Source: a virus. From it: DNA of 64,000 bases. Where the stretch lies: positions 62,001-126,000 of IMG/VR virus record IMGVR_UViG_3300025131_000007; one strand, written 5' to 3'. Below, piece by piece: positions 1 through 64,000 of the stretch (position 1 is the stretch's first letter; every line of letters begins with the position of its first letter). The translations under genes and the position numbers were made by a program. Under the pieces are notes generated by a model. That model was not told the origin of the DNA. It worked only from the letters and a program-made list of their open reading frames with translations, and searched no databases.

Positions 1-1
1 A

Positions 2-409
2 TCCGACAATTTGCCCGGGATAAAAGGCGCTGGGTTTGCTACAGTCGCCAAACGGTTGGGTTTTTTAGCGTCAGAAGAGTTTTATACGATTGACAAGGTA
101 ATTGAATTTTGCAGTAAGTCAACCAGCCGCCTTAAATTTTTTAATAACGTGGTGGAGAACGTGGAGACTATAGAGCACAATTATAAAATGATGCAATTAT
201 CTGCCCCCCAGATGTCAATTCAATCAAAAGATTTTGTTAGAAATGCAGTGGAAAATTTTGCGTGTGACTTTAATCAAACTGCAGTTTTGGGAATGATGAG
301 AAAAGATGGGTTTGGTGAATTAAATTGGGAAGAGCTAAAGTCTCATTTATTAAGGATTTCTCGCGAATGTCATGACGAGCCAGCAAAAGAAAATAGTATT
401 CATGCTTGA
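2..409 (+). CDS. 5'-3' exonuclease / flap endonuclease, C-terminal part (5' end outside window)
   Basis: The reading frame is already open at the window edge. Its first visible residues, SDNLPGIKGAG, match the helix-hairpin-helix metal and DNA-binding segment (D-N-x-PG-x-x-G-x-G) of the PolI 5'-nuclease / T4 RNase H family, which removes RNA primers and flaps at the replication fork. The N-terminal catalytic domain with most acidic residues is missing, so this is a fragment by window truncation, not a broken gene. The tail is mostly helical and ends in HDEPAKENSIHA. A promoter for the next gene overlaps its stop codon. The assignment to the nuclease superfamily is good; the exact subfamily is inferred. 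Confidence 0.75.
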   Translation, partial: SDNLPGIKGAGFATVAKRLGFLASEEFYTIDKVIEFCSKSTSRLKFFNNVVENVETIEHNYKMMQLSAPQMSIQSKDFVRNAVENFACDFNQTAVLGMMRKDGFGELNWEELKSHLLRISRECHDEPAKENSIHA

Positions 410-433
410 CATTTGGTGTCAGTGTGTTATATT
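406..433 (+). promoter_or_regulatory. Sigma-70-like promoter for the helicase gene
   Basis: TTGACA (406-411), 16-bp spacer, TATATT (428-433). It overlaps the stop codon of the exonuclease gene and is 24 bp upstream of the helicase start. It resembles the other GTTATATT promoters of the window. Confidence 0.7.
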
Positions 434-457
434 TAAAAGAGTTGAAAGAGGGTTCTT

Positions 458-1846
458 ATGTTAAGCGAAAAAGCTAGTTTCGGGCGTTATGGAAAAACAT
501 TTCAAGAAGGGCTGATCCAATTGATTTTTGAGGATCGCCCTTTTGCTGATCAGGTGACGGAAGTCTTAAATGGTAATTTTTTAGAATTAGAATATTTGCG
601 TGTTTTCTTGCGTAAGATTATCGAATACCGTGCCAAATATAATCGTCACCCATCATTGGATGCCATGATTACGATCGTGCGCACGGATCTCGAAAATGAA
701 AGCGAGATTACCCAAAAACAGGTGAGAGAATATTTCACCCGCGTTCATTCTCGAGAAATTACTGATCCTGAATATATTAAAGAAACAGCGTTAGATTTTT
801 GTCGCAAACAAAATCTGAAAGAAGCCATGCTTCGATCCATACCGCTCTTGCAAAAAAATTCGTTTGATGAAATCTCTCAAGTTATTAATGAAGCATTGAA
901 GTTGGGATCGGAAAACAATTTTGGGTATGATTACTTGGCAGACTTTGAGAAAAGATTTGAACCCAAACATCGTGTTCCTGTCTCTACGGGGTGGCAAGAT
1001 ATTGATAGAATAATTGGCGGTGGTTTAGGAAAAAGTGAGTTAGGAGTGGTAATTGCCCCCACTGGTGCGGGAAAATCAATGGTGTTGGTGCACTTGGGGG
1101 CGAATGCAATTGCCGAAGGAAAAACTGTTATTCACTACACACTAGAACTTCAAGAGACAGTTATAGCCACTAGGTATGATAGTTGTATTACAGGATATCC
1201 GCTTTCCGACATTATAAATTTTAAAGAAGAAGTATACGAAGAGATTAAAGATATAGAGGGAACCCTTATAGTCAAAGAATATCCTACAAAGTCAGCCTCA
1301 ACGAATACAATTCGTGCACACCTTTCTAGACTTATTAAGAGAGGGATCAGACCAGGAATGATTATTGTTGATTATGCTGATCTTTTAAAACCTGTGGTTG
1401 TGCGAAAAGAGAAAAGAAATGAATTAGAATCTATTTATGAAGAGCTACGAGCTATTTCCACGGAGTTTCAATGCCCTATTTGGACTGCCTCACAAACCAA
1501 CCGATCAGGGTTGAGTGCTGAGGTGATCACTATGGAACAAATCTCGGAAGCTTTTAATAAATGTTTCGTTGCTGATTTTATCTTTTCAGTATCGAGAAGT
1601 ATAGAAGAAAAACAAAACAATCTTGGTAAGATTTTTATTGCAAAAAACAGAAATGGACCAGATGGAATGGTTTATGATATTTTTATGGACACCAGTAACG
1701 TGAAGATTAAAATTTTACCCAAAGCGGTCATTCCCTCGAGGGGAACAAATACCCCACCTTCGGTGGTTACTGCTCCTATCACTTTAGATTCCAAGATGCA
1801 GCGACAGCTTTTGATGACCAAGTATGCCAAATTAAAAGGAAAATAA
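458..1846 (+). CDS. DnaB-like replicative DNA helicase
   Basis: This is a hexameric 5'-3' replicative helicase of the DnaB / T4 gp41 RecA-like family. An N-terminal helical domain (about 1-150) precedes the ATPase core. STGWQDIDRIIGGGL at about 176-190 is the usual entry to the core. Walker A is APTGAGKS (200-207), Walker B is MIIVDYADLL (301-310), the sensor glutamine lies in TASQTNRSG (343-351), and KNRNG (396-400) carries the probable arginine finger. The length of 462 residues is normal. The start has AGAGGG upstream. It sits between the exonuclease and ribonucleotide reductase genes, and the reductase begins two bases after its stop, so the two are probably co-transcribed. No primase is seen in this window. 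Confidence 0.9.
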   Translation: MLSEKASFGRYGKTFQEGLIQLIFEDRPFADQVTEVLNGNFLELEYLRVFLRKIIEYRAKYNRHPSLDAMITIVRTDLENESEITQKQVREYFTRVHSREITDPEYIKETALDFCRKQNLKEAMLRSIPLLQKNSFDEISQVINEALKLGSENNFGYDYLADFEKRFEPKHRVPVSTGWQDIDRIIGGGLGKSELGVVIAPTGAGKSMVLVHLGANAIAEGKTVIHYTLELQETVIATRYDSCITGYPLSDIINFKEEVYEEIKDIEGTLIVKEYPTKSASTNTIRAHLSRLIKRGIRPGMIIVDYADLLKPVVVRKEKRNELESIYEELRAISTEFQCPIWTASQTNRSGLSAEVITMEQISEAFNKCFVADFIFSVSRSIEEKQNNLGKIFIAKNRNGPDGMVYDIFMDTSNVKIKILPKAVIPSRGTNTPPSVVTAPITLDSKMQRQLLMTKYAKLKGK

Positions 1847-1848
1847 TT

Positions 1849-3816
1849 ATGAGAAACACACGTGCGATTCGCCGGTTTGGGCTGTCAGAACCCTTTGTTG
1901 AGCCCTACAAAACAACCACGGTTCCATGGGGGCCGTTGGGCTATGTTACCTTCAAACGCACCTATGCTCGCCGCCTCAGCGAGTTCTCCGATGGCGCTGG
2001 GGGGACGGAAGAGTGGTGGCAGACATGTCGTCGCGTGGTTGAGGGTATGTTCAACATGCAGAAACAGCATGTGGTCACATTAGGTTTAGAATGGAATGAT
2101 GCCAAAGCCCAGAAAACCGCAAAAGAAGCATATGATCGGTTGTTTCATTTGAAATGGACACCTCCCGGTCGTGGCTTGTGGATGATGGGCACAAAGTTTG
2201 TAGAAGAGAGAACCGCTGCGGGGCTTTTTAATTGTGCTTTTAGGTCTACTCGAGATTTATCGAGCAAAGGAGGTTATCTTTTTGCGTGGATGATGGATGC
2301 TTTAATGGTAGGGATCGGTGTGGGGTTTGATACAGAGGGGGCTGGAACCCTCACCATCCAAGAGCCTCAATATAATAATGATATTTATATTATTGATGAT
2401 TCGCGAGAAGGCTGGGTCAACAGTGTTCATATATTATTAGATGGATTCTTTTTTGGAGACAAAGTTCCGAAGTTTGATTATTCCTCTATCCGCGCCGCTG
2501 GAGAACCTATTCATGGGTTCGGGGGAACCTCTAGTGGCTCTGGTCCATTGAGAGAGCTTCATGATAATTTGGTGGAATTGTTTTCCCCCAAGGTGGGAGA
2601 GTCTATTTCTTCCGTAGACATCGTAGACACTGAAAACCTCATCGGTCGCTGTGTGGTTGCCGGCAACGTTCGCCGTTCGGCTGCATTAGCAATGGGGAAA
2701 TATAACGACCGTCGTTATCTCGAGATGAAAAACGATCAAGAGAAATTGTATCACCACCGATGGGGATCTAACAATTCATTCAACGCGTTGGTGGGAATGG
2801 ACTACACGTGGCATGCTACCCAGTCTCAAAAGAACGGAGAGCCTGGGTATATCTGGCTTAACAATGCGAGAACACGTGGTCGCTTTAAAGATCCAGAACG
2901 ATATGACGACATTAATGTCGCGGGTTTCAACCCTTGCGTTGAACAGCAATTGGAAGATGCTGAACTGTGTTGTTTGGTAGAAACATTTCCCGCCAAGCAC
3001 GACACTTATGAGGATTATCTGCGCACTTTGAAGATAGCTTATTTATATGGAAAGACTGTGACTCTTTCTAACACTCACTGGCCAGAGACTAACGCTAAAA
3101 TGCTAAAGAATCGTCGTATTGGCTTATCTCAATCCGGAGTGGTTCAGGCGTTTAATCGTCACGGCCGTCGCGAAATGATGAATTGGTGTGACAACGCCTA
3201 TCAGCACGTGTTAGAATTGGATGAAGAATATTCCAATTGGCTTTGTATTCCTAAGTCGGTGCGCATGACTTCCATCAAGCCGTCAGGAACCGTTTCATTA
3301 CTTAATGGATCTACGCCTGGAATCCACCATCCAGAAAACGAATATTATATTCGACGTATCCGATTCTCAAAAGATTCAGAATTGCTCCCTGCGCTTCAAG
3401 AAGCGGGATACGTTATCGAAACTGACACTTATTCCCCCAACACGATGGTGGTAGAATTTCCTGTTCACGAGCCCTATTTTACTAAGGGAAAATGCGATGT
3501 GAGCATGTGGGAGCAATTAGAAATTGCTGCCCAATATCAACATTACTGGGCAGACAATAGTGTTTCTGTGACGGTCACCTTTAAACAAGACGAAGCTAGT
3601 CAAATAAAAACGGCATTAGAGATGTATGAGAGTAGATTGAAAGCTGTATCGTTTTTGAGATATGAAGAGACGGGGTATGTTCAACCTCCTTATGAACCTA
3701 TTACCAAAGACCAATATCATATTATGTCCGCAAAAATTACTCCCGTAAAGCGTTTTGAAATAAACGAAAGCGGCACAGGAAGTAAGTTTTGTGATGGAGA
3801 ATTTTGCACACTTTAA
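1849..3816 (+). CDS. nrdJ: Adenosylcobalamin-dependent (class II, monomeric) ribonucleoside-triphosphate reductase
   Basis: It reduces ribonucleotides to deoxyribonucleotides with a B12-generated thiyl radical. The sequence follows the monomeric RTPR type known from Lactobacillus leichmannii. C129 in NCAFRST and C375 in the ELCC motif fit the redox pair. C363 and E365 in FNPCVEQ fit the radical cysteine and catalytic glutamate. KPSGTVSLLNG is the conserved phosphate-binding loop. The C-terminal tail carries C648 and C653 (FCDGEFC), which regenerate the active site. At 655 residues it is somewhat shorter than the Lactobacillus enzyme (about 740). No small subunit is needed or seen. A thioredoxin-like gene at 15145 is a plausible electron donor. 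The usual NPCGE is NPCVE here. Confidence 0.92.
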   Translation: MRNTRAIRRFGLSEPFVEPYKTTTVPWGPLGYVTFKRTYARRLSEFSDGAGGTEEWWQTCRRVVEGMFNMQKQHVVTLGLEWNDAKAQKTAKEAYDRLFHLKWTPPGRGLWMMGTKFVEERTAAGLFNCAFRSTRDLSSKGGYLFAWMMDALMVGIGVGFDTEGAGTLTIQEPQYNNDIYIIDDSREGWVNSVHILLDGFFFGDKVPKFDYSSIRAAGEPIHGFGGTSSGSGPLRELHDNLVELFSPKVGESISSVDIVDTENLIGRCVVAGNVRRSAALAMGKYNDRRYLEMKNDQEKLYHHRWGSNNSFNALVGMDYTWHATQSQKNGEPGYIWLNNARTRGRFKDPERYDDINVAGFNPCVEQQLEDAELCCLVETFPAKHDTYEDYLRTLKIAYLYGKTVTLSNTHWPETNAKMLKNRRIGLSQSGVVQAFNRHGRREMMNWCDNAYQHVLELDEEYSNWLCIPKSVRMTSIKPSGTVSLLNGSTPGIHHPENEYYIRRIRFSKDSELLPALQEAGYVIETDTYSPNTMVVEFPVHEPYFTKGKCDVSMWEQLEIAAQYQHYWADNSVSVTVTFKQDEASQIKTALEMYESRLKAVSFLRYEETGYVQPPYEPITKDQYHIMSAKITPVKRFEINESGTGSKFCDGEFCTL

Positions 3817-3837
3817 ATTTAAAGAGAGAGGTGAAAT

Positions 3838-4131
3838 GTGTTTAAACCTGTTAACCGGTATTTGGTGGTGGAAACCCCTACCCCGCCGGCAGAGACAAAA
3901 TCTGGCATTGTATTGCCGGATGACTACAAGCCTGCGGAAGATCCGTGGGTTGTGGTAAAATTAATAGATTATGCTGATGACGTGCGGTTTGGTAAAAAAT
4001 TGAAAAACTTGTCAGCAATACACGAGGTATCCCTATTAGTGGAGAGATCCATGATTGAGCAAATAGTTTATAATGGAACTAATTATTCTTTGATCCTTGA
4101 TAATTATGTTAAAGGGGCTTTTACTAAATAA
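3838..4131 (+). CDS. groES: GroES-like cochaperonin
   Basis: This 97-residue protein has the GroES order: an N-terminal strand (PVNRYLVVETP), then a mobile loop with SGIVLP whose I-V-L tripeptide is what docks on GroEL, then a barrel. After the loop it follows a phage-type sequence (DYKPAEDPWVVVKL), as in gp31-like caps. The start is GTG at 3838 with AGAGAGG upstream. A phage-type GroEL is encoded 16 kb away at 19924, so the pair is complete but not in one operon. It would cap the chaperonin, host or phage, during folding of virion proteins. The call rests on the mobile loop and length; the overall sequence is divergent. Confidence 0.8.
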   Translation: MFKPVNRYLVVETPTPPAETKSGIVLPDDYKPAEDPWVVVKLIDYADDVRFGKKLKNLSAIHEVSLLVERSMIEQIVYNGTNYSLILDNYVKGAFTK

Positions 4132-4143
4132 GGGTATCTGGAG

Positions 4144-5049
4144 ATGACAATAGATAAGAATTTTTATAATCAAGCGTCAGCCGCCAAGTTAGGGTGGTCA
4201 CCTGATTGGTTTGGAGAAAAACACTTTGATGAAAAACTTGTTAGGGGTATTAAAAAGTGGCAGAAATCTCATGGCTTAAGTGGTGATGGATTGGTTGGGC
4301 CCATGACTTATGCGCGCATTTGGACACACAGACAAAGCGAAATTGACGAACACAAGCCTCCAATCTCTTCTATAAAATATTCTAATTATATTGTGTATAA
4401 TAGCGAATTTTATCCCATTAACTGGGATAAGGTAGTATTGTGGTCTGAGAGTGCCGGGTTGAAAGCCCAAAAAGGAAACTATTATGATTATACAGGAAGG
4501 TCACGCCGGCCGATTCGCCTATTTGTGAATCATTGGGATGTGTGCCTTAACTCTAAATCGTGCCACAGGGTCTTAAATAATCGCGGCATTTCGGTGCACT
4601 TTCTCATTGACAATGATGGAACTATTTATCAAACTCTAGATATGCAGCATGGAGCTTTTCATGCGGGCCACCAACGAACCAATAGGTCTTCCGTGGGAGT
4701 AGAAATTTCGAACGCATTTTATCCCAAATATCAAGAATGGTATAATCGCAATGGTTATGGGGAACGACCCTTAGTGAAAGGGGCGATGGTGCATGGAAGA
4801 GAGTTGGAGACTTTTATGGATTTTTACCCCATTCAAATCGAGGCAGTTAAGGCGTTGTGGAAAGCAGTAGACGGATGCACCGATATTCAATTTCAAACTC
4901 CATTAGATGAAAACGACCACACTTCTACGCGATATGAGCAGCGTGTAGTATATGGAAATTATCAGGGAATTGTCAGCCATTATCACTGCAGCAAACGTAA
5001 AATTGATTGCGCAAATTTAGATATAAAACAATTATTAGATGAACTATAG
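4144..5049 (+). CDS. Endolysin: peptidoglycan-binding domain plus N-acetylmuramoyl-L-alanine amidase
   Basis: Residues about 1-60 form a PG_binding_1 type repeat (WQKSHGLSGDGLVGPMTYARIW). The remainder matches the zinc amidase_2 / PGRP fold: FVNHWD with the first zinc histidine, SVHFLIDNDGTIYQ, AFHAGHQRTNRSSVGVEIS, and a C-terminal SHYHCSKRKIDCAN carrying the other ligand region. It would cut the amide bond between muramic acid and the stem peptide at lysis. There is no signal peptide, so it would need a holin; a holin-like gene lies at 63011. Lying among replication genes is unusual but occurs in large phages. A roughly 50-residue linker joins the two domains. Confidence 0.85.
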   Translation: MTIDKNFYNQASAAKLGWSPDWFGEKHFDEKLVRGIKKWQKSHGLSGDGLVGPMTYARIWTHRQSEIDEHKPPISSIKYSNYIVYNSEFYPINWDKVVLWSESAGLKAQKGNYYDYTGRSRRPIRLFVNHWDVCLNSKSCHRVLNNRGISVHFLIDNDGTIYQTLDMQHGAFHAGHQRTNRSSVGVEISNAFYPKYQEWYNRNGYGERPLVKGAMVHGRELETFMDFYPIQIEAVKALWKAVDGCTDIQFQTPLDENDHTSTRYEQRVVYGNYQGIVSHYHCSKRKIDCANLDIKQLLDEL

Positions 5050-5095
5050 TGAGGGCATAAAGCCAATACACACATGAGCCAACAAGAGGTGAGCA

Positions 5096-5821
5096 TTGAA
5101 CGATTATGAAAAGACTATTAAACTTTATGGAGATGGAATTGGGTTTGTGGAGCATGTGGAGCACATGGGAACAGATCTTACAGTTGTCAATAGCGCTCGC
5201 GTTAGTTTTGGAAAGCACAAAAAGGATCTAGACGATCGAGACAAGAAGCTTATTAATTATTTAATAGCTCACAAACACACTTCAACGCTCGAACATTGTA
5301 GTATAACTTTTCGTTTTAAAGTGCCATTGTTTGTGAGAAGCCAACACCATCGCCATCGCACATGGTCTTATAATGAGATATCCCGGAGATATACCGATTT
5401 CAACATTGAGTTTTATGAGCCCCAATTTTATAGAACTCAACATGATAAGAATCGCCAAGCTAGCAATGTAGATCAGGTATGCAACCCTCGTCTAAAACTA
5501 TACGATCCCGCATGCAGCCACTCTATTGATAGGTTTGCGACGGAGATTGTGGCATCACATCACAAACAGTCTCTTAAATTGTTTGATGATTTGATGGATG
5601 GTGGAGTGTGCCGGGAACAGGCGCGGGGAATATTGCCTCAGAATATGTATACGGAATATTACGGAACGGTGAATTTAAGTAACCTACTTAAATTTATTGA
5701 TCTGAGAACGCACGAGGGGGCTCAGTGGGAGATTCAAAAGGTTGCGCTAGCATGTTTGGAAATAGCTACGGATTTATGGCCCATTACTGTTGGAGCATAT
5801 CGGGAACTTAGAGAAAGGTAA
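5096..5821 (+). CDS. thyX: Flavin-dependent thymidylate synthase ThyX
   Basis: It makes dTMP from dUMP using FAD, NADPH and methylene-tetrahydrofolate. The ThyX motif RHRTWSYNEISRRY occupies residues 86-99 (family consensus RHRxxSxNExSxRY). SARVSFGK near the N-terminus and REQARGILPQ (about 177-186) are further family blocks. The length of 241 residues is typical. The start is TTG at 5096, chosen because AAGAGGTGAG lies at the right distance and no in-frame ATG precedes the conserved region. Its stop overlaps the next start (TAATG). Together with dUTPase and the reductase it gives the phage its own dTTP supply. Confidence 0.95.
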   Translation: MNDYEKTIKLYGDGIGFVEHVEHMGTDLTVVNSARVSFGKHKKDLDDRDKKLINYLIAHKHTSTLEHCSITFRFKVPLFVRSQHHRHRTWSYNEISRRYTDFNIEFYEPQFYRTQHDKNRQASNVDQVCNPRLKLYDPACSHSIDRFATEIVASHHKQSLKLFDDLMDGGVCREQARGILPQNMYTEYYGTVNLSNLLKFIDLRTHEGAQWEIQKVALACLEIATDLWPITVGAYRELRER

Positions 5822-6735
5822 TGATATTATATGATCAGGTGGTGATCGGAAGTTCGCTCTCCGCACTTCTGTATGCTTTTGTTAATCATTATCCTATTCT
5901 CTTTACTTCGCCGGAGATTCCCTTTAGGTTTGACTATTTTAAAGAAGATGTCGATCTTTCCTTTTTGGATATCTCGACTCCTTTTCGCCACTTACTTACT
6001 TTCAATGAGTGTTTGGCGGTCGGCCCTCCTAAAATCGCATTGTGGGAGGCATTAATGTTTGCTTTGTCAATGGATGGGATGTGTCCCCTAAGTGGGCTCT
6101 GTTCTTCTATTCGCAATGTGGAAGGCACCGTTACATGTTCAAATGAGTATTCTAAAATAGCCACCTTTAAGGTTAATACTTTTCATTATTTTGGAGATGC
6201 TTCCGCAACTGGGTTTGGAAAATCACCGATAGTTATTCCCCAAAATTATATATGTTACGACTGGGTAGCTATTAACAAAGGAGGAAAGATAGAACAGGAT
6301 TATATGAAGGTAGGTGATGAGTTCGTGAATCATGTGTGGTTTTATTCTTCAGATCGGATTGATGGAAATACCGGAGTTAAAGATGCGTGTGTGGTGTCGT
6401 ATCTTCAAGAGGAACAATTAGAGAATTTTGATTACTCAGAAACCATGGCGAGGTTTAAATTAGTTAATGAAATGGAGAAGCGCGGTTTGCGCGGCCCCCA
6501 AACCGGCTTTAATAGTGCCGGAAACCCTCGTCACTATAAAATTAAGACTACGCACATGTTTCGTACGAAACGATCCAAAAAGAGTCAATCATCGACGTGG
6601 ACACCCACAGATAATGTGGTGGTGCCCACTTTAAATGAAGAAGAGTTATTTGCCATCTTTTGCGAGAGTGAGCCTCGCAACAACACTTTCATGAGGTTTT
6701 ATAATGCATCTTGCCGGCATCATTCCTGTAGCTAA
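5821..6735 (+). CDS. Unknown protein with a possible Rossmann-like N-terminus
   Basis: The 304 residues begin YDQVVIGSSLSALLYAF, which resembles the beta-alpha-beta dinucleotide-binding start of flavoproteins such as UDP-galactopyranose mutase (VVIGxGxxGL), but the glycines are incomplete and no second FAD motif is seen. The C-terminal part is basic and polar (TKRSKKSQSSTWTPT). It is translationally coupled to thyX by a one-base overlap and itself overlaps the next gene by 32 bp, so the three are probably one operon. No function is assigned; a degenerate flavin-binding protein is one possibility. Confidence 0.55.
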   Translation: MILYDQVVIGSSLSALLYAFVNHYPILFTSPEIPFRFDYFKEDVDLSFLDISTPFRHLLTFNECLAVGPPKIALWEALMFALSMDGMCPLSGLCSSIRNVEGTVTCSNEYSKIATFKVNTFHYFGDASATGFGKSPIVIPQNYICYDWVAINKGGKIEQDYMKVGDEFVNHVWFYSSDRIDGNTGVKDACVVSYLQEEQLENFDYSETMARFKLVNEMEKRGLRGPQTGFNSAGNPRHYKIKTTHMFRTKRSKKSQSSTWTPTDNVVVPTLNEEELFAIFCESEPRNNTFMRFYNASCRHHSCS

Positions 6736-7603
6736 TTTAAAGACGGATTTGCAAACTGTTTTTCCAGAGGTCTTGTTGCCGCTCGAGCCTGATTTTACTG
6801 CTATTCAAAAATCAGTGTATGAGTGTGCGCTAGCCGGGTGTCAAACTATTTGGATTGTGGCAAACAACGACTTGGCTCCTTTAGTAAGAAAAACAGTTGG
6901 AGAATGGGTGTATGACCCGGTTTATTATAACCGATATATGACCAAATTTCATAGTGAAATAAGGAAAGAGATACCTATTTATTATGTGCCCATCCATCCT
7001 AAAGATCGCGACAAACGTGATTGTTATGGATGGTCTATATTATATGGTGCATATAGTGCATGGTCGGTAGCATATAAGATTTCTCGTTGGATTCGCCCTA
7101 CAAAATATTATGTTTCTTTTCCACTTTCAGTTTATAACTTAGACTTTTTGAGGCAACACCGACTATGTATAGCCAATAAAGATAAGAACTTTTTTCTTTC
7201 TTATGAAGATAAGATAATTAAGGACAATCTGCCGATCGCATTCACATTTACAGGAGATGATTTTATAAAATGCCGAAGAGACTTGAACCGAAAGACCACA
7301 AGGGAATATTTACCCCCTTTACCCGGCCACCGATACCCCTCACAAAAAAGACCGTTAGTCGAGAGGTGGAGCGCAAGAACGTTCGGCCTAAAGACCGTAT
7401 TTGAAAAACTTAATATAGAGAACGCGGCGATCACCCCTGTGGAGTCGTTTTACGATCTTTCCGCATGGGAGCAGTATTGCCAATTCTTAGGTCGAGAAAA
7501 TAAATTAATAAAAAAACCGTATAAAGAGTTGATAAAAGCTCGCCAACATGTTAAATTACCATATGTTCAAAAAGGAGAAATCAATGAACAAACCGAAGAT
7601 TAA
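6704..7603 (+). CDS. Nucleotidyltransferase-like protein (GT-A-like N-terminus), function unknown
   Basis: The N-terminus AGIIPVANLKTDL, the following LLPLEPDFTAIQKSV and CALAGCQTIWIVANNDLAPLV have the pattern of sugar-nucleotide or GT-A nucleotidyltransferases: an early AGI(I)P strand and loop, then a helix and an (I/V)WIV strand. The usual GxGxR signature is absent, so catalytic activity is doubtful. The start at 6704 has GAGG upstream inside the previous gene. The last 20 bases overlap the start of dnaE. I infer a fold similarity only. Confidence 0.5.
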   Translation: MHLAGIIPVANLKTDLQTVFPEVLLPLEPDFTAIQKSVYECALAGCQTIWIVANNDLAPLVRKTVGEWVYDPVYYNRYMTKFHSEIRKEIPIYYVPIHPKDRDKRDCYGWSILYGAYSAWSVAYKISRWIRPTKYYVSFPLSVYNLDFLRQHRLCIANKDKNFFLSYEDKIIKDNLPIAFTFTGDDFIKCRRDLNRKTTREYLPPLPGHRYPSQKRPLVERWSARTFGLKTVFEKLNIENAAITPVESFYDLSAWEQYCQFLGRENKLIKKPYKELIKARQHVKLPYVQKGEINEQTED

Positions 7604-10600
7604 ATTTGTTGGATTACATGCACATTCTGTTGCGGGTTCTATTTTTGATGCCATTGGGTACCCCCGAGATCATATGAACTTTGCTTACGAGAATGGATGT
7701 GACGCACTAGCGTTGACAGATCATGGTAACATGAATGGGTTGGCGGGACAAGTTCTGCATGCAAAAAAAATGCAAACTGAGGGAAAGAACTTCAAACCAA
7801 TTTTTGGTTGCGAAGCATACTTTATCCCATCGATCGAAGAGTGGCACACTGAATATGAACGCGCCAAAGAAGATAAGAAACGCGCCAAAGCTATCGCCAA
7901 AGAAAAAGCATCTGGTGCGACAGTGGAAGATGAAGGCTCATCCAAAGCAAACCAAGACATTCTCAGAAGGCGGCGGCATCTTGTGCTCCTAGTTCAGAAT
8001 CAGAAGGGTTTAAATAACCTTTTTAAACTTATCTCTGAGAGCTATAAGCCAGAGAATTATTATAGGTATCCGAGAGTAGACTATAAGCTTTTAGAGAAGT
8101 ATAACGAAGGAATTATCGCTTCTAGCGCATGTTTGGGGGGGGTTTATGCCGGCAACTATTGGGAGAATCGGGAGAACGCGGCTGACGTAATGAAGGCGAT
8201 GGATGAAACCTCTCAGAAGATGAAAAGCATCTTTGGGGATCGTTGGTATGCAGAGATCCAATGGAACAACATACCAGAACAACATGAGTTAAATCAATAT
8301 GTCATTGAGACAGCAAAGCGTAATAATATTAAACTCATTTCAACAGCCGATAGTCACTACCCCAACCCTGACGCATGGAAAGACCGAGAGCTTTACAAGA
8401 GACTTGGTTGGCTCGGCAAAGGAAAACCATCATGGGCAGACGAAGAGAGCGAATTGCCGGAAGGTGTAGATGAAATTGGATACGAACTCTATCCAAAGAA
8501 CGGCGATCAGATGTGGGATTCATATCTCAAATACTCAGAAGATTCAGATCACGAGTATGATGATGGCGTGGTGTTGGAGAGTATTGAAGAAACTCACAGG
8601 ATAGCGCATCAGCATATTGAAAACTTTCTTCCAGATAATACGGTGCGTCTACCAAATTTTGTTGTTCCAGCAGGTTTTACAGCAACACAGGCGCTTGTTA
8701 ATTATGCTCTCGAAGGTTTGCGTGAAAGAAAATTACACAAGAATCAAGAGTATGTTGATCGCCTTCGGAATGAACTTAATGTTATTGACGATCGTGGCTT
8801 CTCTAAATATTTTTTGACGATGAAAGCAATTGCTGACGTGGCGGTTGAAAAGATGCTAGCTGGGCCGGGTCGCGGTTCAGCCGCAGGGTCTTTGGTTGCT
8901 TATGTTCTGAGTATCACTCAGGTTGATCCTATTCGTCATGGTCTCTTGTTCTCTCGTTTTCTTCGTGCAGACGCGACAGATTACCCTGACATTGATTATG
9001 ATGTTTCCGATTCGATGGAACTCAAAGAAACGCTGGTTGAGATGTGGGGCAAAGATTGTGTTGCTCCAATTTCTAATTGGAACACTCTACAATTAAAGTC
9101 TCTCATTAAAGACATTTCCAAGTTGTATGGAATTCCATTTACGGAAGCGAACACGGTAACCAACATCATGATTCGTGAAGCGACTCCGGAAGCAAAGCGT
9201 GTTCATGGTATCAAGTCGGGGGTATATGCTCCAACTTGGGAAGAGGTGATGGAATATTCTCCCACTCTTCGTTCTTATTTAGCGAAACACCCAGAAGTGA
9301 AGACACACGTTGAGGGCTTGGTGGGTCAGGTTAGGTCTTGTTCGCGTCATGCTGGTGGTGTTGTCGTTGCGGAAGACCTTGACAAGCACATGCCACTCAT
9401 TAATTCTGGCGGTGTGCGTCAGGCTCCGTGGTCAGAAGGGCAGAACGTTCGTCACTTAGAGCCTATGGGGTTCATCAAGTTTGACTTGTTGGGCTTGTCT
9501 ACGCTGAAGATGATGGAGGGGTGTATCGAGCATATTCTTCAACGTCATCACGGTATCGAGAATCCGACCTTCGCCCAAGTGCGAGACTACTATAACAAAA
9601 ACCTACATCCAGATGTTATAGATCTCGACAACCAAGAAGTATACGAAAAAGTCTTTCATCCCGGAAGATGGGCTGGCGTGTTCCAGTTCACGGAAGATGG
9701 CGCACAGAAGTTTTGTACTCGAGTCAAGCCAAAAAACATTATTGATGTGTCGGCTATTACTTCCATCTATCGCCCCGGCCCATTGGCAGCAAACGTGCAC
9801 GAAGAGTATGTAGAAGCCAAAGAGAACCCACAATATGTGGCTTATCTTTCCGATGAAGTTCGAGAAGTTACAGAAGAGACTTTTGGTTTTCTTATTTTTC
9901 AAGAACAGATCGCGTTGTTGGCTCATAAGTTGGGCGGGTTGACTCTGGATGAAGGGAACATGCTTCGCAAGGTTCTCACTAAGAAGGGAACCGGCAAAGA
10001 TAGTGTTAAGCATCAGCTTCATACCAAGTTTCTTGACGGATGCACAGCCAAGAATATCGATCGCACAGCGGCACAAAATCTATGGGATAAGTTTGAATAC
10101 TTCTCAGGTTATGGATTTAACAAGTCACATGCGGTGTCTTATTCTATTATCTCATTCCAATGCGCTTGGTTATGGAACTACTATCCAGCAGAGTGGATGG
10201 CTGCTTTCCTTGACAAAGAACCGGAGAGCAGAAAAGAAAAGACCATCAATATAGCCAAACAATATGGTTTTAAGATCGCACCGCTTGACATTAATAAGTC
10301 AGGTCGAGTATGGGAGATATCTAAAGACGGAAAAACTCTTATTCAACCTTTGACTTCTATTAAGGGATTCGGTGATTCTGCTATTGAGCAAGTTCTCGAC
10401 CATAGACCATTTATGAACGCAGAAGACCTTTTGTTTCGAGAAGAGATAACTTATAGCAAATTAAATAAGAAATGCCTAGATGCTTTGTGTCGTGCTGGCG
10501 CTTTGGATCTTATTATGGATGATCGTTTTACGGGGCGAAAACATTTCTGGTCTGCGTGTGTGGTAGAACGACCTAAGAATTTAAAGAAGTTAGTGGAAAA

Positions 10601-11006
10601 TATAGAAGCATATAGAGCGGAAGGAGATTTTACTGAAGAAGAGATAATCCAATTCAAAACTGATTTAACTGGCGTGTTCCCGATTAATCTAGTTATTACT
10701 GCAGCCACGGCGCAATCTTTAAAAGATAAGTTCATTCCCCCCATTTCTGAATTTGATCCCGATCTGCAAGTGTGTTGGTTTATCCCGCGTAAGATCATCC
10801 CACGGAAAACGAAGAATGGAAAACTTTATTGGATTGTCGAGACTATTGATACCAACAACGAACTAACTAAGATTAGGTGCTGGGGAGTAAAGCCAGAGAA
10901 AGATAGGATCTTCCTTAATCGACCGTATATGGCACGGTTAAAATACGATCCGAATTGGGGTTTTTCGACCTATGCAATAGGCAAGACATTTAGATTGTTG
11001 GGATAA
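7584..11006 (+). CDS. dnaE: DNA polymerase III alpha subunit (DnaE type)
   Basis: This is a bacterial-type C-family replicative polymerase of 1140 residues, about the length of E. coli DnaE. An N-terminal PHP domain starts with HAHSVAGSIFDA and ALTDHGNMNG. The palm has GPGRGSAAGSLVAY, then the acidic pair D469 and D471 in PDIDYD and the third D634 in FIKFDLLGL, matching the catalytic triad. YRPGPL, FQEQIALLA and FNKSHAVSYS are further conserved blocks. IKGFGDSAIEQVL is a helix-hairpin-helix, and an OB-like tail follows. The start at 7584 is preferred over 7548 because AAAGGAG precedes it. Most phages with a DnaB-like helicase use a family A or B polymerase, so this choice is notable. No clamp, clamp loader or proofreading subunit is visible here. 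Confidence 0.95.
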   Translation: MNKPKIKFVGLHAHSVAGSIFDAIGYPRDHMNFAYENGCDALALTDHGNMNGLAGQVLHAKKMQTEGKNFKPIFGCEAYFIPSIEEWHTEYERAKEDKKRAKAIAKEKASGATVEDEGSSKANQDILRRRRHLVLLVQNQKGLNNLFKLISESYKPENYYRYPRVDYKLLEKYNEGIIASSACLGGVYAGNYWENRENAADVMKAMDETSQKMKSIFGDRWYAEIQWNNIPEQHELNQYVIETAKRNNIKLISTADSHYPNPDAWKDRELYKRLGWLGKGKPSWADEESELPEGVDEIGYELYPKNGDQMWDSYLKYSEDSDHEYDDGVVLESIEETHRIAHQHIENFLPDNTVRLPNFVVPAGFTATQALVNYALEGLRERKLHKNQEYVDRLRNELNVIDDRGFSKYFLTMKAIADVAVEKMLAGPGRGSAAGSLVAYVLSITQVDPIRHGLLFSRFLRADATDYPDIDYDVSDSMELKETLVEMWGKDCVAPISNWNTLQLKSLIKDISKLYGIPFTEANTVTNIMIREATPEAKRVHGIKSGVYAPTWEEVMEYSPTLRSYLAKHPEVKTHVEGLVGQVRSCSRHAGGVVVAEDLDKHMPLINSGGVRQAPWSEGQNVRHLEPMGFIKFDLLGLSTLKMMEGCIEHILQRHHGIENPTFAQVRDYYNKNLHPDVIDLDNQEVYEKVFHPGRWAGVFQFTEDGAQKFCTRVKPKNIIDVSAITSIYRPGPLAANVHEEYVEAKENPQYVAYLSDEVREVTEETFGFLIFQEQIALLAHKLGGLTLDEGNMLRKVLTKKGTGKDSVKHQLHTKFLDGCTAKNIDRTAAQNLWDKFEYFSGYGFNKSHAVSYSIISFQCAWLWNYYPAEWMAAFLDKEPESRKEKTINIAKQYGFKIAPLDINKSGRVWEISKDGKTLIQPLTSIKGFGDSAIEQVLDHRPFMNAEDLLFREEITYSKLNKKCLDALCRAGALDLIMDDRFTGRKHFWSACVVERPKNLKKLVENIEAYRAEGDFTEEEIIQFKTDLTGVFPINLVITAATAQSLKDKFIPPISEFDPDLQVCWFIPRKIIPRKTKNGKLYWIVETIDTNNELTKIRCWGVKPEKDRIFLNRPYMARLKYDPNWGFSTYAIGKTFRLLG

Positions 11007-11010
11007 ATGA

Positions 11011-11718
11011 GTGAGCATATCGGCTAAATTAAAATGGTTGCAGCTATGGGAGGATTATCGTCACCTTCATAATCAATTGGAATTGGCACAGGAGTTTTGT
11101 CGTGCCATTGGTCCCGAATTTCAACAGTATTATGAAGAATTTTGTGCCGCCAGGGATATAGATTTAAACAAATTAAACCAAGACCATCGCCAACACTTAG
11201 ATCAACTTTACGGAATACCTTCGCCTCCGCCGTCTGCTGGCACTCCATCGACACAAGCATCTGCTCCGCCCCCCGGGGCACTTGTCTTGTTCGATGGGAT
11301 CCCGACAGATGAACCCGTACCCGTTGATTGGTCTAAAGAAGAAAAAGAAATCCATGAAATTTTTTCTAAATTATTTAAGAAAATTGCTAGCTTCATTCAT
11401 CCCGATAAGTTAGAAACAATGGAGAATGAAAATGAGAAAGCGCGTCTGACAAAATTGTTTAAGAAAGTTAGATTAGGGTTGGAGAAAAGAAGATATTTTA
11501 TTTTATTAGAAGCAGCCGAAGAGTTGGGCATTGACACACCTAAAGACTATCGAAAGCAATCTCGTTGGATCAAAAACGAATTGCGTATGTTGTCAACTAT
11601 ACTTCGAAAAGAAAGGAGCACATATAATTATAGGTTTGGAGAACTGGAAACCGATGAAGAGAGAGATAATCTCATGAGACAATTTATCCACCAATTATTT
11701 GGGCTTTCTATCAATTAA
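11011..11718 (+). CDS. J-domain (DnaJ-like) protein
   Basis: The 235 residues contain an HPDK tripeptide-type motif (HPDKLETM, residues 130-137) preceded by a helix (EIHEIFSKLFKKIASFI) and followed by another (LTKLFKKVRLGLEKRRYFILLEAAEELGI), which is the core of a J-domain that stimulates Hsp70 ATPase. The N-terminal 70 residues are helical, then a proline-rich linker (70-90) follows. No Gly/Phe region or zinc fingers are present. The start is GTG, five bases after dnaE. It would recruit host DnaK, perhaps to the replication machinery. The J-domain call rests mainly on HPDK and the flanking helices. Confidence 0.7.
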   Translation: MSISAKLKWLQLWEDYRHLHNQLELAQEFCRAIGPEFQQYYEEFCAARDIDLNKLNQDHRQHLDQLYGIPSPPPSAGTPSTQASAPPPGALVLFDGIPTDEPVPVDWSKEEKEIHEIFSKLFKKIASFIHPDKLETMENENEKARLTKLFKKVRLGLEKRRYFILLEAAEELGIDTPKDYRKQSRWIKNELRMLSTILRKERSTYNYRFGELETDEERDNLMRQFIHQLFGLSIN

Positions 11719-11732
11719 GAAAAGAAATTTAC

Positions 11733-11761
11733 TTGACAGATCACTATCTTTATGTTATATT
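11733..11761 (+). promoter_or_regulatory. Sigma-70-like promoter for the 11788/methyltransferase unit
   Basis: TTGACA (11733-11738), 17-bp spacer, TATATT (11756-11761). It starts a new transcription unit after the J-domain gene. Confidence 0.75.
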
Positions 11762-11787
11762 ATAATAGAACTTAAAAGAGGGCAAAT

Positions 11788-12369
11788 ATGAAAATAAATT
11801 GGAATCTGGAAGCTATTGCGAAAGGATTTTGCATGGATCCGCACATTTTTTGGCAGAAAGTTAATGCAAATTCTCTCTCCACTCAATCCGAATACACTGT
11901 TGCGGGAATTTTAGAAGGAGAGGTCGAACCTTCCCAGAAAGAGTGGGATGTTGTATGTTCCCATGGAAATGTTGAAGTGAGAAACATGTTTAAAAAAGCA
12001 TGCTTTGCTCCCTCAAGCTCCACCGGAAAGGGAAGATATTTTGAGGAATCTTTATTTTTGGAAAAATTAGATAAGGTAGACTTTTATGTTATGATTGATC
12101 TTAATCCTGTTAGAGAACTCAGCCAGCCACAGGCGTATTGTATCCCCTCGGCTTTGATTCGCGATCTCTATGATAAAGGGGTGATCGGAACCAAAGCGCA
12201 TATTGATTTTGTCAAACGGCGACAGCTTCCTCGGGATTATGAAAATAGAGCCTATCGTTTTTGTGAAATATTTGATTACGCAGAGTTCGCACTCGATGGT
12301 ACAAGTTTTAGTAAAGAATATGATGTTCAAAAAATGATAGAAAATATTTCAACGCGACTTTGCGCTTAA
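11788..12369 (+). CDS. Unknown protein paired with a DNA methyltransferase
   Basis: I do not recognise this 193-residue protein. It looks globular, with a strand-rich middle (KVDFYVMIDLNP, QAYCIPSALIRDLY) and a helical end. It has its own strong promoter and AAGAGGG before the ATG. The methyltransferase begins 15 bp after its stop, so the pair is made together. That arrangement, and the central DFYVMIDL strand, leave room for a restriction-endonuclease-like role, but I see no PD-(D/E)xK, HNH or GIY-YIG motif. It could equally be unrelated. Confidence 0.6.
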   Translation: MKINWNLEAIAKGFCMDPHIFWQKVNANSLSTQSEYTVAGILEGEVEPSQKEWDVVCSHGNVEVRNMFKKACFAPSSSTGKGRYFEESLFLEKLDKVDFYVMIDLNPVRELSQPQAYCIPSALIRDLYDKGVIGTKAHIDFVKRRQLPRDYENRAYRFCEIFDYAEFALDGTSFSKEYDVQKMIENISTRLCA

Positions 12370-12383
12370 GATTGGAGGAATAC

Positions 12384-13313
12384 GTGGAAACAAATATTAT
12401 TCACTTGGGTGAATCTTTGGAAATATTACGCTCATTGCCCGATGAAAGCGTGGATATGTGTGTTACTTCCCCACCTTATTATAATCTGAGGGATTATAAA
12501 ATCACACGCCAAGTTGGAACTGAAAAAACACCGACAGAATATATCTCTAATTTGTGTGACATTTTTGAGGAAGTAAAGAGAGTATTGAAGCCCGAAGGTG
12601 TATGTTGGGTTAACATTGGCGACTCCTACAAGAGCAAAGCCCTTATGCAGATACCCAGCAGATTTGAGGTTGCCATGTCAGATCGGGGATGGAAACTGAG
12701 AAATGAAATTATTTGGTCTAAACCAAATCCTCAACCTACGTCAGCAAAGGATAGATTTTGGACTAATCATGAAAAACTTTTCATGTTCGTTAAAGACGTT
12801 AAAAATTATTATTTTGAGCAACCGCGTGTTCCGCAAGCTGAAATCTCTATTCGTCGTATGTTTTCGAAGAACCACGTTGATCGTCGAAAGGACAAGGATG
12901 CCACCGGCAAGGAAGGATTTGCCCTCTCAAGTGATAGGCAAGATGAACATTATCGCAAAATGAGAGAGAAGAGTGGTATTGTCAAGGATTTTGATTATGA
13001 AGAGTTGATTAAGTCTGGCAAAGTTCCCACCCGGCCGAAGTTTACGGTGTGGCACACTCCATCAAAAGGATACAAGGGGGCACATTTTGCTATTTATCCC
13101 GAAGAACTCATCAAGGATCCCATTGTCTCCAGTTGCCCTACGGGTGGAGTGGTGCTGGATCCTTTTATGGGATCGGGAACTACGGCGATTACCGCTTTGA
13201 AAAATAATCGCAATTATGTGGGAATTGAGATTAATGCAACCTATAGAGAAATAGCTTTGCAACGGATAGAACACGAACGTTCTATATTAACAACAGCCAA
13301 TACAACATTATAA
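12384..13313 (+). CDS. DNA N6-adenine or N4-cytosine methyltransferase (beta class)
   Basis: It is a SAM-dependent DNA methylase of the N6_N4_Mtase family. Motif IV is TSPPYY (28-33) near the N-terminus and motif I, DPFMGSGTT (259-267), is near the C-terminus; this order defines the beta class. VKRVLKPEGVCWVNIGDSY and YVGIEIN are further family blocks. The start is GTG at 12384, chosen because GGAGGA lies just upstream; a TTG at 12360 lies inside the previous gene. The SPPY form allows either an adenine or a cytosine target, and no target domain can be read. It may protect phage DNA from host restriction, or be half of a restriction-modification pair with the preceding gene. Confidence 0.92.
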   Translation: METNIIHLGESLEILRSLPDESVDMCVTSPPYYNLRDYKITRQVGTEKTPTEYISNLCDIFEEVKRVLKPEGVCWVNIGDSYKSKALMQIPSRFEVAMSDRGWKLRNEIIWSKPNPQPTSAKDRFWTNHEKLFMFVKDVKNYYFEQPRVPQAEISIRRMFSKNHVDRRKDKDATGKEGFALSSDRQDEHYRKMREKSGIVKDFDYEELIKSGKVPTRPKFTVWHTPSKGYKGAHFAIYPEELIKDPIVSSCPTGGVVLDPFMGSGTTAITALKNNRNYVGIEINATYREIALQRIEHERSILTTANTTL

Positions 13314-13327
13314 CAGAGAGAGGGTTA

Positions 13328-13579
13328 ATGATGGCAACAACTTACGATGAGAAAAAGAAATTTATTAAAGAATACGTTCGATCGCTGAACGCTATTGAGG
13401 AAGCGATGGAGCCATTCAAAGAACAAAAGAGAGATTTGAGAGAGGAATTTAGAGAAAACGGCTGGCTGAGCACAGACGAGATTCGAGCAGCAGTCAAAGC
13501 TTATCGACTCTATAAAGGAAAACACAATATCGACGATATTGTTGATTCGTATAACATTATGTTCGGAGAGAAAAAATGA
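13328..13579 (+). CDS. Small helical protein, possibly GapR/DUF2312-like
   Basis: It is an 83-residue, charged, helical protein (KKFIKEYVRSLNAIEEAMEPFKEQKRDLREEFRENGW split over two helices, then a short third helix). The layout recalls GapR-type nucleoid proteins, where a long helix precedes a turn with G(F/W) and another helix, but the similarity is only in pattern. Two ATG codons in tandem follow GAGAGAGGG. The stop overlaps the next start (ATGA-type). Confidence 0.65.
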   Translation: MMATTYDEKKKFIKEYVRSLNAIEEAMEPFKEQKRDLREEFRENGWLSTDEIRAAVKAYRLYKGKHNIDDIVDSYNIMFGEKK

Positions 13580-13851
13580 AAATGGTTAACTTAGTAGACA
13601 AAACCGGGGAAGTGCGGTGGTTTAACGCTGATCATGTAAGTGCAATATTCCATCCCAAAAACCAAGCTGACAAGTTGGAAGCGCACATAGTGTTAAGCTC
13701 GGCGTGGGCAGGCAAAATTGTGGTCTACGGCAACATTCCATCTGTTATCCGCGAAATCGAGGAACAAATTGAGTACCCCAAGCGCGCTGATTCGCTTGGC
13801 ATAAGCGGACCTAGATATGGCTCACTTGAGTTTAAGCAGCATGAGAATTAG
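13576..13851 (+). CDS. Small protein of FlbD-like pattern
   Basis: A 91-residue, beta-rich protein. The order N-A-D-H-V-S-A-I, then a charged stretch with two strands (AHIVLSS, KIVVYGN), then a helix (SVIREIEEQI) resembles the protein at 21735, and small FlbD-like proteins in general. It is translationally coupled to both neighbours. Function unknown. Confidence 0.65.
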   Translation: MKMVNLVDKTGEVRWFNADHVSAIFHPKNQADKLEAHIVLSSAWAGKIVVYGNIPSVIREIEEQIEYPKRADSLGISGPRYGSLEFKQHEN

Positions 13852-14266
13852 AATCAAAAAACTGCACCCCAACGCCGTCGTTCCGTCTTATGCCAAAGAC
13901 GGTGACGCGGGGATGGATTTGAGAGCAGTTTCAGTAGAGAATGATGTTCATGGTAATATTGTTTGCCGAACAGGTCTTTCGATGGAAATACCATATGGAT
14001 ATATGGGGCTTTTGTTCCCTCGTTCCTCTGTGTCTAAGACTTCGTTAGCTTTGAGAAATGCGGTAGGAGTAATAGACTCGGGTTATCGGGGAGAAATTAT
14101 GCTTAAATTTGGAAGAACTTTAAACCCTAAGTCTCCTTTATATAAACAGGGAGACAAAGTGGGGCAAGTTATTATCATACCTCATCCTTATGTGGAATTT
14201 GTAGAAGCAGAGGAATTAACTAACACCGAAAGAGGCTTCGGTGGGTTTGGATCAACAGGAGAATAA
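13841..14266 (+). CDS. dut: dUTP pyrophosphatase (trimeric dUTPase)
   Basis: It converts dUTP to dUMP and pyrophosphate, feeding ThyX and keeping uracil out of DNA. All five motifs are present: AGMDLRA (1), PRSSVS (2), GVIDSGYRGE (3), GDKVGQVII (4) and RGFGGFGSTG (5). The start at 13841 gives the common MxIKIKKLHP-like beginning; ATG 13817 would add eight residues. The coding region overlaps the previous gene by 11 bp. The length of 141 residues is normal. Confidence 0.95.
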   Translation: MRIRIKKLHPNAVVPSYAKDGDAGMDLRAVSVENDVHGNIVCRTGLSMEIPYGYMGLLFPRSSVSKTSLALRNAVGVIDSGYRGEIMLKFGRTLNPKSPLYKQGDKVGQVIIIPHPYVEFVEAEELTNTERGFGGFGSTGE

Positions 14267-14267
14267 A

Positions 14268-14429
14268 ATGGAAACAATTATAAATTTTATAAAAGAATGG
14301 TATCTCGTGTCTGTAATTTGCGGTGGTATTTCTGTCGCTATCACGCTATTTGCGGGCTGGGCACTCATTAAGAGCTTGAATGCAATATCAGACAGCTTTA
14401 ACGAGAGTGAGGAAGACGATGATGGATAA
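14268..14429 (+). CDS. Small single-pass membrane protein
   Basis: The 53-residue product has one membrane segment (about residues 12-34, VSVICGGISVAITLFAGWALI) and an acidic C-terminal tail (NESEEDDDG). The start is the ATG after AGGAGA. The next gene starts within its last codons. Function unknown. Confidence 0.65.
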   Translation: METIINFIKEWYLVSVICGGISVAITLFAGWALIKSLNAISDSFNESEEDDDG

Positions 14430-14898
14430 ACATCAACTTCAAGTGATGTTTAGTTCCAAAGCGAATGACTGGTCTACACCTCAAGAGTTTTTTGACAAAC
14501 TTAATTGGAGGTTCGGGCCGTTTGATTTGGATCCCTGCGCTACTCCGCATACTACTAAGTGCTTAAATTTTTTTACTGAAGTGGAGGATGGTCTGTTAAA
14601 GGATTGGGGAGGACATTGTGCTTTTGTTAATCCACCTTATGGGAGAACTATCGCCCAATGGGTAAAGAAAAGCTACATAGAAGCACAAAAAGAAAATACA
14701 AAAATAGTCATGTTAGTGCCGGCCAGAACGGATACAAAATATTGGCATGACTATATAATGAAGGCTCAAGAAATTTACTTTGTGAGAGGAAGATTGAAAT
14801 TCGGAGAGAGCGTTAATAGTGCCCCATTTCCCTCAGCCGTAGTTGTATTCGAAAGCGGGGTTTCCAAGCACCAAGCAATAGGAGTGATAGGTAGATGA
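14419..14898 (+). CDS. Phage Dam-like DNA N6-adenine methyltransferase
   Basis: It belongs to the phage DNA_N-6-adenine_Mtase family. The N-terminus has the family block NDWSTPQEFFDKLNWRFG and FDLDPCATP. The catalytic motif is NPPYGR. IVMLVPARTDTKYWHDYI and RGRLKF follow, and a late APFPSAVVVF matches the family's usual end. At 159 residues it is typical. Tandem ATG codons (14419, 14422) follow GTGAGG. With the beta-class enzyme at 12384 and a degenerate relative at 22349, it suggests phage DNA is modified at more than one site. Confidence 0.93.
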   Translation: MMDKHQLQVMFSSKANDWSTPQEFFDKLNWRFGPFDLDPCATPHTTKCLNFFTEVEDGLLKDWGGHCAFVNPPYGRTIAQWVKKSYIEAQKENTKIVMLVPARTDTKYWHDYIMKAQEIYFVRGRLKFGESVNSAPFPSAVVVFESGVSKHQAIGVIGR

Positions 14899-15191
14899 AT
14901 CGCAAGCAACGTCGAGCACTAGAGAAGAAAACAGGTGGAAAAGTCGCCCAAAATTTCTCCGATAAAATTTCTCAATTCCAGATGCTACCGGAGCAATGCA
15001 CTACTTGCACAGAACCATTTGACCGCCAAAATAGAGAAATGCTGAAAGCTTGGAGCGTTGTGGTAAAACAGGAAGTAGTGCGCCTGTTTTGCCCTCACTG
15101 CATGCAGAGGGCGAAGAATATTTTAGAAAAATATGGAGATAAAGATGAAAGTAGAGAGACTTTCGTTTCAAGCGCTGAAGAAGATTCTTAA
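14895..15191 (+). CDS. Small zinc-binding-motif protein
   Basis: A 98-residue protein with a basic start (MNRKQRRALEKKTGG) and two Cys pairs, CTTC (about 36-39) and CPHC (about 66-69), that could bind one zinc ion as a zinc ribbon. Its start overlaps the methyltransferase stop (ATGA). The next gene begins inside its 3' end. The role is unknown; DNA or protein binding is plausible. Confidence 0.7.
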   Translation: MNRKQRRALEKKTGGKVAQNFSDKISQFQMLPEQCTTCTEPFDRQNREMLKAWSVVVKQEVVRLFCPHCMQRAKNILEKYGDKDESRETFVSSAEEDS

Positions 15192-15510
15192 CGGTTCTAT
15201 TCGCGAAACAGCCACGTGTGTTATTAAATTTTATTCTAACGATTGTCATTATTGTCATGCGTTGAAAGAATATTACGAAGATCTTGCCAACACATACGAG
15301 GATATATACTTTTTTGCTTTTAATACCGGCGATACGTCGGCGGTAGATCGGCTTATTAAAATTAGTGGGGTTCCTACGATTGCCCTCGTGCGAAGCCACG
15401 CCGGTGGAACCCCCATCATTCGAATTTTAGAAGAACCAATTAAACCCAACGATCACACATGGTACCGTTCTTCTGACATTAAAAACTTTATAGAGAGACA
15501 CAAAAAATGA
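15145..15510 (+). CDS. Thioredoxin-like protein (CHYC active site)
   Basis: The 121 residues show a thioredoxin fold: strand VIKFYSNDCHYC with C34-H-Y-C37 at the start of a helix, then YFFAFNTGD, then the cis-proline loop SGVPTIALV. It would act as a cytosolic dithiol reductant; the class II reductase encoded at 1849 needs one. The start is the ATG after GGAGA; an upstream ATG at 15133 lacks such a site. It overlaps the zinc-motif gene by 47 bp in another frame. Confidence 0.82.
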   Translation: MKVERLSFQALKKILNGSIRETATCVIKFYSNDCHYCHALKEYYEDLANTYEDIYFFAFNTGDTSAVDRLIKISGVPTIALVRSHAGGTPIIRILEEPIKPNDHTWYRSSDIKNFIERHKK

Positions 15511-15827
15511 CCACCAAAATGAGACTATTAGAAGCCACCATTACGCGGTTTCGCTCCAAAGCCCTCGATCACTTGACCAGGATCGAGATTATGTTAGACA
15601 ACCCTACCGGTGTTGCGGAACATGTGAATTACGTGGATGAGATTGAGGAAAATATACGCGAAGTAATGATTTGCGAAAACTCCATCAACGCACTGCAAAC
15701 CTATTTTGTTCCACCGCCGGCGGCATCACCACAAGCGGCGGTGGCCGGTTCTCCCCCTACACCAACTGCGCCCCTAGAAGTTGAAGCGCTTTCTCATGCT
15801 ACGCCATCTAAAAAAAAACCGACGTAG
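15507..15827 (+). CDS. Unknown helical protein with Pro/Ala-rich tail
   Basis: A 106-residue protein with a helical N-terminal two-thirds and a C-terminal Pro-Ala-rich, probably disordered tail ending SKKKPT. Coupled to the thioredoxin-like gene by ATGA. Not recognised. Confidence 0.6.
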   Translation: MTTKMRLLEATITRFRSKALDHLTRIEIMLDNPTGVAEHVNYVDEIEENIREVMICENSINALQTYFVPPPAASPQAAVAGSPPTPTAPLEVEALSHATPSKKKPT

Positions 15828-15946
15828 ACGCACCATCTCTCACGCACAATCAATTGATGCAGAGATCTTCAACCTATAGGCGCAGTCTGGAAAAGAGAAA
15901 AATGCTGGGTCTATCGGTTCCCAATGACGATTAAAGAAAGTGACAA

Positions 15947-16273
15947 ATGGCAGATTCTAACGGATACGGAAAACAACAAAAGCGCATAGTTTTCACAGCG
16001 AATGACCACAAGCATGCACAGTTTATTCTCAAACTAAAGTATGATGGGTTCACTCAATCTGGTTTTTTTCGACATATTATTGATGCCTATATTGAAGAAA
16101 ACGAAGCGCTGCGCTTGTTTGTGGAACATATAAAAACGCAGTCTAAAACTAAGAAAACCAAATCGCGTAGATTGCGGGAAGCCGGCAAATCAACCCTTGT
16201 AGACATGGCGCTGAACGAGGGAGAAATAGAGAATATTTTTGATATGTTGGCTGAGGAATTCCCAGATTTATAA
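15947..16273 (+). CDS. Possible ribbon-helix-helix DNA-binding protein
   Basis: The 108 residues start with a strand RIVFTAND, followed by two helices (KHAQFILKLKYDG and QSGFFRHIIDAYIEENEAL). That strand-helix-helix order is the ribbon-helix-helix pattern of small phage repressors. A lysine/arginine-rich stretch (TKSRRLREAGK) follows. A 119-bp untranslated stretch without a recognised feature precedes it. DNA binding is an inference from pattern only. Confidence 0.6.
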   Translation: MADSNGYGKQQKRIVFTANDHKHAQFILKLKYDGFTQSGFFRHIIDAYIEENEALRLFVEHIKTQSKTKKTKSRRLREAGKSTLVDMALNEGEIENIFDMLAEEFPDL

Positions 16274-16310
16274 AAAACAGATGAAGTTTAAGCGTTATAA
16301 GAAAAAACAC

Positions 16311-16319
16311 ACTATTTAT
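16311..16319 (+). promoter_or_regulatory. CTATTTAT-type putative late promoter element
   Basis: ACTATTTAT 39 bp upstream of the acidic-protein start. Same motif as at 24119, 54656, 56153 and, on the other strand, 23734. Confidence 0.4.
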
Positions 16320-16357
16320 AAACGATTATATTTTTTGCAAATTAAGGAGAATTGATA

Positions 16358-17038
16358 ATGTCAATCCGCAAACAGATTTTGAATGAAGGCGAATTCCGCC
16401 GGTTTATGAAGCTAGCCAAATTGGGCCCCGTGGGCGGTAAACGTCTTAGTGAGCTTGGTTTTGGACACGAAGATATCCAAGAAGAAGAAGACGAACTTGA
16501 TCACGTGGAAGATGAGCTTGGCGCCACCGAAGATGAGTTGGGCGCTGAAGACCACATAGCCGATGAAGAAGGTGAAGAACTTGATGTCATGGGCGATATG
16601 GGCGGCGGCGAAGAAGATATGGTGTTGAGCCTGCTCCAAGTTATTCAAGGCTGGGCAGAAGAGAATGGTGTCGATATGGATCTCGAAGGAGGTGAGGAAG
16701 AGGTCGGTGTAGATGACCTGGAAATGGATGCTGAAATGCCCATGGATGACGGTGGCGAAGAAGAAGTTGCCATGGATGTGATGGATGTTGAAGAAGAGCC
16801 AGAAATGCGAGACGTGTATCAAGAAGAAGTATCCAGAAGAAGGCGAAAAAAGCGCCGAGATAAGAGAGGCAAGTATGGCAAAGGTGGTCACCACAAAGAT
16901 GATGAAATGGATGAATCAAAAATGGTGGCAGAGATTGCTAAACGCGTTTTTGCTCGTTTGCAGGGAGAGCAGCGCAAAGAAACCATGGTGGATGAACTCG
17001 CTGAACGCATTATGAAGCGTTTGACAAAAAAACAATAG
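16358..17038 (+). CDS. Highly acidic protein with basic patch; possible head-core or internal protein
   Basis: The 226 residues begin with an amphipathic helix (IRKQILNEGEFRRFMKLAKLG). A long Glu/Asp/Gly/Met-rich, largely disordered middle follows, with repeats of DELGA and EEE. Then comes a strongly basic patch (SRRRRKKRRDKRGKYGKGGHHK) and two short helices. Acidic, repetitive proteins of this kind occur as phage scaffold or prohead-core proteins, but I cannot show that role. The start follows AAGGAG; the TTG at 16352 is less likely. A strong terminator follows the gene. Confidence 0.65.
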   Translation: MSIRKQILNEGEFRRFMKLAKLGPVGGKRLSELGFGHEDIQEEEDELDHVEDELGATEDELGAEDHIADEEGEELDVMGDMGGGEEDMVLSLLQVIQGWAEENGVDMDLEGGEEEVGVDDLEMDAEMPMDDGGEEEVAMDVMDVEEEPEMRDVYQEEVSRRRRKKRRDKRGKYGKGGHHKDDEMDESKMVAEIAKRVFARLQGEQRKETMVDELAERIMKRLTKKQ

Positions 17039-17072
17039 TAATTTTTTGTTAAAGAATAAAGATTTTTAAGTC

Positions 17073-17103
17073 ATAACCACTCCCTGTGTGTGGTTATTTT
17101 TTT
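17073..17103 (+). terminator. Rho-independent terminator
   Basis: Perfect 8-bp stem ATAACCAC/GTGGTTAT with a 9-nt loop, followed by seven T. It ends the transcript of the acidic-protein gene. Confidence 0.85.
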
Positions 17104-17111
17104 GGAGAAAT

Positions 17112-17519
17112 ATGGATTGGTTAATAGGAACGTTATTATTTATCTCCGGTTTTATTTTTAGCCGAGTGCTTTATTTCTTTACAGCTTCAGCGTTATCTTA
17201 TAAAATAATGAAAGCTGCTAATTTAAGCGCGCTTCACATGTTTGTCAAGAGTTTCGAACGTTTGGTTTATTATAACAATCTCGCTCTTGCTGACTATGTT
17301 AATCGCGGCGAAAGTGAGCGCAATATTGAAATATTTCAATCTAAGCTCGATGATGAGTTGTCTCTGTTTAAGGATCGGTGCGTGGGTACCCTCCTGGAAA
17401 CCACTCCGAGCTTGTTTCGTCAATCTGCCGACTTTGAAGATTGGACTAGCGCGATGGTTTATCTCCACGCCAATCGACAGTTTGTGTTGGAACTAATAAA
17501 GGACAACGAAAATGATTAA
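17112..17519 (+). CDS. Membrane-anchored protein of unknown function
   Basis: A 135-residue protein with an N-terminal membrane segment (about 3-28, rich in Leu, Ile, Phe) and a helical soluble part. The start is the ATG after TTTGGAGA; an upstream in-frame start at 17088 lies within the terminator. Its stop overlaps the clpP start. Not recognised. Confidence 0.65.
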   Translation: MDWLIGTLLFISGFIFSRVLYFFTASALSYKIMKAANLSALHMFVKSFERLVYYNNLALADYVNRGESERNIEIFQSKLDDELSLFKDRCVGTLLETTPSLFRQSADFEDWTSAMVYLHANRQFVLELIKDNEND

Positions 17520-18147
17520 AAAGATTGTTAAGAAATTGATTGGAAATGATGAAGGGGAACGACGCGGCCCGATGGTGATTTTGGATGCGGCAGAAGAATT
17601 TATGCCTAAAGAGCCAGACTTGCGCACTATCGGGTTGTTCGCAGATATTCAAGAGGAAAAGGTTGCCGAAATAATTCATGCGCTGATCTACCTCAACGAG
17701 ACTAATAAACTTGAAAAAGATGAGAAAAAACGTAAACCTATTGAATTCTATCTCTCAACTTATGGGGGCAGCGCAGATGATATGTTTGCACTCTATGATG
17801 TAATGAAGGTTATTCGGGATGAAACAGAACTTCATACGTATGGGTTGGGGAAAGTAATGTCTGCCGGAGTATTAATTTTAGCGGCGGGAACAAAAGGAAA
17901 GAGGAAGATCGGTAAAAATTGTAGAGTAATGCTCCATTCGGTGATTGCGGGAAACCACGGCCCCCTCCACAACTTAGTGAACGAGATGGATGCTATTAAA
18001 CATTTGCAACAAATTTATATTAATTGTTTAGTAGAAGAAACAAAAATGAGCGAATCGGAGATCAAAAAGATGCTCGAACAAAAAGTTAACGTCTATTTAT
18101 CAGCAGAAGAAGCAGTTGAGTTAGGAATTGCTGATATCATTGCGTGA
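17512..18147 (+). CDS. clpP: ClpP-like protease subunit
   Basis: The fold blocks of the ClpP/crotonase superfamily are clear: PIEFYLSTYGGSADDMFALYD, then MSAGVLILAAG with the nucleophile S117, then CRVMLHS with H142, then YLSAEEAVELGIAD. The usual third triad residue, Asp in (R)DRxLSA, is aligned with N193 in KVNVYLSA. At 211 residues it is close to bacterial ClpP. In bacteria ClpP forms a double heptamer fed by ClpX or ClpA; neither is in this window, so it may use host unfoldases or act as a prohead protease. A ClpS-type adaptor is encoded at 33801. Its start overlaps the preceding membrane gene. Confidence 0.85.
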   Translation: MIKKIVKKLIGNDEGERRGPMVILDAAEEFMPKEPDLRTIGLFADIQEEKVAEIIHALIYLNETNKLEKDEKKRKPIEFYLSTYGGSADDMFALYDVMKVIRDETELHTYGLGKVMSAGVLILAAGTKGKRKIGKNCRVMLHSVIAGNHGPLHNLVNEMDAIKHLQQIYINCLVEETKMSESEIKKMLEQKVNVYLSAEEAVELGIADIIA

Positions 18148-18156
18148 GGTAAACGA

Positions 18157-19866
18157 ATGTCTGATTTAAAAAGTATTTTAGCGGAAGAATATCGAAAACA
18201 GAACTCTCGCATAACTAGAGTGGGTGCTGATCTTTCTCTAAAAAATTTAATGGAAATGGTAGAAGATGTTTTTTCTACAAAAAACACTTCACTTGCTGAA
18301 AGAATCACATCCGATATATCATTTGGCGATCAGACAATGACTCTCAGTATGATACCAGAGATAGCGGTGTCTGAACTTGGATGGTCCGACGTGGCGACCG
18401 GAGAAGAAGGGTCAGAAATTGCCGGCCCACAACGGCAGTTATTGCAAGGATATTTGGACAATATCGCCGGCGATACTCTCTCTGCGAAACTGGCAAGTCT
18501 GGATAAGTTCTATCAAGAAGGCTATGTCGGAATTGGTGCAGACAATGAAGACAGTAGAGCCCGGATTATTAAAAATACTTTGTCATATCTTGTGTTCTAT
18601 AAAACGCTCACCACAGTTATAACCAACTTCAATGCCGCATCCGCTGGGTTTAGTTTTGAATCTTTCTTGGCAACTCTTTTGAAAGGGAGACAGGTGCCTG
18701 CGAATACGGGAACTATTGCAGACTTCATAGCCGGAGAAGAATTCGGTGGAGAATATATTAGTCTCAAACTCTATAACGAAGGTAGTGTGGAAGTTGGCGG
18801 AAGCTTCTCTGATTTAGTTGACGATGTGGTCAATGACAATATAGGCAACAAGATGCGCTATTTGGTGGTTCTCAAAAATCTCAAAGGTGCAGGGCTAAAT
18901 CAGCGAGGTGCATTGACTTTTTATACTTTTGAATTTACTCTCGAAAACATTGCAGACATTATTGCTGCCATGGCAAATGAAAAATATGCAAAATGTATTA
19001 TTTTTCCTCTCATTAAAGATCCAGCCGCACCTGGGGGTGCTCGTTTGGCTACACCGGGAGAGGAAGAAATTCCGGGACGAATCAAGGTGACTCCGGAGCA
19101 ATTCAATAACCTTTATAAGAACACTCTCAAAGATTACTTAGTGGAACTGTCGGTCTATCCAGAGGAAGTCATAAACAAAATTATTCAGATGCCCGAATTT
19201 ACTTATGGCGATGGCGAATATGTAGGAAAAGGAACCAGTAGCATTCCGGTTGGTGTGGCCCAGAGAGAGTTGCGACAAGCTTTTGCCAATACGAAATACG
19301 AAGAAGCACTTGCTGACACCCAATATATCAAAGGAATCACCGGCGCATTGAAAAAGGCGATGGCACACGCTGAGACGATACTGAAGAAAGACCCAACAGC
19401 AGCAAGAAAAGCTACAATTTCTCAGATACTTCCGCAGTTTAAAAATATTACATATCCTACCAAGAAAAGAAAAGGAAATGTTGTAAAACTTGTTCAACAA
19501 TCCCGAGATTGGTATAATCAACAAGATGATACAACGAAAAAACAAGCTCTCCAATTGTCCAATGGATATCTAAACACCTTGAAATTTTCTATGAACAAGA
19601 CCCTCTCCACTACTGACACTGACCCCGTTAACGCTCAGAATTTGGGAGTCATTAATGTTGGTGCCGAGTACATTGAAAGAATGTTGTCACAAGTGAGAGA
19701 CATCCTCAACGCGCAGGTGTTCGAAATTTTTACTTCCTTGAAGGATTTGTCGGATAATTTGAACAACTACTTTGCGAGTGGTTTGGCTAATGATGCGCAG
19801 GCCGAAAACGCAATCAATGACGCAGAAAACATTCAGAGTAAAACTGAAGAAATTAGAGATAAATAA
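18157..19866 (+). CDS. Large unknown protein with a PD-(D/E)xK-like segment
   Basis: A 569-residue soluble protein. It is helical at both ends. The segment at about 165-210 reads FESFLATLLKG, then TIADFI, then YISLKLY. A Glu in a helix, an Asp in a strand and S-x-K one strand later is the spacing of a PD-(D/E)xK nuclease-like core, although the E of ExK is replaced by S. A Tyr/Phe-rich strand region (YLVVLKNLK, LTFYTFEFTLENI) follows. It begins nine bases after clpP and ends just before the groEL promoter. No family name is assigned. It could be a virion or DNA-processing protein. Confidence 0.6.
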   Translation: MSDLKSILAEEYRKQNSRITRVGADLSLKNLMEMVEDVFSTKNTSLAERITSDISFGDQTMTLSMIPEIAVSELGWSDVATGEEGSEIAGPQRQLLQGYLDNIAGDTLSAKLASLDKFYQEGYVGIGADNEDSRARIIKNTLSYLVFYKTLTTVITNFNAASAGFSFESFLATLLKGRQVPANTGTIADFIAGEEFGGEYISLKLYNEGSVEVGGSFSDLVDDVVNDNIGNKMRYLVVLKNLKGAGLNQRGALTFYTFEFTLENIADIIAAMANEKYAKCIIFPLIKDPAAPGGARLATPGEEEIPGRIKVTPEQFNNLYKNTLKDYLVELSVYPEEVINKIIQMPEFTYGDGEYVGKGTSSIPVGVAQRELRQAFANTKYEEALADTQYIKGITGALKKAMAHAETILKKDPTAARKATISQILPQFKNITYPTKKRKGNVVKLVQQSRDWYNQQDDTTKKQALQLSNGYLNTLKFSMNKTLSTTDTDPVNAQNLGVINVGAEYIERMLSQVRDILNAQVFEIFTSLKDLSDNLNNYFASGLANDAQAENAINDAENIQSKTEEIRDK

Positions 19867-19867
19867 C

Positions 19868-19896
19868 TTGACAAACAAACCAAATGTGGTTATATT
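19868..19896 (+). promoter_or_regulatory. Sigma-70-like promoter for groEL
   Basis: TTGACA (19868-19873), 17-bp spacer, TATATT (19891-19896), 27 bp upstream of the groEL start. Confidence 0.8.
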
Positions 19897-19923
19897 ATTA
19901 ATATGTCTAAATAGAGAAAGAAG

Positions 19924-21495
19924 ATGAATAGGGAATATGAAAACAATAGAGACCTTCAACAACGTCTTTTGAATGGTGCCAACACTTTAGCTGATAATGT
20001 AGCATCCACGCTGGGCCCTCGGGGTCGCAATGTGTTATTGCAAGAAAAAGATAAACAACCTTTCATCACAAAAGATGGAGTAACGGTGGCTGCGTTTGTC
20101 GAATTGGCAGATCCTTTTGAGAACGCCGGCGCACAAATCATTCGTCAGGCAGCTATTGAAACCAACAACAAAGCAGGCGATGGCACCACAACTTCTACCG
20201 TGTTGGCACGTGCCATTTTGCGTGAAGCCCAAAAACATATCGCTTCTGGCGCGTCACCCATTGAATTGCAGAGGGGGATCGAATTAGCTACGCGAGAGGC
20301 TACGAAATTGCTAGCCGAAGCAGCTATTCCAGTGACAAGCACTGACGATATTGAACACATCGCCACCATCTCTGCTAATAATGATGAAACTATTGGAAAA
20401 CTTATTGCGCTAGCTGTTGATAAGGTGGGTCAAGATGGCTCGATTACAATTGAAGAATCACGCTCACTGGAAACGTCACTAGATGTGACCGAGGGCTTTC
20501 GATTAGACGCTGGTTTTTGTGCTGGTGCGTTTGTGACTGATCAACGTCGGAATATGATGATTCATCAGGATCCTCTCTTCTTAATTACTGATCATAAAAT
20601 TAGCACGGTGGATCAAATTTTACCAGTGTTGGAGATGATCTCGCGGGAAGCTAGACCTCTTGTTATTGTAGCTGAGGATGTCGAGGGGCAAGCTCTGGCG
20701 GCATTGATTATGAATTCTATGCGCGGCACACTTAAAGTGGCAGCAATTCGCGGCCCCGAATATGGCGAAGAACGCAGAAGCACCTTGGATGATCTAGCAC
20801 TTTCTACTGGTGCAACGTTTATTACTCGAGAAAGCGGGGTCAAATTGGCTGATGTAAAAATGGCACAGCTAGGAACTGCCAAATCTATTGAAAGCACTAA
20901 AATCACTTCCACCATTGTAGGTGGTAATTGTGATTTTGAGGCTGTAGAAAGCCGCATAGAGACATTAAAAAATACTATTGATGGCACAGACGACCTTCAA
21001 GAATGTGCTCGCATACAGGGGCGTATTGTGCGACTTTCATCGGGTGTGGCAGTAGTTCGTGTGGGCGGCGCAACATCGGTGGAGATGACAGAAAAGAAAC
21101 ATCGTGTAGAAGATGCCCTTGAAGCAGTGCGGTCAGCCCAGGAAGAAGGGATAGTCTGCGGAGGGGGCACCGCATTGTTGCGTGTCTCCGCTACATTGAA
21201 GGTGGTAACCCCCAATAGAGAACAGGCACTCGGGGCACTCATCGTAAAGGAAGCGTGTAAAGAACCGTTACGCCAAATGGCGCTCAATGCGGGGGAGTCG
21301 CCTGACATGATTACTGCCCAAGTGTTAGCATGTGATGTAAATGTGGGGTGGGATTTTCGCCATCGAAAGATGGCTAATATGATAATGGAGGGAATTGTTG
21401 ATCCCGTCAAGGTGACGCGAACTGCGTTAGAGAACGCAGCTAGTTGCGCTGGAACTCTGATTACTACAAATTACGGGATTATTCAGACAGGATAA
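19924..21495 (+). CDS. groEL: GroEL-type chaperonin (Hsp60)
   Basis: A full-length 523-residue group I chaperonin. The ATP-site blocks are all present: TLGPRGRNV, TKDGVTVA, AGDGTTTSTVLA, CGGGTALL, and RVEDALEA with the hydrolytic aspartate. The apical domain is present and of normal size. The C-terminal Gly-Gly-Met tail of bacterial GroEL is absent; the protein ends NYGIIQTG. It has its own promoter. A phage GroES is at 3838. Sequence divergence from bacterial GroEL suggests a long phage residence rather than a recent host capture. It probably folds large virion proteins such as the capsid subunit. Confidence 0.95.
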   Translation: MNREYENNRDLQQRLLNGANTLADNVASTLGPRGRNVLLQEKDKQPFITKDGVTVAAFVELADPFENAGAQIIRQAAIETNNKAGDGTTTSTVLARAILREAQKHIASGASPIELQRGIELATREATKLLAEAAIPVTSTDDIEHIATISANNDETIGKLIALAVDKVGQDGSITIEESRSLETSLDVTEGFRLDAGFCAGAFVTDQRRNMMIHQDPLFLITDHKISTVDQILPVLEMISREARPLVIVAEDVEGQALAALIMNSMRGTLKVAAIRGPEYGEERRSTLDDLALSTGATFITRESGVKLADVKMAQLGTAKSIESTKITSTIVGGNCDFEAVESRIETLKNTIDGTDDLQECARIQGRIVRLSSGVAVVRVGGATSVEMTEKKHRVEDALEAVRSAQEEGIVCGGGTALLRVSATLKVVTPNREQALGALIVKEACKEPLRQMALNAGESPDMITAQVLACDVNVGWDFRHRKMANMIMEGIVDPVKVTRTALENAASCAGTLITTNYGIIQTG

Positions 21496-21499
21496 AATT

Positions 21500-21745
21500 A
21501 TGGATATTATACAGAAGGGTGATTTAATACATATTCCTCAAGGGGTATTTCTTTTATCCGAAAAGGGTGCAGCACACCACAAAACCGATCGACCTCGCAC
21601 TGCTTTGTTTTTAGGAGAAACATCTATAGCTAAGTGGGGTATAGACTGTCATGGGCGCGTTCTTTTGGATGGCAGAGAGTTCAACGTAAGATCGGATCAC
21701 ATTTATTTACTCAAAGAACAGGAGAAGAAGTCAAATGTTAGTTAA
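21500..21745 (+). CDS. Small SH3-like protein, GDLI variant
   Basis: An 81-residue, strand-rich protein starting IIQKGDLIHIPQGVFLL, like a distant member of the GDLV family. It lies four bases after groEL behind AGGA and overlaps the next gene by 11 bp. Function unknown. Confidence 0.6.
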   Translation: MDIIQKGDLIHIPQGVFLLSEKGAAHHKTDRPRTALFLGETSIAKWGIDCHGRVLLDGREFNVRSDHIYLLKEQEKKSNVS

Positions 21746-22040
21746 ACTTACAGAGATCTGCTCAAACGGAGCGGTGACCGTGGGGCAAAATTATAAATTG
21801 AGAGAAGTTTTTGTCAATCCTGAACATGTAATAATGATTCGAGAAGATGTGCGTGTAAAACAGCTTAATGAAAGCGGCTTGTTGAATCTTCCCGGTCGAG
21901 AAAAGCTTAATATGGAGCACCGCTTCTCTAAGGTGACCATAAACCGAGGACACACAGGGTCTGAAATTGTTGTGGTTGGCGCGCCAGAAACCATTGAGAA
22001 TATTCTCAAAAAACAAGAACGTCACATTTTACGTGGATAG
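21735..22040 (+). CDS. FlbD-like small protein
   Basis: A 101-residue protein with VFVNPEHVIMIRED, FSKVTINRGHTGSEIVVVGAPETIENIL: an N-terminal strand pair, a threonine/asparagine strand and a final GxPExIE helix, the pattern of FlbD-like proteins. It shares that pattern with the protein at 13576. AGGAGAAG precedes the ATG. Function unknown. Confidence 0.65.
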   Translation: MLVKLTEICSNGAVTVGQNYKLREVFVNPEHVIMIREDVRVKQLNESGLLNLPGREKLNMEHRFSKVTINRGHTGSEIVVVGAPETIENILKKQERHILRG

Positions 22041-22043
22041 GCA

Positions 22044-22343
22044 ATGGCACAACGTGTAAATTTAACATACTCCATCAAGCTAGAAGATTTGGAATTAGAA
22101 GTTAAGCGCATTTTGAATCGCACCCTTGATCAGCTTGAAGAAGCGTATACCGACTACGATCACCTTACAGAAATCGCCAAGATCTTATCTGTCGATACAT
22201 TTAATGAGGTTAATAAATTACGCGAAGAGTTAACCAATCTTGACCATGTGTTGGCAGATGTTAATAATATTCTTTCTTCTTATTTGAATTACGAGGCACA
22301 AGAGACGATGGCATCTCCTACGACTACCGACGACGCTGAGTAG
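22044..22343 (+). CDS. Helical coiled-coil protein
   Basis: The 99 residues form two predicted long helices (LEDLELEVKRILNRTLDQLEEAY and VNKLREELTNLDHVLADVN split by a turn) with a Thr-rich acidic end. Three bases separate it from the previous gene. Not recognised. Confidence 0.6.
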   Translation: MAQRVNLTYSIKLEDLELEVKRILNRTLDQLEEAYTDYDHLTEIAKILSVDTFNEVNKLREELTNLDHVLADVNNILSSYLNYEAQETMASPTTTDDAE

Positions 22344-22348
22344 GATCG

Positions 22349-23122
22349 ATGCTTTATAAGTCACCCCTGCGCCATCCGACCCATAAAAATCTGAGTTTAG
22401 GGAGGATAAAAGAACTGATTCCTTCAGGCAATAGTGTGGATACTTATAATTTTTATGACGGTCAAATGGAAATCAATCTAGCATCCTACGACCGACGTAT
22501 TTATGCTTATACGACGAGTTATTATGTTTATGAATTTTGGAAGTGTGTGGAAAACGATCGTGATGAAGTTTATCATAAAGTAACGAGTGATTATTATAAA
22601 TTTGATGCCACGGCATTTCCTTTATTGCAGGATACATGGTATACCCAGCGCATTCCCCACGTGCGGGCTGCCCTGTTTTATATCTTAAGTTTATGTTCTT
22701 CGTCAGGGAGGGCATCAAGCGGCGAGATAGATTATGAGAATTTCCACTCCCTGGCTTTGCAGTATTTAAAAACATATAAAAAGCCACCTACATTAGAAAT
22801 CTTCCATCGGCCGGGGGCAGATATTGTCGAATGTATTGATAATAATAGTAACGCCGATTTCTTTTTATTTCCCAATCTTAAATTTTCCTATAACTTGTTC
22901 GACGAAGGAAAAAGCCGAGCATGGGAAGAAACCTCAGTCAACCACAAAGCATTGAGGAACGCCCTGGCAGATTTAGATGACAATAAGTGGATCTTAACCT
23001 ACCTATACCACCCAGCACTTCCTTCGTTTTTTCAGTCATATAATATAACTTTAATTGGGGAGTTCGGCAACAAAGTATCTGACCCCCATTCGGCTCGGGA
23101 AATGGTGATATGCAATTTTTAA
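22349..23122 (+). CDS. D12-type DNA adenine methylase-like protein, catalytic motif missing
   Basis: The 257 residues follow the order of D12 (T4 Dam-like) methylases: an early glycine segment, AALFYILSLCSSSGRASSGEIDY in the place of the helix before the target domain, DFFLFPNLKFSYN where DPPY should be, a helix (HKALRNALADLDDNKWILTY), and SAREMVICNF at the end like the E-(V/I)-x-I-x-N finish. The DPPY motif is replaced by LFPNL, so methylation is unlikely. It may be an inactive relative, for example a DNA-binding or decoy protein. The fold call is from pattern only. Confidence 0.5.
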   Translation: MLYKSPLRHPTHKNLSLGRIKELIPSGNSVDTYNFYDGQMEINLASYDRRIYAYTTSYYVYEFWKCVENDRDEVYHKVTSDYYKFDATAFPLLQDTWYTQRIPHVRAALFYILSLCSSSGRASSGEIDYENFHSLALQYLKTYKKPPTLEIFHRPGADIVECIDNNSNADFFLFPNLKFSYNLFDEGKSRAWEETSVNHKALRNALADLDDNKWILTYLYHPALPSFFQSYNITLIGEFGNKVSDPHSAREMVICNF

Positions 23123-23716
23123 TTATTTACGCACACTATCATATAACATCATCATGGCTTGATGGATATCTTTTTCACTAATAACAGGAGGAATCTCAAT
23201 AATCATGGGCTCGATGGTTTCGACTTCTATGGTAGGGCGTTGACCGTAGGGGTCTTTTTGTCGGGATGTGGTGCTTTTGTGAACTATTCGAGACTTTTTG
23301 TGTCGTATATAAGAAGATTGACCCAACATTGCCCCCATCGGATCCATCAGCATTAAGCTCAAGGTTGCGCGCTCGCTGTCTAGGGTGATGGTGCTTTTTA
23401 AAATCCATAGCCCATTTTGGCTACTACATCCAATAGGATCTTTTATGAAATCACAATCGGGATAAGTTAAATTAACGGTGTCTTTGCTGTAAATGGTTGA
23501 GATTTTACCTGCATGAAACCACACATGGTGGTGGGTGTTGGCGGCTACAAAAAGCGAATCTAGATCATTTCTATAAGTACATTCATTCTCACATACAATT
23601 TTAACTGGTTCCATATAGATTTCTTCATACCTTCGACCTTGCACGATAAGGTGCGCATTTTCTTTTTCCCCATCCCACGCTTGCGCAACAAAAAGACTTA
23701 AAAATAACATAAACAT
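23123..23716 (-). CDS. Secreted protein of unknown function (only minus-strand gene)
   Basis: The 197 residues start with a signal peptide (MFMLFLSLFVAQA followed by WDG). The mature part is strand-rich and has two Cys pairs (CENEC, and CDFIKDPIGC), suitable for disulfides in the periplasm. A Ser/Lys/Arg-rich stretch (RHKKSRIVHKSTTSRQK) precedes a Pro/Ile-rich end. TGGAGG lies seven bases before the ATG, and ACTATTTATT lies just upstream on the same strand. It converges stop-to-stop on the previous gene. Function unknown. Confidence 0.7.
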   Translation of the reverse strand: MFMLFLSLFVAQAWDGEKENAHLIVQGRRYEEIYMEPVKIVCENECTYRNDLDSLFVAANTHHHVWFHAGKISTIYSKDTVNLTYPDCDFIKDPIGCSSQNGLWILKSTITLDSERATLSLMLMDPMGAMLGQSSYIRHKKSRIVHKSTTSRQKDPYGQRPTIEVETIEPMIIEIPPVISEKDIHQAMMMLYDSVRK

Positions 23717-23733
23717 TAAAAATAACCTCCAAA

Positions 23734-23743
23734 ATAAATAGTG
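23734..23743 (-). promoter_or_regulatory. CTATTTAT-type putative late promoter element (minus strand)
   Basis: ACTATTTATT read on the minus strand, 17 bp upstream of the secreted-protein start. Presence on the strand of the gene it precedes supports a promoter role. Confidence 0.5.
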
Positions 23744-23775
23744 GAGAATACATAAAATAGAAATGAGGATTGATT

Positions 23776-24105
23776 ATGGATAGAATAGAAAAACCTTGGG
23801 GCTATGAATTAATTTGGGCTCACACCGCTGACTATGTTGGGAAATTATTGTTTATTAACGCTGGGCATCGTTTATCTAAACAATATCATAAAACTAAAGA
23901 AGAAACAGTGTATGTTGTGAGTGGTATTTTGTATAATTATGACGAAAATGATAGAGTAACTCAGATTTTGGCTGGGGAGTCATTTCATGTTTCACCGGGC
24001 CAAATTCATCGGTTCGGTGCCAACGAGATGCACGTGCAGCTTATAGAGGTGAGCACTCCCTACCTGGATGACGTGGTGAGATTAGAAGATGATTACGACA
24101 GATAA
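23776..24105 (+). CDS. Cupin, mannose-6-phosphate isomerase (type II)-like
   Basis: A 109-residue cupin. RIEKPWGYELIWAHTADYVGK is the usual start of the type II phosphomannose isomerase cupin domain. Metal-binding residues are likely in YHKTKEETVYVVSG and in IHRFGA, and the end STPYLDDVVRLEDDYDR is the family signature. It would interconvert mannose-6-phosphate and fructose-6-phosphate, or bind a sugar phosphate, perhaps to alter host surface sugar. The start is the ATG after GAGG; a TTG two codons earlier is less likely. Confidence 0.85.
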   Translation: MDRIEKPWGYELIWAHTADYVGKLLFINAGHRLSKQYHKTKEETVYVVSGILYNYDENDRVTQILAGESFHVSPGQIHRFGANEMHVQLIEVSTPYLDDVVRLEDDYDR

Positions 24106-24118
24106 TACGGAATTAGAA

Positions 24119-24128
24119 ACTATTTATT
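24119..24128 (+). promoter_or_regulatory. CTATTTAT-type putative late promoter element
   Basis: ACTATTTATT 21 bp upstream of the giant-protein start. Confidence 0.45.
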
Positions 24129-24149
24129 GTATTATTGAGGTTTTTTGAT

Positions 24150-27100
24150 ATGACAAACGCAACCGACAACTGGTTTAGAAAATTAAATGAAGAGCGATAC
24201 GACATGCTCACAGAAGCAAAGGTCGAAGACTTCAACTTACCCGATATTATTGTCGGAAAGGTTCGGGCTTATCTCCACGGCACATCCGAAAAGGGTCGCA
24301 TTTGGGCAGCAGAACAATGGAAAGAACAGCCGATGCCCGCAACTGAGGCTTGGAAAAATAAATTTGTTAACCCAACCATTGAGGAAATTGACAAACTTTT
24401 GGATGGACCCCCTGGGCATGAAAAATTGGGTGGTGACAAGTGGGAAGAGTTCAAAGATGACATAAGAAAAGTTGCTTTTATTAGCGATAACTTAGACAAA
24501 GCCCTCACATCTCAGACCGAAGGTGCGCAAGGAAGATTGAAGAAGTCTATCAACAAAGCCGAGAAAGCGTTGAAGCGCAACCCGTATATAAAATCTATCT
24601 TTACATCCGATGAGGAAATGAACGAGAGGCTGGGGGATATCTTCGGAAGAATGAAAGACTTCGCCTACAATACTATGTGGACTGGGTTTTACGAAAACAG
24701 CCGCAATATCTTCACATACTTGAATGACGACCCGAGCAACTACGAATATTTCAAAGGCAAAGATGTTTGGGATCCGGTCGAGATCACTTATTATGACCGC
24801 ACAACAAGAAAGAAAGAAACAGCCGACTTCCAAGACTTGGATACTTATGCCGAATATCTTCTTCAGAACATAGAAGATGAACAAATGATCATCCATACGT
24901 TTGAGGATGGCTCCTATTGGTATGACTTAGACACTCGCCGCTGCTCTGTTGAGGGGCAAAGGATGGGTCACTGCGGCGCCGCCGATGAGGGAACAATGTG
25001 GTCTCTTCGATATATGCCAAAAGGAAGAAAGTGGTCTTCATCTCTGGTTACCATCGAATATGATCAAGATACTGAAACCGTACACCAAATTAAAGGTCGC
25101 GACAACAACGCTCCCCACAAAGGAACTTGGCCACACATTGTATGGTTCATTGATGAAATGGATGTTGAATATATTGCTGAAAGGGGACAGCACTCGGATG
25201 ATCATGAGGGCTTTGAGAAGCTAAGGGAGTATCTTGAAGAGAACACTAATGCAACATTTCGAGATAGCACAGAAGAACAAGCCGAGCAGCTTGAAGAGGA
25301 TCTCCGCGAAATAGAGCGTTCTGTAAACGGTAGGCTTGATCACGGCGGGGTGGATGGCGCCGACAGCGTAGACTACGACGGCGATCACATTTACTATTAC
25401 GCCACGGCTGGAATGACTTATGTTATCCCATTGTTGGGCTGGGAAGGGTTTCAGAGAGGCCCGGAGAACAAATCCTATGTAGCGCGTGGTGAAAATGCGG
25501 TTGGTTTCCGACCTATGCCTTACGACGACGACTTCTACAATTGGAAAGATATAATTCCCAACTATCCTGAAGAAATTGAATGGGATCTCGACGATACCGG
25601 CGGCGCTGTGGAATTGCGAGTGGACGTAACGTGGAGATGCGAAGATTGTAGCGATGCTAGCGACTTTCAATATTTTGCTGACGACTTCGAAACCAGTGTA
25701 GATAATTATTATGATGACACCGTTAATCAGATAACAAAGCTCTTAGCACGAAAAGGCATAATAAATCCCTCTGGTTGGACAACCACAGCAAGGGAGTTAT
25801 CCGATTTGGATCAGCAACTCCAAAACTGGCAAACAGATCTCGACCTTGACGACCTTTCTGACACCATTCGCTTCTGGCTGCACGAAGGAGACAACGATGA
25901 AGTTATAGAGTCTGGGGTGTCTATCCCCTCAGAATATATTACAAGATCCGGTATCCGCGCACAAGATGTCAACCAGATGATTCGCCAAGTGTTCGGGGGA
26001 ACTCATTATGGGGGCATCGAAGTGCGAGCGTCTTCCCTATTTATGGACAGCGTTTTCAACGCCCTCAAGGAGATGGATCGAGAAGCAAACCTCGCAGCCC
26101 AACAACAAACCAGACTTCCAGGTATTCCAGCAGAATACTTCCGCAATATGGTGCAACCTATCAAGCTTTCTGATGATATGGAAGTTTTTCTTAGTGGGTT
26201 CAGACAAAAAGAAACCCTCAGCACCAGCAACCGGTTTGCTCCAATCGAGCTATCATATCGTATCGTTATAGAAATGGACGAAGATGTTTCAAAAGAGAAC
26301 TTGGAAGCAGCGATGAACTTCATGAAGCAAATGGATTCTGACAACAATGTTGAGAAAGTAAAGACTGCTATTAATCAAGTTATACAGGCGCGCCTTCAAA
26401 ATTCAGTTCAACAACAAAATAAAACATATAAAGAAATAGAAGACGGAACCGTTGCGAAGAAATATATTGGACAGATCGTAGACACATACAGCGGCCAGAC
26501 CCACCCATCAGCACAGTCGCGAGTGGAATTTGCAAGGTGGGCAGCAGAAAATATAAAAGATATGAATTCGGTGGAGATATATGTTCTTACACAACTCTAC
26601 CTCAAAGACGTTGCTGGAGGTGGCTGGATCGACTTCAATGCTCAAGAGGATCGTTTCCCACCCTCTTGGGTTCCTCGCGTGAGAACAGAACTGGAAAAAA
26701 GAGGGCACCCTGAGCCCCGCTCCTATCAAGCTGGAGTGCGCGAGTCTATTGAAGACCAAATCATTCGTATTGATAGGCAACTTGCGGAAAGAAAGACAGA
26801 CTTGAGAATTTATCGCGTATATGTTACGGCGGTGGTTTACCCAGAGATAGCTACGGATAAAGAAATTCAAGATCAAATTCGCGGTATTCGGGGAGTGACA
26901 ACGGTTGATCCGATGGCGGTGACTCGAAAGAAGCTGACACCCACATCTTATCGTATTAAATTGGCTATTAAGTTTGAACTCTTGGGGCAATTAAATAGAG
27001 ATGCATATATTCAGAAAAGGCTTCTTCCGCATATGCGAAAAATTAAGGCTCTTGGAACAGTATCGCATCAGCCGAATGTGGAATTGGTGAGCGGCGGTGA

Positions 27101-27560
27101 CCCAACGGATATTACCGAAACTAAAATAATGAAAGAATATTATGGAGATGGGAGTATTGGTGGTTTCGGAGGTATGGGAGCAAATCTCGGCGCGTTACGC
27201 CATCCCACGGGGCAGATGGTCACGCCACGACCCGCACTTCAAACTATCATTGACGATTGGGCACAAGGCGGGGTGCAACTTTATGATTCTCCCGTCAATA
27301 CTCACGATATGCGATACACAGTTATGATGCCAGTAGAGGAATTGTGGTCACTAGCTGCCACGCATTATCGGGGAGCGGCAATGGATTTTGATGGAAGGTA
27401 TCGCCATTTCATTAAAGATGGGCCCACTAATCCAGTTTATTTGGCGATTGGAAAAAATGGGAGAGCAAAAATTACAGGCAACGAAGACGTGGTGTGGTTT
27501 GCGAAAAAGTCGGGGCTTGAAGAGGTGCCAGTTTTCTTAAGCTATCAACGACAGGTATAG
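24150..27560 (+). CDS. Giant PcfJ-like protein, candidate head-internal protein
   Basis: The 1136-residue protein is soluble and highly charged. Its start, TDNWFRKLNEERYDMLTE, resembles the NWxxFIxE starts seen at 53474, 59779 and 28961. The block EGQRMGHCGAADE, then a strand (LVTIEYDQDTETVHQIKGRDNNAP), is the layout of PcfJ-type domains: a hydrophobic-HC motif, then a T-x-E strand and Q-x-x-G-x-x-N. The C-terminal third has strand-rich repeats and a Gly-rich segment (GSIGGFGGMGANLG). The start at 24150 follows GAGG. PcfJ itself comes from a conjugative plasmid and has no settled function. A giant protein of similar style is encoded at 59779. Confidence 0.7.
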   Translation: MTNATDNWFRKLNEERYDMLTEAKVEDFNLPDIIVGKVRAYLHGTSEKGRIWAAEQWKEQPMPATEAWKNKFVNPTIEEIDKLLDGPPGHEKLGGDKWEEFKDDIRKVAFISDNLDKALTSQTEGAQGRLKKSINKAEKALKRNPYIKSIFTSDEEMNERLGDIFGRMKDFAYNTMWTGFYENSRNIFTYLNDDPSNYEYFKGKDVWDPVEITYYDRTTRKKETADFQDLDTYAEYLLQNIEDEQMIIHTFEDGSYWYDLDTRRCSVEGQRMGHCGAADEGTMWSLRYMPKGRKWSSSLVTIEYDQDTETVHQIKGRDNNAPHKGTWPHIVWFIDEMDVEYIAERGQHSDDHEGFEKLREYLEENTNATFRDSTEEQAEQLEEDLREIERSVNGRLDHGGVDGADSVDYDGDHIYYYATAGMTYVIPLLGWEGFQRGPENKSYVARGENAVGFRPMPYDDDFYNWKDIIPNYPEEIEWDLDDTGGAVELRVDVTWRCEDCSDASDFQYFADDFETSVDNYYDDTVNQITKLLARKGIINPSGWTTTARELSDLDQQLQNWQTDLDLDDLSDTIRFWLHEGDNDEVIESGVSIPSEYITRSGIRAQDVNQMIRQVFGGTHYGGIEVRASSLFMDSVFNALKEMDREANLAAQQQTRLPGIPAEYFRNMVQPIKLSDDMEVFLSGFRQKETLSTSNRFAPIELSYRIVIEMDEDVSKENLEAAMNFMKQMDSDNNVEKVKTAINQVIQARLQNSVQQQNKTYKEIEDGTVAKKYIGQIVDTYSGQTHPSAQSRVEFARWAAENIKDMNSVEIYVLTQLYLKDVAGGGWIDFNAQEDRFPPSWVPRVRTELEKRGHPEPRSYQAGVRESIEDQIIRIDRQLAERKTDLRIYRVYVTAVVYPEIATDKEIQDQIRGIRGVTTVDPMAVTRKKLTPTSYRIKLAIKFELLGQLNRDAYIQKRLLPHMRKIKALGTVSHQPNVELVSGGDPTDITETKIMKEYYGDGSIGGFGGMGANLGALRHPTGQMVTPRPALQTIIDDWAQGGVQLYDSPVNTHDMRYTVMMPVEELWSLAATHYRGAAMDFDGRYRHFIKDGPTNPVYLAIGKNGRAKITGNEDVVWFAKKSGLEEVPVFLSYQRQV

Positions 27561-27567
27561 GTATGAC

Positions 27568-28440
27568 ATGAGAAAAATTCTGAAAGAGGCACTGCGAATG
27601 GTATTTTTGATGGCGTTTGCGTTCATTGCGACCAGCGCAACTCTTCTTTCAGTTCGTCAAAGCCAGGAGATTCCTCTTTATGAAGAAATTTCTCACCCTA
27701 ACAACGTTAACCCTTTGGTGCAGATTGCAGACACTAGAGCTATTCATCGATCGCGTAATAGTGCCCTTCGGGTTATTTCCCTCTCTACGCGCCTAGGCGG
27801 CATGTCAACCTCATCGGGAACCTATATTAAGTTTGAGGATAAGTTTTATATTTTAACAGTAGCTCATGGAATTATTGGAGGCTGTGAGGGCACATCATTT
27901 ATGACGGAAAAAGGATTATATCACTGTAAGCGGGTTATTGCCGTTAATGATTTGGTCGATTATGCCATTATTGAAGTTGATGAGATAGTAGAACGACATG
28001 CGGTTTCTATTCCTCGCCATCTTCCACGCGGGCATCAATGGAAAAAGGATTTTTCGATCATGACGCGCACTTACTATACCGGCTTTCCTAACGCAATGGG
28101 CCCTTTCACGCTTGACGGTAAAGTAATTGGATATAATGAAAATGATTTTGTATATATCAAATCTTATGGCTGGTCGGGATGTTCTGGTGCGGGCATCTTT
28201 ACTCAAAGCGGTAGATTGGTGGCATACGTGCTGGCATTGACCGTTGGTCAAACTCAATATGGCTTTAACGTAGCCGAGGACATAATTATAGCTGTTCCAT
28301 TGTTCAAAATTAATTGGGCACATGCAATAAAAATAGCGAAGGAGAAACAAGACGATGAAAAAGAAAACAGATCACCCCCTGAATCGAAATTATCAGACAG
28401 TGCTGAGTCAGATTCAGGTGTTAGATACCCAAATCCGTAA
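27568..28440 (+). CDS. Membrane-anchored or secreted trypsin-like serine protease
   Basis: The 290 residues begin with a hydrophobic segment (MVFLMAFAFIATSATLL) that can be a signal anchor. The S1-type triad is visible: H100 in TVAHGI, D131 in LVDYAII, S206 in GCSGAG. The C-terminal 30 residues are Glu/Ser/Pro-rich. It would act outside the cytoplasm or on the periplasmic face of the inner membrane. A second such protease lies at 58543. The last 86 bp also encode the start of the next gene in another frame. Confidence 0.85.
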   Translation: MRKILKEALRMVFLMAFAFIATSATLLSVRQSQEIPLYEEISHPNNVNPLVQIADTRAIHRSRNSALRVISLSTRLGGMSTSSGTYIKFEDKFYILTVAHGIIGGCEGTSFMTEKGLYHCKRVIAVNDLVDYAIIEVDEIVERHAVSIPRHLPRGHQWKKDFSIMTRTYYTGFPNAMGPFTLDGKVIGYNENDFVYIKSYGWSGCSGAGIFTQSGRLVAYVLALTVGQTQYGFNVAEDIIIAVPLFKINWAHAIKIAKEKQDDEKENRSPPESKLSDSAESDSGVRYPNP

Positions 28441-28615
28441 ACTTTCTACCCAAATTCAACAGGTTAAGCAAGATTTGCAACGCAACACGATGGAAGAAGC
28501 GATCGTGGAGGAAGTGTGTTTGGATGAAATTGAGGCAAATAAGGCTGCACTAGAAGCAATGCGCGGTATTTGTTTGGAAGCCATGTTAGACACTGATCCC
28601 CAAGGAGAGGCGTAA
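28355..28615 (+). CDS. Small coiled-coil protein
   Basis: An 86-residue protein with one long heptad-rich helix (VLSQIQVLDTQIRKLSTQ onward). It overlaps the end of the protease gene by 86 bp, and GGAG precedes the ATG. Its stop overlaps the next start. Function unknown. Confidence 0.65.
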   Translation: MKKKTDHPLNRNYQTVLSQIQVLDTQIRKLSTQIQQVKQDLQRNTMEEAIVEEVCLDEIEANKAALEAMRGICLEAMLDTDPQGEA

Positions 28616-28956
28616 TGCCAAATGACACAAAAGAGACAGAATTGTTAACCATAGAGCCCGAGGATCTTAAGCCTAAAAAGCCGAGCAATCGTGCACCCGA
28701 AGGCATTCGGAGTTTTACAGTGTGCCGACAGAACGATGAAAGCGGCATATCGGGAGAAGGTATAGTCATTGAAGGAGTAATGTTTGCCACCGGTCACACG
28801 GTCATTCACTGGCTTACGCCCGCTCCCCGAGGAAGTATTGCGTTTTTTGATGCTTATGATGATTTTATTAAAATTCATGTAACTTCTCATCCCACAAATA
28901 ATACAATTCTTACCTTTGATGATGGTGAGCAGACTATTTATGAAGGAGGGAAATAA
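28615..28956 (+). CDS. Unknown conserved-looking phage protein
   Basis: The 113 residues have a disordered N-terminus and a strand-rich block (GIVIEGVMFATGHTVIHWL, GSIAFFDAYDDFIKIHV) that looks like a small beta domain found in other phages. The role is unknown. GGAGAGG precedes the ATG, which overlaps the previous stop. Confidence 0.6.
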   Translation: MPNDTKETELLTIEPEDLKPKKPSNRAPEGIRSFTVCRQNDESGISGEGIVIEGVMFATGHTVIHWLTPAPRGSIAFFDAYDDFIKIHVTSHPTNNTILTFDDGEQTIYEGGK

Positions 28957-28960
28957 AATA

Positions 28961-29884
28961 ATGCGTAAGTGGTGGGAATTTATCGAAGAAACTAGAGACA
29001 ACCCTCGCAAACGTAGTTCGGGGAAAGGTACCGAACAATCGTTGAAATGGTTTTTGGATACAGGAAGTCAGAAAAAAGGTGGCTATCCTAAAAAACGTGA
29101 GCCTAATTTTAGTAAGAAGAAGTTTAATGATATCTCTGCGCCCCTCGAGCCCGCCGGCGGGCTCGAGGAAGAAGTGGATCCAGATTCCTTTCAGGCACAA
29201 ACGACTCTTGAGCCTTCTATTTGGCTTAACTCAGAAGAGCTTCAGCCCGATATTCGCGATCGCTTAATTCAAATTGCGTTTGATTTTATGGAGAGCTTAG
29301 AGGTGAATGCCACACTGGCAGACATTCGACTAACGGGATCCTTGGCCAATTACAATTGGTCAGAATATTCTGATTTGGATTTGCATTTGGTGGTAGATTT
29401 TGCTGAGATGAACAGCGACGAAGTGTTAGTGAAGAAGTTTTTCGATGCTTCCCGCATGAGGTGGAACGATCGCCATGATATTAAAATTTATGGCTATGAG
29501 GTGGAAATTTATGTTGAGGATGCGGATGAAGAACACCGTTCGTCGGGCGTTTTTTCTGTCTTAAAAGATGAATGGTTGGAAGAACCCGATCCGGATGGGG
29601 TTAAGGATGCCTGGACCACTCTTGCACGAAAAAAGAGCGATGATATCTTAACACAAATTAACTTGATTCACTCTTTTTTGCCGGCGCGCCCCAAGGCTGC
29701 CTTGCGTAGTGTGAAACGATTGAAAAGAAAAATTAGTTTAATGCGCCGCGTGGGATTGGAAAGCAAAGACCAGGAGCACTCCCTGGAAAATGTAATATTT
29801 AAGATTTTACGTCGTGAAGGAGCGTTGGATTTGTTGAGTCAACTTAAAGATCAAGCTTATGACGCGGCATTTAGTATAGGATGA
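28961..29884 (+). CDS. Nucleotidyltransferase-fold protein, candidate head-internal protein
   Basis: The 307 residues contain LTGSLANYNWSEYSDLDLHL, the G-S-x10-D-x-D motif of the Pol-beta nucleotidyltransferase superfamily; a third acidic residue could lie in YEVEIYVED. The N-terminus, RKWWEFIEETRD, matches the WxxFIxE pattern of other candidate internal proteins here, and a Lys/Gly-rich linker follows. The C-terminal part is helical. It may transfer a nucleotide to an RNA, protein or antibiotic-like substrate; the target is unknown. A perfect 26-bp palindrome lies in the linker coding region. The start follows GGAGGG. Confidence 0.75.
   Translation: MRKWWEFIEETRDNPRKRSSGKGTEQSLKWFLDTGSQKKGGYPKKREPNFSKKKFNDISAPLEPAGGLEEEVDPDSFQAQTTLEPSIWLNSEELQPDIRDRLIQIAFDFMESLEVNATLADIRLTGSLANYNWSEYSDLDLHLVVDFAEMNSDEVLVKKFFDASRMRWNDRHDIKIYGYEVEIYVEDADEEHRSSGVFSVLKDEWLEEPDPDGVKDAWTTLARKKSDDILTQINLIHSFLPARPKAALRSVKRLKRKISLMRRVGLESKDQEHSLENVIFKILRREGALDLLSQLKDQAYDAAFSIG
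29143..29168. repeat. Perfect 26-bp GC-rich palindrome inside the nucleotidyltransferase gene
   Basis: The half-site CCTCGAGCCCGCC is followed directly by its reverse complement, GGCGGGCTCGAGG, with no spacer. It encodes PLEPAGGLEE and is much richer in GC than the region around it. Confidence 0.9.
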
Positions 29885-29890
29885 GCCTAA

Positions 29891-30127
29891 ATGGAATTTG
29901 ATGAAATTACAGAGGAATCCAAAGTGTATCCCGGAGAATATTTGCTCTATACCCCTCGGATGGAGATCGTCTTGTGTGGTGCATATATGCCATCTAAAAA
30001 GAAGATTAAAGCATTGGCTTATGGAAAAATGATCGAAGATCACACTCATCATTTCCAGAAGATTAGGCTGAATCCGGAGGAACGAAAAGAGAGGTTGTCG
30101 ACCAGATGCAAGGGGTGCACCAAATAA
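29891..30127 (+). CDS. Small conserved-looking protein
   Basis: A 78-residue protein: YPGEYLLYTPRMEIVLCGAYMP then a lysine-rich turn and a helical, charged tail with CKGC at the end. Not recognised. It starts six bases after the previous gene. Confidence 0.6.
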   Translation: MEFDEITEESKVYPGEYLLYTPRMEIVLCGAYMPSKKKIKALAYGKMIEDHTHHFQKIRLNPEERKERLSTRCKGCTK

Positions 30128-30337
30128 ATGGGGCGCGTTGATACCATTGTTTTAATATGTAAAATTCAATTGGAACAATTGGCAGATAGAGAACGGAGAT
30201 TGCGGCGTGAGATTGAAGACGGAAAAATACAAATGGAATACTTGAAATTGCTGATGGATGAAATAAAATATGTCAATGTCATTGAATATTTAACATTGGA
30301 TAAAAGCGTTTTTGATGGAGACAGCGAGCACAAATGA
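30128..30337 (+). CDS. Small coiled-coil protein
   Basis: A 69-residue protein consisting mainly of one helix (LADRERRLRREIEDGKIQME). Starts directly after the previous stop. Not recognised. Confidence 0.55.
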   Translation: MGRVDTIVLICKIQLEQLADRERRLRREIEDGKIQMEYLKLLMDEIKYVNVIEYLTLDKSVFDGDSEHK

Positions 30338-30612
30338 AAAAAGGAAAACCCACAATTAGCCAATTTGATGTGGATGGGCCTTTCCTCCGGTCGAAGCAGA
30401 TTTTGTCTGCCTTTGGGGAATCCATGGCGTTCAGTGCAATTGTGCAAGCCACCGTCAAAGAGTTGGAGAAGTGTGAAGAGGAATTTGAGGCAGCTATTTT
30501 TATGGGCGACACAGAGCTAGCGCTCGAAAAGAAAAAAGAAAAGGAAGAAATTATGCGTTCTTTGACATTTGCTGCTTCTCTCCTGGAGAGTGACGACGGC
30601 ATCAGCGCATGA
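30334..30612 (+). CDS. Small helical protein
   Basis: A 92-residue protein, two helices with many Glu and Lys residues (VKELEKCEEEFEAAIFMG). Overlaps its neighbours by four bases at both ends, so translation is coupled. Not recognised. Confidence 0.6.
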   Translation: MKKGKPTISQFDVDGPFLRSKQILSAFGESMAFSAIVQATVKELEKCEEEFEAAIFMGDTELALEKKKEKEEIMRSLTFAASLLESDDGISA

Positions 30613-30872
30613 CCAAGATTTATATTTATTGTTTGTTCGATGCTTTTGATCGATTTTTGGGAGTGTATTCGTCTCTTAAAGCTGTTCATCGAGATGCGCT
30701 CAAACATTGTAATATCGGGAACACGCCCATTTATCTTATTAGCTTAAAAAAGCCGCAAAAGGCATCTTTGGTTGCAGTGCGGAACTTTTTTAAGGGCACC
30801 TGCGATGTGGTGCTTGAATATCGGAGCGATCGCGGCGGTGTCAAGGTATACAAAACTAAATTAAAAGAGTAA
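30609..30872 (+). CDS. Small basic protein
   Basis: An 87-residue protein with a first strand KIYIYCLFDAFDRFLGVYSS and basic remainder; it could be a small alpha-beta domain. Not recognised. Coupled to the previous gene by ATGA. Confidence 0.55.
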   Translation: MTKIYIYCLFDAFDRFLGVYSSLKAVHRDALKHCNIGNTPIYLISLKKPQKASLVAVRNFFKGTCDVVLEYRSDRGGVKVYKTKLKE

Positions 30873-30877
30873 TTAGG

Positions 30878-31138
30878 ATGTATGGTATTCCACATTCAGG
30901 CGATTTGGTTAAATGGATTTCAGATTGGCATGTGTACTCCGCCGATAGCTTGGGGGAGGTGCATGGCGAGGTACCAGTTTATTCTTTTGGGGTGGTTTTG
31001 GAGGCATATAATGATCGTAAAATTTTAGTGGTTTTTTCGCATGATATAGGAACGCGATATCTAATAAATTTGGAATTAGTGGATTGTGAAGTAGTGAGCA
31101 AATCGAAGGCGAGGAACATAGACAATGAAACAGATTAA
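30878..31138 (+). CDS. GDLV-family small protein
   Basis: First member of the expanded family in this window: SGDLVKW near the start, then FGVVLEAYND and RYLINLE. The family pattern is a G-D-L-V strand, a G-(I/V)-V-V strand, and a final L-E-V-I strand, consistent with a small SH3-like barrel. 86 residues; overlaps the next gene by 14 bp. Confidence 0.65.
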   Translation: MYGIPHSGDLVKWISDWHVYSADSLGEVHGEVPVYSFGVVLEAYNDRKILVVFSHDIGTRYLINLELVDCEVVSKSKARNIDNETD

Positions 31139-31511
31139 GAAGGGTAGTCTCGTATGTGCATTCCGTCGGTCATATCCGGGGGTGGGGCTTGTTATACATC
31201 GGGAGAGAGATTTAGTGTCTTATCTTAAAATAGATGTGGAGCTTTTGCACCGGCGCAAGGAGATTGAAAACTCCAAGGATTTGACGGGACGCGTAACGAT
31301 GGAGTGGTGGGGAGACATCGAAGAACAGATCACCAACAGCACCAATCAACAAGTGGCGAAGGAATTTTTGGCATACAATCATTACGGAAGAAAAAAGGTT
31401 CTTAAAAAAGACTTTTCTTATGTGAAGTGGATTAAAAAACCCTCCGAATTTGCGCAAATTATTCATGATAAGGAGGGGTGGATCCCCTCAGATTGGCTTA
31501 GAGTTGTGTAG
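31125..31511 (+). CDS. Long GDLV-family protein (KGSLV)
   Basis: The 128 residues start IKKGSLVCAFRRSYPGVGLVI, the family strand pair, but a 70-residue charged insert (HRRKEIENSKDLTGR onward) separates it from the ending WIPSDWLRVV, which takes the place of LEVI. GTAGTCTCG-type spacing within the previous gene gives a weak ribosome site. Confidence 0.6.
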   Translation: MKQIKKGSLVCAFRRSYPGVGLVIHRERDLVSYLKIDVELLHRRKEIENSKDLTGRVTMEWWGDIEEQITNSTNQQVAKEFLAYNHYGRKKVLKKDFSYVKWIKKPSEFAQIIHDKEGWIPSDWLRVV

Positions 31512-31536
31512 CGTAATGACTTCTTTAGGAAATACT

Positions 31537-31547
31537 CATACTTATTA
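31537..31547 (+). promoter_or_regulatory. CATACTTATTA putative late promoter element
   Basis: CATACTTATTA 16 bp upstream of the start at 31564. Variant of the CTA(T/C)TTAT motif. Confidence 0.4.
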
Positions 31548-31563
31548 GTGTTGGAATATAGTT

Positions 31564-32208
31564 ATGGAACTGCTTTATGAAATTCAGGCCGCGCTCGATC
31601 GCCCCATTTGTTCGGGGTGGGATCGTGCATTTCTTGAATCTATTGCATTCCAGTTAGATAAGGGAAAAGTGCTAACGGGTCGACAAAAAACTATTCTTGG
31701 GAGAGTTTTGAGCCAAAACACCGCACAGGAAGAAGAAAATTTGCAAGCGTGGAAGGAGAAGTATTTTGCAGAATATTATTCGATTGCCCGTCAAGTTGCT
31801 TATTATCATCTGCGACAACCCTACTATGCGGAAATGGCGAAAGATATCTTAACAGGAAAAGTGCCCAGGCGCAAGCGATTTATTAAAATGATAAACAACA
31901 AATATACTAAGAAGGTGTTGCGGGAGTATGCGAAAAGCCCTCGTTTTTTATTAGGAACATATGTTAAAATAAAAACTAATTTTGATCGCACTCGCATGTC
32001 ATTTGACAAATATGGTGAAGGGGATATTTTTCGCAGTTGGGAGTATAAAAGAAAGGCTTTTTTGAATTTTGTCTCAAAAGGAGGCATTATTTTGTCAGTT
32101 GACGATGAAATTCATTCCGCAGCTAAGGGTGCCACTCGCTATAAAATTTTAGCAATTGGAGCAACAATACCTTTTTATGTGGAAGAAAGATTTTTGAAGC
32201 GGGGATAA
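31564..32208 (+). CDS. Unknown protein, paralogue of the 48011 gene
   Basis: The 214 residues have an N-terminal helical unit (WDRAFLESIAFQLDKGKVLTGRQKTIL) that matches WDYGFCESLLEQARNDRSLSPRQLEIL in the 48011 protein. Both then have KxxNxKYxxKVL and a C-terminal strand domain (TYVKIKTNFDRTR). The C-terminal half may be SH3-like, related to the small GDLV proteins. Function unknown. Confidence 0.6.
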   Translation: MELLYEIQAALDRPICSGWDRAFLESIAFQLDKGKVLTGRQKTILGRVLSQNTAQEEENLQAWKEKYFAEYYSIARQVAYYHLRQPYYAEMAKDILTGKVPRRKRFIKMINNKYTKKVLREYAKSPRFLLGTYVKIKTNFDRTRMSFDKYGEGDIFRSWEYKRKAFLNFVSKGGIILSVDDEIHSAAKGATRYKILAIGATIPFYVEERFLKRG

Positions 32209-32211
32209 CCA

Positions 32212-32222
32212 CATACTTATTA
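32212..32222 (+). promoter_or_regulatory. CATACTTATTA element
   Basis: CATACTTATTA ends one base before the GTG start at 32224. If it is a promoter the transcript would begin inside the gene, so either the true start is further in or the element drives genes downstream. Confidence 0.3.
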
Positions 32223-32223
32223 T

Positions 32224-32481
32224 GTGAGTGATAAAACTACAACCCCACTTTTCCCCTTTGTCTTTCGACTGGGACATTTTGTTAAATGTTCTTATGATTA
32301 CACCTTAACGTGGTGGATCGAAGAGGGTAGCACAAGAGTTTTTTATGGGGTGGTTGTGGGTTGTCACCAAAAAGATATTTATTTTCCGTACGGCACTTTT
32401 TATGATATTTTATGCACCGATGGCCATCTCAGATATTTTGCTGAATGGGAAATAAAACATGTGAAAAAACCAGATAAATAA
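32224..32481 (+). CDS. GDLV-family protein (LGHFV variant)
   Basis: An 85-residue protein: FRLGHFVKCSYD, then RVFYGVVVGCHQ, then HLRYFAEWEIKHV, the three-strand family order with GHFV in place of GDLV. GTG start. Confidence 0.55.
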   Translation: MSDKTTTPLFPFVFRLGHFVKCSYDYTLTWWIEEGSTRVFYGVVVGCHQKDIYFPYGTFYDILCTDGHLRYFAEWEIKHVKKPDK

Positions 32482-32490
32482 AAAAAATCC

Positions 32491-32519
32491 TTGACATTTG
32501 GTGTACGTTAGGTTATATT
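32491..32519 (+). promoter_or_regulatory. Sigma-70-like promoter
   Basis: TTGACA (32491-32496), 17-bp spacer, TATATT (32514-32519). It shares TTGACATTTGGTGT with the helicase promoter at 406. Confidence 0.8.
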
Positions 32520-32569
32520 ATATATGAACGAAAGTTCATTATTATTCATACTTAGGAGAAAGAAAGTTT

Positions 32570-32746
32570 ATGAAAGTAGAAAAAGTAGAAGTTGAAAACT
32601 TAAAAAAACAAGTTCAAGATATGGGCATGCGCATAACCACTTTGGTGGATGAGGTGCGCACCTTACAACAGGATATAAGCCATTTCAAATCGCAAGTGGG
32701 GAAAGATATTACTACATTGGAAAATTTAGCTCGACGAATCAATTGA
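32570..32746 (+). CDS. Small coiled-coil peptide
   Basis: A 58-residue protein, almost entirely one charged heptad helix (VEVENLKKQVQDMGMRITTL onward). Strong promoter upstream and AGGAGAAAGAAAG before the ATG. The next gene starts in its stop (TGATG). Function unknown. Confidence 0.65.
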   Translation: MKVEKVEVENLKKQVQDMGMRITTLVDEVRTLQQDISHFKSQVGKDITTLENLARRIN

Positions 32747-33219
32747 TGACCCGAACTATAAAGGATATTCTGGGCACTCTTAATTTGTCGCGAACTGCCA
32801 CTGTATCTTTGAGGTGTTTAGAGAGAGAGGATGTGTTTCATTACACAGATGACTATCACGGTCATGTGTTGGAAAATACCGATGTGGTGAGCCAGTTGGC
32901 AGAACTACTGCTAGCATATCGAAATGATGTGTGGGCATATGGATCGAGTGTTTTGGAGGAATTTAGAGAAAATGGGTGGCTTCAGGAGTATGAAAGAGAT
33001 CATACTTTTAATGATTATTTGCGGGAAATCATCGCAGACAACTATTATGAAGTAGCAGCTATTGACTTTACCACTGAAAAATACGATCATAAGCGCGGAA
33101 GATGCACTATTGAGGCAGTCGTTGAGGTTCCACTGTGGCGCGTTCTCGATAATCCAGAAGCCATTGAAGGGTGGGAAGCATCTGTTAAAACCAGCGCTGG
33201 CACCTTAGTGTTAGGGTGA
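32746..33219 (+). CDS. Unknown protein
   Basis: A 157-residue alpha-beta protein: a strand pair near the start (ATVSLRCLERED), helices (VVSQLAELLLAYRND) and a C-terminal strand region (RCTIEAVVEVPLW). Coupled to the coiled-coil peptide. Not recognised. Confidence 0.6.
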   Translation: MTRTIKDILGTLNLSRTATVSLRCLEREDVFHYTDDYHGHVLENTDVVSQLAELLLAYRNDVWAYGSSVLEEFRENGWLQEYERDHTFNDYLREIIADNYYEVAAIDFTTEKYDHKRGRCTIEAVVEVPLWRVLDNPEAIEGWEASVKTSAGTLVLG

Positions 33220-33228
33220 AAGGGGGTC

Positions 33229-33257
33229 TTGGGAGATACATTGAATAAGGTTATATT
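33229..33257 (+). promoter_or_regulatory. Weak sigma-70-like promoter
   Basis: TTGGGA (33229-33234), 17-bp spacer, TATATT (33252-33257) preceded by AAGGT as in the other sites. The -35 box is poor. Confidence 0.5.
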
Positions 33258-33298
33258 GTGTATGGGAATATAATTTAATAACCAATAAGGAAAGAAAC

Positions 33299-33604
33299 AT
33301 GGGAAAATATACCACAGACGATAACAGATCAATGCAACTCAATCCTAACAACGACCGCTATGGTTCGTCAAGAGGTTGGGGTGATGATGATATGGATGAG
33401 TACGATTATAAAGATTTGCTCGAAGAAATAAGAGGGTATCGCCTTGATCAAAAGATTGATTACACGAAGTACGGTTTTACCCAAAATAAATGGGAGTCTG
33501 AACAATGGGAATGGCAGCGGATTCACGAATGGTGGCCGTATGACAAGCAACTATTGGAAAGTCTGATCAGAGATCAATACAACAGATCAATGAGAAGGAG
33601 ATAG
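33299..33604 (+). CDS. Unknown acidic/aromatic protein
   Basis: A 101-residue protein beginning with a polar, Asn-rich region (DNRSMQLNPNNDRYGSSRGW) that looks like a conserved phage motif, followed by an aromatic stretch (NKWESEQWEWQRIHEWWPY). AAGGA precedes the ATG. Not recognised. Confidence 0.6.
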   Translation: MGKYTTDDNRSMQLNPNNDRYGSSRGWGDDDMDEYDYKDLLEEIRGYRLDQKIDYTKYGFTQNKWESEQWEWQRIHEWWPYDKQLLESLIRDQYNRSMRRR

Positions 33605-33613
33605 GGGCAGGTC

Positions 33614-33823
33614 ATGCAAAAAGGGTGGATAGTAAAAATTGCCAAAACCGCAGAGAGTCAAACGCGCAAACATTTTGGGGATAATTGGGGTATTGTCATC
33701 GGTCACGCGGCGGGCTGGGGAGAACAGTTGTGTCATGTTTATTTCCCTAAGTGGAAAAAAGATTTTAATATACACCAAAGATATTTGGAGGTGATTAGTT
33801 ATGGCAACCAAGAAGGAAAATAA
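33614..33823 (+). CDS. GDLV-family protein (KGWIV variant)
   Basis: The 69 residues start QKGWIVKIAKT, continue NWGIVIGHAAG and end RYLEVISYG, the full family order. Its 3' end overlaps the clpS start by 23 bp, so the two are probably co-translated. Confidence 0.6.
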   Translation: MQKGWIVKIAKTAESQTRKHFGDNWGIVIGHAAGWGEQLCHVYFPKWKKDFNIHQRYLEVISYGNQEGK

Positions 33824-34127
33824 GGAAGGCGCAGGGGTTGGTTTGAAAGACAGAGAAAAGTTTAAGTTACAAAAACCACCCAAGTATAAGGTAGTGATGC
33901 TCAACGACAATTATACCCCGATGGATTTTGTATCCGCAATATTGATGCAAGTATTTCATAAATCCCAGGGGGCAGCCGCTGCTATTACTTTCCAGGTTCA
34001 CACAGAAGGTAAGGGCATTGCAGGAGCCGGCTACACGAAAGAAATCGCAGATACGAAAGTAGCAAAAACTTTGAATGCGGCCAAAGAACACAAATATCCT
34101 TTCTTGGTGGAGGCAGAACCTGAATAA
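33801..34127 (+). CDS. clpS: ClpS adaptor protein
   Basis: ClpS delivers proteins with N-degron residues to ClpAP. The family block is clear: YKVVMLNDNYTPMDFVSAIL (29-48), the N35-D36 pair that contacts the N-terminal residue, H67 in FQVHTEG, and GYTKEIADTKVAKTLNAAKEHKYP in two parts. The length of 108 residues is normal, with a Lys/Glu-rich N-terminal tail. No ClpA or ClpC is in this window. The phage may redirect host ClpAP, or pair it with the phage ClpP at 17512. Confidence 0.92.
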   Translation: MATKKENKEGAGVGLKDREKFKLQKPPKYKVVMLNDNYTPMDFVSAILMQVFHKSQGAAAAITFQVHTEGKGIAGAGYTKEIADTKVAKTLNAAKEHKYPFLVEAEPE

Positions 34128-34420
34128 TGCTACAAGGATTTGAAAAAATACATTACTTAGCCTATTCTTTCTTTTTTCTTGGAAAGATTATGTTTATTAT
34201 TACAGTGGGGGCGTTATATTCTGGATATGATAATCCCCTCCCCTTTGCTTTTGCCTACGTTATGTGTGTATTTGTTTCTTTTTCTCTGGGTTTATATGAT
34301 CAATGGAGAACGGCGGGATTTGGATTAAACGAACATAAAATTACGTGGGATGTATTAGCGCCTGTGGAAAAGACAGTCTACTCTCCCACTTGGAATCCCA
34401 CAAGGAGAAAACGTGGATAA
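34127..34420 (+). CDS. Small membrane protein (two segments)
   Basis: The 97 residues contain two hydrophobic segments (about 14-31 and 39-55) and a basic C-terminus (TWNPTRRKRG). It overlaps clpS by one base. Function unknown. Confidence 0.6.
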   Translation: MLQGFEKIHYLAYSFFFLGKIMFIITVGALYSGYDNPLPFAFAYVMCVFVSFSLGLYDQWRTAGFGLNEHKITWDVLAPVEKTVYSPTWNPTRRKRG

Positions 34421-34760
34421 TTATTATTTTTCTAAGACACGCGATGTGGAAAGTGACACTCTGGAAGAGGCAGTGAGGGCATACGCGCTCCATCTTCGTG
34501 AGGTTAGCGAAGATCCCCATTCGGATAAAACATATCGAGATTACCACAAGATGTACCATGAGATTATTTCGGGCTACTTGGATTCTGCCCGCAACCTACA
34601 GCCTTTGATTGAGAATATTGTGAGTCAAATTCATGTGCGTTTTCCGTGGGTATCTGGCACCACGAAAGATGCCCTGGGGATGATAGGTGCGGAGTTATCT
34701 CATATATTAGAAAAACATTCTAGATTTACGGTTAATGCCAATGGCACACGATCCAAGTAA
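34413..34760 (+). CDS. Unknown helical protein
   Basis: A 115-residue helical protein (EEAVRAYALHLREVSED, YHKMYHEIISGYLDSARN). GTG start after ACAAGGAG. Overlaps both neighbours. Not recognised. Confidence 0.6.
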   Translation: MDNYYFSKTRDVESDTLEEAVRAYALHLREVSEDPHSDKTYRDYHKMYHEIISGYLDSARNLQPLIENIVSQIHVRFPWVSGTTKDALGMIGAELSHILEKHSRFTVNANGTRSK

Positions 34761-35055
34761 GGGGCGAAAAGGGAGGCTTGTAATGATCACAGGGGCGATG
34801 TTGGGAGCAACCACCACCGATGGAAAGACAAGACGAATTGAGAACATTTCGAGCACTGGGTTGATTTGTGTTGATATTTCGACATGCGATCCCTATCCGA
34901 ACGCACCGGCTCGTATATGGCACCCTACATATGGAAAATGTTGGTATGTAGACACGGAATTTAGCCACTATGAGTGGTTAGATGACAATGAACAGAAAGT
35001 AAACACAGAACTAAGTGGTTCCACCTCTGCGGAGGTGATTCATTCTAACCGATAA
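34735..35055 (+). CDS. Unknown, possibly SH3-like protein
   Basis: A 106-residue protein, strand-rich: RLVMITGAMLGATTTDGKTRRIENIS, TGLICVDIST, ARIWHPTYGKCWYVDTE. A second ATG two codons on is an alternative start. Possibly a distant member of the GDLV group. Confidence 0.5.
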   Translation: MPMAHDPSKGRKGRLVMITGAMLGATTTDGKTRRIENISSTGLICVDISTCDPYPNAPARIWHPTYGKCWYVDTEFSHYEWLDDNEQKVNTELSGSTSAEVIHSNR

Positions 35056-35062
35056 TCCACAA

Positions 35063-35245
35063 GTGGGAGATTTAGTCATGCTTCTGAGCCCTTGGAAAGA
35101 AGAAACCGGGGTGGTTAAGTTAGTATTGAAAATAAATGAACATCGTCTGAAATATGGGGATATATCGCGTTTTCTTACTCTTGATGAGAATACGCAATCG
35201 TGGCCGGCAAATTATGTGAAGATTGTAAGTAAGGCAAAAAAATAA
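35063..35245 (+). CDS. GDLV-family protein
   Basis: The 60 residues read GDLVMLLSPWKEETGVVKLV with NYVKIVSKAKK at the end. The GTG start removes the usual MK; the frame extends upstream without an ATG, so QVGDLV may be the real start. Confidence 0.55.
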   Translation: MGDLVMLLSPWKEETGVVKLVLKINEHRLKYGDISRFLTLDENTQSWPANYVKIVSKAKK

Positions 35246-35250
35246 CTTTT

Positions 35251-35280
35251 TTGTTGACTTTTTTGAAATAAGGTTATATT
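35251..35280 (+). promoter_or_regulatory. Sigma-70-like promoter
   Basis: TATATT at 35275-35280 after AAGGT, with TTGACT (35254-35259, 15-bp spacer) or TTGTTG (35251-35256, 18-bp spacer) as -35. Confidence 0.6.
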
Positions 35281-35314
35281 TATAAGGTCTGTTTTTTAAT
35301 AAAAGGAGAAAAAA

Positions 35315-35446
35315 ATGGGTAATGTTATTAAAATTTTTGTTTTTGTGATGATGGGTAGTGCACTTGTTTTAGCATCCCACGATCGTGAACCCCGCGCTGT
35401 CGTCGTGGCGCTTGTCGATGAAGTGGAGATAGAATACGGAGAATAA
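35315..35446 (+). CDS. Small secreted peptide
   Basis: A 43-residue product with a signal-peptide-like start (NVIKIFVFVMMGSALVLA) and an acidic mature part (HDREPRAVVVALVDEVEIEYGE). It has its own promoter and AAGGAG. Too short for a homology guess. Confidence 0.6.
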   Translation: MGNVIKIFVFVMMGSALVLASHDREPRAVVVALVDEVEIEYGE

Positions 35447-35458
35447 TTTAATTATTTC

Positions 35459-35487
35459 TTGACAAAGGTTGTCAAACGGGATATATT
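35459..35487 (+). promoter_or_regulatory. Sigma-70-like promoter with AACGGG
   Basis: TTGACA (35459-35464), 17-bp spacer ending AAACGGGA, TATATT (35482-35487). Confidence 0.75.
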
Positions 35488-35516
35488 TTATATGAACCCA
35501 ATAATTAGAGAGTGAT

Positions 35517-35843
35517 ATGGCAAACATATATTGGAATGGACCCAAAGCGCCACAGAAAGAAGTATTTATCGCTTTAATGAAAGAAGCGGTGGAATACACG
35601 GATAATACATTTATAGTGTGTTTTGAGAGTGATGATACGGGAATGCACGTTGTCTTGAAAGTGGAGCGCAACGAGGATGATACGTCTGGTTTCAAAAAAT
35701 TTCCTGACGTATCCAAGTATATGGGGTGGCGCTTGATGTGTGTGCATGTTCCCAAGGGGTATTTGCATGTATTTTATAATGCCGATGGCAGCAAAAATGA
35801 AACGAAGAATCAGGATGACATGAAATATGAGAGTCAAAAATGA
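35517..35843 (+). CDS. Unknown alpha-beta protein
   Basis: A 108-residue protein with strands (FIVCFESDDTGMHVVLKVE, LMCVHVPKGYLHVFYNA) and a charged end. Own promoter. Not recognised. Confidence 0.6.
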   Translation: MANIYWNGPKAPQKEVFIALMKEAVEYTDNTFIVCFESDDTGMHVVLKVERNEDDTSGFKKFPDVSKYMGWRLMCVHVPKGYLHVFYNADGSKNETKNQDDMKYESQK

Positions 35844-35857
35844 GAGAGGGGAGCGTA

Positions 35858-36061
35858 ATGGGTTTTAAAAACAAGGTAGTTCTGCAACTTAAAGGAATGG
35901 AAGATTATGATACTCCATTGGAACGCATTTTGCGAACCCCCCACCGATTATTTATTTCGTTGGTGGCTAATAAAGAGATCAAAAATGAGAAAAAACGCAC
36001 TCTTCCGATCGAAGACACCTTGGTGTTTGTTTCTAAAAATTTTGAACCCGCAGAGTCATAA
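35858..36061 (+). CDS. Unknown small protein
   Basis: A 67-residue protein (GFKNKVVLQLKG start). The ATG at 35858 follows AGGGGAG; ATG 35840 is possible. Not recognised. The next 190 bp hold a structured RNA candidate instead of a gene. Confidence 0.5.
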   Translation: MGFKNKVVLQLKGMEDYDTPLERILRTPHRLFISLVANKEIKNEKKRTLPIEDTLVFVSKNFEPAES

Positions 36062-36076
36062 AAAAATATTATTTTC

Positions 36077-36247
36077 AATCTCTTGGTGGGAGTTTGCGGC
36101 GAGAATCTTAGGTGGTTCGACGAGTCGCAAAATAGGTAGGTTTCAACGCCACAGACGAAACCATGGGACACGGGGTTCTGAATTAAAGGGGTGGCTGGCG
36201 AGAGGTGACGCGGCAAGGATAGGCGACCAGACTCCCACCAAGAGATT
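36077..36247 (+). ncRNA. Candidate structured RNA or cis-regulatory leader
   Basis: A perfect 17-bp stem pairs AATCTCTTGGTGGGAGT (36077-36093) with ACTCCCACCAAGAGATT (36231-36247), extended inward by three pairs (one G-U). The 131-nt interior holds further helices, including GGTTTC/GAAACC (36139-36144 with 36157-36162) and a possible CGCC/GGCG pairing. The 3' arm contains AAGAGA, the only ribosome-binding-like sequence before the ATG at 36251, so the fold would block translation of the first array gene. No good ORF fills this gap. I do not recognise an RNA family. Confidence 0.65.
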
Positions 36248-36250
36248 TTT

Positions 36251-36466
36251 ATGAAAGTGGGTGATTTGGTGAAAGTGAATGTGACCCGCGAGCACGTTGC
36301 TGGGGCACTTACCGCCGTTAAATATGTAATGGCGCTCGAACGCCAATATGGGGGCTTAATCGGCATCGTTGTGGAGATCAAGCATGGATATGGATTGATT
36401 AAGTTTCCTACGGGCGTTAAGATGGTAGAACAGAAGTTTTTGGAAGTTATTAGTGCAAGTCGGTGA
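36251..36466 (+). CDS. KVGDLV-family protein, first of the main array
   Basis: Starts MKVGDLVKVNV, has GGLIGIVVEIKHGYG and ends KFLEVISASR; 71 residues. Its last 14 bp also encode the start of the next gene. Preceded by the structured RNA candidate rather than a promoter. Confidence 0.75.
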   Translation: MKVGDLVKVNVTREHVAGALTAVKYVMALERQYGGLIGIVVEIKHGYGLIKFPTGVKMVEQKFLEVISASR

Positions 36467-36722
36467 TTTGGTGATGCTTTCTGCTCATGGTCAAACATTG
36501 GTGATGGCAAGCCATCGCAAAGGTAAGGTGGGTATTATTGTTGACAAAAAACCGCTTTCGCCTTTGGCTTTGGTGGATCCGTTGGAAAATGAATACAAAA
36601 TTCAGTGGTTAGATAGGGAATTACCTTTCGATGGGTTTATTTATCATAGGAGGGATCTAAAGTTCGCTAAGATCACTAAAAATAATGCTGATAAAAGTGG
36701 GGGATTTGGTTCAAGATTGTGA
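36453..36722 (+). CDS. KVGDLV-family protein
   Basis: Starts MQVGDLVMLSAHG (GTG codon), has GKVGIIVDKKP, then an extended insert and FAKITKNN; 89 residues. The end reads through into a longer tail because the next gene is offset. Confidence 0.65.
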   Translation: MQVGDLVMLSAHGQTLVMASHRKGKVGIIVDKKPLSPLALVDPLENEYKIQWLDRELPFDGFIYHRRDLKFAKITKNNADKSGGFGSRL

Positions 36723-36909
36723 CGGGTATTATGGTATCGTAGTGGCAGTAGATCACGCGTATGATTTATATGCACAGTTAGCCCATCCAGAAATATTTGA
36801 AAATGATGGTTTTCCCTTAGAGTATCAATTTGTGACTGTTTTTTGTTTTCACGAATCTTCAGAAATGGTTTTTTTTGATAGTGAATTACAAATATTAAGT
36901 CGGGCATAA
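36685..36909 (+). CDS. KVGDLV-family protein
   Basis: Starts MLIKVGDLVQDCDGYYGIVV; a loop of acidic and aromatic residues follows, ending LQILSRA; 74 residues. Overlaps the previous gene by 38 bp. Confidence 0.65.
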   Translation: MLIKVGDLVQDCDGYYGIVVAVDHAYDLYAQLAHPEIFENDGFPLEYQFVTVFCFHESSEMVFFDSELQILSRA

Positions 36910-36925
36910 AAAAATATTTATTTTC

Positions 36926-36953
36926 TTGACAAAACCCCGCAACGGGTTATATT
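36926..36953 (+). promoter_or_regulatory. Array promoter (TTGACA/TATATT with CAACGGG)
   Basis: TTGACA (36926-36931), 16-bp spacer with CCCCGCAACGGG, TATATT (36948-36953). Confidence 0.8.
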
Positions 36954-36985
36954 TATTACATCAAACACAAACAACGGAGTTCAAA

Positions 36986-37225
36986 ATGAACCAACACTTT
37001 AAAATACTCAACGACAACCAACTCTTGACTTTGCTCAAATGTGCCAGGTATTTGCTCGATAAGGAGTACGATCCCGAAGATTACGCAATGGCTTGCTTTC
37101 TGGGCGGCACCCCCAGCGAATGTATTGACCAGACATTGGAACTGTATGATGTTATCAAAGCTGAACTGGAAACCCGTGGATACCAAGTGCATCAGCATCT
37201 CGCTGTGATCCCTCTGGACTGTTAA
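36986..37225 (+). CDS. Unknown helical protein
   Basis: A 79-residue protein with two helices (NDNQLLTLLKCARYLLDKEY, CIDQTLELYDVIKAELETRG). The ATG after GGAG is the start; the longer frame begins inside the promoter. Not a GDLV protein. Not recognised. Confidence 0.65.
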   Translation: MNQHFKILNDNQLLTLLKCARYLLDKEYDPEDYAMACFLGGTPSECIDQTLELYDVIKAELETRGYQVHQHLAVIPLDC

Positions 37226-37238
37226 ATAAACTATTTTC

Positions 37239-37267
37239 TTGACAAAGAGACAAAGACGCGTTAAATT
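37239..37267 (+). promoter_or_regulatory. Array promoter
   Basis: TTGACA (37239-37244), 17-bp spacer, TAAATT (37262-37267). The AACGGG half-site is degenerate here (GACGCG). Confidence 0.65.
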
Positions 37268-37293
37268 ATTAGATGAAACCCAGGAGTTTTTAT

Positions 37294-37473
37294 ATGAAGT
37301 GCGGCGATCTGATCGAGTGGTTTGACTACACCATTAACCAGAGATTTGTGGGTCTTTATTTGCGACGACGTAAAAAAGATACTGTTACATGGTGTGATAT
37401 TGTTGTGTTGTGCAACGGTAAAGAGGTTGAGTGGGTTTCCTGGCAATGTAGAGTAATAGATGAAAGTGGGTGA
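37294..37473 (+). CDS. KVGDLV-family protein (KCGDLI)
   Basis: Starts MKCGDLIEWFDYT, has FVGLYLRRRK and ends WQCRVIDESG; 59 residues. Start chosen at the ATG after AGGAG. The last 14 bp encode the next start. Confidence 0.7.
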   Translation: MKCGDLIEWFDYTINQRFVGLYLRRRKKDTVTWCDIVVLCNGKEVEWVSWQCRVIDESG

Positions 37474-37645
37474 TCTGGTATGGGTGAACGGTCACCCTCG
37501 GGATGGTCTTCGGAGATTCTTGGCTATTGTTGTAAGAGCACCAACACAGATTTACCCCGGCGCATATTTAGTGCATGGAATCGTGACGGGAAACAGATAT
37601 TGTTTTCATGGTAACGAATTAGAGGTGATAAGTGAAAGTCGGTAG
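37460..37645 (+). CDS. KVGDLV-family protein
   Basis: Starts MKVGDLVWVNGHPRDG, has FLAIVVRAPT and ends ELEVISESR; 61 residues; 14-bp overlap with both neighbours. Confidence 0.75.
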   Translation: MKVGDLVWVNGHPRDGLRRFLAIVVRAPTQIYPGAYLVHGIVTGNRYCFHGNELEVISESR

Positions 37646-37805
37646 CTTAGTGAGAGTCAAAAAAGGTGTTCCACACCAAGGAAACTATAAGTTAGGGATC
37701 GTGATGAGCGTATACCAAGATCATTGCTGGGTGCGCTGGAGAAGTTGGCCAGAAAATGATAAATGGATGTGCAATAGACATTTGGAAATCCTTAGTGAAG
37801 GTTAG
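37632..37805 (+). CDS. KVGDLV-family protein (KVGSLV)
   Basis: GTG start; MKVGSLVRVKKG, then KLGIVMSVYQDHCWVRW, then LEILSEG; 57 residues. Overlaps the next gene by 11 bp. Confidence 0.7.
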   Translation: MKVGSLVRVKKGVPHQGNYKLGIVMSVYQDHCWVRWRSWPENDKWMCNRHLEILSEG

Positions 37806-37956
37806 TGATGTAGTAATCTGGAACCTGGGCTATTCAGATGATGTATATTTGGTCTTATTGGTTGGTGATCATTATGCGTTATTATGGAGTCTTCACCAAA
37901 AATTTGTATTGAATATTACAAACGAGGAGTACCACGAATATGATATTCTTTCTTAA
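37795..37956 (+). CDS. KVGDLV-family protein (KVSDVV)
   Basis: GTG start inside the previous gene; MKVSDVVIWNLGYSDD, YLVLLVGDHYALLW, ending EEYHEYDILS; 53 residues. Divergent last member before a promoter. Confidence 0.6.
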   Translation: MKVSDVVIWNLGYSDDVYLVLLVGDHYALLWSLHQKFVLNITNEEYHEYDILS

Positions 37957-37974
37957 CTTTTTTCCTTTTTTCCC

Positions 37975-38003
37975 TTGACAACTCTATAACAACGGGATAC
38001 ATT
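37975..38003 (+). promoter_or_regulatory. Array promoter (TTGACA/TACATT with AACGGGA)
   Basis: TTGACA (37975-37980), 17-bp spacer ending AACAACGGGA, TACATT (37998-38003). Followed by ATATATACC and AGGAGTA, a leader shared with the promoters at 40172, 41459 and 47379. Confidence 0.85.
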
Positions 38004-38034
38004 ATATATACCAACCAAACAGGAGTACAAAATA

Positions 38035-38370
38035 ATGAATATATGGGTAGTATCTTCATATTATGAGAGCGAATTATACGCTTCCACACACTTAACAAAA
38101 AAAGGCGCGTTCCTTTGCGCTGTTACCGAGTTATACGAGTGTATGAGCATAGATAGATATGATACAATGGCTGAGTTTTGGGAAGAATACGGTTTAGGAG
38201 AAGATGACGAAAAGCCCGAATGGTGTCCTTATGATCTTGAAGAATTGCGGGCATTGAGCAGCGATCAACTATCTGATCAATTTGGCGAAATGAGTGAAAT
38301 GTATTGGGAAACGCACAGTTGGGGCGACCGAATAGAGTTAGAAGTCCTCCAAACAACGGTAACAGCATGA
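38035..38370 (+). CDS. Unknown acidic protein
   Basis: A 111-residue protein: NIWVVSSYYESELYASTHLTK, then acidic and helical (EFWEEYGLGEDDEKPEW). Own promoter and AGGAG. It is not a GDLV protein. Coupled to the next gene by ATGA. Confidence 0.65.
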   Translation: MNIWVVSSYYESELYASTHLTKKGAFLCAVTELYECMSIDRYDTMAEFWEEYGLGEDDEKPEWCPYDLEELRALSSDQLSDQFGEMSEMYWETHSWGDRIELEVLQTTVTA

Positions 38371-38570
38371 ACACCGATGACTTGACGTTAAAGTTAGGCA
38401 CCCTGTTGCATGATGGGAAGTATATATTTATGATCGTTGATAAATATATTGATGATATATTTCCCTACTCACACGATTGCCTCTATACTATTATGTGGCT
38501 ACAAACAGGCGAACGAATATGTGGATGGGACGGTGATGGCATCGTAAACAACTTTGAGGTGATCGCATGA
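38367..38570 (+). CDS. GDLV-related protein (LGTLL)
   Basis: 67 residues: LKLGTLLHDGKYIFMIVDKYIDD, CLYTIMWLQTGERICGW, ending NFEVIA. The three strands fit the family. Starts in the previous stop and ends in the next start. Confidence 0.6.
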   Translation: MNTDDLTLKLGTLLHDGKYIFMIVDKYIDDIFPYSHDCLYTIMWLQTGERICGWDGDGIVNNFEVIA

Positions 38571-38674
38571 AAGTTAAAGAAGATACATTATTCATTTTCG
38601 TATTGGTATTCATGGGGATCCCATTTATCGGGTTGCTGACAGTGGCGATTGAGATACTTAGGGGTGTGATATGA
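38567..38674 (+). CDS. Tiny membrane peptide
   Basis: 35 residues with one hydrophobic segment (LFIFVLVFMGIPFIGLLTVA). Overlaps the genes on both sides by four bases, so it is translated in series with them. Confidence 0.55.
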   Translation: MKVKEDTLFIFVLVFMGIPFIGLLTVAIEILRGVI

Positions 38675-38850
38675 AAGTAGGTGACTTGGTTAGGGCAACG
38701 CTGGCGACTGCGACCGTTCTGGGCATCATTATTGAGCCTTATGATACTCCCAAAGGAGTGTGGCGGGTTGCGTGGGTAGACGGTGGAACGTGGTGCAGCG
38801 GTTCACTATGCCACGAAAATAACATGGAGGTGGTAAATGAAAGTAGGTGA
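38671..38850 (+). CDS. KVGDLV-family protein
   Basis: MKVGDLVRATLATATVLGII then IEPYDTPKGVWRVAWVDGG and CHENNMEVVNESR; 59 residues. Close to the proteins at 39832 and 41668, which share the YD/YN-x-P-K-G-x-W-R-V middle or the CHENxMEV end. 14-bp overlap with the next gene. Confidence 0.75.
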   Translation: MKVGDLVRATLATATVLGIIIEPYDTPKGVWRVAWVDGGTWCSGSLCHENNMEVVNESR

Positions 38851-39049
38851 TTTGGTGAGAGTTAAAAACATTCATCTTCATTGGAGAGACGGATCGAAGA
38901 CGTTGCCTAAGAAGGTTCCCGGTTTTTTGATGCAGGTTTTGGCGATAAATGGAAGTCAGCGGTTTGTGATGATCTTAGAAGGCAAACACTTAGGTTTGAA
39001 ACATTGGATCAATGGCAAAGGCTTAGAGGTGATCAGTGAAGGTAGGTGA
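38837..39049 (+). CDS. KVGDLV-family protein
   Basis: MKVGDLVRVKNIHLHWRDGS, GFLMQVLAINGSQRFVMILE, ending GLEVISEGR; 70 residues; 14-bp overlaps on both sides. Confidence 0.75.
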   Translation: MKVGDLVRVKNIHLHWRDGSKTLPKKVPGFLMQVLAINGSQRFVMILEGKHLGLKHWINGKGLEVISEGR

Positions 39050-39221
39050 TGTGGTAAGGTTCATCCAGCCATCCGAAGAGTGGTTAGCAAAATTGTACGG
39101 GATCGTTTTGGGATGCGATGAGCATGGACGCACTGAGATTTTGTGGAGCGATGGCGACACGGATTATATGGATGGTGATGGTTTCTATGAAATGCTGGAG
39201 GTGATCAGTGAAAGTCGGTGA
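39036..39221 (+). CDS. KVGDLV-family protein (KVGDVV)
   Basis: GTG start; MKVGDVVRFIQPSEEW, YGIVLGCDEHGRTEILW, ending MLEVISESR; 61 residues; 14-bp overlaps on both sides. Confidence 0.75.
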   Translation: MKVGDVVRFIQPSEEWLAKLYGIVLGCDEHGRTEILWSDGDTDYMDGDGFYEMLEVISESR

Positions 39222-39390
39222 CTTGGTTAAAATCACACACCCAAACGGGCATTTCCGAAAAATGGGTGTCATCGTGGGAGAAGGAAAAAGACCCTTTGAA
39301 GGCTGTTTTCGTGTGTATTGGTACATGATGAAAGGCGCAGATAACCGCGAAGGACTCCATAGGCCATTTGATTTGGAGGTGGTAGAATGA
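39208..39390 (+). CDS. KVGDLV-family protein
   Basis: GTG start; MKVGDLVKITHPNGHFRKMG, VIVGEGKRPFEGCFRVYW, ending DLEVVE; 60 residues. Stop overlaps the next start by four bases. Confidence 0.75.
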   Translation: MKVGDLVKITHPNGHFRKMGVIVGEGKRPFEGCFRVYWYMMKGADNREGLHRPFDLEVVE

Positions 39391-39578
39391 AAGTCGGTGA
39401 CTTGGTGAGATACTACGGGCGCGAAGAACTTGGGATCGTCGTTAAAGTTTCTGACTTTACCAAGGGACATATGGGACACGTTGTATATGTGTGGTTTGGT
39501 CCCGATCAAGTTATTGCTCAGTTTTCAAAACACTGGTTGGAGGTGGTAAATGAAGGTCGGCGATCTTGTAACATATAA
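39387..39578 (+). CDS. KVGDLV-family protein with extended C-terminus
   Basis: MKVGDLVRYYGREELGIVVK, then VVYVWFGPDQVIAQF and WLEVVNEGRRSCNI; 63 residues. The extra RRSCNI arises because the next gene has GGC instead of GGT at its glycine codon, which removes the TGA used elsewhere in the array. Confidence 0.75.
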   Translation: MKVGDLVRYYGREELGIVVKVSDFTKGHMGHVVYVWFGPDQVIAQFSKHWLEVVNEGRRSCNI

Positions 39579-39762
39579 AATCAGGAGTGATTTGCTTTCC
39601 CATGAACACAAAATGATGGGGATCGTCGTTAAAGTTGCCCAGGTGTCCCAATGCCTCACCGAGAAGCCGATGGTGTTGATCAATTGGGGATGGAAGAACG
39701 CGCCCCAACGATGGAACGCCATCGAATACGAAAACAGACTGAAAGTGGTTTCCGATGTTTGA
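39550..39762 (+). CDS. KVGDLV-family protein
   Basis: MKVGDLVTYKIRSDLLSHEH, MMGIVVKVAQVSQ, VLINWGWKNA, ending RLKVVSDV; 70 residues. Overlaps the previous gene by 29 bp. Confidence 0.75.
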   Translation: MKVGDLVTYKIRSDLLSHEHKMMGIVVKVAQVSQCLTEKPMVLINWGWKNAPQRWNAIEYENRLKVVSDV

Positions 39763-39769
39763 CATTCTC

Positions 39770-39797
39770 TTGACAGCAGACTCCTTTGGAATATGGT
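39770..39797 (+). promoter_or_regulatory. Possible array promoter (weak -10)
   Basis: TTGACA (39770-39775), 16-bp spacer, TATGGT (39792-39797). It lacks AACGGG. It lies in one of the few gaps in the array and a GTG-start gene with AGGAGTAAATA follows. Confidence 0.4.
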
Positions 39798-39831
39798 ATA
39801 ACGTATCTAAGTGAAAGAACAGGAGTAAATA

Positions 39832-40011
39832 GTGAAAGTAGGTGACTTAGTGAGAGCAAAAGACCATCGGGTATTACCCGATGGAACCGTTGGTATCATT
39901 GTCGAGGTTTATGATATTCTCTTTTGGCTGGTTCATTGGACCGTTGGAGACAGTTGTTATCGGAGATTGTGCCATGAAAATGGCATGGAGGTCATCAATG
40001 AAAGTAGGTAG
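39832..40011 (+). CDS. KVGDLV-family protein
   Basis: GTG start; MKVGDLVRAKDHRVLPDGTV, GIIVEVYDILFWLVHW, CHENGMEVINESR; 59 residues. Near paralogue of the 38671 protein. 14-bp overlap with the next gene. Confidence 0.75.
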   Translation: MKVGDLVRAKDHRVLPDGTVGIIVEVYDILFWLVHWTVGDSCYRRLCHENGMEVINESR

Positions 40012-40153
40012 CTTAGTTTATGATGATCATTATGGCAATGGCATTGTGATTAATTCGTGGGATGACTTCAAGGGACAGATTGCTCGCGTGTATTTTCGAA
40101 CAGGTGAGGTAATCGGGGAGTATGGCACCAAGGTGCTAACGGTTGTAAAATAA
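39998..40153 (+). CDS. KVGDLV-family protein (KVGSLV), recent duplicate
   Basis: MKVGSLVYDDHYGNGIVINS, then VYFRTGEVIGEYGTKVLTVVK; 51 residues. Its first 53 bp after the initial base are identical to those of the gene at 40231. Confidence 0.75.
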   Translation: MKVGSLVYDDHYGNGIVINSWDDFKGQIARVYFRTGEVIGEYGTKVLTVVK

Positions 40154-40284
40154 GTTTTTTCAACTTTTTTCTTGACAACTCCCTGAGAACGGGATACATT
40201 ATATATACCAATAAAAATTAGGAGTAAATAGTGAAAGTAGGTAGCTTAGTTTATGATGATCATTATGGCAATGGCATTGTGATT
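39999..40284 (+). repeat. 53-bp exact direct duplication in two array genes
   Basis: The segments 39999-40051 and 40232-40284 are identical, covering the start of two paralogues; sequence diverges sharply afterwards. Confidence 0.9.
40172..40200 (+). promoter_or_regulatory. Array promoter (TTGACA/TACATT with AACGGGA)
   Basis: TTGACA (40172-40177), 17-bp spacer with CCCTGAGAACGGGA, TACATT (40195-40200). Nearly the same 60 bp, down to AATTAGGAGTAAA, recur at 41459. Confidence 0.85.
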
Positions 40285-40392
40285 GAAGTTTTGAGCGTTG
40301 GCGTGGTAATCCACTTTACCGACCACAAAAAGGTTTGTTTTTTGGATCAACAATTGATAGATGCCGTTGAGGTGATCAGTGAAGCCCGGTAA
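40231..40392 (+). CDS. KVGDLV-family protein (KVGSLV), recent duplicate
   Basis: GTG start; MKVGSLVYDDHYGNGIVIEV, VVIHFTDHKKVCFL, ending VEVISEAR; 53 residues. 14-bp overlap with the next gene. Confidence 0.75.
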   Translation: MKVGSLVYDDHYGNGIVIEVLSVGVVIHFTDHKKVCFLDQQLIDAVEVISEAR

Positions 40393-40582
40393 CTTAGTCA
40401 GAATCATCCACACCGGCTATTATGGAGCCAAAGAAGGCGTTGGGTTGGTGATGAAGGTCAGCAACCACTTTGAACACGTTCACGGTGGTTTTCCGCGCAG
40501 CGTTACCTATGTAACCGTGAAATGGAATAGTGATACAACTACCATCGAAGAAGATGATCAGTTGGTGGTGGTGAACAAATGA
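40379..40582 (+). CDS. KVGDLV-family protein (KPGNLV)
   Basis: GTG start; MKPGNLVRIIHTGYYG, GVGLVMKVSNHFEH, YVTVKWNSDTT, ending LVVVNK; 67 residues. ATGA overlap with the next gene. Confidence 0.75.
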   Translation: MKPGNLVRIIHTGYYGAKEGVGLVMKVSNHFEHVHGGFPRSVTYVTVKWNSDTTTIEEDDQLVVVNK

Positions 40583-40764
40583 AAGTAGGTGATTTGGTAA
40601 AATACAATAGTCCTCATCGCAGAAGCGATATACTCGCAAGCAGGGTCGGGGTCATCATTGAAGCCCAAAAACGAAAGCACTTTCCCTTGCGTTCGGTGAC
40701 CGTCTTATGGGCAAACGGGAAGAAGGGGAGTTATCCCGATAAATACTTAGAGGTGATCGCATGA
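40579..40764 (+). CDS. KVGDLV-family protein
   Basis: MKVGDLVKYNSPHRRSD, RVGVIIEAQKRKH, VTVLWANGKKGSY, ending YLEVIA; 61 residues. ATGA overlaps at both ends. Confidence 0.75.
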   Translation: MKVGDLVKYNSPHRRSDILASRVGVIIEAQKRKHFPLRSVTVLWANGKKGSYPDKYLEVIA

Positions 40765-40970
40765 AAGTAGGTGACTTGGTTGCAACAACCCATAACAGCA
40801 GAAGATATGTCGGGGTTGTGGTTGAAATTATTCAGAATGAGGTGTTTGGTTGGTCTTGCAGTCGTATGCGGGAGCTTGCAGGTCACTCTGTGTTGGTTGC
40901 TTATCCAACCGGAGAGCGCAGACGTTATAAGAATGGCGGTAGATTAGAGGTGATAAGTGAAAGCAGGTAA
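40761..40970 (+). CDS. KVGDLV-family protein
   Basis: MKVGDLVATTHNSRRYVGVV, VEIIQNEVFGWSCSRMRE, VLVAYPTGERRRY, ending LEVISESR; 69 residues. 14-bp overlap with the next gene. Confidence 0.75.
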   Translation: MKVGDLVATTHNSRRYVGVVVEIIQNEVFGWSCSRMRELAGHSVLVAYPTGERRRYKNGGRLEVISESR

Positions 40971-41124
40971 TTTAGTGAGAATAAAACGAGGTGATTACAA
41001 AGGTAAGGTGGCTGTTGTGATCAAAGTTGCCAAACGGCTCCCCAGAGTTGTTCATTGCCTCCACTCTTGGAATCCCTCTCAAGATGAGTTTGGCTACTAC
41101 AGGGAAGATTTGGAGGTATTATGA
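40957..41124 (+). CDS. KVGDLV-family protein (KAGNLV)
   Basis: GTG start; MKAGNLVRIKRGDYKGKVAV, VIKVAKRLPRVVHCLHSW, ending DLEVL; 55 residues. ATGA overlap with the next gene. Confidence 0.75.
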   Translation: MKAGNLVRIKRGDYKGKVAVVIKVAKRLPRVVHCLHSWNPSQDEFGYYREDLEVL

Positions 41125-41285
41125 AAGTAGGAGATTTAGTTAGACATAAAATAGGATCTCTTGATAGGAAAGGCATTGTTACAGAATGGAACGATCACGG
41201 TGATGTATGGGTTGTGTTTTTCGATGGCAGCAAGCCTACATGGTGTCGATGGCGAAACATTGAGGTGTTAAGTGAAAGTAGGTGA
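41121..41285 (+). CDS. KVGDLV-family protein
   Basis: MKVGDLVRHKIGSLDRKGIV, TEWNDHGDVWVVFFDGS, ending IEVLSESR; 54 residues. 14-bp overlap with the next gene. Confidence 0.75.
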   Translation: MKVGDLVRHKIGSLDRKGIVTEWNDHGDVWVVFFDGSKPTWCRWRNIEVLSESR

Positions 41286-41445
41286 CTTGGTGAAATGGAA
41301 CTTCAAGACCCGATACGCAGACTGGAAGGAGATAGGGATTATCATTCGCTGTATTCCCGGCACCGATAAACGAAAGGTTGTTCATTGGTCAAGCGGAGAG
41401 AGGGGTAGCTATAAACCCCACCAGTTGAAGGTGGTAAGAAAATAA
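41272..41445 (+). CDS. KVGDLV-family protein
   Basis: GTG start; MKVGDLVKWNFKTRYADWKE, IGIIIRCIPGTDKRKVVHW, ending QLKVVRK; 57 residues. Ends before the next promoter. Confidence 0.75.
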   Translation: MKVGDLVKWNFKTRYADWKEIGIIIRCIPGTDKRKVVHWSSGERGSYKPHQLKVVRK

Positions 41446-41458
41446 ATACTTTTTTTTC

Positions 41459-41487
41459 TTGACAACTCCCTGAGAACGGGATACATT
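41459..41487 (+). promoter_or_regulatory. Array promoter, copy of the 40172 cassette
   Basis: TTGACA (41459-41464), 17-bp spacer with CCCTGAGAACGGGA, TACATT (41482-41487). Confidence 0.85.
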
Positions 41488-41518
41488 ATATATACCAATA
41501 AAAATTAGGAGTAAACCA

Positions 41519-41671
41519 GTGCATAGATTTGGATCCATTGTAGAATACGCTAACGGCGAATATGCTATGATCATAGACTATTACAAACCAACCAATACAT
41601 ATATAATTCGTTTCCTTGTTGATGAAGAAGAGATAGCCGCATCTGAAGATGAATTCACGGTGGTATCGTGA
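41519..41671 (+). CDS. KVGDLV-family protein (FGSIV)
   Basis: GTG start; MHRFGSIVEYANGEYAMIID, NTYIIRFLVDEEE, ending FTVVS; 50 residues. ATGA-type (GTGA) overlap with the next gene. Confidence 0.65.
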   Translation: MHRFGSIVEYANGEYAMIIDYYKPTNTYIIRFLVDEEEIAASEDEFTVVS

Positions 41672-41832
41672 AAGTGGGTAACTTGGTCAAGACCACACCC
41701 AAAGGATACGTCGCTCTCGTTGTCGAGGGCTACAACATTCCAAAAGGCTTGTGGCGAGTCCGTTGGCTTAACGGAATGGGCAAAGGGAAAATAGGGCTTT
41801 GCTCTGCCAAGTCGGTCGAAGTGATAGCATGA
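41668..41832 (+). CDS. KVGDLV-family protein (KVGNLV)
   Basis: GTG start; MKVGNLVKTTPKGYVALVVE, GYNIPKGLWRVRWLNG, ending VEVIA; 54 residues. Confidence 0.75.
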   Translation: MKVGNLVKTTPKGYVALVVEGYNIPKGLWRVRWLNGMGKGKIGLCSAKSVEVIA

Positions 41833-42029
41833 ACGTAGGTGATCTTATAAAAAGCACTACCCGCTATAAGGATCAGTTAATGATGGTGGTTGAGACTCGA
41901 ACACTATGTGATCTGTTTGGAGAATTCCAACAAATTCGGGCACTTAGTTTAAAAACTGGCATTCAAACCCGTTGGTGCCGATCAGAAACATGGAAGGTGA
42001 TAAGTGGAAAAAACTCCCATTGTAGATAA
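41829..42029 (+). CDS. KVGDLV-family protein (NVGDLI)
   Basis: MNVGDLIKSTTRYKDQLMMV, VETRTLCDLFGEFQQIRALS, ending WKVISGKNSHCR; 66 residues. Last member of the main array. The next gene starts within it in another frame. Confidence 0.75.
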   Translation: MNVGDLIKSTTRYKDQLMMVVETRTLCDLFGEFQQIRALSLKTGIQTRWCRSETWKVISGKNSHCR

Positions 42030-42117
42030 AAAAGATAAAGAAAAAACAAAAGAAGAGAAAAGATCCACACCCAAAAAAGAAGACAAGAAGCCCTTTAACG
42101 ATCCTATTGACTGGTGA
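42004..42117 (+). CDS. Small lysine-rich peptide
   Basis: 37 residues, mostly Lys, Glu and Asp (VDKKDKEKTKEEKRSTPKK), ending FNDPIDW. GTG start placed like the array starts. Probably disordered. Not recognised. Confidence 0.45.
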   Translation: MEKTPIVDKKDKEKTKEEKRSTPKKEDKKPFNDPIDW

Positions 42118-42121
42118 TAAA

Positions 42122-42304
42122 ATGAAAAATAATGATAGCCAACACCACGTTGCACAAAAGAGAAAAAGAATAAATAAGAGAAATTGGTTAGCCGTTCACG
42201 CTCATAACCGTAAGGGCGGGCCAATGCAATCCAAGAAAAGGAAGGATGAACGCCGACAATCACGACAAAAATATACTATTCGCAATTATTTCCTTGACGA
42301 ATAG
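42122..42304 (+). CDS. Small basic protein
   Basis: 60 residues, strongly basic (KRKRINKRNWLAVHAHNRKG, QSKKRKDERRQSRQ). May bind nucleic acid. Its 3' end contains the next promoter's -35 box. Confidence 0.55.
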   Translation: MKNNDSQHHVAQKRKRINKRNWLAVHAHNRKGGPMQSKKRKDERRQSRQKYTIRNYFLDE

Positions 42305-42321
42305 CCAAAACAGGTTAAATT
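42294..42321 (+). promoter_or_regulatory. Array-type promoter for the zinc-knuckle gene
   Basis: TTGACG (42294-42299), 16-bp spacer, TAAATT (42316-42321), then ATATATAC as in neighbours. Confidence 0.65.
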
Positions 42322-42348
42322 ATATATACAAAACAGGAGTAAAAGAAC

Positions 42349-43203
42349 ATGTCTCGATATTGTACGCAATGCTATGAGCCCGGTCACAACAGGCGCACAT
42401 GCCCAGAACTAACTCAAGATCATAAGGACAATTGGGTACATTACCGTCGCCTTCACCAACAATATAAAGACGCTGGCGAAAGTCACCCTTATTATGAAAA
42501 GAGGGTAAAACATTTTAGGGATCTTATTATTGAGAGAACAGGCACAGACCCAGAAACCGGCGCCAAAGTAACGAAGAAGACTCAGAAAGAACTATCACGA
42601 AAGAAAATAATGTGTTCATATTGCCGACAAAACGGTCATACACGCCGGGTTTGTGTTCATCTCAAAGAGGATATGCAAGTCAAGCGCTACGCTTTGGGAA
42701 TGTTTCGACAACAAGCACAAGACACATTAAACCAAGCAAAAATAAACTTTGGAACTCTTGCGGTTTTCGAAGTTCGTAATTTCGATCATGAAATGGGACA
42801 ATGGAAATACTCTGAGCGCGTATACATGGTAACTAAATTCCGATGGAAAGACGCGGCTTATTCTAATCGGACAATGGAACAGCAATTTATAGGGATGGAA
42901 TTGGTAGGTCATCGACAAGATCACTCAAATCGTGGGTATCAAGTTCGGTGGGTTTCTATTAACGCACTTGCATACCCACAAATCGGGGCTGGAAAGGTAT
43001 CACATTCATCATGTGGAGTGCAAGCCCCTGAATATTGGCTTGCAGCACTCGATCACCCCAACCATGAGACGTTGAAAGCTGCTTCATTTCCTACTGGAAA
43101 AATGCGGTGTGGATCATATTCTTATGATGCTTTTAAGAATGTCGATCACCCTTTTTATATAGCGCGTGTGGCGCTTGGCTTAGACCTATCCACCGATTAT
43201 TAA
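42349..43203 (+). CDS. Protein with two CCHC zinc knuckles
   Basis: Two C-x2-C-x4-H-x4-C knuckles, C5-C8-H13-C18 (CTQCYEPGHNRRTC) and C89-C92-H97-C102 (CSYCRQNGHTRRVC), the retroviral-type nucleic-acid-binding fold. They are joined by a helical, basic spacer. The C-terminal 170 residues look globular and strand-rich (VFEVRNFDHEMGQWKYSERV, QVRWVSINALAYP). Zinc knuckles usually bind single-stranded RNA or DNA. Own promoter and AGGAG. The partner domain is not recognised. Confidence 0.8.
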   Translation: MSRYCTQCYEPGHNRRTCPELTQDHKDNWVHYRRLHQQYKDAGESHPYYEKRVKHFRDLIIERTGTDPETGAKVTKKTQKELSRKKIMCSYCRQNGHTRRVCVHLKEDMQVKRYALGMFRQQAQDTLNQAKINFGTLAVFEVRNFDHEMGQWKYSERVYMVTKFRWKDAAYSNRTMEQQFIGMELVGHRQDHSNRGYQVRWVSINALAYPQIGAGKVSHSSCGVQAPEYWLAALDHPNHETLKAASFPTGKMRCGSYSYDAFKNVDHPFYIARVALGLDLSTDY

Positions 43204-43233
43204 AAATAAATCAATCTTTTTTCAACTATTTTC

Positions 43234-43261
43234 TTGACAAGACCCGCCAACGGGTTATATT
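43234..43261 (+). promoter_or_regulatory. Promoter for the MoxR-type gene (CAACGGG)
   Basis: TTGACA (43234-43239), 16-bp spacer with CCCGCCAACGGG, TATATT (43256-43261). Confidence 0.85.
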
Positions 43262-43308
43262 TATAATACAAGATAAGAATAAACACTTTCCCCTCAATGG
43301 AGTAACAA

Positions 43309-44397
43309 ATGACAGTAGATTTCGCAACTTTCACAAGAGTAGCCCCACATATCCTTGACGCAAAACTTCCCGTACTTGTGCGTGGTCGTCATGGTGTAGG
43401 AAAATCCCAAATAGTATATCAAATTGCAGCAGCGCGTAATCTCCCCGTTATCGAACGTCGCGCCTCTCAAATGACCGAGGGTGATCTGTTGGGTCTTCCT
43501 GATACCGCTGATACTTCTATCAATGGTCGCAAAGCTACCACCTGGAACGCTCCAGACTGGCTTGTAACTGCGTGTGAACAACCGGTGCTCTTATTCCTCG
43601 ATGAAGTTGATAGAGCTACCTTAGAAGTTCGTCAAGGGCTGTTTGAGCTTACAGATAGTCGTAAGATCAACGGTTGGCATCTTCATGCTGATACTTTGAT
43701 CGTTGCTGCTGTCAATGGTGGCGAAAACGGCGCTCAATATCAAGTCGGTGAAATGGATCCTGCTGAATTGGATCGTTGGACAGTGTTTGACGTTGAACCT
43801 TCTGTGGAAGACTGGCTTAAATGGGCGAATAATGATAAGATCGATAGTGTTATTTGGGATTTTATCAACACAAATCGCAACCATCTTGAGCACGTTGGTG
43901 AATTCGAGCCTAATAAGGTTTATCCTTCTCGCCGTTCGTGGGATCGTTTCAATACCACCGCTGCACCTTTGGGTGTGTTTGGTGAGGACGGCGATATGGA
44001 TATGTTATTTAATCTTGCTACCGCTTTCCTTGGTTTTGAAGCTGCTGTTGCTTGTCGTGACTTTGTTGAAAAATATGAATGGCAAGTCACTATTGAAGAC
44101 ATTCTTGAAAAAGGCGATCTTGCCAAAACTGAAAAATGGGGAATCAATGATCACGCTGCCATGATAGAGAAATTCGAGGCTTCAAGTGTTTTTAGTGAAA
44201 CCTTGCCAGTTGCTAAAATTCGCAACCTTGCCAACTACTTTGTGAAGTTGCCTTCTGAAGTGGCTATGAAACTTTGGACCGTCATCGGTGACACCGATAA
44301 TATTGATAATGTTATTGCTCTCCACAAAGCACAAACCACTGACGGCACCCTTGTCAGCGATCACTTGGTTGAAATTCTTGGTGGCAATACCGACTGA
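43309..44397 (+). CDS. MoxR-type AAA+ ATPase
   Basis: The 362 residues have Walker A GRHGVGKS (26-33), Walker B VLLFLDEVDR (93-102), a sensor-1-like VAAVNGG and an arginine-finger-region MDPAELDRW. The lid and C-terminal helices follow. MoxR ATPases act with a VWA-domain partner as chaperones that insert metals or remodel complexes. The neighbouring gene at 44733 encodes that partner. The pair sits amid accessory genes with a shared promoter type, so the phage carries its own copy of this remodelling system; its target is unknown. Confidence 0.88.
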   Translation: MTVDFATFTRVAPHILDAKLPVLVRGRHGVGKSQIVYQIAAARNLPVIERRASQMTEGDLLGLPDTADTSINGRKATTWNAPDWLVTACEQPVLLFLDEVDRATLEVRQGLFELTDSRKINGWHLHADTLIVAAVNGGENGAQYQVGEMDPAELDRWTVFDVEPSVEDWLKWANNDKIDSVIWDFINTNRNHLEHVGEFEPNKVYPSRRSWDRFNTTAAPLGVFGEDGDMDMLFNLATAFLGFEAAVACRDFVEKYEWQVTIEDILEKGDLAKTEKWGINDHAAMIEKFEASSVFSETLPVAKIRNLANYFVKLPSEVAMKLWTVIGDTDNIDNVIALHKAQTTDGTLVSDHLVEILGGNTD

Positions 44398-44657
44398 TGG
44401 AAGGGTGGCGCAAAAACAGGCGCAAGATCCCCCCACCAACCCGCCAAGGGATCGGTGTGGGGGATCTTCTTTTACGTGAGTGTGACAAACGTCTTTGTAT
44501 CGTGTTAAATGTAGAAAAGAGCGCAAAAGCTGTGTATGGTATGTCTGGGGAATATAGGGCAAATTACCGTTTATATACAGCAAAGGGCAACTTGAGGGTT
44601 AAAGATACAGAGATTATTGCGGGTTATGAAGTTTTAAGTTATGCTTTACGAGAATAA
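44397..44657 (+). CDS. GDLV-family protein (VGDLL)
   Basis: 86 residues with a 20-residue basic leader (WRKNRRKIPPPTRQG), then IGVGDLLLRECDKRLCIVLN, a Tyr-rich loop and GYEVLSYALRE. Starts in the stop of the ATPase gene. Its early coding region also forms the hairpin at 44424. Confidence 0.6.
   Translation: MEGWRKNRRKIPPPTRQGIGVGDLLLRECDKRLCIVLNVEKSAKAVYGMSGEYRANYRLYTAKGNLRVKDTEIIAGYEVLSYALRE
44424..44468 (+). repeat. GC-rich hairpin just after the MoxR gene
   Basis: AAGATCCCCC (44424-44433) pairs with GGGGGATCTT (44459-44468), extended by ACC/GGT with a bulge; the T-rich tail TTCTTTT follows. It could be an attenuator or transcript-end structure inside the next gene. Confidence 0.6.
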
Positions 44658-44679
44658 TACAGAAAACGCATATTTCTTC

Positions 44680-44708
44680 TTGACAAACCCCGTTCAACGG
44701 GATACATT
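44680..44708 (+). promoter_or_regulatory. Promoter with CCCGTTCAACGGG dyad
   Basis: TTGACA (44680-44685), 17-bp spacer holding CCCCGTTCAACGGGA, TACATT (44703-44708). Identical in this core to the promoter at 46982. Confidence 0.88.
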
Positions 44709-44732
44709 ATATATACAATGGGAGTACATTAA

Positions 44733-46049
44733 ATGACAGAAGAGAACAAATCACCGAAAAACGTGGAATCCACAACGGATAATAAAGTTGTGCATCCACC
44801 TTTTAATCTTAATATGCACACTGCGCGGCTACTCATGCGAGAACCGTTCTTTGCTGCTCTTAGTCGTCGGATCGATAAGACCGCGAGCACCGCAATACCG
44901 ACCGCTGGGGTTCGGGTCAATCCTGATCGCGCACAGTTTGAAATGCTTTACAATCCTGAGTTTTTCGCTCAGTTGAAAGATGAACATAAGTTAGGCGTGT
45001 TAATGCACGAATTCTATCATATCATCTTTGAGCATGTGACCGGGCGTAAACCCTCCGATGGCCTTAAACGCATTGATAACATAGCGATGGATCTGGCGAT
45101 TAACGGTTTGCCCGAAATGCGTGGTAAATTGCCATGTGAAGCCGAACCGGGGCCTATTATTGGGAAAAAGCCTATGAAGGCCTGTATGCCCGGTGAAGGC
45201 CCATTCAAGGATCTACCGGCTGGTAAAACCTATGAATGGTATCTTGCTGCTCTTAAAAAGAAACAAGAAGAACAACAAAATGAGAAAGGTGAAGGTGAGC
45301 CCGGCGAAGGTCAGCCCGGTGAAGGCAGTGGGCAACCCGGTGATGGCGATCCGTTCGGTGGAATGGATTCATTCGATGAACATGATCAGTTCGGTGAGGC
45401 CGATGGAACAACCAAAGATATAGCCAAAGAAAGACTGAAAGAGGCACTTAAAAAGGCTTCAGAAGAAGCAGAACGCGCCCGTAATTGGGGTTCTGTATCG
45501 TCTTCCATGCGACAGGAGATACTTGATCGGATTAGCACCAAAGTTGACTGGCGCAAAGTGCTTAGATACTTCGTGAAAACCTCTCAGCGCGCCGATCGTT
45601 TCTCTACTCCACGCCGCTTGAACAAGCGTTTTCCTAAGATCCATCCTGGCAAGCGAGTGCGCCGCCATGCTCGAATCGCTATCTCTATCGATCAGTCTGG
45701 ATCGGTGGATGATGGGATGCTCGCAGCGTTCTTTTCAGAGTTAAATAAACTTGCTGAGATAGCCGAGTTTACTGTGGTGCCATTTGATACCACAGTAGCA
45801 GAGGATAAAGTATATGTTTGGAAAAAAGGGCAAACCAAAAAGACCGAACGCGTTTTGTGTGGTGGAACGTGCTTTGACGCTCCAACGCGATATGTGAACG
45901 AGCGCAAATTTGACGGTCATATTATACTTACTGATATGATGGCACCTAAGCCAGTTCCCTCCGCATGTCAGCGCATGTGGATGACCACCAAAGCGAACGT
46001 TGGCCGGCCATACTTTCAAACCAACGAACGCGTTATAGCAGTAGACTAA
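44733..46049 (+). CDS. VWA-like metallopeptidase-type partner of MoxR (DUF2201-like)
   Basis: The 438 residues contain MHEFYHIIFEH at 91-101, a zinc-metallopeptidase-like HExxH, then a Gly/Glu/Pro-rich spacer (GEGEPGEGQPGEG region). The C-terminal part is a VWA-like domain with the MIDAS-type D320-x-S322-x-S324 (IDQSGSV). Proteins with this domain order are partners of MoxR ATPases. It follows its ATPase with one small GDLV gene between. The HEFYH residues suggest metal binding, but peptidase activity has not been shown for the family generally. Own promoter and GGGAG. Confidence 0.85.
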   Translation: MTEENKSPKNVESTTDNKVVHPPFNLNMHTARLLMREPFFAALSRRIDKTASTAIPTAGVRVNPDRAQFEMLYNPEFFAQLKDEHKLGVLMHEFYHIIFEHVTGRKPSDGLKRIDNIAMDLAINGLPEMRGKLPCEAEPGPIIGKKPMKACMPGEGPFKDLPAGKTYEWYLAALKKKQEEQQNEKGEGEPGEGQPGEGSGQPGDGDPFGGMDSFDEHDQFGEADGTTKDIAKERLKEALKKASEEAERARNWGSVSSSMRQEILDRISTKVDWRKVLRYFVKTSQRADRFSTPRRLNKRFPKIHPGKRVRRHARIAISIDQSGSVDDGMLAAFFSELNKLAEIAEFTVVPFDTTVAEDKVYVWKKGQTKKTERVLCGGTCFDAPTRYVNERKFDGHIILTDMMAPKPVPSACQRMWMTTKANVGRPYFQTNERVIAVD

Positions 46050-46060
46050 GGAATCAACAC

Positions 46061-46372
46061 ATGAAAAGATTAATGAACAGTCACGTAATAAAAGCATGGG
46101 TAGATGGAGAAGCAGCAAAAAACCACAAAGGCACACTTACAGCTTTTGGTTGTGGTGGTTTGTATAGCTATCATCTTAAAATAGGTCAACGAACTAAGAC
46201 GGGGGTATGTGTTTTAAGCGAGTTTAACGCCCGTACGGGTAGTTTTCGCTCACAAACTACGTCTACCCACGTAAACCTTGCTAAGCGCGTTATACGCGGC
46301 TCTGGGGGGCTTGTGATGCACCCTCGAGTATGGGAAACTTCACCACTCCATGAAGATGAGCTTCCGTTCTGA
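46061..46372 (+). CDS. Unknown protein
   Basis: A 103-residue protein: HVIKAWVDGEAAKNHKGTLT, a Gly/Tyr stretch (FGCGGLYSYHLKIG), and a basic core. Could be a small beta domain. ATG at 46061 after AAGGA; the longer open frame lies inside the VWA gene. Not recognised. Confidence 0.6.
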   Translation: MKRLMNSHVIKAWVDGEAAKNHKGTLTAFGCGGLYSYHLKIGQRTKTGVCVLSEFNARTGSFRSQTTSTHVNLAKRVIRGSGGLVMHPRVWETSPLHEDELPF

Positions 46373-46641
46373 TGTCGGATGATCAATATAAAGATTATCC
46401 TAATGTCGTTGATTTCCACGCGTGGAAAAAACAGAAAGATGTCGACGACGAAGAAGATTTAAAGGAAAGTTTAGGCTATTTTCGTCAATTGTTAAATGAC
46501 ATCGTTGGCGATATGGGATTAGGAGATCCTGCTTATCGCACTTTTCATATTCCGTTAGGTGATGAGTTACTGTCGGGATCTTCTACATTTTTTGACTTTG
46601 AAGAATGGGATCCAATGGGCGACGACGATGAAACAAGGTAA
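46372..46641 (+). CDS. Unknown acidic protein
   Basis: 89 residues, Asp-rich (VDDEEDLKES, DPMGDDDETR). Overlaps the previous stop. Not recognised. Confidence 0.55.
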   Translation: MSDDQYKDYPNVVDFHAWKKQKDVDDEEDLKESLGYFRQLLNDIVGDMGLGDPAYRTFHIPLGDELLSGSSTFFDFEEWDPMGDDDETR

Positions 46642-46846
46642 ATTAAGGGTTGGTGATCTGGTTTGTATCACCAAGCACACCGATGATGATCGCCTTCCTA
46701 CTTCACGTATCGGCATTTTGTTGCGGAGGCTCCGCACTACCGTTCATTATACCGATACGCGCCCGGCCGCCACCCCTGTGTGGTTTATCCAGTTTACTAA
46801 CGGTGAGATATTACAGTTTCACGAAATGTATATAAAAAAGGTATAG
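46628..46846 (+). CDS. GDLV-family protein (RVGDLV)
   Basis: 72 residues: KLRVGDLVCITKHTDDD, RIGILLRRLRTTVHY, VWFIQFTNGEI, ending EMYIKKV. The ATG in the last codons of the previous gene is the start. Confidence 0.65.
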   Translation: MKQGKLRVGDLVCITKHTDDDRLPTSRIGILLRRLRTTVHYTDTRPAATPVWFIQFTNGEILQFHEMYIKKV

Positions 46847-46850
46847 AATA

Positions 46851-46985
46851 ATGAATCTTGAAACAAATCTAATAGTTACGCTTGCCGCCATCGTAAAAAT
46901 GCTATCCTACTGTTATCCGGTGCTGATCGTGGCTATTCTTATGATGATAGCAGAAAAACACATCAAACCCGATCTTTCTTCTTGA
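46851..46985 (+). CDS. Tiny membrane protein
   Basis: 44 residues with one hydrophobic segment (SYCYPVLIVAILMMIA). Its stop codon lies in the next promoter's -35 box. Confidence 0.5.
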   Translation: MNLETNLIVTLAAIVKMLSYCYPVLIVAILMMIAEKHIKPDLSS

Positions 46986-47010
46986 CAAACCCCGTTCAAC
47001 GGGATACATT
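46982..47010 (+). promoter_or_regulatory. Promoter with CCCGTTCAACGGG dyad
   Basis: TTGACA (46982-46987), 17-bp spacer, TACATT (47005-47010); the core duplicates that at 44680. Confidence 0.88.
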
Positions 47011-47039
47011 ATATATACACAATGAATAGGAGTGTAAAA

Positions 47040-47363
47040 ATGGATACAAACAAAGCAACATTGCTCCACTGTAGGGCCACAAGACAACGCTTGATAAACG
47101 AAACGGTTGAAGCGCTGCAAAATAGACGAACTGATATCATGCTTGTTATGGGTTTCTATCGCATAATGGAATCCGCAGATATTCCTTTGATTATGGCAGC
47201 ACACAAAGCTGTGGGTCAGCGCGTGGTGGATGCTGTTATGAAAGCAACCGACAATAAAGATCCACAATGCCCACTTTATGAGTCGTTACAAGAGAGTAGC
47301 GCTTTTAACCAAAAGATAGAACACGCTGTATCTCTTTATAAGGCTGGATACGCCCCACAATAA
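47040..47363 (+). CDS. Unknown helical protein
   Basis: 107 residues, all helical (CRATRQRLINETVEALQNR, AHKAVGQRVVDAVMKATDNK). ATG after AGGAG. Not recognised. Confidence 0.6.
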   Translation: MDTNKATLLHCRATRQRLINETVEALQNRRTDIMLVMGFYRIMESADIPLIMAAHKAVGQRVVDAVMKATDNKDPQCPLYESLQESSAFNQKIEHAVSLYKAGYAPQ

Positions 47364-47378
47364 AAGTCAACTATTTTC

Positions 47379-47407
47379 TTGACAAATCCCCTTCAACGGG
47401 ATACATT
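47379..47407 (+). promoter_or_regulatory. Promoter (CTTCAACGGG)
   Basis: TTGACA (47379-47384), 17-bp spacer with CCCCTTCAACGGGA, TACATT (47402-47407). Confidence 0.85.
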
Positions 47408-47435
47408 ATATATACCAACCAAACAGGAGTAAAAA

Positions 47436-47657
47436 TTGAATAACTTAGATACCGTAATACTTTGGGAAGATGCTTGTAGAACGTTCGAAGATGAGGTGTT
47501 ACCTTGTGTTCAAGAACAGTTCGAGCAAGACGGCGAACCTGATTATGTAGCCCGTTCAGAAGAATGGAACAATTGGACCGATATGTTGTGTAAAAATGGC
47601 GACATATCTCAATGGCAGGATGACAACTGGTCGCATCCCTCTTGCTGTGATCAATAG
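47436..47657 (+). CDS. Unknown acidic protein
   Basis: 73 residues, helical with several Trp and Cys (EWNNWTDMLCKNGD, SHPSCCDQ). TTG start after AGGAGTAAAAA. Not recognised. Confidence 0.6.
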   Translation: MNNLDTVILWEDACRTFEDEVLPCVQEQFEQDGEPDYVARSEEWNNWTDMLCKNGDISQWQDDNWSHPSCCDQ

Positions 47658-47666
47658 GGGGATACA

Positions 47667-48014
47667 ATGGCTTATTTACACAAAGATGACATAGTTCTTC
47701 TGAAGTTTCGCGGCGGTCTTTCACATTCTCGCGTGGTAGACGTTCGTTTTCGGCGCTTTTTGAGAAGCTGGAGAGACAAAAAAACAGATAAGATCAAAAA
47801 ACGCTGGAAGTCGGTGCCTTATGCCATATGTGAGACTTTTGCGGGTGTTCTACCTTCTGGCACCGAGTTTATGATTCCCGGCTACAAGTTGAAGAATGAA
47901 ACTAAGAATGGCGATCGGTTACTTGTTTTACATGATAAATTTGCTTGTGAATTTAATACCGACTGGGCCAATACTCTTATCGCAGAATCAAAAGAAAAGA
48001 GAGGTATCATATGA
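47667..48014 (+). CDS. GDLV-related basic protein (KDDIV)
   Basis: 115 residues: HKDDIVLLKFRGGLSHSRVV resembles the family start; a basic insert (RDKKTDKIKKRWKS) follows. GGGGGA precedes the ATG. Overlaps the next gene by four bases. Confidence 0.55.
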   Translation: MAYLHKDDIVLLKFRGGLSHSRVVDVRFRRFLRSWRDKKTDKIKKRWKSVPYAICETFAGVLPSGTEFMIPGYKLKNETKNGDRLLVLHDKFACEFNTDWANTLIAESKEKRGII

Positions 48015-48847
48015 GAGTTACATTTTTCCATCGTTTATTGGCTATACTTGACACCGAAGGCGTGTCTAAGCGTGATCATGCAACAGCCACCGATTTGCTT
48101 AGTCAGTACACGAAAACCAAGCGTCTTTCAAGCGGTCAGAGTCGCCTTGTACGCATCCTTGAAGAGAAGAACGCACCCGAAGCTATCGCAGAGCGTAAAA
48201 GCCGCACATCACCCATTATCGAGCGTTTAACAACCCTGTATGGTCGCATCGCTGATCAAAAGTCATGGGATTATGGGTTTTGTGAAAGTCTCTTGGAACA
48301 GGCACGAAATGACCGATCTCTTAGTCCTCGCCAATTGGAGATCCTTGAAAAAATCGAAGGTCGTTATAATGATGAAGCTATGGAAGTTTTGCGATCATGG
48401 AATCGCAACTTTACCCCTGACATGCGAGAAAGATACGAGGTGTGTTTACAGTATTATAAACGTAGTTTATATTTTAAGCGTCAATGTCAAGAGTATCAAG
48501 CCGCTTATGAGAATGGCATTAAGTTGATCCCTTCAATGAATGACTATAACAAGGTTGTAAAGAACAAGTATGCTGAAAAGGTCTTGACCGCGCATTATGC
48601 CGATCCGCTTTATCCGGTGGGATCGATGGTGACATTGAGAGGCAAGCGGTTCCCTAACAGGTATGGAGCCCAACCAAAGCCCAACTATCTGGTTATCAAG
48701 AATAACCTACCGATCCGTAACGCTTGCAAAGGTGCGAAAATATACCAATTACTTCCGGTTGGATCGGCTCAGTTAGTACATTTTGAAGAACGACAACTTA
48801 AAAAACATCGCGCTCCTAAGAAGCGTTCACCGGAGATTCGCACATGA
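48011..48847 (+). CDS. Unknown protein, paralogue of the 31564 gene
   Basis: 278 residues with two copies of a helix pair (RLSSGQSRLVRIL and SLSPRQLEILEKI), then a C-terminal strand domain (YPVGSMVTLRGKRFPNR) that resembles the GDLV start (VGSMV). The related 31564 protein has one copy of the repeat. Function unknown; the fusion hints that these helical repeats and the GDLV barrel work together. Confidence 0.65.
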   Translation: MRVTFFHRLLAILDTEGVSKRDHATATDLLSQYTKTKRLSSGQSRLVRILEEKNAPEAIAERKSRTSPIIERLTTLYGRIADQKSWDYGFCESLLEQARNDRSLSPRQLEILEKIEGRYNDEAMEVLRSWNRNFTPDMRERYEVCLQYYKRSLYFKRQCQEYQAAYENGIKLIPSMNDYNKVVKNKYAEKVLTAHYADPLYPVGSMVTLRGKRFPNRYGAQPKPNYLVIKNNLPIRNACKGAKIYQLLPVGSAQLVHFEERQLKKHRAPKKRSPEIRT

Positions 48848-49041
48848 GTGATGCAACTGTTGACACCGCTTTATCAAAAGCTCGGTATCTTGCTCCTAAC
48901 TTAGCCTATTCGTTAGCTTTGCAAGATAGTTTGAAACAACTTCAAATCTTAAAAGACACCGGAAGAGAAGCAGAATATAACGTTATGATAGAGGTTATTA
49001 TTACTGCGCTTTTGACCGTTCCGGCGGTGGGTGAAGCATGA
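48844..49041 (+). CDS. Small helical protein
   Basis: 65 residues, helical (LAYSLALQDSLKQLQILKDT). Coupled at both ends by four-base overlaps. Not recognised. Confidence 0.55.
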   Translation: MSDATVDTALSKARYLAPNLAYSLALQDSLKQLQILKDTGREAEYNVMIEVIITALLTVPAVGEA

Positions 49042-49118
49042 TCGCAGTGTATACTCTAATGATAATATCCGCATTATCTTGCATGGTGGCACTTTACGCA
49101 TGGAACAAACAACGATGA
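49038..49118 (+). CDS. Tiny membrane peptide
   Basis: 26 residues, one hydrophobic segment (VYTLMIISALSCMVALYAW). Overlaps the next start, so it continues the chain of coupled genes. Confidence 0.45.
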   Translation: MIAVYTLMIISALSCMVALYAWNKQR

Positions 49119-49321
49119 AAGTAGGAACACTAATCAAAACAATCCGCGCTCGAATAAACCTCCCAAAAGGTTCAATCGGGTTGGTTACATCATCGCACGT
49201 GCGAGATTACGGATCAGGCGTGGTCTTTTGGCATGAGGTTAAATTCATCGGTGGTCGTCGGAACGATACGACACTACGCATATTTGAGCGAGATTTTGAG
49301 GTACTCCATGAAAGCAGGTGA
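49115..49321 (+). CDS. KVGDLV-family protein (KVGTLI)
   Basis: MKVGTLIKTIRARINLPKGS, IGLVTSSHVRDYGSG, FERDFEVLHESR; 68 residues; 14-bp overlap with the next gene. First of the second cluster; members here share KG/PKGSxGLVT and IGG sequences. Confidence 0.75.
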   Translation: MKVGTLIKTIRARINLPKGSIGLVTSSHVRDYGSGVVFWHEVKFIGGRRNDTTLRIFERDFEVLHESR

Positions 49322-49511
49322 CTTAGTAAAGTTTGGGTATGTATACAGTGGGTGTGATTTGAACCACAAAACCGCGATTTACCTCGGTAAAAATTTTCTC
49401 ACCCGTGACGATGGCATGGTTATCCAAAACCACAAAGTTATGGTGACCGGACGATCTTCTTCCACTATCATTGATAGGGGATTGTTAAGATTTTTGAAGG
49501 TGATCAAATGA
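49308..49511 (+). CDS. KVGDLV-family protein (KAGDLV)
   Basis: MKAGDLVKFGYVYSGCDLNH, KTAIYLGKNFLTRDD, LLRFLKVIK; 67 residues. ATGA overlap with the next gene. Confidence 0.75.
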   Translation: MKAGDLVKFGYVYSGCDLNHKTAIYLGKNFLTRDDGMVIQNHKVMVTGRSSSTIIDRGLLRFLKVIK

Positions 49512-49702
49512 AAGCCGGTATGCTCGTTAAAATCACCCGTTCATCTATTGGTGTTCCTATGGGTTCGGTTGGGTTTATCACCCGCGCCATTCAGCCAGGG
49601 AATAAATATGCAGATGTGCTATGTGACATTCGATTGATCGGTGGAAAGTGTAACGGTCGAAACGTCCGGTTTTTGGGGCGAGACTTGGAGATAATAAAAT
49701 GA
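49508..49702 (+). CDS. KVGDLV-family protein (KAGMLV)
   Basis: MKAGMLVKITRSSIGVPMGS, VGFITRAIQPG, IRLIGGKCNGRNVRFLGRDL; 64 residues. ATGA overlap. Close to the 49115 and 49699 proteins. Confidence 0.75.
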   Translation: MKAGMLVKITRSSIGVPMGSVGFITRAIQPGNKYADVLCDIRLIGGKCNGRNVRFLGRDLEIIK

Positions 49703-49914
49703 AACAAGGTGATTTGGTTAGAACACCGTTCTCTCAGAATGAAAGATATGTTCAAACTATGGGGTTAGTTATAGATCCCGATTTTATTGTTGAAGCTATG
49801 CCCACCGTTCGACTATGCCAGATACGAATTATCGGTGGACCGTCAAACGGTAAAACCATCGCCATCTTACGCCATGACTTAGAAGTGATAAAATGCAACC
49901 CTTCCCGAAAATAG
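49699..49914 (+). CDS. KVGDLV-family protein (KQGDLV)
   Basis: MKQGDLVRTPFSQNERYVQT, MGLVIDPDFIV, IRIIGGPSNGKTIAILRHDL; 71 residues. Overlaps the next gene by 22 bp. Confidence 0.75.
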   Translation: MKQGDLVRTPFSQNERYVQTMGLVIDPDFIVEAMPTVRLCQIRIIGGPSNGKTIAILRHDLEVIKCNPSRK

Positions 49915-50057
49915 GCGATCTTGTGAGATTGAAAAGTCTTTTCCCTAACCGTCAGGTTGGCATTGTTACGGCCTGTTACGGTCATCATGTTACGGTTTTG
50001 ATCGGATCTTGGAAAGGATCGGTTAGATTGCAAAGTATAGCAGAGGTTATCAAATGA
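49893..50057 (+). CDS. KVGDLV-family protein (KIGDLV)
   Basis: 54 residues: PFPKIGDLVRLKSLFPNRQV, GIVTACYGHHVTVLIGSWKG, EVIK at the end. It shares 27 identical bp (AAAATAGGCGATC onward) with the next gene. Confidence 0.7.
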   Translation: MQPFPKIGDLVRLKSLFPNRQVGIVTACYGHHVTVLIGSWKGSVRLQSIAEVIK

Positions 50058-50236
50058 ATCAATCACAATTCAAAATAGGCGATCTTGTGAGATTGAAAGA
50101 TCGGTGGGATACTAAGTGGAATAATAGCATCGGGCTGGTTACGAAAACAATCGGCTGTTACGGTGGTTTCGTTGAGGTTATGATCGGAACATGGAAAGGA
50201 TCGGTAAACTTGCGTAACTTAGAGGTTATCAAATGA
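50054..50236 (+). CDS. KVGDLV-family protein (KIGDLV)
   Basis: MNQSQFKIGDLVRLKDRWDT, IGLVTKTIGCYGGFVEVMIG, LRNLEVIK; 60 residues. Close paralogue of the 49893 protein. Confidence 0.75.
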   Translation: MNQSQFKIGDLVRLKDRWDTKWNNSIGLVTKTIGCYGGFVEVMIGTWKGSVNLRNLEVIK

Positions 50237-50427
50237 AAATAGGTAACTTAGTAAGAGAACATTCAACAAGTTGCCCCCAGCGTTATCATGCGGTTGGTGT
50301 AGTGATGAAAAAACATGGTGGTCATCCATGGAGTACCGAAGTCATCCAAGTATATTGGAACGACACCAACAAGTTAGAATGGGTAGAGGTAAGAGAGTTA
50401 GAAGTGATCGAAGAAAAGGCGTTATAG
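50233..50427 (+). CDS. KVGDLV-family protein (KIGNLV)
   Basis: MKIGNLVREHSTSCPQRYHA, VGVVMKKHGGHPWSTEVIQV, RELEVIEEKAL; 64 residues. Last of the second run. Confidence 0.75.
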   Translation: MKIGNLVREHSTSCPQRYHAVGVVMKKHGGHPWSTEVIQVYWNDTNKLEWVEVRELEVIEEKAL

Positions 50428-50482
50428 TTCTAAAAGTTAAACAATGGAACTACCTGCCCGTTCCGAACACCGTTAGGAAGTT

Positions 50483-50635
50483 ATGAAAGTGTACATGGAT
50501 CCCGTTTTCATTCCGAGAACACATAAAAGAATACAACCCATTGACACAACAAACACCCAAGACAATAAGGACAAGACAAATGAACAGAATAGACAACGCC
50601 AACAGCGTAAACGCATGGATGGCAGATATGTATAG
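50483..50635 (+). CDS. Small polar peptide
   Basis: 50 residues, basic and polar (IPRTHKRIQPIDTTNTQDNK, RQRQQRKRM). AGGAAG before the ATG. Its 3' end overlaps the next gene in another frame; one of the two may be unreal. Confidence 0.4.
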   Translation: MKVYMDPVFIPRTHKRIQPIDTTNTQDNKDKTNEQNRQRQQRKRMDGRYV

Positions 50636-50756
50636 CCTTCTTCAACAAAACACATGGCAAGGAAGAACAGCCCGCGTATTATTGAGCGCTGATATTCTCA
50701 TGTGGAGCTTGTTAGTATATTTTATTGTTGATTATCATTTGTTCTTTGCTCCTTGA
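50580..50756 (+). CDS. Small membrane protein
   Basis: 58 residues with a C-terminal hydrophobic segment (ADILMWSLLVYFIVDYHLFF). AAGGAC precedes the ATG. Confidence 0.5.
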   Translation: MNRIDNANSVNAWMADMYSLLQQNTWQGRTARVLLSADILMWSLLVYFIVDYHLFFAP

Positions 50757-50771
50757 GCAGATAATTATGAT

Positions 50772-50990
50772 GTGTCCAATAAGTTTCAAATCGGTGCCTT
50801 GTGTATTCCAACGCCTTTTTTTATTGATTATTGGGTTGGTTATTGGATAATTGTAGCAATGGAAACCGACGAAGATATGAATATATCTTATGTGACGTTG
50901 TATAACCTTGTAAATGCTCGACAAGTGACTATTCCGATGCACGATATTGCAACTTATTTTGTGGTGGTTAGTGAACGATGGTTAAAATAG
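50772..50990 (+). CDS. GDLV-related protein, GSLW subgroup
   Basis: 72 residues, GTG start: KFQIGALCIPTPFFIDYWVG, YWIIVAMETDEDM, ISYVTLYNLVN, then VVVSERWLK. Together with the next two genes it forms a subgroup with W-x-I-V in place of G-I-V-V. Confidence 0.6.
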   Translation: MSNKFQIGALCIPTPFFIDYWVGYWIIVAMETDEDMNISYVTLYNLVNARQVTIPMHDIATYFVVVSERWLK

Positions 50991-51166
50991 GATCGTTATG
51001 GATTCGTGAGCATGATAACCGTTGTTACTGGATTGTTTCGAGACTAACAAAAATAAATACTAACAGAATAAACGTAACTTTATTAAGTATGAGCAAAGAC
51101 TTACAGATTACGTTCCCGGTTGATTACTTGTGTAAATCTTTTCGGTGTATAGGTAAATGTCAGTAG
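50978..51166 (+). CDS. GDLV-related protein, GSLW subgroup
   Basis: 62 residues: MVKIGSLWIREHDNRCYWIV, INVTLLSMSKDLQITFPVDY, FRCIGKCQ. 13-bp overlap with the previous gene. Confidence 0.65.
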   Translation: MVKIGSLWIREHDNRCYWIVSRLTKINTNRINVTLLSMSKDLQITFPVDYLCKSFRCIGKCQ

Positions 51167-51342
51167 AACCTATTCGTGTTGGGTCATTGTGGATTAGTTT
51201 ACATGCTTCTTATTCAGAGTGGTGGATTGTTGTGGATGTAGTTAGATCAAGGTCGGTTGTGTTCAGAAGGTTGAACCCTTATATGCAAATGGTTTGCCCT
51301 CTTGATCAAGTCGATAGGTTATTTCGGTGTATTAGTGAGTGA
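51157..51342 (+). CDS. GDLV-related protein, GSLW subgroup
   Basis: 61 residues: PIRVGSLWISLHASYSEWWI, VVDVVRSRSVVFRRLNPYMQ, DQVDRLFRCISE. Overlaps the previous gene. Confidence 0.65.
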   Translation: MSVEPIRVGSLWISLHASYSEWWIVVDVVRSRSVVFRRLNPYMQMVCPLDQVDRLFRCISE

Positions 51343-51395
51343 GTATAATATGGTGGGGATAGCGCCGATGGTTCTAAGAGTTGTGCGTATTTGTG

Positions 51396-51602
51396 ATGTT
51401 TTATTTATTGTTTGCGTTAGTTGCGGTTTTGTGTGTTCGGCTTTACCCCACCACGCATACACACGCAAGACACCCCAACAGGCTCGCAGCACCTCGTTTA
51501 AACATCGTTCGGGGCTATGTGTTCGGTGGTTTCAAACAGTGTTCGGCATGCGTTCGGCAACCACAACCACCACAACTTACGCAATCACGTGATTACTCTT
51601 GA
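51396..51602 (+). CDS. Possible membrane-anchored small protein
   Basis: 68 residues: an N-terminal hydrophobic segment (FYLLFALVAVLCVRLY) and a basic tail with CSACVRQ. A competing frame from 51350 to 51592 (starting MVGIAPMVLRVV) also has a hydrophobic stretch; I prefer this one because its composition is more protein-like. Uncertain. Confidence 0.35.
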   Translation: MFYLLFALVAVLCVRLYPTTHTHARHPNRLAAPRLNIVRGYVFGGFKQCSACVRQPQPPQLTQSRDYS

Positions 51603-51743
51603 CACACTTTTTACTTCCCCTAAGAGAAACTTAAATACTTTTGCTCGCAGGCATGCGGTTGCATGTGACCGGAAAACTCTTGACAACCGGTGAAACAAAC
51701 CAATAAACAGGATTGTTTTGGTCGAGAGTAATAAAAATAAATA

Positions 51744-51752
51744 CTACTTACT
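51744..51752 (+). promoter_or_regulatory. CTACTTAC element
   Basis: CTACTTACT 16 bp before the small membrane gene at 51769, preceded by AATAAATA; a variant of the putative late motif. Confidence 0.3.
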
Positions 51753-51768
51753 TTAACTGAGGCTAACA

Positions 51769-51900
51769 ATGAGAAAGAAACTAAAGAAATTACTTAAACT
51801 CTCATCAGGTTTGTTAAGCGCGCCGGTCATGGTTGCGTGTATGTATATCGGAGCTTACGCATATGCTCGAGCAGCATGCAGAGAGCAGTGCTACAAGTAA
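51769..51900 (+). CDS. Small membrane protein
   Basis: 43 residues: a basic start (RKKLKKLLKL), a membrane segment (LSAPVMVACMYIGAYAYA) and a C-terminal CREQC. The upstream GAGG is 6 bases from the ATG. Confidence 0.55.
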   Translation: MRKKLKKLLKLSSGLLSAPVMVACMYIGAYAYARAACREQCYK

Positions 51901-51901
51901 A

Positions 51902-51921
51902 CACCGTTCGGTGCGGTTTTT
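51902..51921 (+). terminator. Possible weak terminator
   Basis: Short stem (CACC/GGTG or ACCG/CGGT) directly after the stop codon, followed by five T. Only four base pairs, so tentative. The next 200 bp up to 52119 hold no gene, a C-rich tract and a small GCGC/GCGC hairpin. Confidence 0.35.
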
Positions 51922-52106
51922 GTTCGAGACTAACAAATAAAATAACTTAAAAACAATTAACTTTAATCATTAACGTAAGCGCAACTACCCCCCTCCCCCC
52001 CTCCTACCCGGAATGTATGTCCCACGCAAATGCGCGGTTGCGCGAGGCTGGCTATACCCTTTCACAATACCGCTGAAAAATTCTGGGTTTTTTAGTATCA
52101 CCGCAC

Positions 52107-52115
52107 CTACTTATA
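52107..52115 (+). promoter_or_regulatory. CTACTTATA putative late promoter element
   Basis: CTACTTATA just before the ATG at 52119. Same motif as 58337 and 62228. Confidence 0.35.
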
Positions 52116-52118
52116 GTC

Positions 52119-52235
52119 ATGGATGATTTTGCTAATAGCATGGGTAATTTGTTTACTCTCATGGGCTATAGTACCATCGCAGCTTTGTGCATTGCCGGCA
52201 TATTCATTTACATTGTTCATCATACGGGAGAATAA
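52119..52235 (+). CDS. Small membrane protein
   Basis: 38 residues: DDFANSMGNLFTLMGYSTIA then a hydrophobic segment (ALCIAGIFIYIVHH). Its end supplies GGGAG for the next gene. Confidence 0.5.
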   Translation: MDDFANSMGNLFTLMGYSTIAALCIAGIFIYIVHHTGE

Positions 52236-52236
52236 A

Positions 52237-53178
52237 ATGAAACTTACAACAAAACAAATCAGACAGATTATTAGAGAAGAGATTAAAGATACTTTGAGTG
52301 AAGCTAGTCCTCAGTCTGAATTTGGTCTTCCGCACAAATTCACTAGTGAAGAGTTAATTGCTGTTTTTGAAAAACAACTAAATACACCCGGCCATAAGAT
52401 ACGCTCCGATAAAGAATATATTGAAAAAGCAGCCGATCAAATAACCAATAAAATGCGAAAAGAACCCAATAAAGAGACGAGACTTAAGCTCAGAGCTTTA
52501 AGAGAGAAAATAGAGGAATATACCAAAAGAGGTCGAGATAGAGAAGCGGCTGCAAAGGGAAGAATACGCGGCAGCGAACAGCATGCCCGGGCAGTAGCCG
52601 CTCAAAAATATAAGGATCAAGACCCAACGCAGCGGATTCAGAGGGGGTATTGGGGGGAAAACAAAATGAAACTTACCAAAACACAACTTAAGCAACTTAT
52701 TAGAGAAGCGCTTACACATGATATGTTGATGGATTACTTTGATGAGTATGGCGTTACAGACGATACCTCCGAAGAGGCGTATGCTGTTTGGAAGTTCGCA
52801 GCAGAAAAACATAAAGATCGAAAACCGGAACCGGAAGCAGACTATGATAGCATTAAAGCAGCGGAGAAACAAGGGTATGCTGATTACGCCGAACATCAAG
52901 ATACCATGGAACATGGTTACGAAGAAGGCAGCGCCGAAGAAGAAGCATATTATGATGCCTGGCACGATGCGCAGATATCGGCTGAACGCGAGTTGGACTA
53001 CGAGGACGAGGACAGTGACGAGGACATGTACGACTACGATGAAGAAAAGCGCTTATCTACTGCAAGCCCGGAAGAATTGATAGCTCAATATAACCAATAT
53101 AACGAAGATCTTAAAGAAATTGTCCGCGAAGAGATCTTAAAAGTATTGCACCCAATGGGTCAGACTCGAGTTGGATGA
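52237..53178 (+). CDS. Two-part IREE protein, candidate head-internal protein
   Basis: The 313 residues look like two genes fused in frame. The first half starts MKLTTKQIRQIIREEIKDTL. The second starts at residue 144 with MKLTKTQLKQLIREAL, and its DNA still carries GGGGGGAAAAC before an in-frame ATG at 52666, so it may also be translated alone. The C-terminal half is acidic (YEDEDSDEDMYDYDEEKR), then STASPEELIAQY, then MGQTRVG. The same tail elements recur at 54694 and 55545. The IREE start resembles phage capsid-targeting sequences. Confidence 0.7.
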   Translation: MKLTTKQIRQIIREEIKDTLSEASPQSEFGLPHKFTSEELIAVFEKQLNTPGHKIRSDKEYIEKAADQITNKMRKEPNKETRLKLRALREKIEEYTKRGRDREAAAKGRIRGSEQHARAVAAQKYKDQDPTQRIQRGYWGENKMKLTKTQLKQLIREALTHDMLMDYFDEYGVTDDTSEEAYAVWKFAAEKHKDRKPEPEADYDSIKAAEKQGYADYAEHQDTMEHGYEEGSAEEEAYYDAWHDAQISAERELDYEDEDSDEDMYDYDEEKRLSTASPEELIAQYNQYNEDLKEIVREEILKVLHPMGQTRVG

Positions 53179-53180
53179 TT

Positions 53181-53477
53181 ATGAAAAAGCTATTCGAAAA
53201 TTGGAACAAGTTCTTAACAGAAGAGCTTAACGAATTCACGCTGAGCCTTAATCCCGCGACAGGAAAATATGAATTAGAGTGCGCAGAAAAGCCCTTAGAA
53301 GAACGGCCAGAAGATTGGTGAAGCCCGGGCAAGCATGGGCTGGATGCCTATAAATCAAAGATGAAGAGAGAAGATTACATAAACCAAATAGCTGATTATC
53401 CCGAAGGAGCCCGAAAGTGGGCGCTCAGAGGTTTCGATCAAGCAAAAATATTAGACAACCAAGGAGTATTACTATGA
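53181..53477 (+). pseudogene. NWNKF-type gene interrupted by an in-frame TGA
   Basis: The frame begins MKKLFENWNKFLTEELNEF and stops at TGA after 46 codons (ERPEDW). The same frame then runs on for 51 codons (SPGKHGLDAYKSKMKREDYI onward) and ends at a TGA that overlaps the next ATG exactly as coupled genes do here. So the original gene was probably 98 codons. Either a nonsense change, a sequencing error or programmed readthrough explains it. The first 13 residues nearly match the next gene. Confidence 0.6.
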
Positions 53478-54223
53478 AAAAACTATTCGAGAATTGGAAC
53501 AAGTTTATAAACGAAAACGAGCAAACAAAGCCATCATGGCTAGTCGAACTCGAAAGATATGTCGAAAAAGCAAAAGAATTCTTAGAATTAGGAAAGCCGA
53601 TTGATTTGCTTAATTGGGGTGCTTTAGCGATAGAAATAGAGGAGGACGACCAATGGCTAGCGCATAAAGTAAAAGCACTATCCGGTCAAGATACAGTCGT
53701 ATCTTCACCAGAAGCACCAGAAGCACTAGAAAAGGCACTATTGCACGTACAACAGGGGCTTGAAAAATGGAATGAGAATTCCCCAACAGAAGAAGAGCTA
53801 AATGAGATTTCCGGAAAACAGAAAGCGCACATTGCCAGACAGAAAAAGCAACAAGAAGAAAGGGCGAAAAAAGATGCGGAGGCTCAGGAACTTATACGAT
53901 TGATAGGGAAGCTGGGATGGGATGTTAATGTTAGGAAGTTAGAAGGCCGATATCAAATTACCGTGAATAAAGCTTTCGATTCTTCATATGATGAAGAGGA
54001 ACCGTCTGACGAGGAAGAACTAGCGCAAACGTTCAAGAATAGCTTTGTTGACGCTTATACCCCCTTCATCCCTACGCTAGAGATTGACGTACAACCAGAT
54101 CCGAACAGTGAGTGGGGTCATGATTTTATTTTTGATATTACCATCGACGGCGATACGGAACAAATTAAAACAGACGACCTCGAAGACATAAAGACCTACC
54201 TCAGACAGAAGTCAAGGAAATAG
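53474..54223 (+). CDS. NWNKF-type acidic protein, candidate head-internal protein
   Basis: 249 residues starting MKKLFENWNKFINENEQ, a W-x-x-F-I-x-E amphipathic start like T4 internal proteins (TYQEFIAE). Next is a helical region with many Glu (EALEKALLHVQQGLEKWNEN), a lysine-rich coiled coil (ARQKKQQEERAKKDAEA), and a strand-rich C-terminal domain (WDVNVRKLEGRYQITVNKAF). The start follows AAGGAG. Function unknown. Confidence 0.7.
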   Translation: MKKLFENWNKFINENEQTKPSWLVELERYVEKAKEFLELGKPIDLLNWGALAIEIEEDDQWLAHKVKALSGQDTVVSSPEAPEALEKALLHVQQGLEKWNENSPTEEELNEISGKQKAHIARQKKQQEERAKKDAEAQELIRLIGKLGWDVNVRKLEGRYQITVNKAFDSSYDEEEPSDEEELAQTFKNSFVDAYTPFIPTLEIDVQPDPNSEWGHDFIFDITIDGDTEQIKTDDLEDIKTYLRQKSRK

Positions 54224-54228
54224 GATGA

Positions 54229-54348
54229 ATGCACGATATCGTCAGTAACACCGCCGATTTAGCCATACTAGTGTTTTTTGGGTCAATGGTGTGCGCATGT
54301 CTGCTTAATGCTGCATACTACATTATGACGGGAATAGGAAACAGGTAG
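54229..54348 (+). CDS. Small membrane protein
   Basis: 39 residues with a hydrophobic segment (LAILVFFGSMVCACLLNAAY). AGGA upstream. Its stop overlaps the next GTG. Confidence 0.5.
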   Translation: MHDIVSNTADLAILVFFGSMVCACLLNAAYYIMTGIGNR

Positions 54349-54440
54349 TGAGAAATTTCGAGATTACTAACCGGTATTTTGTTTTAGGCATGATTGTTGG
54401 CGGCTTTGTATTGTTTTTAATGGAACTGGGAATGTGCTAA
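54348..54440 (+). CDS. Tiny membrane peptide
   Basis: 30 residues, GTG start: NRYFVLGMIVGGFVLFLMEL. Coupled to the previous one. The following 250 bp contain only a 13-codon frame and AT-rich DNA with the promoter element at 54656. Confidence 0.4.
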   Translation: MRNFEITNRYFVLGMIVGGFVLFLMELGMC

Positions 54441-54655
54441 TGAAGCTTAAAAGGGTTTATATACTTTACAGCACCCCGTGAATTCAATCACGATTGCAAT
54501 GCAAAGAAACAAAGCTATCAGAAGGTAGTTCTATGTGCCCTGTTGTTTGCTGTTAAAAGAATCTGAATGAATCGGTTGTGTTGTTCGGTGTGTTCTGCGT
54601 GGTTTTAATATAAAAAAATTTTACCGGTTAAAAAAATACGGCAAAAAATTTCGAA

Positions 54656-54664
54656 ACTATTTAC
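54656..54664 (+). promoter_or_regulatory. CTATTTAC putative late promoter element
   Basis: ACTATTTAC 29 bp before the 54694 start, in AT-rich DNA with no TTGACA. Confidence 0.5.
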
Positions 54665-54693
54665 TGGTAACATAACATTTTAGGAGATATATT

Positions 54694-55542
54694 ATGCGCA
54701 TTTCAAAACACCAACTTAGGGAACTTATTAAAGAAGAAGTTGAGAGAACCTTTGAAGGCTATGAATGGGGGGAAGAGGAAGACGATCGTCCATATGCAAC
54801 ACGACGCGATAAAATGTCTGGTGCAGAAAGACATGGCCATGATACTAGAGACACATTACGCAAAAAGCAAACCGCAGCGGATGCCAAAGATGCGCAACTA
54901 ACCCGGCAATTTCAAAAATACGCCCCCACCGATGCCGAACGCGAAACTGAGAAAAAAGCAAGAAAGATGAGAGACCAGGGAGAAAAAAACCAAGCGGCCG
55001 CCCAGCGTCGACAAGAAAAAAACGTTGAGGAATTTCGAGATGCTTTAGCTAAATATTACCCGGATGAAGCTGCCCAAGATGAAAAAAATCTTGGACGTTG
55101 GGCAACAGTTATTGCAAAGGATTTGCGGCTTGATTCCGGCGGAGCTAAGTCTCATGGGTATAAAACTTTCCAATACCCAATCCGAAACCACCAAATGAAA
55201 AAATGGGCTAAAATGAAAGGTCTTCCGGAAGTTGAACCCGAAGAACGCGGCATTGGCCAAAAGCTTGGTTCGTTCTTCAAAGGCAAAGGTTTTAAAGAAA
55301 GCTTAGAACAGATTATCAAAGAAGAAACTGGGCGCGCTTTGTCTGAAAACGTAGCGCCCGAGCTACAACCATTTTTACAAGATGAAGTAATACTTCAAAT
55401 GTGGTCAGCCTTGGCGCGCGTAAGCAGAAGCGGAGGTGGGCGCGAAAAGAAAATAGAAGACTTTATCCGCTTTATAGAACTTATGAAAAAGCATCATCCA
55501 GAACGAATAATGCATGCAACTAGTCAGACTCGGGTTGGATAA
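54694..55542 (+). CDS. IKEE-type basic protein, candidate head-internal protein
   Basis: 282 residues starting MRISKHQLRELIKEEVERTF. A long, charged, low-complexity middle follows (DTRDTLRKKQTAADAKDAQL, ARKMRDQGEKNQAAAQRRQE). A helical domain follows, then a second SLEQIIKEETGRAL and the tail HATSQTRVG shared with the 52237 protein. AGGAG precedes the ATG. The repeated I-(R/K)-E-E points to the same class as the 52237, 55545 and 56190 proteins. Confidence 0.7.
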   Translation: MRISKHQLRELIKEEVERTFEGYEWGEEEDDRPYATRRDKMSGAERHGHDTRDTLRKKQTAADAKDAQLTRQFQKYAPTDAERETEKKARKMRDQGEKNQAAAQRRQEKNVEEFRDALAKYYPDEAAQDEKNLGRWATVIAKDLRLDSGGAKSHGYKTFQYPIRNHQMKKWAKMKGLPEVEPEERGIGQKLGSFFKGKGFKESLEQIIKEETGRALSENVAPELQPFLQDEVILQMWSALARVSRSGGGREKKIEDFIRFIELMKKHHPERIMHATSQTRVG

Positions 55543-55544
55543 TT

Positions 55545-56081
55545 ATGATAATCAAGCCAACTGAACTCCGACAAATCATTCAAGAAGTTATTAACGAAGA
55601 AATGATGACCGAAGGCCGCATGAAAGAACTCTTTGGAGAGTTTGAAAATGACGTTATGGAGCTTGAAGAAGACGGCCAAGTACATATCGATGATATTATA
55701 ACAATGTTCAAAAGCAGATATGAACCCATGGGATTAGGCCCTGAAGATATGAACGGAATGATAGACATCATGGTTGAGGCCGGCCTTTTAACGAACGACG
55801 GATCTTCTGGTTTTTATACTACTTCCGACGATGACGAAGAATACAATGACTCAAATTGGACCCCAGATCCGGGCCAACCGGGTGGCGGCGAAGATGTCTG
55901 GCTTCCTCCTTATGAGGGCGACGAAGAAGATGAGTATGACTACGAAGAAGAAGACTTCTTATCTACTGCTAGCCCGGAAGACTTGATTGCTCGATATAAG
56001 AAAAATAAAAATATCGAAGAAATCATCAAAGAAGAAACAGCCGCTTATTTGAAAGAAGCCGAGGGTGATTGGGGCCAATAA
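55545..56081 (+). CDS. IREE-class acidic protein
   Basis: 178 residues: IKPTELRQIIQEVINEEMMT start, a helical domain with LGPEDMNGMIDIMVEAGLL, then a very acidic end (YEGDEEDEYDYEEEDF), STASPEDLIARYKKN and a final IIKEETAAYLKE. The STASPE(D/E)LIA(Q/R)Y block is shared with the second half of the 52237 protein. Starts two bases after the previous stop. Confidence 0.7.
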   Translation: MIIKPTELRQIIQEVINEEMMTEGRMKELFGEFENDVMELEEDGQVHIDDIITMFKSRYEPMGLGPEDMNGMIDIMVEAGLLTNDGSSGFYTTSDDDEEYNDSNWTPDPGQPGGGEDVWLPPYEGDEEDEYDYEEEDFLSTASPEDLIARYKKNKNIEEIIKEETAAYLKEAEGDWGQ

Positions 56082-56102
56082 ACCTTTCGTAGTAAAAATA
56101 AG

Positions 56103-56131
56103 TTGACGGCTGCGGATAAACGTGTTATATT
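56103..56131 (+). promoter_or_regulatory. Sigma-70-like promoter
   Basis: TTGACG (56103-56108), 17-bp spacer, TATATT (56126-56131), in front of the 56190 gene, which also has the late-type element. Confidence 0.65.
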
Positions 56132-56152
56132 AATGCATCAACTAAAATATAA

Positions 56153-56162
56153 ACTATTTATT
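56153..56162 (+). promoter_or_regulatory. CTATTTAT putative late promoter element
   Basis: ACTATTTATT 27 bp before the 56190 start. Confidence 0.5.
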
Positions 56163-56189
56163 TGTGGCATTAGATTTTAGGAACATATT

Positions 56190-56459
56190 ATGATACTGAA
56201 TAAAACGCAAATTATAGCTCTTATTAACGAAGAACTCACCAAAACCGATAAATCGGAGATTAAATCTATGATTAATAAAGCTATCAAAGACCAAATCAAA
56301 AAAGATCTCCCAAACGCGTTAAAAGACGAACTTGAAAAAGCAATTAAATCAAAAGAACTTAAGGCAGATATCGGAGATATTACAAAAAAAGTAATTAAAA
56401 AACTCTATAAAGATTTGTCTTTCCATCATCCCTATATTATTGATAGAATCAAGGTTTAG
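56190..56459 (+). CDS. Small IREE-class helical protein
   Basis: 89 residues: ILNKTQIIALINEELTKTDK start, then Lys-rich helices (AIKDQIKKDLPNALKDELEK). Two promoter types lie upstream, so it may be made both early and late. Confidence 0.65.
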   Translation: MILNKTQIIALINEELTKTDKSEIKSMINKAIKDQIKKDLPNALKDELEKAIKSKELKADIGDITKKVIKKLYKDLSFHHPYIIDRIKV

Positions 56460-56461
56460 TT

Positions 56462-56680
56462 ATGAATCTATATGACACTACGGATAAAGACCCCTTCGAG
56501 GGGGATCGTGCACGTGCTAAAGTTAGCCAATGGATAAAAGATCTTAGCCCACGAAAACGTGGTCTTGGCCTAGTTAAAGAAATTAATGAAGATACATACG
56601 GAATGAATGTTTTCTGGATAAAATCTAAAAAAACATTGTGGACAATTTGGCCAAATCATGGGCATTATATAGTAATATAG
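56462..56680 (+). CDS. Small protein, possibly SH3-like
   Basis: 72 residues: WIKDLSPRKRGLGLVKEINE, YGMNVFWIKSKKTLWTIWP. The GLVKEI-VFW strands resemble the middle of the GDLV proteins. Two bases after the previous gene. Confidence 0.55.
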   Translation: MNLYDTTDKDPFEGDRARAKVSQWIKDLSPRKRGLGLVKEINEDTYGMNVFWIKSKKTLWTIWPNHGHYIVI

Positions 56681-56711
56681 ACTATATATAATCTAAAAAA
56701 AGGAAGATCTC

Positions 56712-57029
56712 ATGAAACCGATAAAATATGGCATTTTTTGTGTTCTTTTTGGTATTGTTTCGAACAATGTGTCGGGAGGAAATACACCACCGTCAATTGA
56801 TCTGTCTGATGTTCCTCGACGCAATGGAGTAACCATGGGCATAGAAAATCTTATCCCTCGCGTTTATTATCCTTCTCCGCCGATAGAATTAGATTCTTTA
56901 AAATACTATTCGCCCGATACTTATTGTCATTTAGAGCCAGATATTAAATCACTTTCGCATGACCAAATGAAAAATGTGATTAAATTTTGTTTCACACAAC
57001 ATGAAAAATGGGTTCGTCTTAGTAGATAG
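56712..57029 (+). CDS. Secreted protein of unknown function
   Basis: 105 residues with a signal peptide (IKYGIFCVLFGIVSNNVSGG), then a Pro/Tyr-rich region and two Cys (about 83 and 98, TYCHLE and KFCFTQ). Probably periplasmic. AGGAAG precedes the ATG. Confidence 0.65.
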   Translation: MKPIKYGIFCVLFGIVSNNVSGGNTPPSIDLSDVPRRNGVTMGIENLIPRVYYPSPPIELDSLKYYSPDTYCHLEPDIKSLSHDQMKNVIKFCFTQHEKWVRLSR

Positions 57030-57034
57030 TTTAA

Positions 57035-57043
57035 ACTATTTAC
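57035..57043 (+). promoter_or_regulatory. CTATTTAC putative late promoter element
   Basis: ACTATTTAC three bp before the ATG at 57047; very close, as at 52107. Confidence 0.35.
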
Positions 57044-57046
57044 AGC

Positions 57047-57334
57047 ATGTTACAAAAAAGCCTATTTAAAGTAGGAGATATAGTAATGGACGTTCAAACG
57101 CGAGAGATTGGCCTTCTTGTGAAACGATATGATGTGTTTCAGGAATATTTTCATAATGAAAGTGAAGAAATAAGAAGTATTTGGGCATGGGAAATATTAT
57201 GGGTAGGGTCTCAATCTACAAAGGAAAATCGTTACCACTCTTATACCGAAATGGGTTTAATTAGCCTTCTTCGTGATAAAACTTTCAAGCTAATCACACT
57301 CAATTCTGCTGGCGTTGAGGATAAAAATGGATGA
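57047..57334 (+). CDS. GDLV-family protein (KVGDIV), EILW subgroup
   Basis: 95 residues: FKVGDIVMDVQTREIGLLVK, then IWAWEILWVG, then YTEMGLISLLRDK. It shares this order with the proteins at 57331 and 62255 (W-x-x-x-x-W, E-x-G-L). Confidence 0.65.
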   Translation: MLQKSLFKVGDIVMDVQTREIGLLVKRYDVFQEYFHNESEEIRSIWAWEILWVGSQSTKENRYHSYTEMGLISLLRDKTFKLITLNSAGVEDKNG

Positions 57335-57657
57335 GCATCATCCAGGAGGAATTAGAGGAAATTAAATTACACGTGGGAGATATCATTATTCAACATTCAT
57401 CTGGCTTAATTGGAATATTAATAGAAAAATTTCGTAATTTTCCCATAGGGGGAGAGTCGACTGAGGGTATTTGGGCAGATATTTGGTTTTGGAGAGTTCA
57501 GTGGCTTAAAAACGTCGATCGACGCGTCGATATTTCCCAAGCACCATTTTTAAATGAAACATTAGAAGAAGAAGGATTAAAAATGTCTATTTTTATTGGC
57601 AATATTTATCACCATTCCCAATCACAAGGAAAATTTACGGAGCAAGATCATGAATAA
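57331..57657 (+). CDS. GDLV-family protein (HVGDII), EILW subgroup
   Basis: 108 residues: LHVGDIIIQHSSGLIGILIE, FWRVQWLKNVDR, EEEGLKMSIFIGNIYHHS. ATGA overlap with the previous gene. The end matches the 62255 protein (EEGMRLSIFAGVLEHF). Confidence 0.65.
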   Translation: MSIIQEELEEIKLHVGDIIIQHSSGLIGILIEKFRNFPIGGESTEGIWADIWFWRVQWLKNVDRRVDISQAPFLNETLEEEGLKMSIFIGNIYHHSQSQGKFTEQDHE

Positions 57658-58108
57658 TAAAACTTGGAATGTCTATAAAATCTTTAACAATGGGCGGCGC
57701 GCCAAAGCACCATTATATCATTTTGATTGTTCGATCGAAAAAATGAATGAAAATTATTTTGAAAACGATATAAAACCGTTTTTAATAAAAAAATTTGGTC
57801 ATAAAATAAAAGATTCCACTCTTACTGTTGTGCGATCGGATTTGTCACAAACCCGAGAGACCTCGGAAAATAAATTTGAACAAGAAAAAAAATTAAGATA
57901 CAAAGTCTTTTCTAAATACCTAAATAAAAATTTAATAAACAATCAACTCATTGAATGTGTTCTTTTGTTTGCCAAAGATACTAATTGGAAGTGGAGATGG
58001 TGTGTAGTAAGAGCATCCACCTCTGGAATTATAGAGATTATCTCACCAGAACGAGATTCGTATGAAGAGGCACACGAATGGATGGAAAAAGAAATAGAAA
58101 AACTTTAA
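57650..58108 (+). CDS. Unknown alpha-beta protein
   Basis: 152 residues: TWNVYKIFNNGRRAKAPLYH, LTVVRSDLSQTRET, IECVLLFAKDTNWKWRW, and a helical acidic end. It may be a small phage alpha-beta domain. Start chosen at ATG after GGAGC. Not recognised. Confidence 0.6.
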   Translation: MNNKTWNVYKIFNNGRRAKAPLYHFDCSIEKMNENYFENDIKPFLIKKFGHKIKDSTLTVVRSDLSQTRETSENKFEQEKKLRYKVFSKYLNKNLINNQLIECVLLFAKDTNWKWRWCVVRASTSGIIEIISPERDSYEEAHEWMEKEIEKL

Positions 58109-58332
58109 ATATCGAAGACTTCCAAATAGGAGACTTGGTTCTTATCGCAGATGGTAGGGCAATAATAGAAGAGCCATCGTTTGGAAAAAGAACTTATGGA
58201 ATAATTGTTCCGGACAGGAGAAATTCCGTAAACGGCATATTTCCACAAATCGCTGTTTACGTTTTTCATAAAGAATATGTTGAGTTTCATTGGCCCAGTT
58301 ATTTACAAATTGTTTCTTCTACTGCTGCATAA
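58078..58332 (+). CDS. GDLV-family protein (IGDLV)
   Basis: 84 residues: FQIGDLVLIADGRAIIEEPS, TYGIIVPDRRN, IAVYVFHKEYVEFHW, LQIVSS. GAGG precedes the ATG inside the previous gene. Confidence 0.65.
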   Translation: MDGKRNRKTLNIEDFQIGDLVLIADGRAIIEEPSFGKRTYGIIVPDRRNSVNGIFPQIAVYVFHKEYVEFHWPSYLQIVSSTAA

Positions 58333-58336
58333 CTTC

Positions 58337-58346
58337 CTACTTATAA
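58337..58346 (+). promoter_or_regulatory. CTACTTATAA putative late promoter element
   Basis: CTACTTATAA 15 bp before the ATG at 58362, followed by AGGGAGAG. Confidence 0.4.
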
Positions 58347-58361
58347 AAGGGAGAGAAAATC

Positions 58362-58523
58362 ATGACTAGTCGAGAATGGTGGATAGCATTATCTGTGTTG
58401 TGTATTTTTATTAATCTGGGGCTGCTAGGTTTTGGGGCAGCACTTGATTCTACAGAAGCGCAAGCTTTAGCTGTTTTAAATATTATTCTCCTAGCGTTTA
58501 TTTTCATACCGCGTAAAACATAA
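58362..58523 (+). CDS. Small two-segment membrane protein
   Basis: 53 residues with two hydrophobic segments (IALSVLCIFINLGLLGFGA and ALAVLNIILLAFIFIP). AGGGAGAG before the ATG. Size and layout would suit a small holin, but there is no direct evidence. Confidence 0.55.
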   Translation: MTSREWWIALSVLCIFINLGLLGFGAALDSTEAQALAVLNIILLAFIFIPRKT

Positions 58524-58542
58524 AAGTAGGAGGATTTATGAA

Positions 58543-59277
58543 ATGAAAAGTTTGTTTTTGTTTGTAATATGTAGCTTGATGGCGTTTGGTGATGTTCCTA
58601 TTGGCGCCACACCACACTTGACCGAGCCCGTCAACGTCTCAATGACAAAAATAGAAAAAAAGGTGCGGTCCGCCGCAGTCAAAGTGTATTCAGGGAATGG
58701 CCATGGATCCGGATCGCTCGTTAAATATAAAGGATCGCATTTTATTATTACAGCTTTTCATGTTATTCAGCCTGGCCGGGTCTTTTTTGGAAAAACTTAT
58801 CAAATTAAAGGTATAAATCAAACAAAATTAGCTTCTTTGGTTTATTTTGACGAAACCAACGACATCGCAGTCTTGTATTTAGACAAAACCGAACATTTTA
58901 AATACAACAATCCTATGAGATGGAATCCAATGGCCAGTGACGCTCACGTCGGCACTGCCATTACTTACTCAGGGTACCCTTCGTGGCACAACTTGATGAC
59001 TTTTCGAGGGCACGTGGCGGGTTATGAAACCTTCCCCCGCATCGGAGAACAAATTATTCTTAATGTATTTGGGTGGTTTGGGTCGTCGGGGGCTTTAGTT
59101 TACACTAGTAGGGGTGAAATTGTAGGTGTATTGTGGGCAATTGATGTAGAAAACGACCCAGAAGTGCAGGTAAATGAAGATATGGTGTGGGTCTCTCCCA
59201 TTCGTCACCTAAACATTAAAGATGCGGCAGATGCGGTATGCCAATATGCCGCCACACCACCGAGGCATTGTGAATAA
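58543..59277 (+). CDS. Secreted trypsin-like serine protease
   Basis: 244 residues with a signal peptide (KSLFLFVICSLMAFG). The triad is H73 in ITAFHVI, D107 in NDIAVL and S182 in FGSSGA. SVRSAAVKVYSGNGHGSGSL-like N-terminal strands match the S1 barrel. It differs from the protease at 27568 in having a cleavable-looking signal. It sits before the Nudix and giant-protein genes. A target in the envelope, on phage particles, or against host periplasmic proteins is possible. Confidence 0.85.
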   Translation: MKSLFLFVICSLMAFGDVPIGATPHLTEPVNVSMTKIEKKVRSAAVKVYSGNGHGSGSLVKYKGSHFIITAFHVIQPGRVFFGKTYQIKGINQTKLASLVYFDETNDIAVLYLDKTEHFKYNNPMRWNPMASDAHVGTAITYSGYPSWHNLMTFRGHVAGYETFPRIGEQIILNVFGWFGSSGALVYTSRGEIVGVLWAIDVENDPEVQVNEDMVWVSPIRHLNIKDAADAVCQYAATPPRHCE

Positions 59278-59279
59278 AT

Positions 59280-59786
59280 ATGAAAAAGTGGTCTAAATTT
59301 GTAGAAAATGTAACTTCTGTCACGTATGTGGTTGGAGTAGTTGCTTGCTTGAATAACGATCGGGAGTTTCTTATCGTAAAACGCTCTTCTACTGATCCTG
59401 TGAAGCCGGGATATTGGGAGTGGCCGGGGGGCCACATTGATAAAAAAGACAACTCTATTGAAGATGCGGCGGCACGTGAACTAAAAGAAGAAGCAAATGT
59501 TAGTGTTGATGCATCCTCTCTCAAATTTTTAGGATATGAAGAGGAAACACGCAAGAGTGTTGAAGATCCCAACACACCGGTGAGTGTTCAAAAGCACTAT
59601 TTTTTAGCATTAAAGTGGGAAAAAGAGGCGAAAATCGTTCAAAATCCACACAGCGGTATCTGGGAGCACGATGATCTAAGGTGGGCGACAAAAGAAGAGA
59701 TCGGATCTATTGACAATAGCGCAATTCCTAACTATTTATTGACGAAAGCATTAAAAATAGCAGGATTTGAAACAAAAAATGACTAA
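59280..59786 (+). CDS. Nudix hydrolase, with a WxxF-type start
   Basis: 168 residues. The Nudix helix is at about 50-74, GGHIDKKDNSIEDAAARELKEEANV split by normal insert, with REL-x-EE intact but an N at the usual E position and N for G at the end. Nudix enzymes cut nucleoside diphosphates linked to another moiety. The start, MKKWSKFVENV, has the W-x-x-F-V-x-x pattern of the candidate internal proteins. Starts three bases after the protease stop. Substrate unknown; a decapping or dNTP-cleaning role is possible. Confidence 0.85.
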   Translation: MKKWSKFVENVTSVTYVVGVVACLNNDREFLIVKRSSTDPVKPGYWEWPGGHIDKKDNSIEDAAARELKEEANVSVDASSLKFLGYEEETRKSVEDPNTPVSVQKHYFLALKWEKEAKIVQNPHSGIWEHDDLRWATKEEIGSIDNSAIPNYLLTKALKIAGFETKND

Positions 59787-62223
59787 TTTCAATCAAATTT
59801 GGAAAGATTTTATCAAAAATGATGGTTTTTCCACTCAAAAACCTCAAAAAAAGCAAAAATTGGTAGAAAATACCGATATTTACGGCAAAATTGACGAAAA
59901 TTCCGACAAAATCCTCTCCGAAGTGACTGAAGACGAAGTTGCACACATAGAAAACGCAATTGAACACATGGATCCTGATGATTTAGCCTTCAATTCGATG
60001 TTTAGTGGTTTAATGAGGCGTATTATACCCTTTTCTTCTCTCGATCCTGACTCACATAGCGGAAAATTCATTAAATTTTGGGATAAATTGCACCAAGGTG
60101 AGGGCCCAAAGGGCCAAGAACTCGGTTGGAAGTGGAAACCTGACTTTTCAACCGGAAAAGTATCACGAAATAGGCCAATTTACAAAACTCCGAATGATTA
60201 TGATGAAGCCTCCCCCGTTCCAGGCAAAGAATCACCCAAAAGATCGCTAGAAATGATGAAAATGGGGAAACTTTTGAATAAAATTATCAATCTTGCGACA
60301 GAAGTTAAGAAATTAACAAGAAAAAAGTCACCAATTTTCGGATCTGGCAGTTTAGACGACAACGAAATGGAAAAATTGCGTAGAATGAATAATGCCTTGT
60401 ATAATTTGGCTGGTAATATACATGCGATTCGTTATATTTTAAATAATATTGACGAACTTCGGGAATTGGCGAGATTTTGGGAATTAACCGGAGCAGCGCT
60501 GTTCAAAAATGACCCCAACGCCGGAAAAGATGACTCCTATTCAATAATTGTTACTAGAAGCCCGATGGATATCCTCAGAGCAGCCGATTTTGACAAAATT
60601 CAGTCATGTCATAGCCCACCATCCCGGGATGGGGGTGGATCTTACTTTAAATGCATTGTCGCAGAGGCACATGGGCATGGTGCTGTCGCATATATTGTCA
60701 AAACTGAAGATTTATTTGATGTCTACGAGGCTTTTCCTGGGTACCCACCATACAAAACCATAGAAGACATCCAAAATGACGAAGAATTTCAGACTGAAGA
60801 GGTTTTTTACGACAAAACGAGAGATGCTGGAAAGATCGATCCAATATCAAGGGTCAGATTACGACAATTTAAGTATGAATCTCCCCAATTTGAAGACGAT
60901 GTAGAGTTGGCAGTGCCCGAAATGAGAACCTACGGGCAATCTTTTGAAGATTTTTATAAAACAGTCTTGCATTTTGCTCATAATTCTCAGGAAGAACAAT
61001 TGGCAGCCGCACCCAGAACAGAAGATGATAAGCTTGACCTTAACAAATTTACAATTTATGGCGGCTCTCATGAAGATACAGGAAGAACAGTCTTATTAAC
61101 AAATCTTTTTAATATTCCCGGTGATGACGTGGTGGGGAAAGTTAAACAAGACACATCAACCGAAGATGAGCTTCCTGATGATTTGCGAGGTCTCGAAGAG
61201 TTATACGAAAGAGAATGTCAAGAAATCAAGGAAGAGTGGAATCACAGATATGCAGCAGTAAAAACCGACTTTGAGGTAGAAGATGACGGTGCTGGCGGTG
61301 CTTACATAAAAGTCATGGGAGAAATAACACTCGAATGGGATAAAGATGATTGGGTAAGATGGCCGCATGCGGGACAACTTTTCGAAATTCTCAGTGAATT
61401 GAAGGAAGGTTATGGTATGGAGTGGATTTCTGATTCTTATCCAACTTATTTGCAAGATTTGGGCGGCGACAAAATCGGCTTCACCTTTGAAATTGAACCA
61501 GAGGGCCTAACACCATTTAAGGAAGCAACCGGCGGGATACTCTATGCAATGGAGTCTCATTATTATAATATATGGTGCGAGGCGCTAAACACCATTGATG
61601 ATGGAAGAAGAGAAATAAAAGAAGAGATCAGCACAATTGCTAAACTACAAGGCTGGATGTCTGGTGGTAAGTTTATAAAATTAGCAAGAGACATAGAAGA
61701 TCAAGAAATTGACCTTTTTGATTGGAATACAGAAGTTGATGGAGATTATCCTGATTATTATGATGTAACTGCTACAGCCAACATTTATTTAGAAGAAAGT
61801 GATTTAGAAAATATTCCGCAGTTTAGTTATAATCAGTGGAATACTCTTTTAAATTCGCGCGACTTGAGACTAGAATTTAGAAAGTTATTGCTTGCTGAAC
61901 CAAAGCAAGAACTTAATACTAAATATAACCTTTCTATTGAAACAAAATACCAAATTCCAAATGTTGAGGAATTTGACGACGTAAGGTATTATGTCACATT
62001 CAATATCACCGAAGATGTTCCTGACGAAATGGTAGATCTTTTCAAGCACACCATTGAAGAAACTGATGACGAAGACTTGTTAAAAGCAATTTTGATTAAA
62101 GCGATCAACAATGTTTGGGGAAATGTAAAACAAGAACAGATGGTCGAGACTTTAAATAAAAAACACACCAAAAAAGATGCAGAATATTTTGTGGAAAGGT
62201 GGAAATTGAACTTTAACCGATAA
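59779..62223 (+). CDS. Giant protein with SCHS motif, candidate head-internal protein
   Basis: 814 residues, acidic, starting MTNFNQIWKDFIKNDGFSTQ, a W-x-x-F-I start. The block ILRAADFDKIQSCHSPPSRD, then SYFKCIVAEAHGHGAVAYIV recurs in large proteins of marine-type phages as I recall it; I know of no function. The C-terminal part has strand pairs (DVTATANIYLEES) and a helical end. It resembles the 1136-residue protein at 24150 in size, acidity, start and in having a Cys-His motif near the middle. Overlaps the Nudix stop. Confidence 0.65.
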   Translation: MTNFNQIWKDFIKNDGFSTQKPQKKQKLVENTDIYGKIDENSDKILSEVTEDEVAHIENAIEHMDPDDLAFNSMFSGLMRRIIPFSSLDPDSHSGKFIKFWDKLHQGEGPKGQELGWKWKPDFSTGKVSRNRPIYKTPNDYDEASPVPGKESPKRSLEMMKMGKLLNKIINLATEVKKLTRKKSPIFGSGSLDDNEMEKLRRMNNALYNLAGNIHAIRYILNNIDELRELARFWELTGAALFKNDPNAGKDDSYSIIVTRSPMDILRAADFDKIQSCHSPPSRDGGGSYFKCIVAEAHGHGAVAYIVKTEDLFDVYEAFPGYPPYKTIEDIQNDEEFQTEEVFYDKTRDAGKIDPISRVRLRQFKYESPQFEDDVELAVPEMRTYGQSFEDFYKTVLHFAHNSQEEQLAAAPRTEDDKLDLNKFTIYGGSHEDTGRTVLLTNLFNIPGDDVVGKVKQDTSTEDELPDDLRGLEELYERECQEIKEEWNHRYAAVKTDFEVEDDGAGGAYIKVMGEITLEWDKDDWVRWPHAGQLFEILSELKEGYGMEWISDSYPTYLQDLGGDKIGFTFEIEPEGLTPFKEATGGILYAMESHYYNIWCEALNTIDDGRREIKEEISTIAKLQGWMSGGKFIKLARDIEDQEIDLFDWNTEVDGDYPDYYDVTATANIYLEESDLENIPQFSYNQWNTLLNSRDLRLEFRKLLLAEPKQELNTKYNLSIETKYQIPNVEEFDDVRYYVTFNITEDVPDEMVDLFKHTIEETDDEDLLKAILIKAINNVWGNVKQEQMVETLNKKHTKKDAEYFVERWKLNFNR

Positions 62224-62227
62224 TCCT

Positions 62228-62237
62228 CTACTTATTA
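62228..62237 (+). promoter_or_regulatory. CTACTTATTA putative late promoter element
   Basis: CTACTTATTA 17 bp before the ATG at 62255, followed by AGAGAGG. Confidence 0.4.
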
Positions 62238-62254
62238 AAGAGAGGTTATAATGA

Positions 62255-62593
62255 ATGGAGTGTTCCTATAATAACATTCATTTTTCTACCGGCGATTTAA
62301 TAGTTGATAGAGAATATAAAGAAATTGGCATCCTCACCAAAAGGGCGCGCGTATTTAATCCTATAGATACATTAAAACACAATGAAAATATATCACAAAC
62401 TACATCTAATTGGGGTTGGGAAGTCTTATGGATAAAAAAGAAAGAAGATTCCGGAACGATAGGGCCATTCAAAAATTTAGATCGAGTTCTTACCGAAGAG
62501 GGAATGAGGTTATCCATTTTTGCCGGAGTTTTAGAGCACTTCCGCGCTGGGAGCACTCATGGAATTAATCTCGACTCATATATGCAAAGGTAA
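62255..62593 (+). CDS. GDLV-family protein (TGDLI), EILW subgroup
   Basis: 112 residues: HFSTGDLIVDREYKEIGILT, WGWEVLWIKKKED, LTEEGMRLSIFAGVLEHFRA. Paralogue of the 57331 protein. Overlaps the next gene by 35 bp. Confidence 0.65.
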   Translation: MECSYNNIHFSTGDLIVDREYKEIGILTKRARVFNPIDTLKHNENISQTTSNWGWEVLWIKKKEDSGTIGPFKNLDRVLTEEGMRLSIFAGVLEHFRAGSTHGINLDSYMQR

Positions 62594-62969
62594 AGATATA
62601 GGTGTTCATGGAAATCTTTTTGGAGGCGTAATGTTAGCATGGCTCGATGAAGCCGGCGGTGCATATGCCGGCCAATGCTGTGATACGCCGCGTATGGTTA
62701 CTGTTCGTATGGGAGAAACCTTTTTTAAGAAGCCCATACGCCCCGGTCATCTTATTAAAATTTACGGAGAGGTGATTAGGGTGGGAACAACTTCTGTAAC
62801 CCTTAGATTGGAAGCCAGACGGCATTCTGTGTATAATGGAACTCAAGTTGTAGCATGCACGACTAAAATCGTATTTGTTCGCGTGGATGGAGATGGAGAA
62901 GCAATTCCGTTAAGTGATAAAGTGAAAAATAAATATAAACACAAAGTAGGAACAGAAAAGGTATGTTAA
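62559..62969 (+). CDS. Hotdog-fold acyl-CoA thioesterase-like protein
   Basis: 136 residues. ICKGKDIGVHGNLFGGVML, then AWLDEAGGAYA, carries the HGxLFGG...DExxG pattern of YciA/acyl-CoA thioesterases, followed by TVRMGETFFKKPIRPGHLI. These enzymes release fatty acids from CoA. Carriage by a phage suggests tuning of host lipid metabolism or the membrane. Starts inside the previous gene. Confidence 0.82.
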   Translation: MELISTHICKGKDIGVHGNLFGGVMLAWLDEAGGAYAGQCCDTPRMVTVRMGETFFKKPIRPGHLIKIYGEVIRVGTTSVTLRLEARRHSVYNGTQVVACTTKIVFVRVDGDGEAIPLSDKVKNKYKHKVGTEKVC

Positions 62970-63010
62970 AGATGATATACTAATTATACGTGTTGGAAGG
63001 AGATATAAAC

Positions 63011-63340
63011 ATGGTTTCTGAGAATTCAGGATGGGATAACTATTCAAAGTTAGTTCTTCAACAACTGGAAGGTGTGGCGAAAAGCATTGAGCAGTTGCGC
63101 GATGAATTTCAAGCAATAAAAGAACAACTTACTGAATTAAAAGCTAAAGAAGACCGGATTCAAGACCTAAAAGTTTGGAAAGAAAGGGTGGATGAAGTAA
63201 TGTCTCCTACACAATTGCAACAAGCCATGAAAGATGTGGAAGAACTTAAAATGTTTAAAACAAAAGCAATTACAGTATTCATGGTAGTTCAGTTTTTTAT
63301 GGCATTTGCAACGTTGGGGATCCAATTCATCGATATATAG
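63011..63340 (+). CDS. Coiled-coil protein with C-terminal membrane segment (holin-like)
   Basis: 109 residues: a long charged helix (QLEGVAKSIEQLRDEFQAIK onward), then a membrane segment at the C-terminus (AITVFMVVQFFMAFATLGI). This layout matches XhlA/holin-like small proteins and could release the amidase at 4144. AAGGAG precedes the ATG. Also fits a structural membrane anchor. Confidence 0.55.
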   Translation: MVSENSGWDNYSKLVLQQLEGVAKSIEQLRDEFQAIKEQLTELKAKEDRIQDLKVWKERVDEVMSPTQLQQAMKDVEELKMFKTKAITVFMVVQFFMAFATLGIQFIDI

Positions 63341-63349
63341 GAATTAATT

Positions 63350-63430
63350 ATGGCTTATAAATATAATAGAGGCTCCATCGGTGCCGAAGGAAATGCCACG
63401 TGGAAACGCATAGCTTTAAGTGCTTGGTAA
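63350..63430 (+). CDS. Tiny protein
   Basis: 26 residues: AYKYNRGSIGAEGNATWKRI then SAW. AGGA before the ATG. Plausible but too short to support well. Confidence 0.35.
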   Translation: MAYKYNRGSIGAEGNATWKRIALSAW

Positions 63431-63444
63431 AAAATAGGATATAA

Positions 63445-63597
63445 ATGTTATTTAGTTTTGATAAGTTTTGGAAAACTATTGGTTTATTAGTTGCAACATG
63501 GATAGCTTATGGAATTTGGGGATATGAATTCTGTGTTATTACTCTATTGGTTCTTTTGATATCGGTAAATTTTGAAAAAACAGATTCTTTCATATAG
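63445..63597 (+). CDS. Small membrane protein (two segments)
   Basis: 50 residues, hydrophobic over most of its length (TIGLLVATWIAYGIWGY, FCVITLLVLLISV). AGGA upstream. Function unknown. Confidence 0.5.
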   Translation: MLFSFDKFWKTIGLLVATWIAYGIWGYEFCVITLLVLLISVNFEKTDSFI

Positions 63598-63652
63598 ACA
63601 TGTCAACAAGACACTAATTATTTAGAATTTAAGTGGCTTAGGTATATATAAT

Positions 63653-63919
63653 ATGGAAAGAAAGGATAGTTTTGGGGCTATGCTGGCTAAATCTTTAAAT
63701 ATTGGAGATTTAGTGCAGTGGTCTCGGTGGAATAGTGAAGAAGGGGATTGGGAACCTCACTATGGAATTATTTCAGCAATAAAAACTGAAATTAAGGCAA
63801 ATCGTCTTGTTTCGATATCCAAAGTGGTTCCCATTCAAGATCAAACTTCAGAATTAGAATTTTTTACCCTTAGTTTGAGATTGATATCCCCGATAAAAGA
63901 TAAACCCGCCATTCAATGA
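63653..63919 (+). CDS. GDLV-family protein (IGDLV)
   Basis: 88 residues: SLNIGDLVQWSRWNSEEGDW, HYGIISAIKTEIK, FFTLSLRLISP. Last family member in the window. ATG in an AT-rich stretch with a weak ribosome site. Confidence 0.65.
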   Translation: MERKDSFGAMLAKSLNIGDLVQWSRWNSEEGDWEPHYGIISAIKTEIKANRLVSISKVVPIQDQTSELEFFTLSLRLISPIKDKPAIQ

Positions 63920-63961
63920 GTAAAAAGACCTATTTTATAACTATTTAGAGTATATTTGACC

Positions 63962-63987
63962 CCCTTCTTAAGAAAAAAGGGATTTTT
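63962..63987 (+). terminator. Possible rho-independent terminator
   Basis: CCCTT (63962-63966) pairs with AAGGG (63977-63981), followed by ATTTTT. Five base pairs only; an ATG soon after (63992) suggests the next gene. Confidence 0.4.
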
Positions 63988-64000
63988 CGACATGATCGAC

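Follow-up and report, generated by a model that had tools for sequence, protein, structure and literature searches.

Small genes for predicted SH3-like barrels form an array of cassettes with dual-coding junctions in an uncultured T4-like phage

A family of small genes and its distribution

The window analysed here is a stretch of 64,000 nt (positions 62,001-126,000 of IMG/VR record IMGVR_UViG_3300025131_000007, a contig of 136 kb) from an uncultured, large T4-like virus of bacteria, probably of marine origin. The features discussed are listed in Table 1. The literal N-terminal motif of the family was found in 22 ORFs by six-frame search. With a domain cut-off of E<0.01, an iterated profile applied to all six frames recovered 33 frames, of which 31 also scored better than 1e-4; every one lies on the + strand and the - strand has none. 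After enlargement with sequences from relatives, the profile recognized 39 members in the contig, 38 of which lie inside the window, and among 8,133 frames there were still none on the - strand; the rest of the contig holds a single weak relative, at contig position 61133. Members concentrate in dense blocks at 36.25-42.0 kb and 49.1-50.4 kb. Thus the family of MKVGDLV-type proteins described in a first-pass annotation is real and its dense blocks lie where that annotation placed them; the estimate of about fifty members was slightly high but fair, because about six looser relatives that fit the pattern weakly (31125, 37795, 41519, 47667, 57331 and 62255) bring the total of 38 close to it.

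Table 1. Family genes, repeated promoter sequences and an example junction, in window coordinates
Feature	Position	Strand	Evidence or remark
Outlying family gene, 86 aa	30878..31138	+	Enlarged profile; orthologue in relative G001
Weak family-like gene, longer, 128 aa	31125..31511	+	Overlap of 14 nt, SD-coupled; relatives have this gene order too
Family gene, 69 aa	33614..33823	+	Iterated profile
Outlying family gene	35063..35245	+	Enlarged profile
Repeated sigma-70-type promoter, CTTGACAAN..GGGATATATT	35458..35487	+	Exact repeat
Family gene, 71 aa, long first loop	36251..36466	+	Iterated profile; G001 orthologue, 61% identity
Family gene, 89 aa	36453..36722	+	Iterated profile; 14-nt overlap with preceding gene
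Family gene, 74 aa	36685..36909	+	Enlarged profile
Family gene, 59 aa, MKCGDLIEW	37294..37473	+	Enlarged profile
Family gene, 61 aa	37460..37645	+	Iterated profile; 14-nt overlap
Family gene, 57 aa, GTG start, MKVGS	37632..37805	+	Iterated profile; 14-nt overlap; upstream stop TAG
Weak family-like gene, 53 aa, MKVSDVVI	37795..37956	+	Pattern only
Repeated promoter	37974..38003	+	Exact repeat
Family gene, 59 aa	38671..38850	+	Modelled SH3-like barrel, AF2 pLDDT 91.1
Family gene, 70 aa	38837..39049	+	Iterated profile; 14-nt overlap
Example cassette junction	39022..39056	+	SD GAGGTG in L-E-V codons, then GTG start; upstream TGA inside GGTGAT
Family gene, 61 aa	39036..39221	+	Iterated profile; 14-nt overlap; no relative from pattern-based IMG/VR scan
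Family gene, 60 aa	39208..39390	+	Iterated profile; 14-nt overlap
Family gene, 63 aa	39387..39578	+	Iterated profile; 4-nt overlap (ATGA)
Family gene, 70 aa, ends LKVV	39550..39762	+	Iterated profile; no coupled gene after
Family gene, 59 aa, downstream of promoter	39832..40011	+	Iterated profile; closest paralogue of 38671 (55.6%)
Family gene, 51 aa	39998..40153	+	Mosaic: first 53 nt as in 40231, remainder unrelated
Repeated promoter, ahead of 40231	40171..40200	+	Exact repeat
Family gene, 53 aa	40231..40392	+	Mosaic partner of 39998
Family gene, 67 aa, MKPGN	40379..40582	+	Iterated profile; 14-nt overlap; upstream stop TAA
Family gene, 61 aa	40579..40764	+	Iterated profile; 4-nt overlap
Family gene, 69 aa	40761..40970	+	Iterated profile; 4-nt overlap
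Family gene, 55 aa	40957..41124	+	Iterated profile; 14-nt overlap
Family gene, 54 aa	41121..41285	+	Iterated profile; 4-nt overlap
Family gene, 57 aa, last of operon, ends LKVV	41272..41445	+	Iterated profile; 14-nt overlap
Repeated promoter, 30 bases identical to 40171 copy	41458..41487	+	Exact repeat
Weak family-like gene, 50 aa, downstream of promoter	41519..41671	+	Iterated profile E=0.7
Family gene, 54 aa	41668..41832	+	Iterated profile; 4-nt overlap
Family gene, 66 aa	41829..42029	+	Iterated profile; 4-nt overlap; G001 orthologue 67.8%
Repeated promoter, ahead of DUF2201 gene	44679..44708	+	Exact repeat
Family gene, 72 aa	46628..46846	+	Iterated profile
Repeated promoter	46981..47010	+	Exact repeat
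Repeated promoter	47378..47407	+	Exact repeat
Family gene, 68 aa, second cluster	49115..49321	+	Iterated profile
Most divergent member of array, 67 aa	49308..49511	+	Iterated profile; 14-nt overlap; AF2 pLDDT 65
Family gene, 64 aa	49508..49702	+	Iterated profile; 4-nt overlap
Family gene, 71 aa	49699..49914	+	Iterated profile; 4-nt overlap
Family gene, 54 aa	49893..50057	+	Iterated profile; paralogue of 50054 (54.5%)
Family gene, 60 aa	50054..50236	+	Iterated profile; 4-nt overlap
Family gene, 64 aa	50233..50427	+	Iterated profile; 4-nt overlap; G001 orthologue 80%
Outlying family gene, longer	57047..57334	+	Enlarged profile
Outlying family gene	58078..58332	+	Enlarged profile
Outlying family gene	63680..63919	+	Enlarged profile; G001 orthologue 76%

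The AF2 model of gene 38671, a typical member, has five strands arranged as a barrel, the last of them preceded by a short helical turn (pTM 0.75), and falls within the SH3-like small-barrel fold class. In the PDB it comes closest to Tudor, PWWP and SH3 barrels (TM about 0.6-0.73 by Foldseek), with weak E-values (best 0.06 in PDB and 0.008 in BFVD) of the kind usual for 60-residue barrels; the divergent member 49308 gave a poor model. Conserved positions comprise core hydrophobic residues, glycines and the residues involved in coupling to the next gene, and the loops vary. These results agree with the earlier proposal of a single family of small SH3-like barrels with a varying middle.

Junctions and promoters

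Between neighbouring members the overlap is exactly 14 nt in 62 cases and 4 nt in 20; in an extended set the corresponding counts are 579 and 84. In the 14-nt overlap, the start of the next gene, GTGAAAGTCGGTGAT (MKVGD), encodes in another frame the S-E-S-R-stop of the previous gene, and the Shine-Dalgarno (SD) sequence of the downstream gene sits in the C-terminal L-E-V codons of the upstream one. All ten SD-coupled 14-nt junctions in the whole contig begin a family or family-like gene. Codon usage bears the mark of this arrangement: GAG encodes the Glu of L-E-V in 61 of 63 coupled genes (GAA in two) versus 10 of 21 uncoupled genes (GAA in 11; P = 1.1e-6), and versus 205 GAG to 297 GAA at Glu codons elsewhere (P = 2.5e-19, both by Fisher's exact test). 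Gly4 is likewise encoded by GGT in 60 of 61 genes at 14-nt junctions versus 52 of 100 elsewhere. The D, N or S found at residue 5 are the residues that the upstream stop (TGA, TAA or TAG) permits in the other frame. The conserved ends noted in the first-pass annotation, including the terminal L-E-V-(I/V), were thus seen, but they are in part a translation signal at the nucleotide level (the SD and start of the next gene) rather than a feature of the protein; the L-E-V-(I/V) end and the S-E-S-R that follows are shaped largely by that signal.

Read in this way from the DNA, a cassette is one small gene, with the stop codon of the preceding gene in its 5' end and the SD of the following gene in its 3' end, so that any cassette can be joined to any other in frame. 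As the common start sequence also ends the preceding gene, the gain or loss of a single gene seems to be clean. The cassette blocks lie behind near-identical sequences of sigma-70 promoter type, present in seven exact copies versus none expected. Judging from promoter form alone, host RNA polymerase would transcribe these operons early. Ribosomes re-initiating from gene to gene would make many small proteins together.

Relatives, turnover and selection

No stretch is conserved enough for an alignment-based scan, and relatives in IMG/VR were therefore found by the DNA pattern of the junction. Among uncultured contigs the iterated profile matched 6 of 11 in one set and 23 of 23 in another; sampled related phages carry 11-39 members each and the 23 further contigs, picked by their junctions, 7-24 each, which shows that the family is expanded there too. 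These sets are equally large but different, and the 1,468 members in total fall into 844 clusters at 50% identity. A search for fusions in the relatives yielded only an unassigned N-terminal domain, in a few of them. Neither profile nor junction pattern was found in T4, KVP40, P-SSM2, S-SM2, HTVC008M, the Microcystis phage Mel-JY01, the Flavobacterium phage immuto or one 484-kb uncultured phage, and tblastn with the members tried gave only chance-level matches in a phage collection.

Near-identical genomes, as assembled, can be told apart by single whole cassettes, and the breakpoints lie in the common gene start. Two contigs (L118 and L120) are exactly one 176-bp cassette apart, between perfect 20-bp repeats ATGAAAGTCGGTGATTTGGT and within flanks of 8.4 and 2.6 kb at 99.5% and 100% identity. 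Among near-identical contigs, eight of about ten distinct indels have breakpoints at family gene starts, although the contigs are metagenomic and single-cassette differences could partly be assembly errors at repeats. Homologous recombination between short identical starts would add, remove and swap cassettes; we infer this rather than observe it, because indels of whole genes break at gene starts under any mechanism.

Within the contig, only four of the 39 members have a paralogue of at least 50% identity and none has one of at least 70%, and an array made by recent tandem duplication was rejected on these grounds. A very recent mosaic gene is nevertheless present, as 39998 and 40231 share 53 of 53 nt at their 5' ends and are unrelated thereafter. 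Orthologues evolve under purifying selection (dN/dS 0.22 over 97 pairs), and the middle segment (0.22) hardly differs from the ends (0.235). Given the large and differing sets, the cassette differences and the purifying selection, the members are not the recent duplicates they had been taken for, and positive selection in the middle, a further suggestion of the first-pass annotation, is unsupported.

Possible roles of the array

Sequence searches of Pfam and PDB returned nothing significant: DUF4314 scored 12.5 bits against a Pfam gathering cut-off of 27, and the best KOW/NusG-type match, PF23291 (KOW4_SPT5), reached E=0.11, also below cut-off. In PHROGs the best match, phrog_3782, which has no annotated function, was weak and involved one of ten members (E=7e-4). 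No description of such an array was found in the mostly open-access literature searched.

We consider it on balance probable that the array consists of exchangeable, translationally coupled cassettes of single-domain SH3/Tudor-like binders used in host takeover or counter-defence; the role in host-factor binding or anti-defence proposed at first pass is plausible. The step to function is the less certain one: as the members share no active site and their loops vary, each orthologue would probably bind its own host or host-defence macromolecule, different from that of the others, and the whole array would act as a changeable toolkit for both tasks. More tentatively, though quite possibly, this is an integrase-free phage cassette system in which the gene start would act at once as the site of recombination, the signal for translation and the stop of the upstream gene.

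A narrower and somewhat unlikely version is a specific anti-defence arsenal, with each barrel directed, by inhibition or sequestration, at a single component or signal of a single immune system. High gene turnover between related phages, each with its own set, speaks for it, as do two known cases. Nip of Bacillus phage phi3T is likewise a phage accessory protein with predicted SH3-like domains that opposes host defence, but it has 279 aa, with two such domains and a third, HU-like dimerisation domain (PMC11984713). T4 amplifies its anti-toxin gene tifA through short-repeat recombination that alters gene copy number in a T4-like phage; the tifA copies, however, are identical, laboratory-selected and unstable (PMC9391042), whereas array members are old, highly diverged and have only the gene-start sequence in common. 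Against an arsenal stand the lack of any sign of positive selection, the lack of a visible target and the lack of any match for five members in PADLOC-DB 2.0.0, a library of defence systems that hardly covers anti-defence proteins. Unlikely, in our view, are KOW-like binders of nucleic acid, RNA polymerase or ribosomes that retune host transcription and translation. The model here is MotB of T4, the DNA-binding product of an early gene with a predicted N-terminal SH3-like KOW domain, which differs in its second, OB-fold domain and its high conservation in T-even phages (PMC7827196); identity with MotB was rejected, as the members are single-domain and T4 and KVP40 gave no profile match. Weak resemblances to KOW4_SPT5, ribosomal L14 and eS4 fit such binders, as does the mostly basic character of this phage's members (median pI 9.2), but every match is below significance, pI among members ranges from acidic to basic with medians of 4.9-8.2 in the relatives, and the profile shows neither a conserved basic patch nor a KOW signature.

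That the array is mostly neutral, its junctions recombining easily and most of its proteins doing little, is improbable. The junction makes the gain of a cassette nearly cost-free and the mosaic gene is very recent; yet orthologues are under purifying selection, broken members are almost absent, the space is retained in many genomes, and the many recent duplicates that neutrality predicts are rare. Least probable by far is a role in the virion or in its assembly, for instance as decoration or scaffold barrels: small beta-barrels do occur in phage decoration and tail proteins, but the array does not lie with the terminase, portal and head genes (contig 23-38 kb), and its copy number and content vary gene by gene among near-identical contigs.

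Exchangeable cassettes of single-domain binders invite comparison with other systems. Integron arrays are similar by analogy, not by membership, in having a promoter and changeable single-gene cassettes with a common boundary sequence; here, however, all cassettes have one fold, the boundary is coding in two frames, and neither an attC-type site nor an integrase would be needed. PSHCP of marine cyanobacteria, about 60 aa long with weak SH3-like similarity, is cellular, extremely conserved and of suggested ribosome association (PMC4215834). In the Viral AlphaFold Database, SH3/Tudor-like folds rank first, fourth and fifth in size among the structural clusters exclusive to viruses of bacteria; like the array, these are small stand-alone barrels without an assigned role, but that work concerns folds only, and tandem arrays, dual-coding junctions, promoters and cassette turnover are not found there (PMC12487901).

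A widespread group of uncultured phages thus devotes some 5-10 kb to dozens of different barrels, and a junction that makes whole-gene exchange easy offers a testable hypothesis for the commonness of the fold. One short sequence is at the same time coding sequence, context for ribosome binding, stop codon and probable homology for recombination. The family amounts to a natural library of putative binders, about 1,500 in number, alike in fold and diverse in sequence, that could be screened for host targets or for activity against defence. If the proposed reading is true, an integrase-free cassette system would let a lineage assemble, reshuffle and trade large repertoires of one binding fold, and the array would be the viral counterpart of a diversified library of receptors or antitoxins directed against changing host targets.

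Family census and predicted fold

The window covers bases 62001-126000 of an IMG/VR contig of 135,976 bases. The contig belongs to a T4-like phage, with matches to phrog_2 (terminase), phrog_213 (portal) and phrog_138 (head protein). A profile seeded with the MKVGDLV motif of the first-pass annotation, and then iterated, matched 33 window frames at E < 0.01; adding relatives raised the count to 39 members in the contig, 38 of them within the window, beyond which there is a single weak relative. About six weaker window genes also fit the family pattern, and neither the iterated nor the enlarged profile found a member on the minus strand. The profile search recovered the two dense blocks where that annotation had placed them (see table, which also lists neighbouring genes).

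Features of the window and contig
Feature	Position	Description
Dense family blocks	window 36.25-42.0 and 49.1-50.4 kb	Small SH3/Tudor-like genes
Repeated promoter	window 35.4-47.4 kb	Seven exact copies; none expected
DnaE-like gene	window 7548-11006	1,152 aa, resembles bacterial-type DnaE (PolIII alpha) despite T4-like structural genes
GroEL-like gene	window 19924-21495	523 aa, resembles full-length GroEL; sigma-70-like promoter upstream
NAD-related gene	contig 127141-129096 (L009:1641-3596)	651 aa, matches a nicotinamide-nucleotide adenylyltransferase PHROG (E=5e-7); NAD-depleting defences are known to be circumvented through NAD+ salvage
ATPase gene pair	window 43309-46049	MoxR-like AAA ATPase (AAA_5) adjoining DUF2201 metallopeptidase/VWA protein, between both SH3 clusters
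Small look-alike set	window 50772-51342	Three adjacent genes, 61-72 aa (xxIGSLWI...), beside second SH3-like cluster
Common N-terminal segment	window 52237-56081	MKLTKxQLKQLIREE-type, in several genes; possibly a common targeting or cleavage tag

From an alignment of 30 window members, AlphaFold2 predicted five strands for the protein of gene 38671 (named by window start), with a mean pLDDT of 91.1. Foldseek matched this model to Tudor, PWWP and SH3 barrels in the PDB (TM about 0.6-0.73, E about 0.06-0.3) and to many unnamed phage proteins in BFVD. Many of the top BFVD matches have near-consecutive accessions (A0A516M7R5, A0A516M749, A0A516M733, A0A516M7Q9 and neighbours), which suggests same-fold arrays in other deposited phage genomes. 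Because 49308, the weakest array member, reached a pLDDT of just 65, the fold is modelled for a typical member and is probably common to the rest. In the family profile, M-K-V-G-D-L-V, G-I-V-V, V-x-W, D-G and L-E-V-I are conserved, the positions between these motifs are nearly free, and no invariant polar residue is present that could serve as a common active site. In some relatives (locus L203:2517-3011 and kin) the barrel is fused C-terminal to a conserved domain starting MKVRNAIKKVKSHFKKQGIDIEV.

Dual-coding junctions and promoters

Adjacent members usually overlap, by exactly 14 nt in 62 pairs and by 4 nt in 20. The typical 14-nt junction reads ttgGAGGTGatca followed directly by GTGAAAGTCGGTGATTTGGTA: the upstream gene ends ...L-E-V-I-S-E-S-R-stop, its TGA embedded in GG-TGA-T, and the downstream gene begins M-K-V-G-D-L-V in another frame. 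Three residues, D, N and S, are allowed at position 5, since their codons GAY, AAY and AGY yield TGA, TAA and TAG stops, respectively, when read in the other frame. An A-S-R tail accompanies an M-Q-V-G-D start, and an E-S-R tail accompanies an M-K-V-G-D start.

The Shine-Dalgarno (SD) sequence lies within the L-E-V codons of the upstream gene. If its Glu were conserved for the protein alone, background codon use would be expected; the GAG:GAA ratio is instead 61:2 in coupled genes, against 10:11 in uncoupled genes and 205:297 elsewhere, so the residue is not conserved for the protein alone. At 14-nt junctions, GGT encodes the Gly in 60 of 61 cases, compared with about half of cases elsewhere. 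All ten SD-coupled 14-nt junctions in the entire contig open a family or family-like gene. An extended set of 151 array loci gave 579 distinct junctions of 14 nt and 84 of 4 nt, frequencies biased upward because loci were partly recruited via the junction pattern; its coupled genes have GAG 422 times and GAA nine times. Translation would probably be coupled from gene to gene.

Gene blocks are separated by gaps of about 70 nt in which a repeated promoter of sigma-70 type, CTTGACAAN(12-16)GGGWTAYATT, is located. We infer that host RNA polymerase transcribes the array early in infection, when its proteins would be expressed.

Distribution and cassette turnover

The profile found 6-30 members in each of six of 11 related contigs (11-37 after iteration); the 23 contigs picked by junction each had 7-24. 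At least 119 IMG/VR stretches contain a 30-base junction pattern, as do four stretches of GTDB genomes, all MAG contigs, one of them from a Tara Red Sea assembly. Neither family nor junction was found in the cultured phages T4, KVP40, P-SSM2, S-SM2, HTVC008M, Microcystis phage Mel-JY01 and Flavobacterium phage immuto.

The first-pass annotation had called the set recently duplicated and suggested looking for positive selection in the middle segment. Neither recent duplication nor positive selection agrees with the data: 1,468 members fall into 844 clusters at 50% identity, with no same-locus pair at 90% identity or above, and orthologue dN/dS, 0.22 for the middle and 0.235 for the ends, indicates purifying selection. 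On these values, the variety of the family stems from old divergence and cassette turnover, a cassette being one family gene. G001, a related uncultured phage whose helicase is 85% identical, has orthologues of roughly half of the window set (39-80% identity); most dense-block members have no clear orthologue there, although the G001 contig stops inside the array and its assembly may therefore lack some of them.

Cassette-level polymorphism is seen directly between loci L118 and L120, from different samples, which differ by a single 176-bp cassette bounded by perfect 20-bp repeats of the family start sequence, with flanks 99.5-100% identical. Breakpoints lie at family starts in eight of about ten distinct indels. 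Genes 39998 and 40231 have their first 53 of 53 nucleotides in common and nothing thereafter, and form a very recent mosaic. Recombination between common gene starts would exchange cassettes.

Relation to known systems and proposed role

Single elements have precedents: T4 MotB has a predicted KOW domain (PMC7827196), the phi3T protein Nip acts in counter-defence with predicted SH3-like domains (PMC11984713), and T4 tifA is amplified at microhomologies (PMC9391042), each without this array form. As a fold class, SH3/Tudor-like mini-proteins of phages have been described before (PMC12487901). The array resembles hypervariable phage accessory islands; in the literature searched, which covered few subscription papers or preprints, no account of cassettes arrayed with a dual-coding junction was found. 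The common barrel, free loops, varied charge, lack of a common active site and sets differing between phages fit a kit of binders for host takeover and counter-defence; this, the most uncertain of our proposals, is what the proteins may provide to the phage.

Follow-up and report, generated by a model that had tools for sequence, protein, structure and literature searches.

Runs of small barrel genes

The window, the 64-kb stretch of viral DNA analyzed here, carries many members of a large family of small paralogous proteins (about 50–90 aa), present in 15–33 copies per record in 16 related virus records. The members lie on the plus strand in runs of overlapping genes. The gene at 36251..36466 (tail FLEVISASR) overlaps the next by 14 nt; the latter, which starts with GTG (36453..36722), has a 38-nt overlap with 36685..36909, where the run ends in ELQILSRA. 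Further on, 37294..37473 (stop TGA) and 37460..37645 (LEVISESR, stop TAG) each overlap their neighbor by 14 nt, and 37632..37805 shares 11 nt with a diverged member starting at 37795 (MKVSDVV). Overlaps of 14 nt also follow 38671..38850 (MEVVNESR), 38837..39049 (LEVISEGR) and 39036..39221 (LEVISESR), while 39208..39390 overlaps 39387..39578 by 4 nt (ATGA). The 39387..39578 gene reads on, giving a 29-nt overlap, because the Gly4 codon of the next gene is GGC. That next gene (39550..39762) ends the run in LKVVSDV, with K for E, and its stop TGA is contained in the first of two TTGACA boxes (39759–39764 and 39770–39775), which lie 11 bp apart on the plus strand, upstream of the next run. This arrangement of boxes recurs across the family. 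A PHO-box-like regulator was considered for these 11-bp repeats, but their orientation differs from that of the PHO box.

The run downstream of the boxes starts with 39832..40011 (14-nt overlap, stop TAG) and ends with 39998..40153 (VLTVVK). In the following one, 40231..40392 (14 nt, stop TAA), 40379..40582 (4 nt), 40579..40764 (LEVIA, 4 nt), 40761..40970 (LEVISESR, 14 nt, stop TAA), 40957..41124 (LEVL, 4 nt) and 41121..41285 (14 nt) lead to a last gene at 41272..41445 (LKVVRK, again K for E). The gene at 41668..41832 has a 4-nt overlap with 41829..42029, a run end with the tail WKVISGKNSHCR. Four divergent genes, 49115..49321 (FEVLHESR, 14 nt), 49308..49511 (4 nt), 49508..49702 (4 nt) and 49699..49914 (22 nt), precede 49893..50057 (4 nt), 50054..50236 (4 nt) and 50233..50427, which closes its run with LEVIEEKAL (E encoded by GAA). 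The trimmed profile did not detect the divergent genes (49115–49914), which therefore stand outside the family statistics below.

A five-strand barrel is predicted for the product of 41121..41285, in which the stretch around IEVLS forms strand 5. The AlphaFold2 model (pLDDT 94) is a five-strand SH3-like barrel with strand 5 at residues 47–51, and its best structural match by VIA-align is the KOW domain of Spt5 (Z 9.5, rmsd 1.4, 54 residues aligned). The predicted fold thus resembles the KOW/SH3-like barrels of Spt5 and NusG, but sequence identity is 15%. The Pfam KOW model matched none of 93 members at E ≤ 0.01, and a profile search gave only weak matches to uL24 and NusG chains (E 0.011–0.11). 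Searches of members against Pfam and PHROGs yielded no confident family. Among 50,697 phage records, no match was found by tblastn with two members or by megablast with positions 36000–50500 of the window; a distant search using one junction gave short, chance-level matches only. Foldseek against viral models returned many weak barrel matches, several of them in the accession series A0A516M.... The proteins may perhaps act in host take-over or counter-defence.

The joint between neighboring genes

The initial annotation described 11 double-coding junctions of 14 bases (37294/37460, 37460/37632, 38671/38837, 38837/39036, 39036/39208, 39832/39998, 40231/40379, 40761/40957, 41121/41272, 49115/49308 and 36251/36453), and the overlap is indeed exactly 14 nt at 11/11. 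The upstream stop, said to fall within codons 4–5 of the next gene, does so, at nt 12–14. Its position is mechanically explained, because GGT followed by GA, AG or AA (Gly then Asp, Ser or Asn in the downstream frame) holds TGA, TAG or TAA one frame over. Other elements proved more variable than first described. TGA (7/11) and TAG (2/11; 37460/37632 and 39832/39998) had been noted, but the two TAA stops (40231/40379 and 40761/40957) had been overlooked. GAGGTG precedes the next start at 7/11 junctions, with GAGGTC, GAGGTA, GAAGTT and AGAGTA at the other four. Similarly, the upstream tail is exactly SESR at 4/11, the other seven reading NESR (2), HESR, SEGR, SEAR, SASR and DESG. Nor is the 14-nt overlap universal in the window: among 13 further family junctions, 9 overlap by 4 nt, and the rest by 11 (37632/37795), 22 (49699/49893), 29 (39387/39550) and 38 nt (36453/36685).

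Family statistics were drawn from 1,277 non-redundant members, with 154 loci in the bootstrap. One set of loci was found by a pattern fixing GGTGA and a second (L122–L201) without that pattern; some contigs contribute loci to both, and clustering at 80% identity is the sole guard against double counting. Across these members, 494/640 coupled neighbors overlap by exactly 14 nt and 78/640 by 4 nt. For comparison, 303 adjacent pairs of non-family ORFs in the fetched loci gave 5 overlaps of 14 nt and 86 of 4 nt, which rules out chance as the source of the 14-nt overlaps (5/303 versus 494/640).

Probably, these are short operons of paralogous SH3/KOW-fold proteins in which neighbors are linked by a dual-coding joint of standard form, about 35 nt long. 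The anatomy of this joint can be read directly from the sequence. LEVI is the predicted last β strand of the upstream protein, written (T/C)TG-GAG-GTN-ATN, i.e. GGAGGT(GAT), which would serve as a Shine–Dalgarno element at one fixed distance from the next start. That start, xATG or xGTG with codons 2–4, is read one frame over as S/N-E-S-R, so the SESR tail is read off the start of the next gene and would be a passenger; Gly4-Asp5 (GGT-GA) supplies the upstream stop. A ribosome ending one gene would stop just beyond a complete initiation site and could feed the next gene, although the translational coupling itself we infer. The same bases are under two constraints, with the fold needing hydrophobic L, V and I and the ribosome-binding site needing GAG, which favors glutamate where K, R, Q or T would otherwise drift in.

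Constraint on the LEVI glutamate

It had been suggested that the conserved C-terminus is held partly by the translation signal, a proposal against which equal conservation in isolated members would count. Conservation is unequal, and the proposal is supported. Members were classed as terminal (run-end) if no ORF of at least 40 codons began at a distance of 30 nt or less from the stop and the vicinity held no MK.GD-like start, a class in which downstream genes shorter than 40 codons would escape detection. Glutamate is found in 481/582 coupled versus 76/158 terminal members (Fisher p = 3e-17), counts that omit rows without aligned column 53 (58/640 coupled, 72/230 terminal). Its codon differs as well: GAG is used in 453/481 coupled but only 35/76 terminal members (GAG:GAA 453:28 versus 35:41; Fisher p = 5e-23). 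Both contrasts hold in the bootstrap over 154 loci. The gene-body background for GAG is about 44%, at 684/1539 in coupled and 264/602 in terminal genes. In a paired test, where a coupled gene carries GAG, its homologues have it too in 267/301 coupled cases versus 10/44 terminal ones.

The outcome is robust to the choice of loci and of tail rule. Loci with an AAA neighbor, chosen independently of the junction, gave E in 236/286 and GAG in 224/236 coupled members, versus 42/90 and 16/42 terminal ones. With an alternative rule that takes the last L-x-V-I-like motif as the tail, E was found in 438/563 coupled and 60/165 terminal members, and GAG in 416/438 and 27/60. First-round counts, for which the tail was included in the profile, gave the same picture, and the 308 members of the 'other_orf' class were intermediate (E 136/218, GAG 112/136).

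Neighboring positions behave according to their place in the putative signal. The leucine codon before E ends in G (TTG/CTG), completing GGAGG, in 251/316 frame-1 coupled versus 44/119 terminal members; the GAG/GGAGG constraint on this initiation signal inside upstream coding sequence is seen only in coupled members. One aligned Shine–Dalgarno spacing is shared by 356 of the 14-nt-type junctions; the signal of 4-nt-type junctions is displaced to an aligned spacing of +2 (29) or –1 (22), which keeps E-V in frame. By contrast, columns L52, V54 and I55 are hydrophobic in 94–100% of coupled and of terminal members alike. The word 'partly' is thus apt: of the E-V pair, E is often missing at run ends, whereas V is as conserved there as when coupled. 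Because E and GAG are kept with coupling while L, V and I are equal in both classes, the sequence comparison indicates that the putative Shine–Dalgarno signal fixes E and that the protein fold fixes the rest. Still, E is the commonest residue at its position in terminal members, and some terminal genes keep LEVVSES in other codons, as at locus L169 (GAA-GTT, AGC-GAG-TCT); therefore, the tail is held in part by the protein or by recent descent.

At run ends, where the joint is gone, the position of E drifts to K, R, Q or T. The stops of 84/230 run-end genes fall inside TTGAC, suggesting that the tail of a run-end gene is often dictated by the –35 box of the putative promoter that follows. Hundreds of paralogues thus act as an internal control in a clear example from nature of a conserved amino acid that would be fixed mostly by a ribosome-binding site rather than by what the protein itself does. 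Methods based on profiles or structures would take this glutamate for functional.

Gene gain and loss, and the origin of the joint

Natural presence/absence pairs support the further proposal that the coupled arrangement survives the gain or loss of a module. In the best one, formed by loci L133 and L179 with flanks that are 99–100% identical, a single 176-nt gene flanked by 20-nt repeats (ATGAAAGTCGGTGATTTGGT) is present in one locus and absent from the other, where the joint is intact. Repeat-bounded differences in whole-module copy number between close relatives thus exist, and they include 24 distinct gene-containing indels between related viruses: 15 have both ends in the joint, 9 have one and 0 have neither. 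Indels without a family gene have both ends in the joint in 0/19 cases. High-identity blocks end in the joint in 66/81 cases, versus 34% expected if ends were uniform. Joint-mediated recombination is the mechanism we infer: with the same joint at either end of every gene, exchange from joint to joint could insert or delete whole genes while a functional joint persists. Selection against hybrid proteins could be another reason why indels end in the joint.

Might the C-terminal E-V-I and tail be kept for the protein alone, with GAGGTG a codon preference that mimics a ribosome-binding site? In its favor, LEVI forms the final strand of a barrel predicted with confidence, the hydrophobic positions hold whether or not another gene follows, E-V is in frame in both overlap types, and E remains the commonest residue at run ends. 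Yet GAG stands at 94% at the LEVI site, compared with about 44% in the rest of these genes and 46% at run ends, homologues drop it when terminal, and the wobble of the preceding Leu behaves alike, making this reading highly improbable. Purely protein-level conservation is contradicted for E and its codon and stands for L, V and I. Alternatively, the joint could owe its uniformity to a single DNA box spread repeatedly by recombination or gene conversion, with translation playing a minor part. Consistent with such copying, gene indels are bounded by the joint, and Val3 GTC and Gly4 GGT are over-represented even at starts with no family gene ahead (GTC 202/412 versus a background of about 19%; GGT 65%), so the uniformity of the joint is partly due to shared descent or recombination. 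But homogenisation predicts that all positions be uniform, whereas neutral wobbles are near background (Val54 1.72 bits versus 1.93; Leu5 2.14, Val6 1.80) while GAG (0.29) and GGT (0.36) have low entropy, and the signal shifts in 4-nt-type junctions to keep frame. The entropies count against homogenisation as the sole cause, and we consider an account in which translation is minor unlikely.

A stronger contender, though still a minority possibility, is that the 14-nt overlap is passive: whichever gene reads into a GGT-GA start in this frame is bound to terminate there, and a frame fixed on a single occasion then spread as genes duplicated. The stop does follow mechanically from the Gly-Asp codons, both phases occur and are interchangeable, and overlaps of 11, 17, 20 and 23 nt, judging from the distances, would be explained by this one stop if the starts had moved by whole codons. 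Against full passivity, Gly4 is GGT in 495/525 members where the upstream stop uses it, versus 70/105 in 4-nt-type junctions and 410/632 without a family gene upstream (AAA-anchored set, 165/172 versus 13/20 and 163/246). Likewise, Val3 GTT, which places Trp at the upstream end, is rare where the stop is needed (7/413 versus 76/412). A passive frame is a true part of the story, but it leaves the Shine–Dalgarno constraint unexplained.

For the preferred reading of a dual-coding joint, a bolder extension, to which we give slightly less than an even chance, is that the junction was selected as such, as a universal connector that combines in about 35 nt the last strand of whichever member lies upstream, a ribosome-binding site, a stop, the start and first strand of whichever member lies downstream, and recombination homology. 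If so, the virus would keep a self-assembling, rapidly reshuffled barrel library whose genes can be placed in any order and still be co-translated, and run-end copies of the connector residues would be rewritten by the next promoter. A joint that survives gene gain and loss would explain how a virus can keep swappable small genes co-expressed, and suggests a compact natural design for gene linking.

Eyre-Walker is said to have described in 1996 how a downstream gene's ribosome-binding site influences the end of the gene before it (stop and codon use). Palleja et al. 2009 (PMC2784483) make the same point for upstream stop and codon use. In the large viral family, by comparison, the influence extends to an amino acid, and run-end and homologous paralogues provide an internal control. 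Known gene overlaps are mostly of 4, 1 or 8 nt, those of about 10 to 60 nt being about four-fold rarer, according to Huber et al. 2023 (PMC10666635). Termination–reinitiation pairs, as outlined in that paper and in a review (PMC12548453), share the co-directional overlap and the Shine–Dalgarno inside the upstream CDS, but in the viral family an overlap of 14 nt, with a standard sequence, is the norm throughout many genes. A literature search among open-licence papers returned no title or abstract start that appeared to describe this arrangement. Segmental amplification of dmd-tifA in phage T4 offers a likeness, in that the copy number of small phage genes changes by recombination between short repeats, typically of 6–10 bp (PMC9391042). 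Those repeats are incidental and flank the locus, whereas in the viral runs the start of one gene after another is itself the repeat, and the joint left behind preserves the overlap. The system is seen in a group of large uncultured viruses with dozens of these tiny genes.

Anatomy and frequency of the junction

In the window (positions 62001–126000 of a 135,976-base virus record), the initial annotation had described double-coding junctions between adjacent family genes. At all 11 junctions that it named, the overlap is exactly 14 nt, as read directly from the sequence, and the upstream stop occupies nt 12–14 of the next gene. The stop, described as TGA or TAG, is TGA at seven junctions and TAG at two, but TAA at the other two. 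GAGGTG precedes the next start at seven of them, and not at the remaining four. Thirteen further family junctions comprise nine 4-nt (ATGA) overlaps and one each of 11, 22, 29 and 38 nt.

The family N-terminus is M-K-V-G-D/S/N. A Gly codon GGT followed by GA, AG or AA holds a stop one frame over, so an upstream gene in that frame has to terminate there, and its C-terminal tail, (S/N)-E-S-R, is the out-of-frame reading of the next start. Upstream genes in the other shifted frame stop at ATGA/GTGA. At 39387/39550, the overlap extends to 29 nt because Gly4 is GGC. A diverged member at 37795–37956 (start MKVSDVV), not detected by the family profile, has Ser (AGT) in place of Gly4, which shifts the upstream stop and gives an 11-nt overlap.

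We extended the analysis to 120 viral loci found with a DNA pattern and 80 found with the neighbouring AAA protein, the latter chosen independently of the junction. A family profile made without the C-terminal columns yielded 1,730 members, which clustering at an 80% identity threshold reduced to 1,277. Among coupled representatives (those overlapping or adjoining a next family gene), 494/640 had the –14 overlap and 78/640 the –4 overlap. For non-family adjacent ORF pairs of the fetched loci, with starts assigned by a simple rule, the corresponding counts were 5/303 and 86/303. Published overlap surveys have –4 and –1 as the commonest overlaps and long ones as far rarer (PMC3887535, PMC10666635). 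Coupling, Shine–Dalgarno (SD) elements within upstream genes and repeat-mediated phage gene amplification are known phenomena; a search of open-licence papers, by titles and abstract beginnings, found no standard joint across a viral gene family.

Constraint on both sides of the junction

The initial annotation proposed that the conserved C-terminus is kept partly by the next gene's translation signal, with E-V conservation in run-last members as the check set beforehand. Conservation of E proved unequal, as proposed: 481/582 coupled versus 76/158 run-end members (Fisher p = 3e-17). The SD lies inside the upstream coding end, and the conserved E was encoded by GAG in 453/481 coupled versus 35/76 run-end genes (GAG:GAA, 453:28 versus 35:41; p = 5e-23). 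For other glutamates of the same genes, GAG shares were 684/1,539 (coupled) and 264/602 (terminal). Bootstrapping across 154 loci gave coupled–terminal differences of 0.27–0.42 for E and 0.38–0.59 for GAG. In the AAA-anchored set alone, E was present in 236/286 coupled and 42/90 terminal members, with GAG in 224/236 and 16/42. Given GAG in a coupled homologue, it was retained by 267/301 coupled but 10/44 terminal relatives.

The Leu codon before E ended in G, which completes GGAGG, in 251/316 frame-1 coupled versus 44/119 terminal genes. Where K replaced E in coupled genes, its codon was AAG in 31/38, retaining AGG. SESR/NESR tails ended 240/640 coupled versus 1/230 terminal proteins. The SD of 14-nt-type junctions had a single aligned spacing (356 cases), and that of 4-nt-type junctions mostly two others (29 and 22 cases), precisely those that leave GAG-GTN in frame as E-V. 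Ribosomes would pass to the next gene by termination–reinitiation or local re-binding.

Could the fold alone account for the conserved strand? Hydrophobic residues occupied positions 52, 54 and 55 in 94–100% of coupled and terminal members alike. Taken with the codon data and the spacings that keep E-V in frame, this indicates that the ribosome-binding site is the main determinant of E, and that the fold dictates L, V and I. The alternating residue pattern would have the E side chain facing outward.

In the downstream gene, Gly4 was GGT in 495/525 cases where the start provides the upstream stop, 70/105 at 4-nt-type junctions and 410/632 without an upstream family gene (AAA-anchored set: 165/172, 13/20 and 163/246). 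At Val3, GTT, which would place Trp at the upstream protein's end, was scarce (7/413 versus 76/412). At run starts in the window and loci L002–L201, Val3 was GTC in 202/412 genes without an upstream family gene, versus ∼19% in gene bodies. Since GGT and GTC exceed background even without overlap, shared descent or recombination contributes to the uniformity.

Module gain and loss, and run ends

Two AAA-anchored loci, L133 and L179, differ by one 176-nt gene, present only in L133, and its flanks on either side are 99–100% identical between them. The repeat at this difference is ATGAAAGTCGGTGATTTGGT. L133 has A-B at –14 and B-C at –4; L179 has A-C at –14. Family genes lay inside 24/43 distinct indels of 100–1,500 nt, with both ends in a joint for 15, one end for 9 and neither for 0; none of the 19 indels without family genes had both ends in a joint. 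High-identity blocks ended inside the joint in 66/81 cases (uniform expectation, 34%). This pattern points to recombination at joints, and selection against hybrid proteins could contribute. Joint-bounded gain and loss resembles the repeat-mediated amplification of phage genes described for T4 dmd–tifA (PMC9391042).

At run ends, the stop codon lay inside TTGAC in 84/230 terminal genes (64 as TTGACA) versus 23/948 coupled or other genes. In 38 cases another TTGACA followed after 11 nt, and in 27 a TTGAC came a further 15 nt downstream; in the window the first two TTGACA boxes are at 39759–39775. The same triple occurs upstream of promoter-like sites at run starts, with TTGAC at –26 in 15/147 and at –15 in 17/147 (50 upstream hits in total versus 4.6 in shuffles). 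We read the run-end TTGAC as a putative repeated –35-like or activator site serving also as gene end. The last residues of run-end proteins would thus often be encoded by the next promoter, parallel to internal tails encoded by the next ribosome-binding site.

Among the 230 terminal members (window plus L002–L201), a TATAAT-like box often lies beyond the triple. Several run-end proteins of viral loci L008, L015, L028, L087 and L096 end in KKCP-stop, encoded by AAAAAATGTCCTTGA. At some of these ends GGAC precedes an A run, directly adjoining the –35-like element, and GGACA–TGTCC may form a hairpin.

The family and its neighbours

All 16 virus records searched whole carried 15–33 family copies each (E 0.01 or better). 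Against 50,697 phage records, neither two family members (tblastn) nor window 36000–50500 (megablast) gave a match. High-confidence structure prediction for one window member gives a five-strand barrel (pLDDT 94, pTM 0.76), with KOW domains of Spt5 as nearest solved folds (Z 9.5, rmsd 1.4, 54 aligned); its last strand, residues 47–51, includes the E-V stretch. Neighbouring window genes encode a DnaB-type helicase, ribonucleotide reductase with a B12-type insertion domain, ThyX, DNA polymerase III alpha, ClpP, Cpn60 and ClpS. The barrels may have a role in host take-over.

Three family members, two sharing a 14-nt overlap, are found in the 2.8-Mb chromosome of a candidate division WOR-3 MAG (CP070664.1), either a provirus or a mis-assigned virus. 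The family genes starting at 39998 and 40231 open with the same 18 residues (MKVGSLVYDDHYGNGIVI, encoded at 39998–40051 and 40231–40284) and diverge beyond, a sign of what would be recent partial duplication or conversion. Two different large window ORFs, 52123–53178 and 54694–55542, both end in QTRVG-stop, possibly a common 3′ end.
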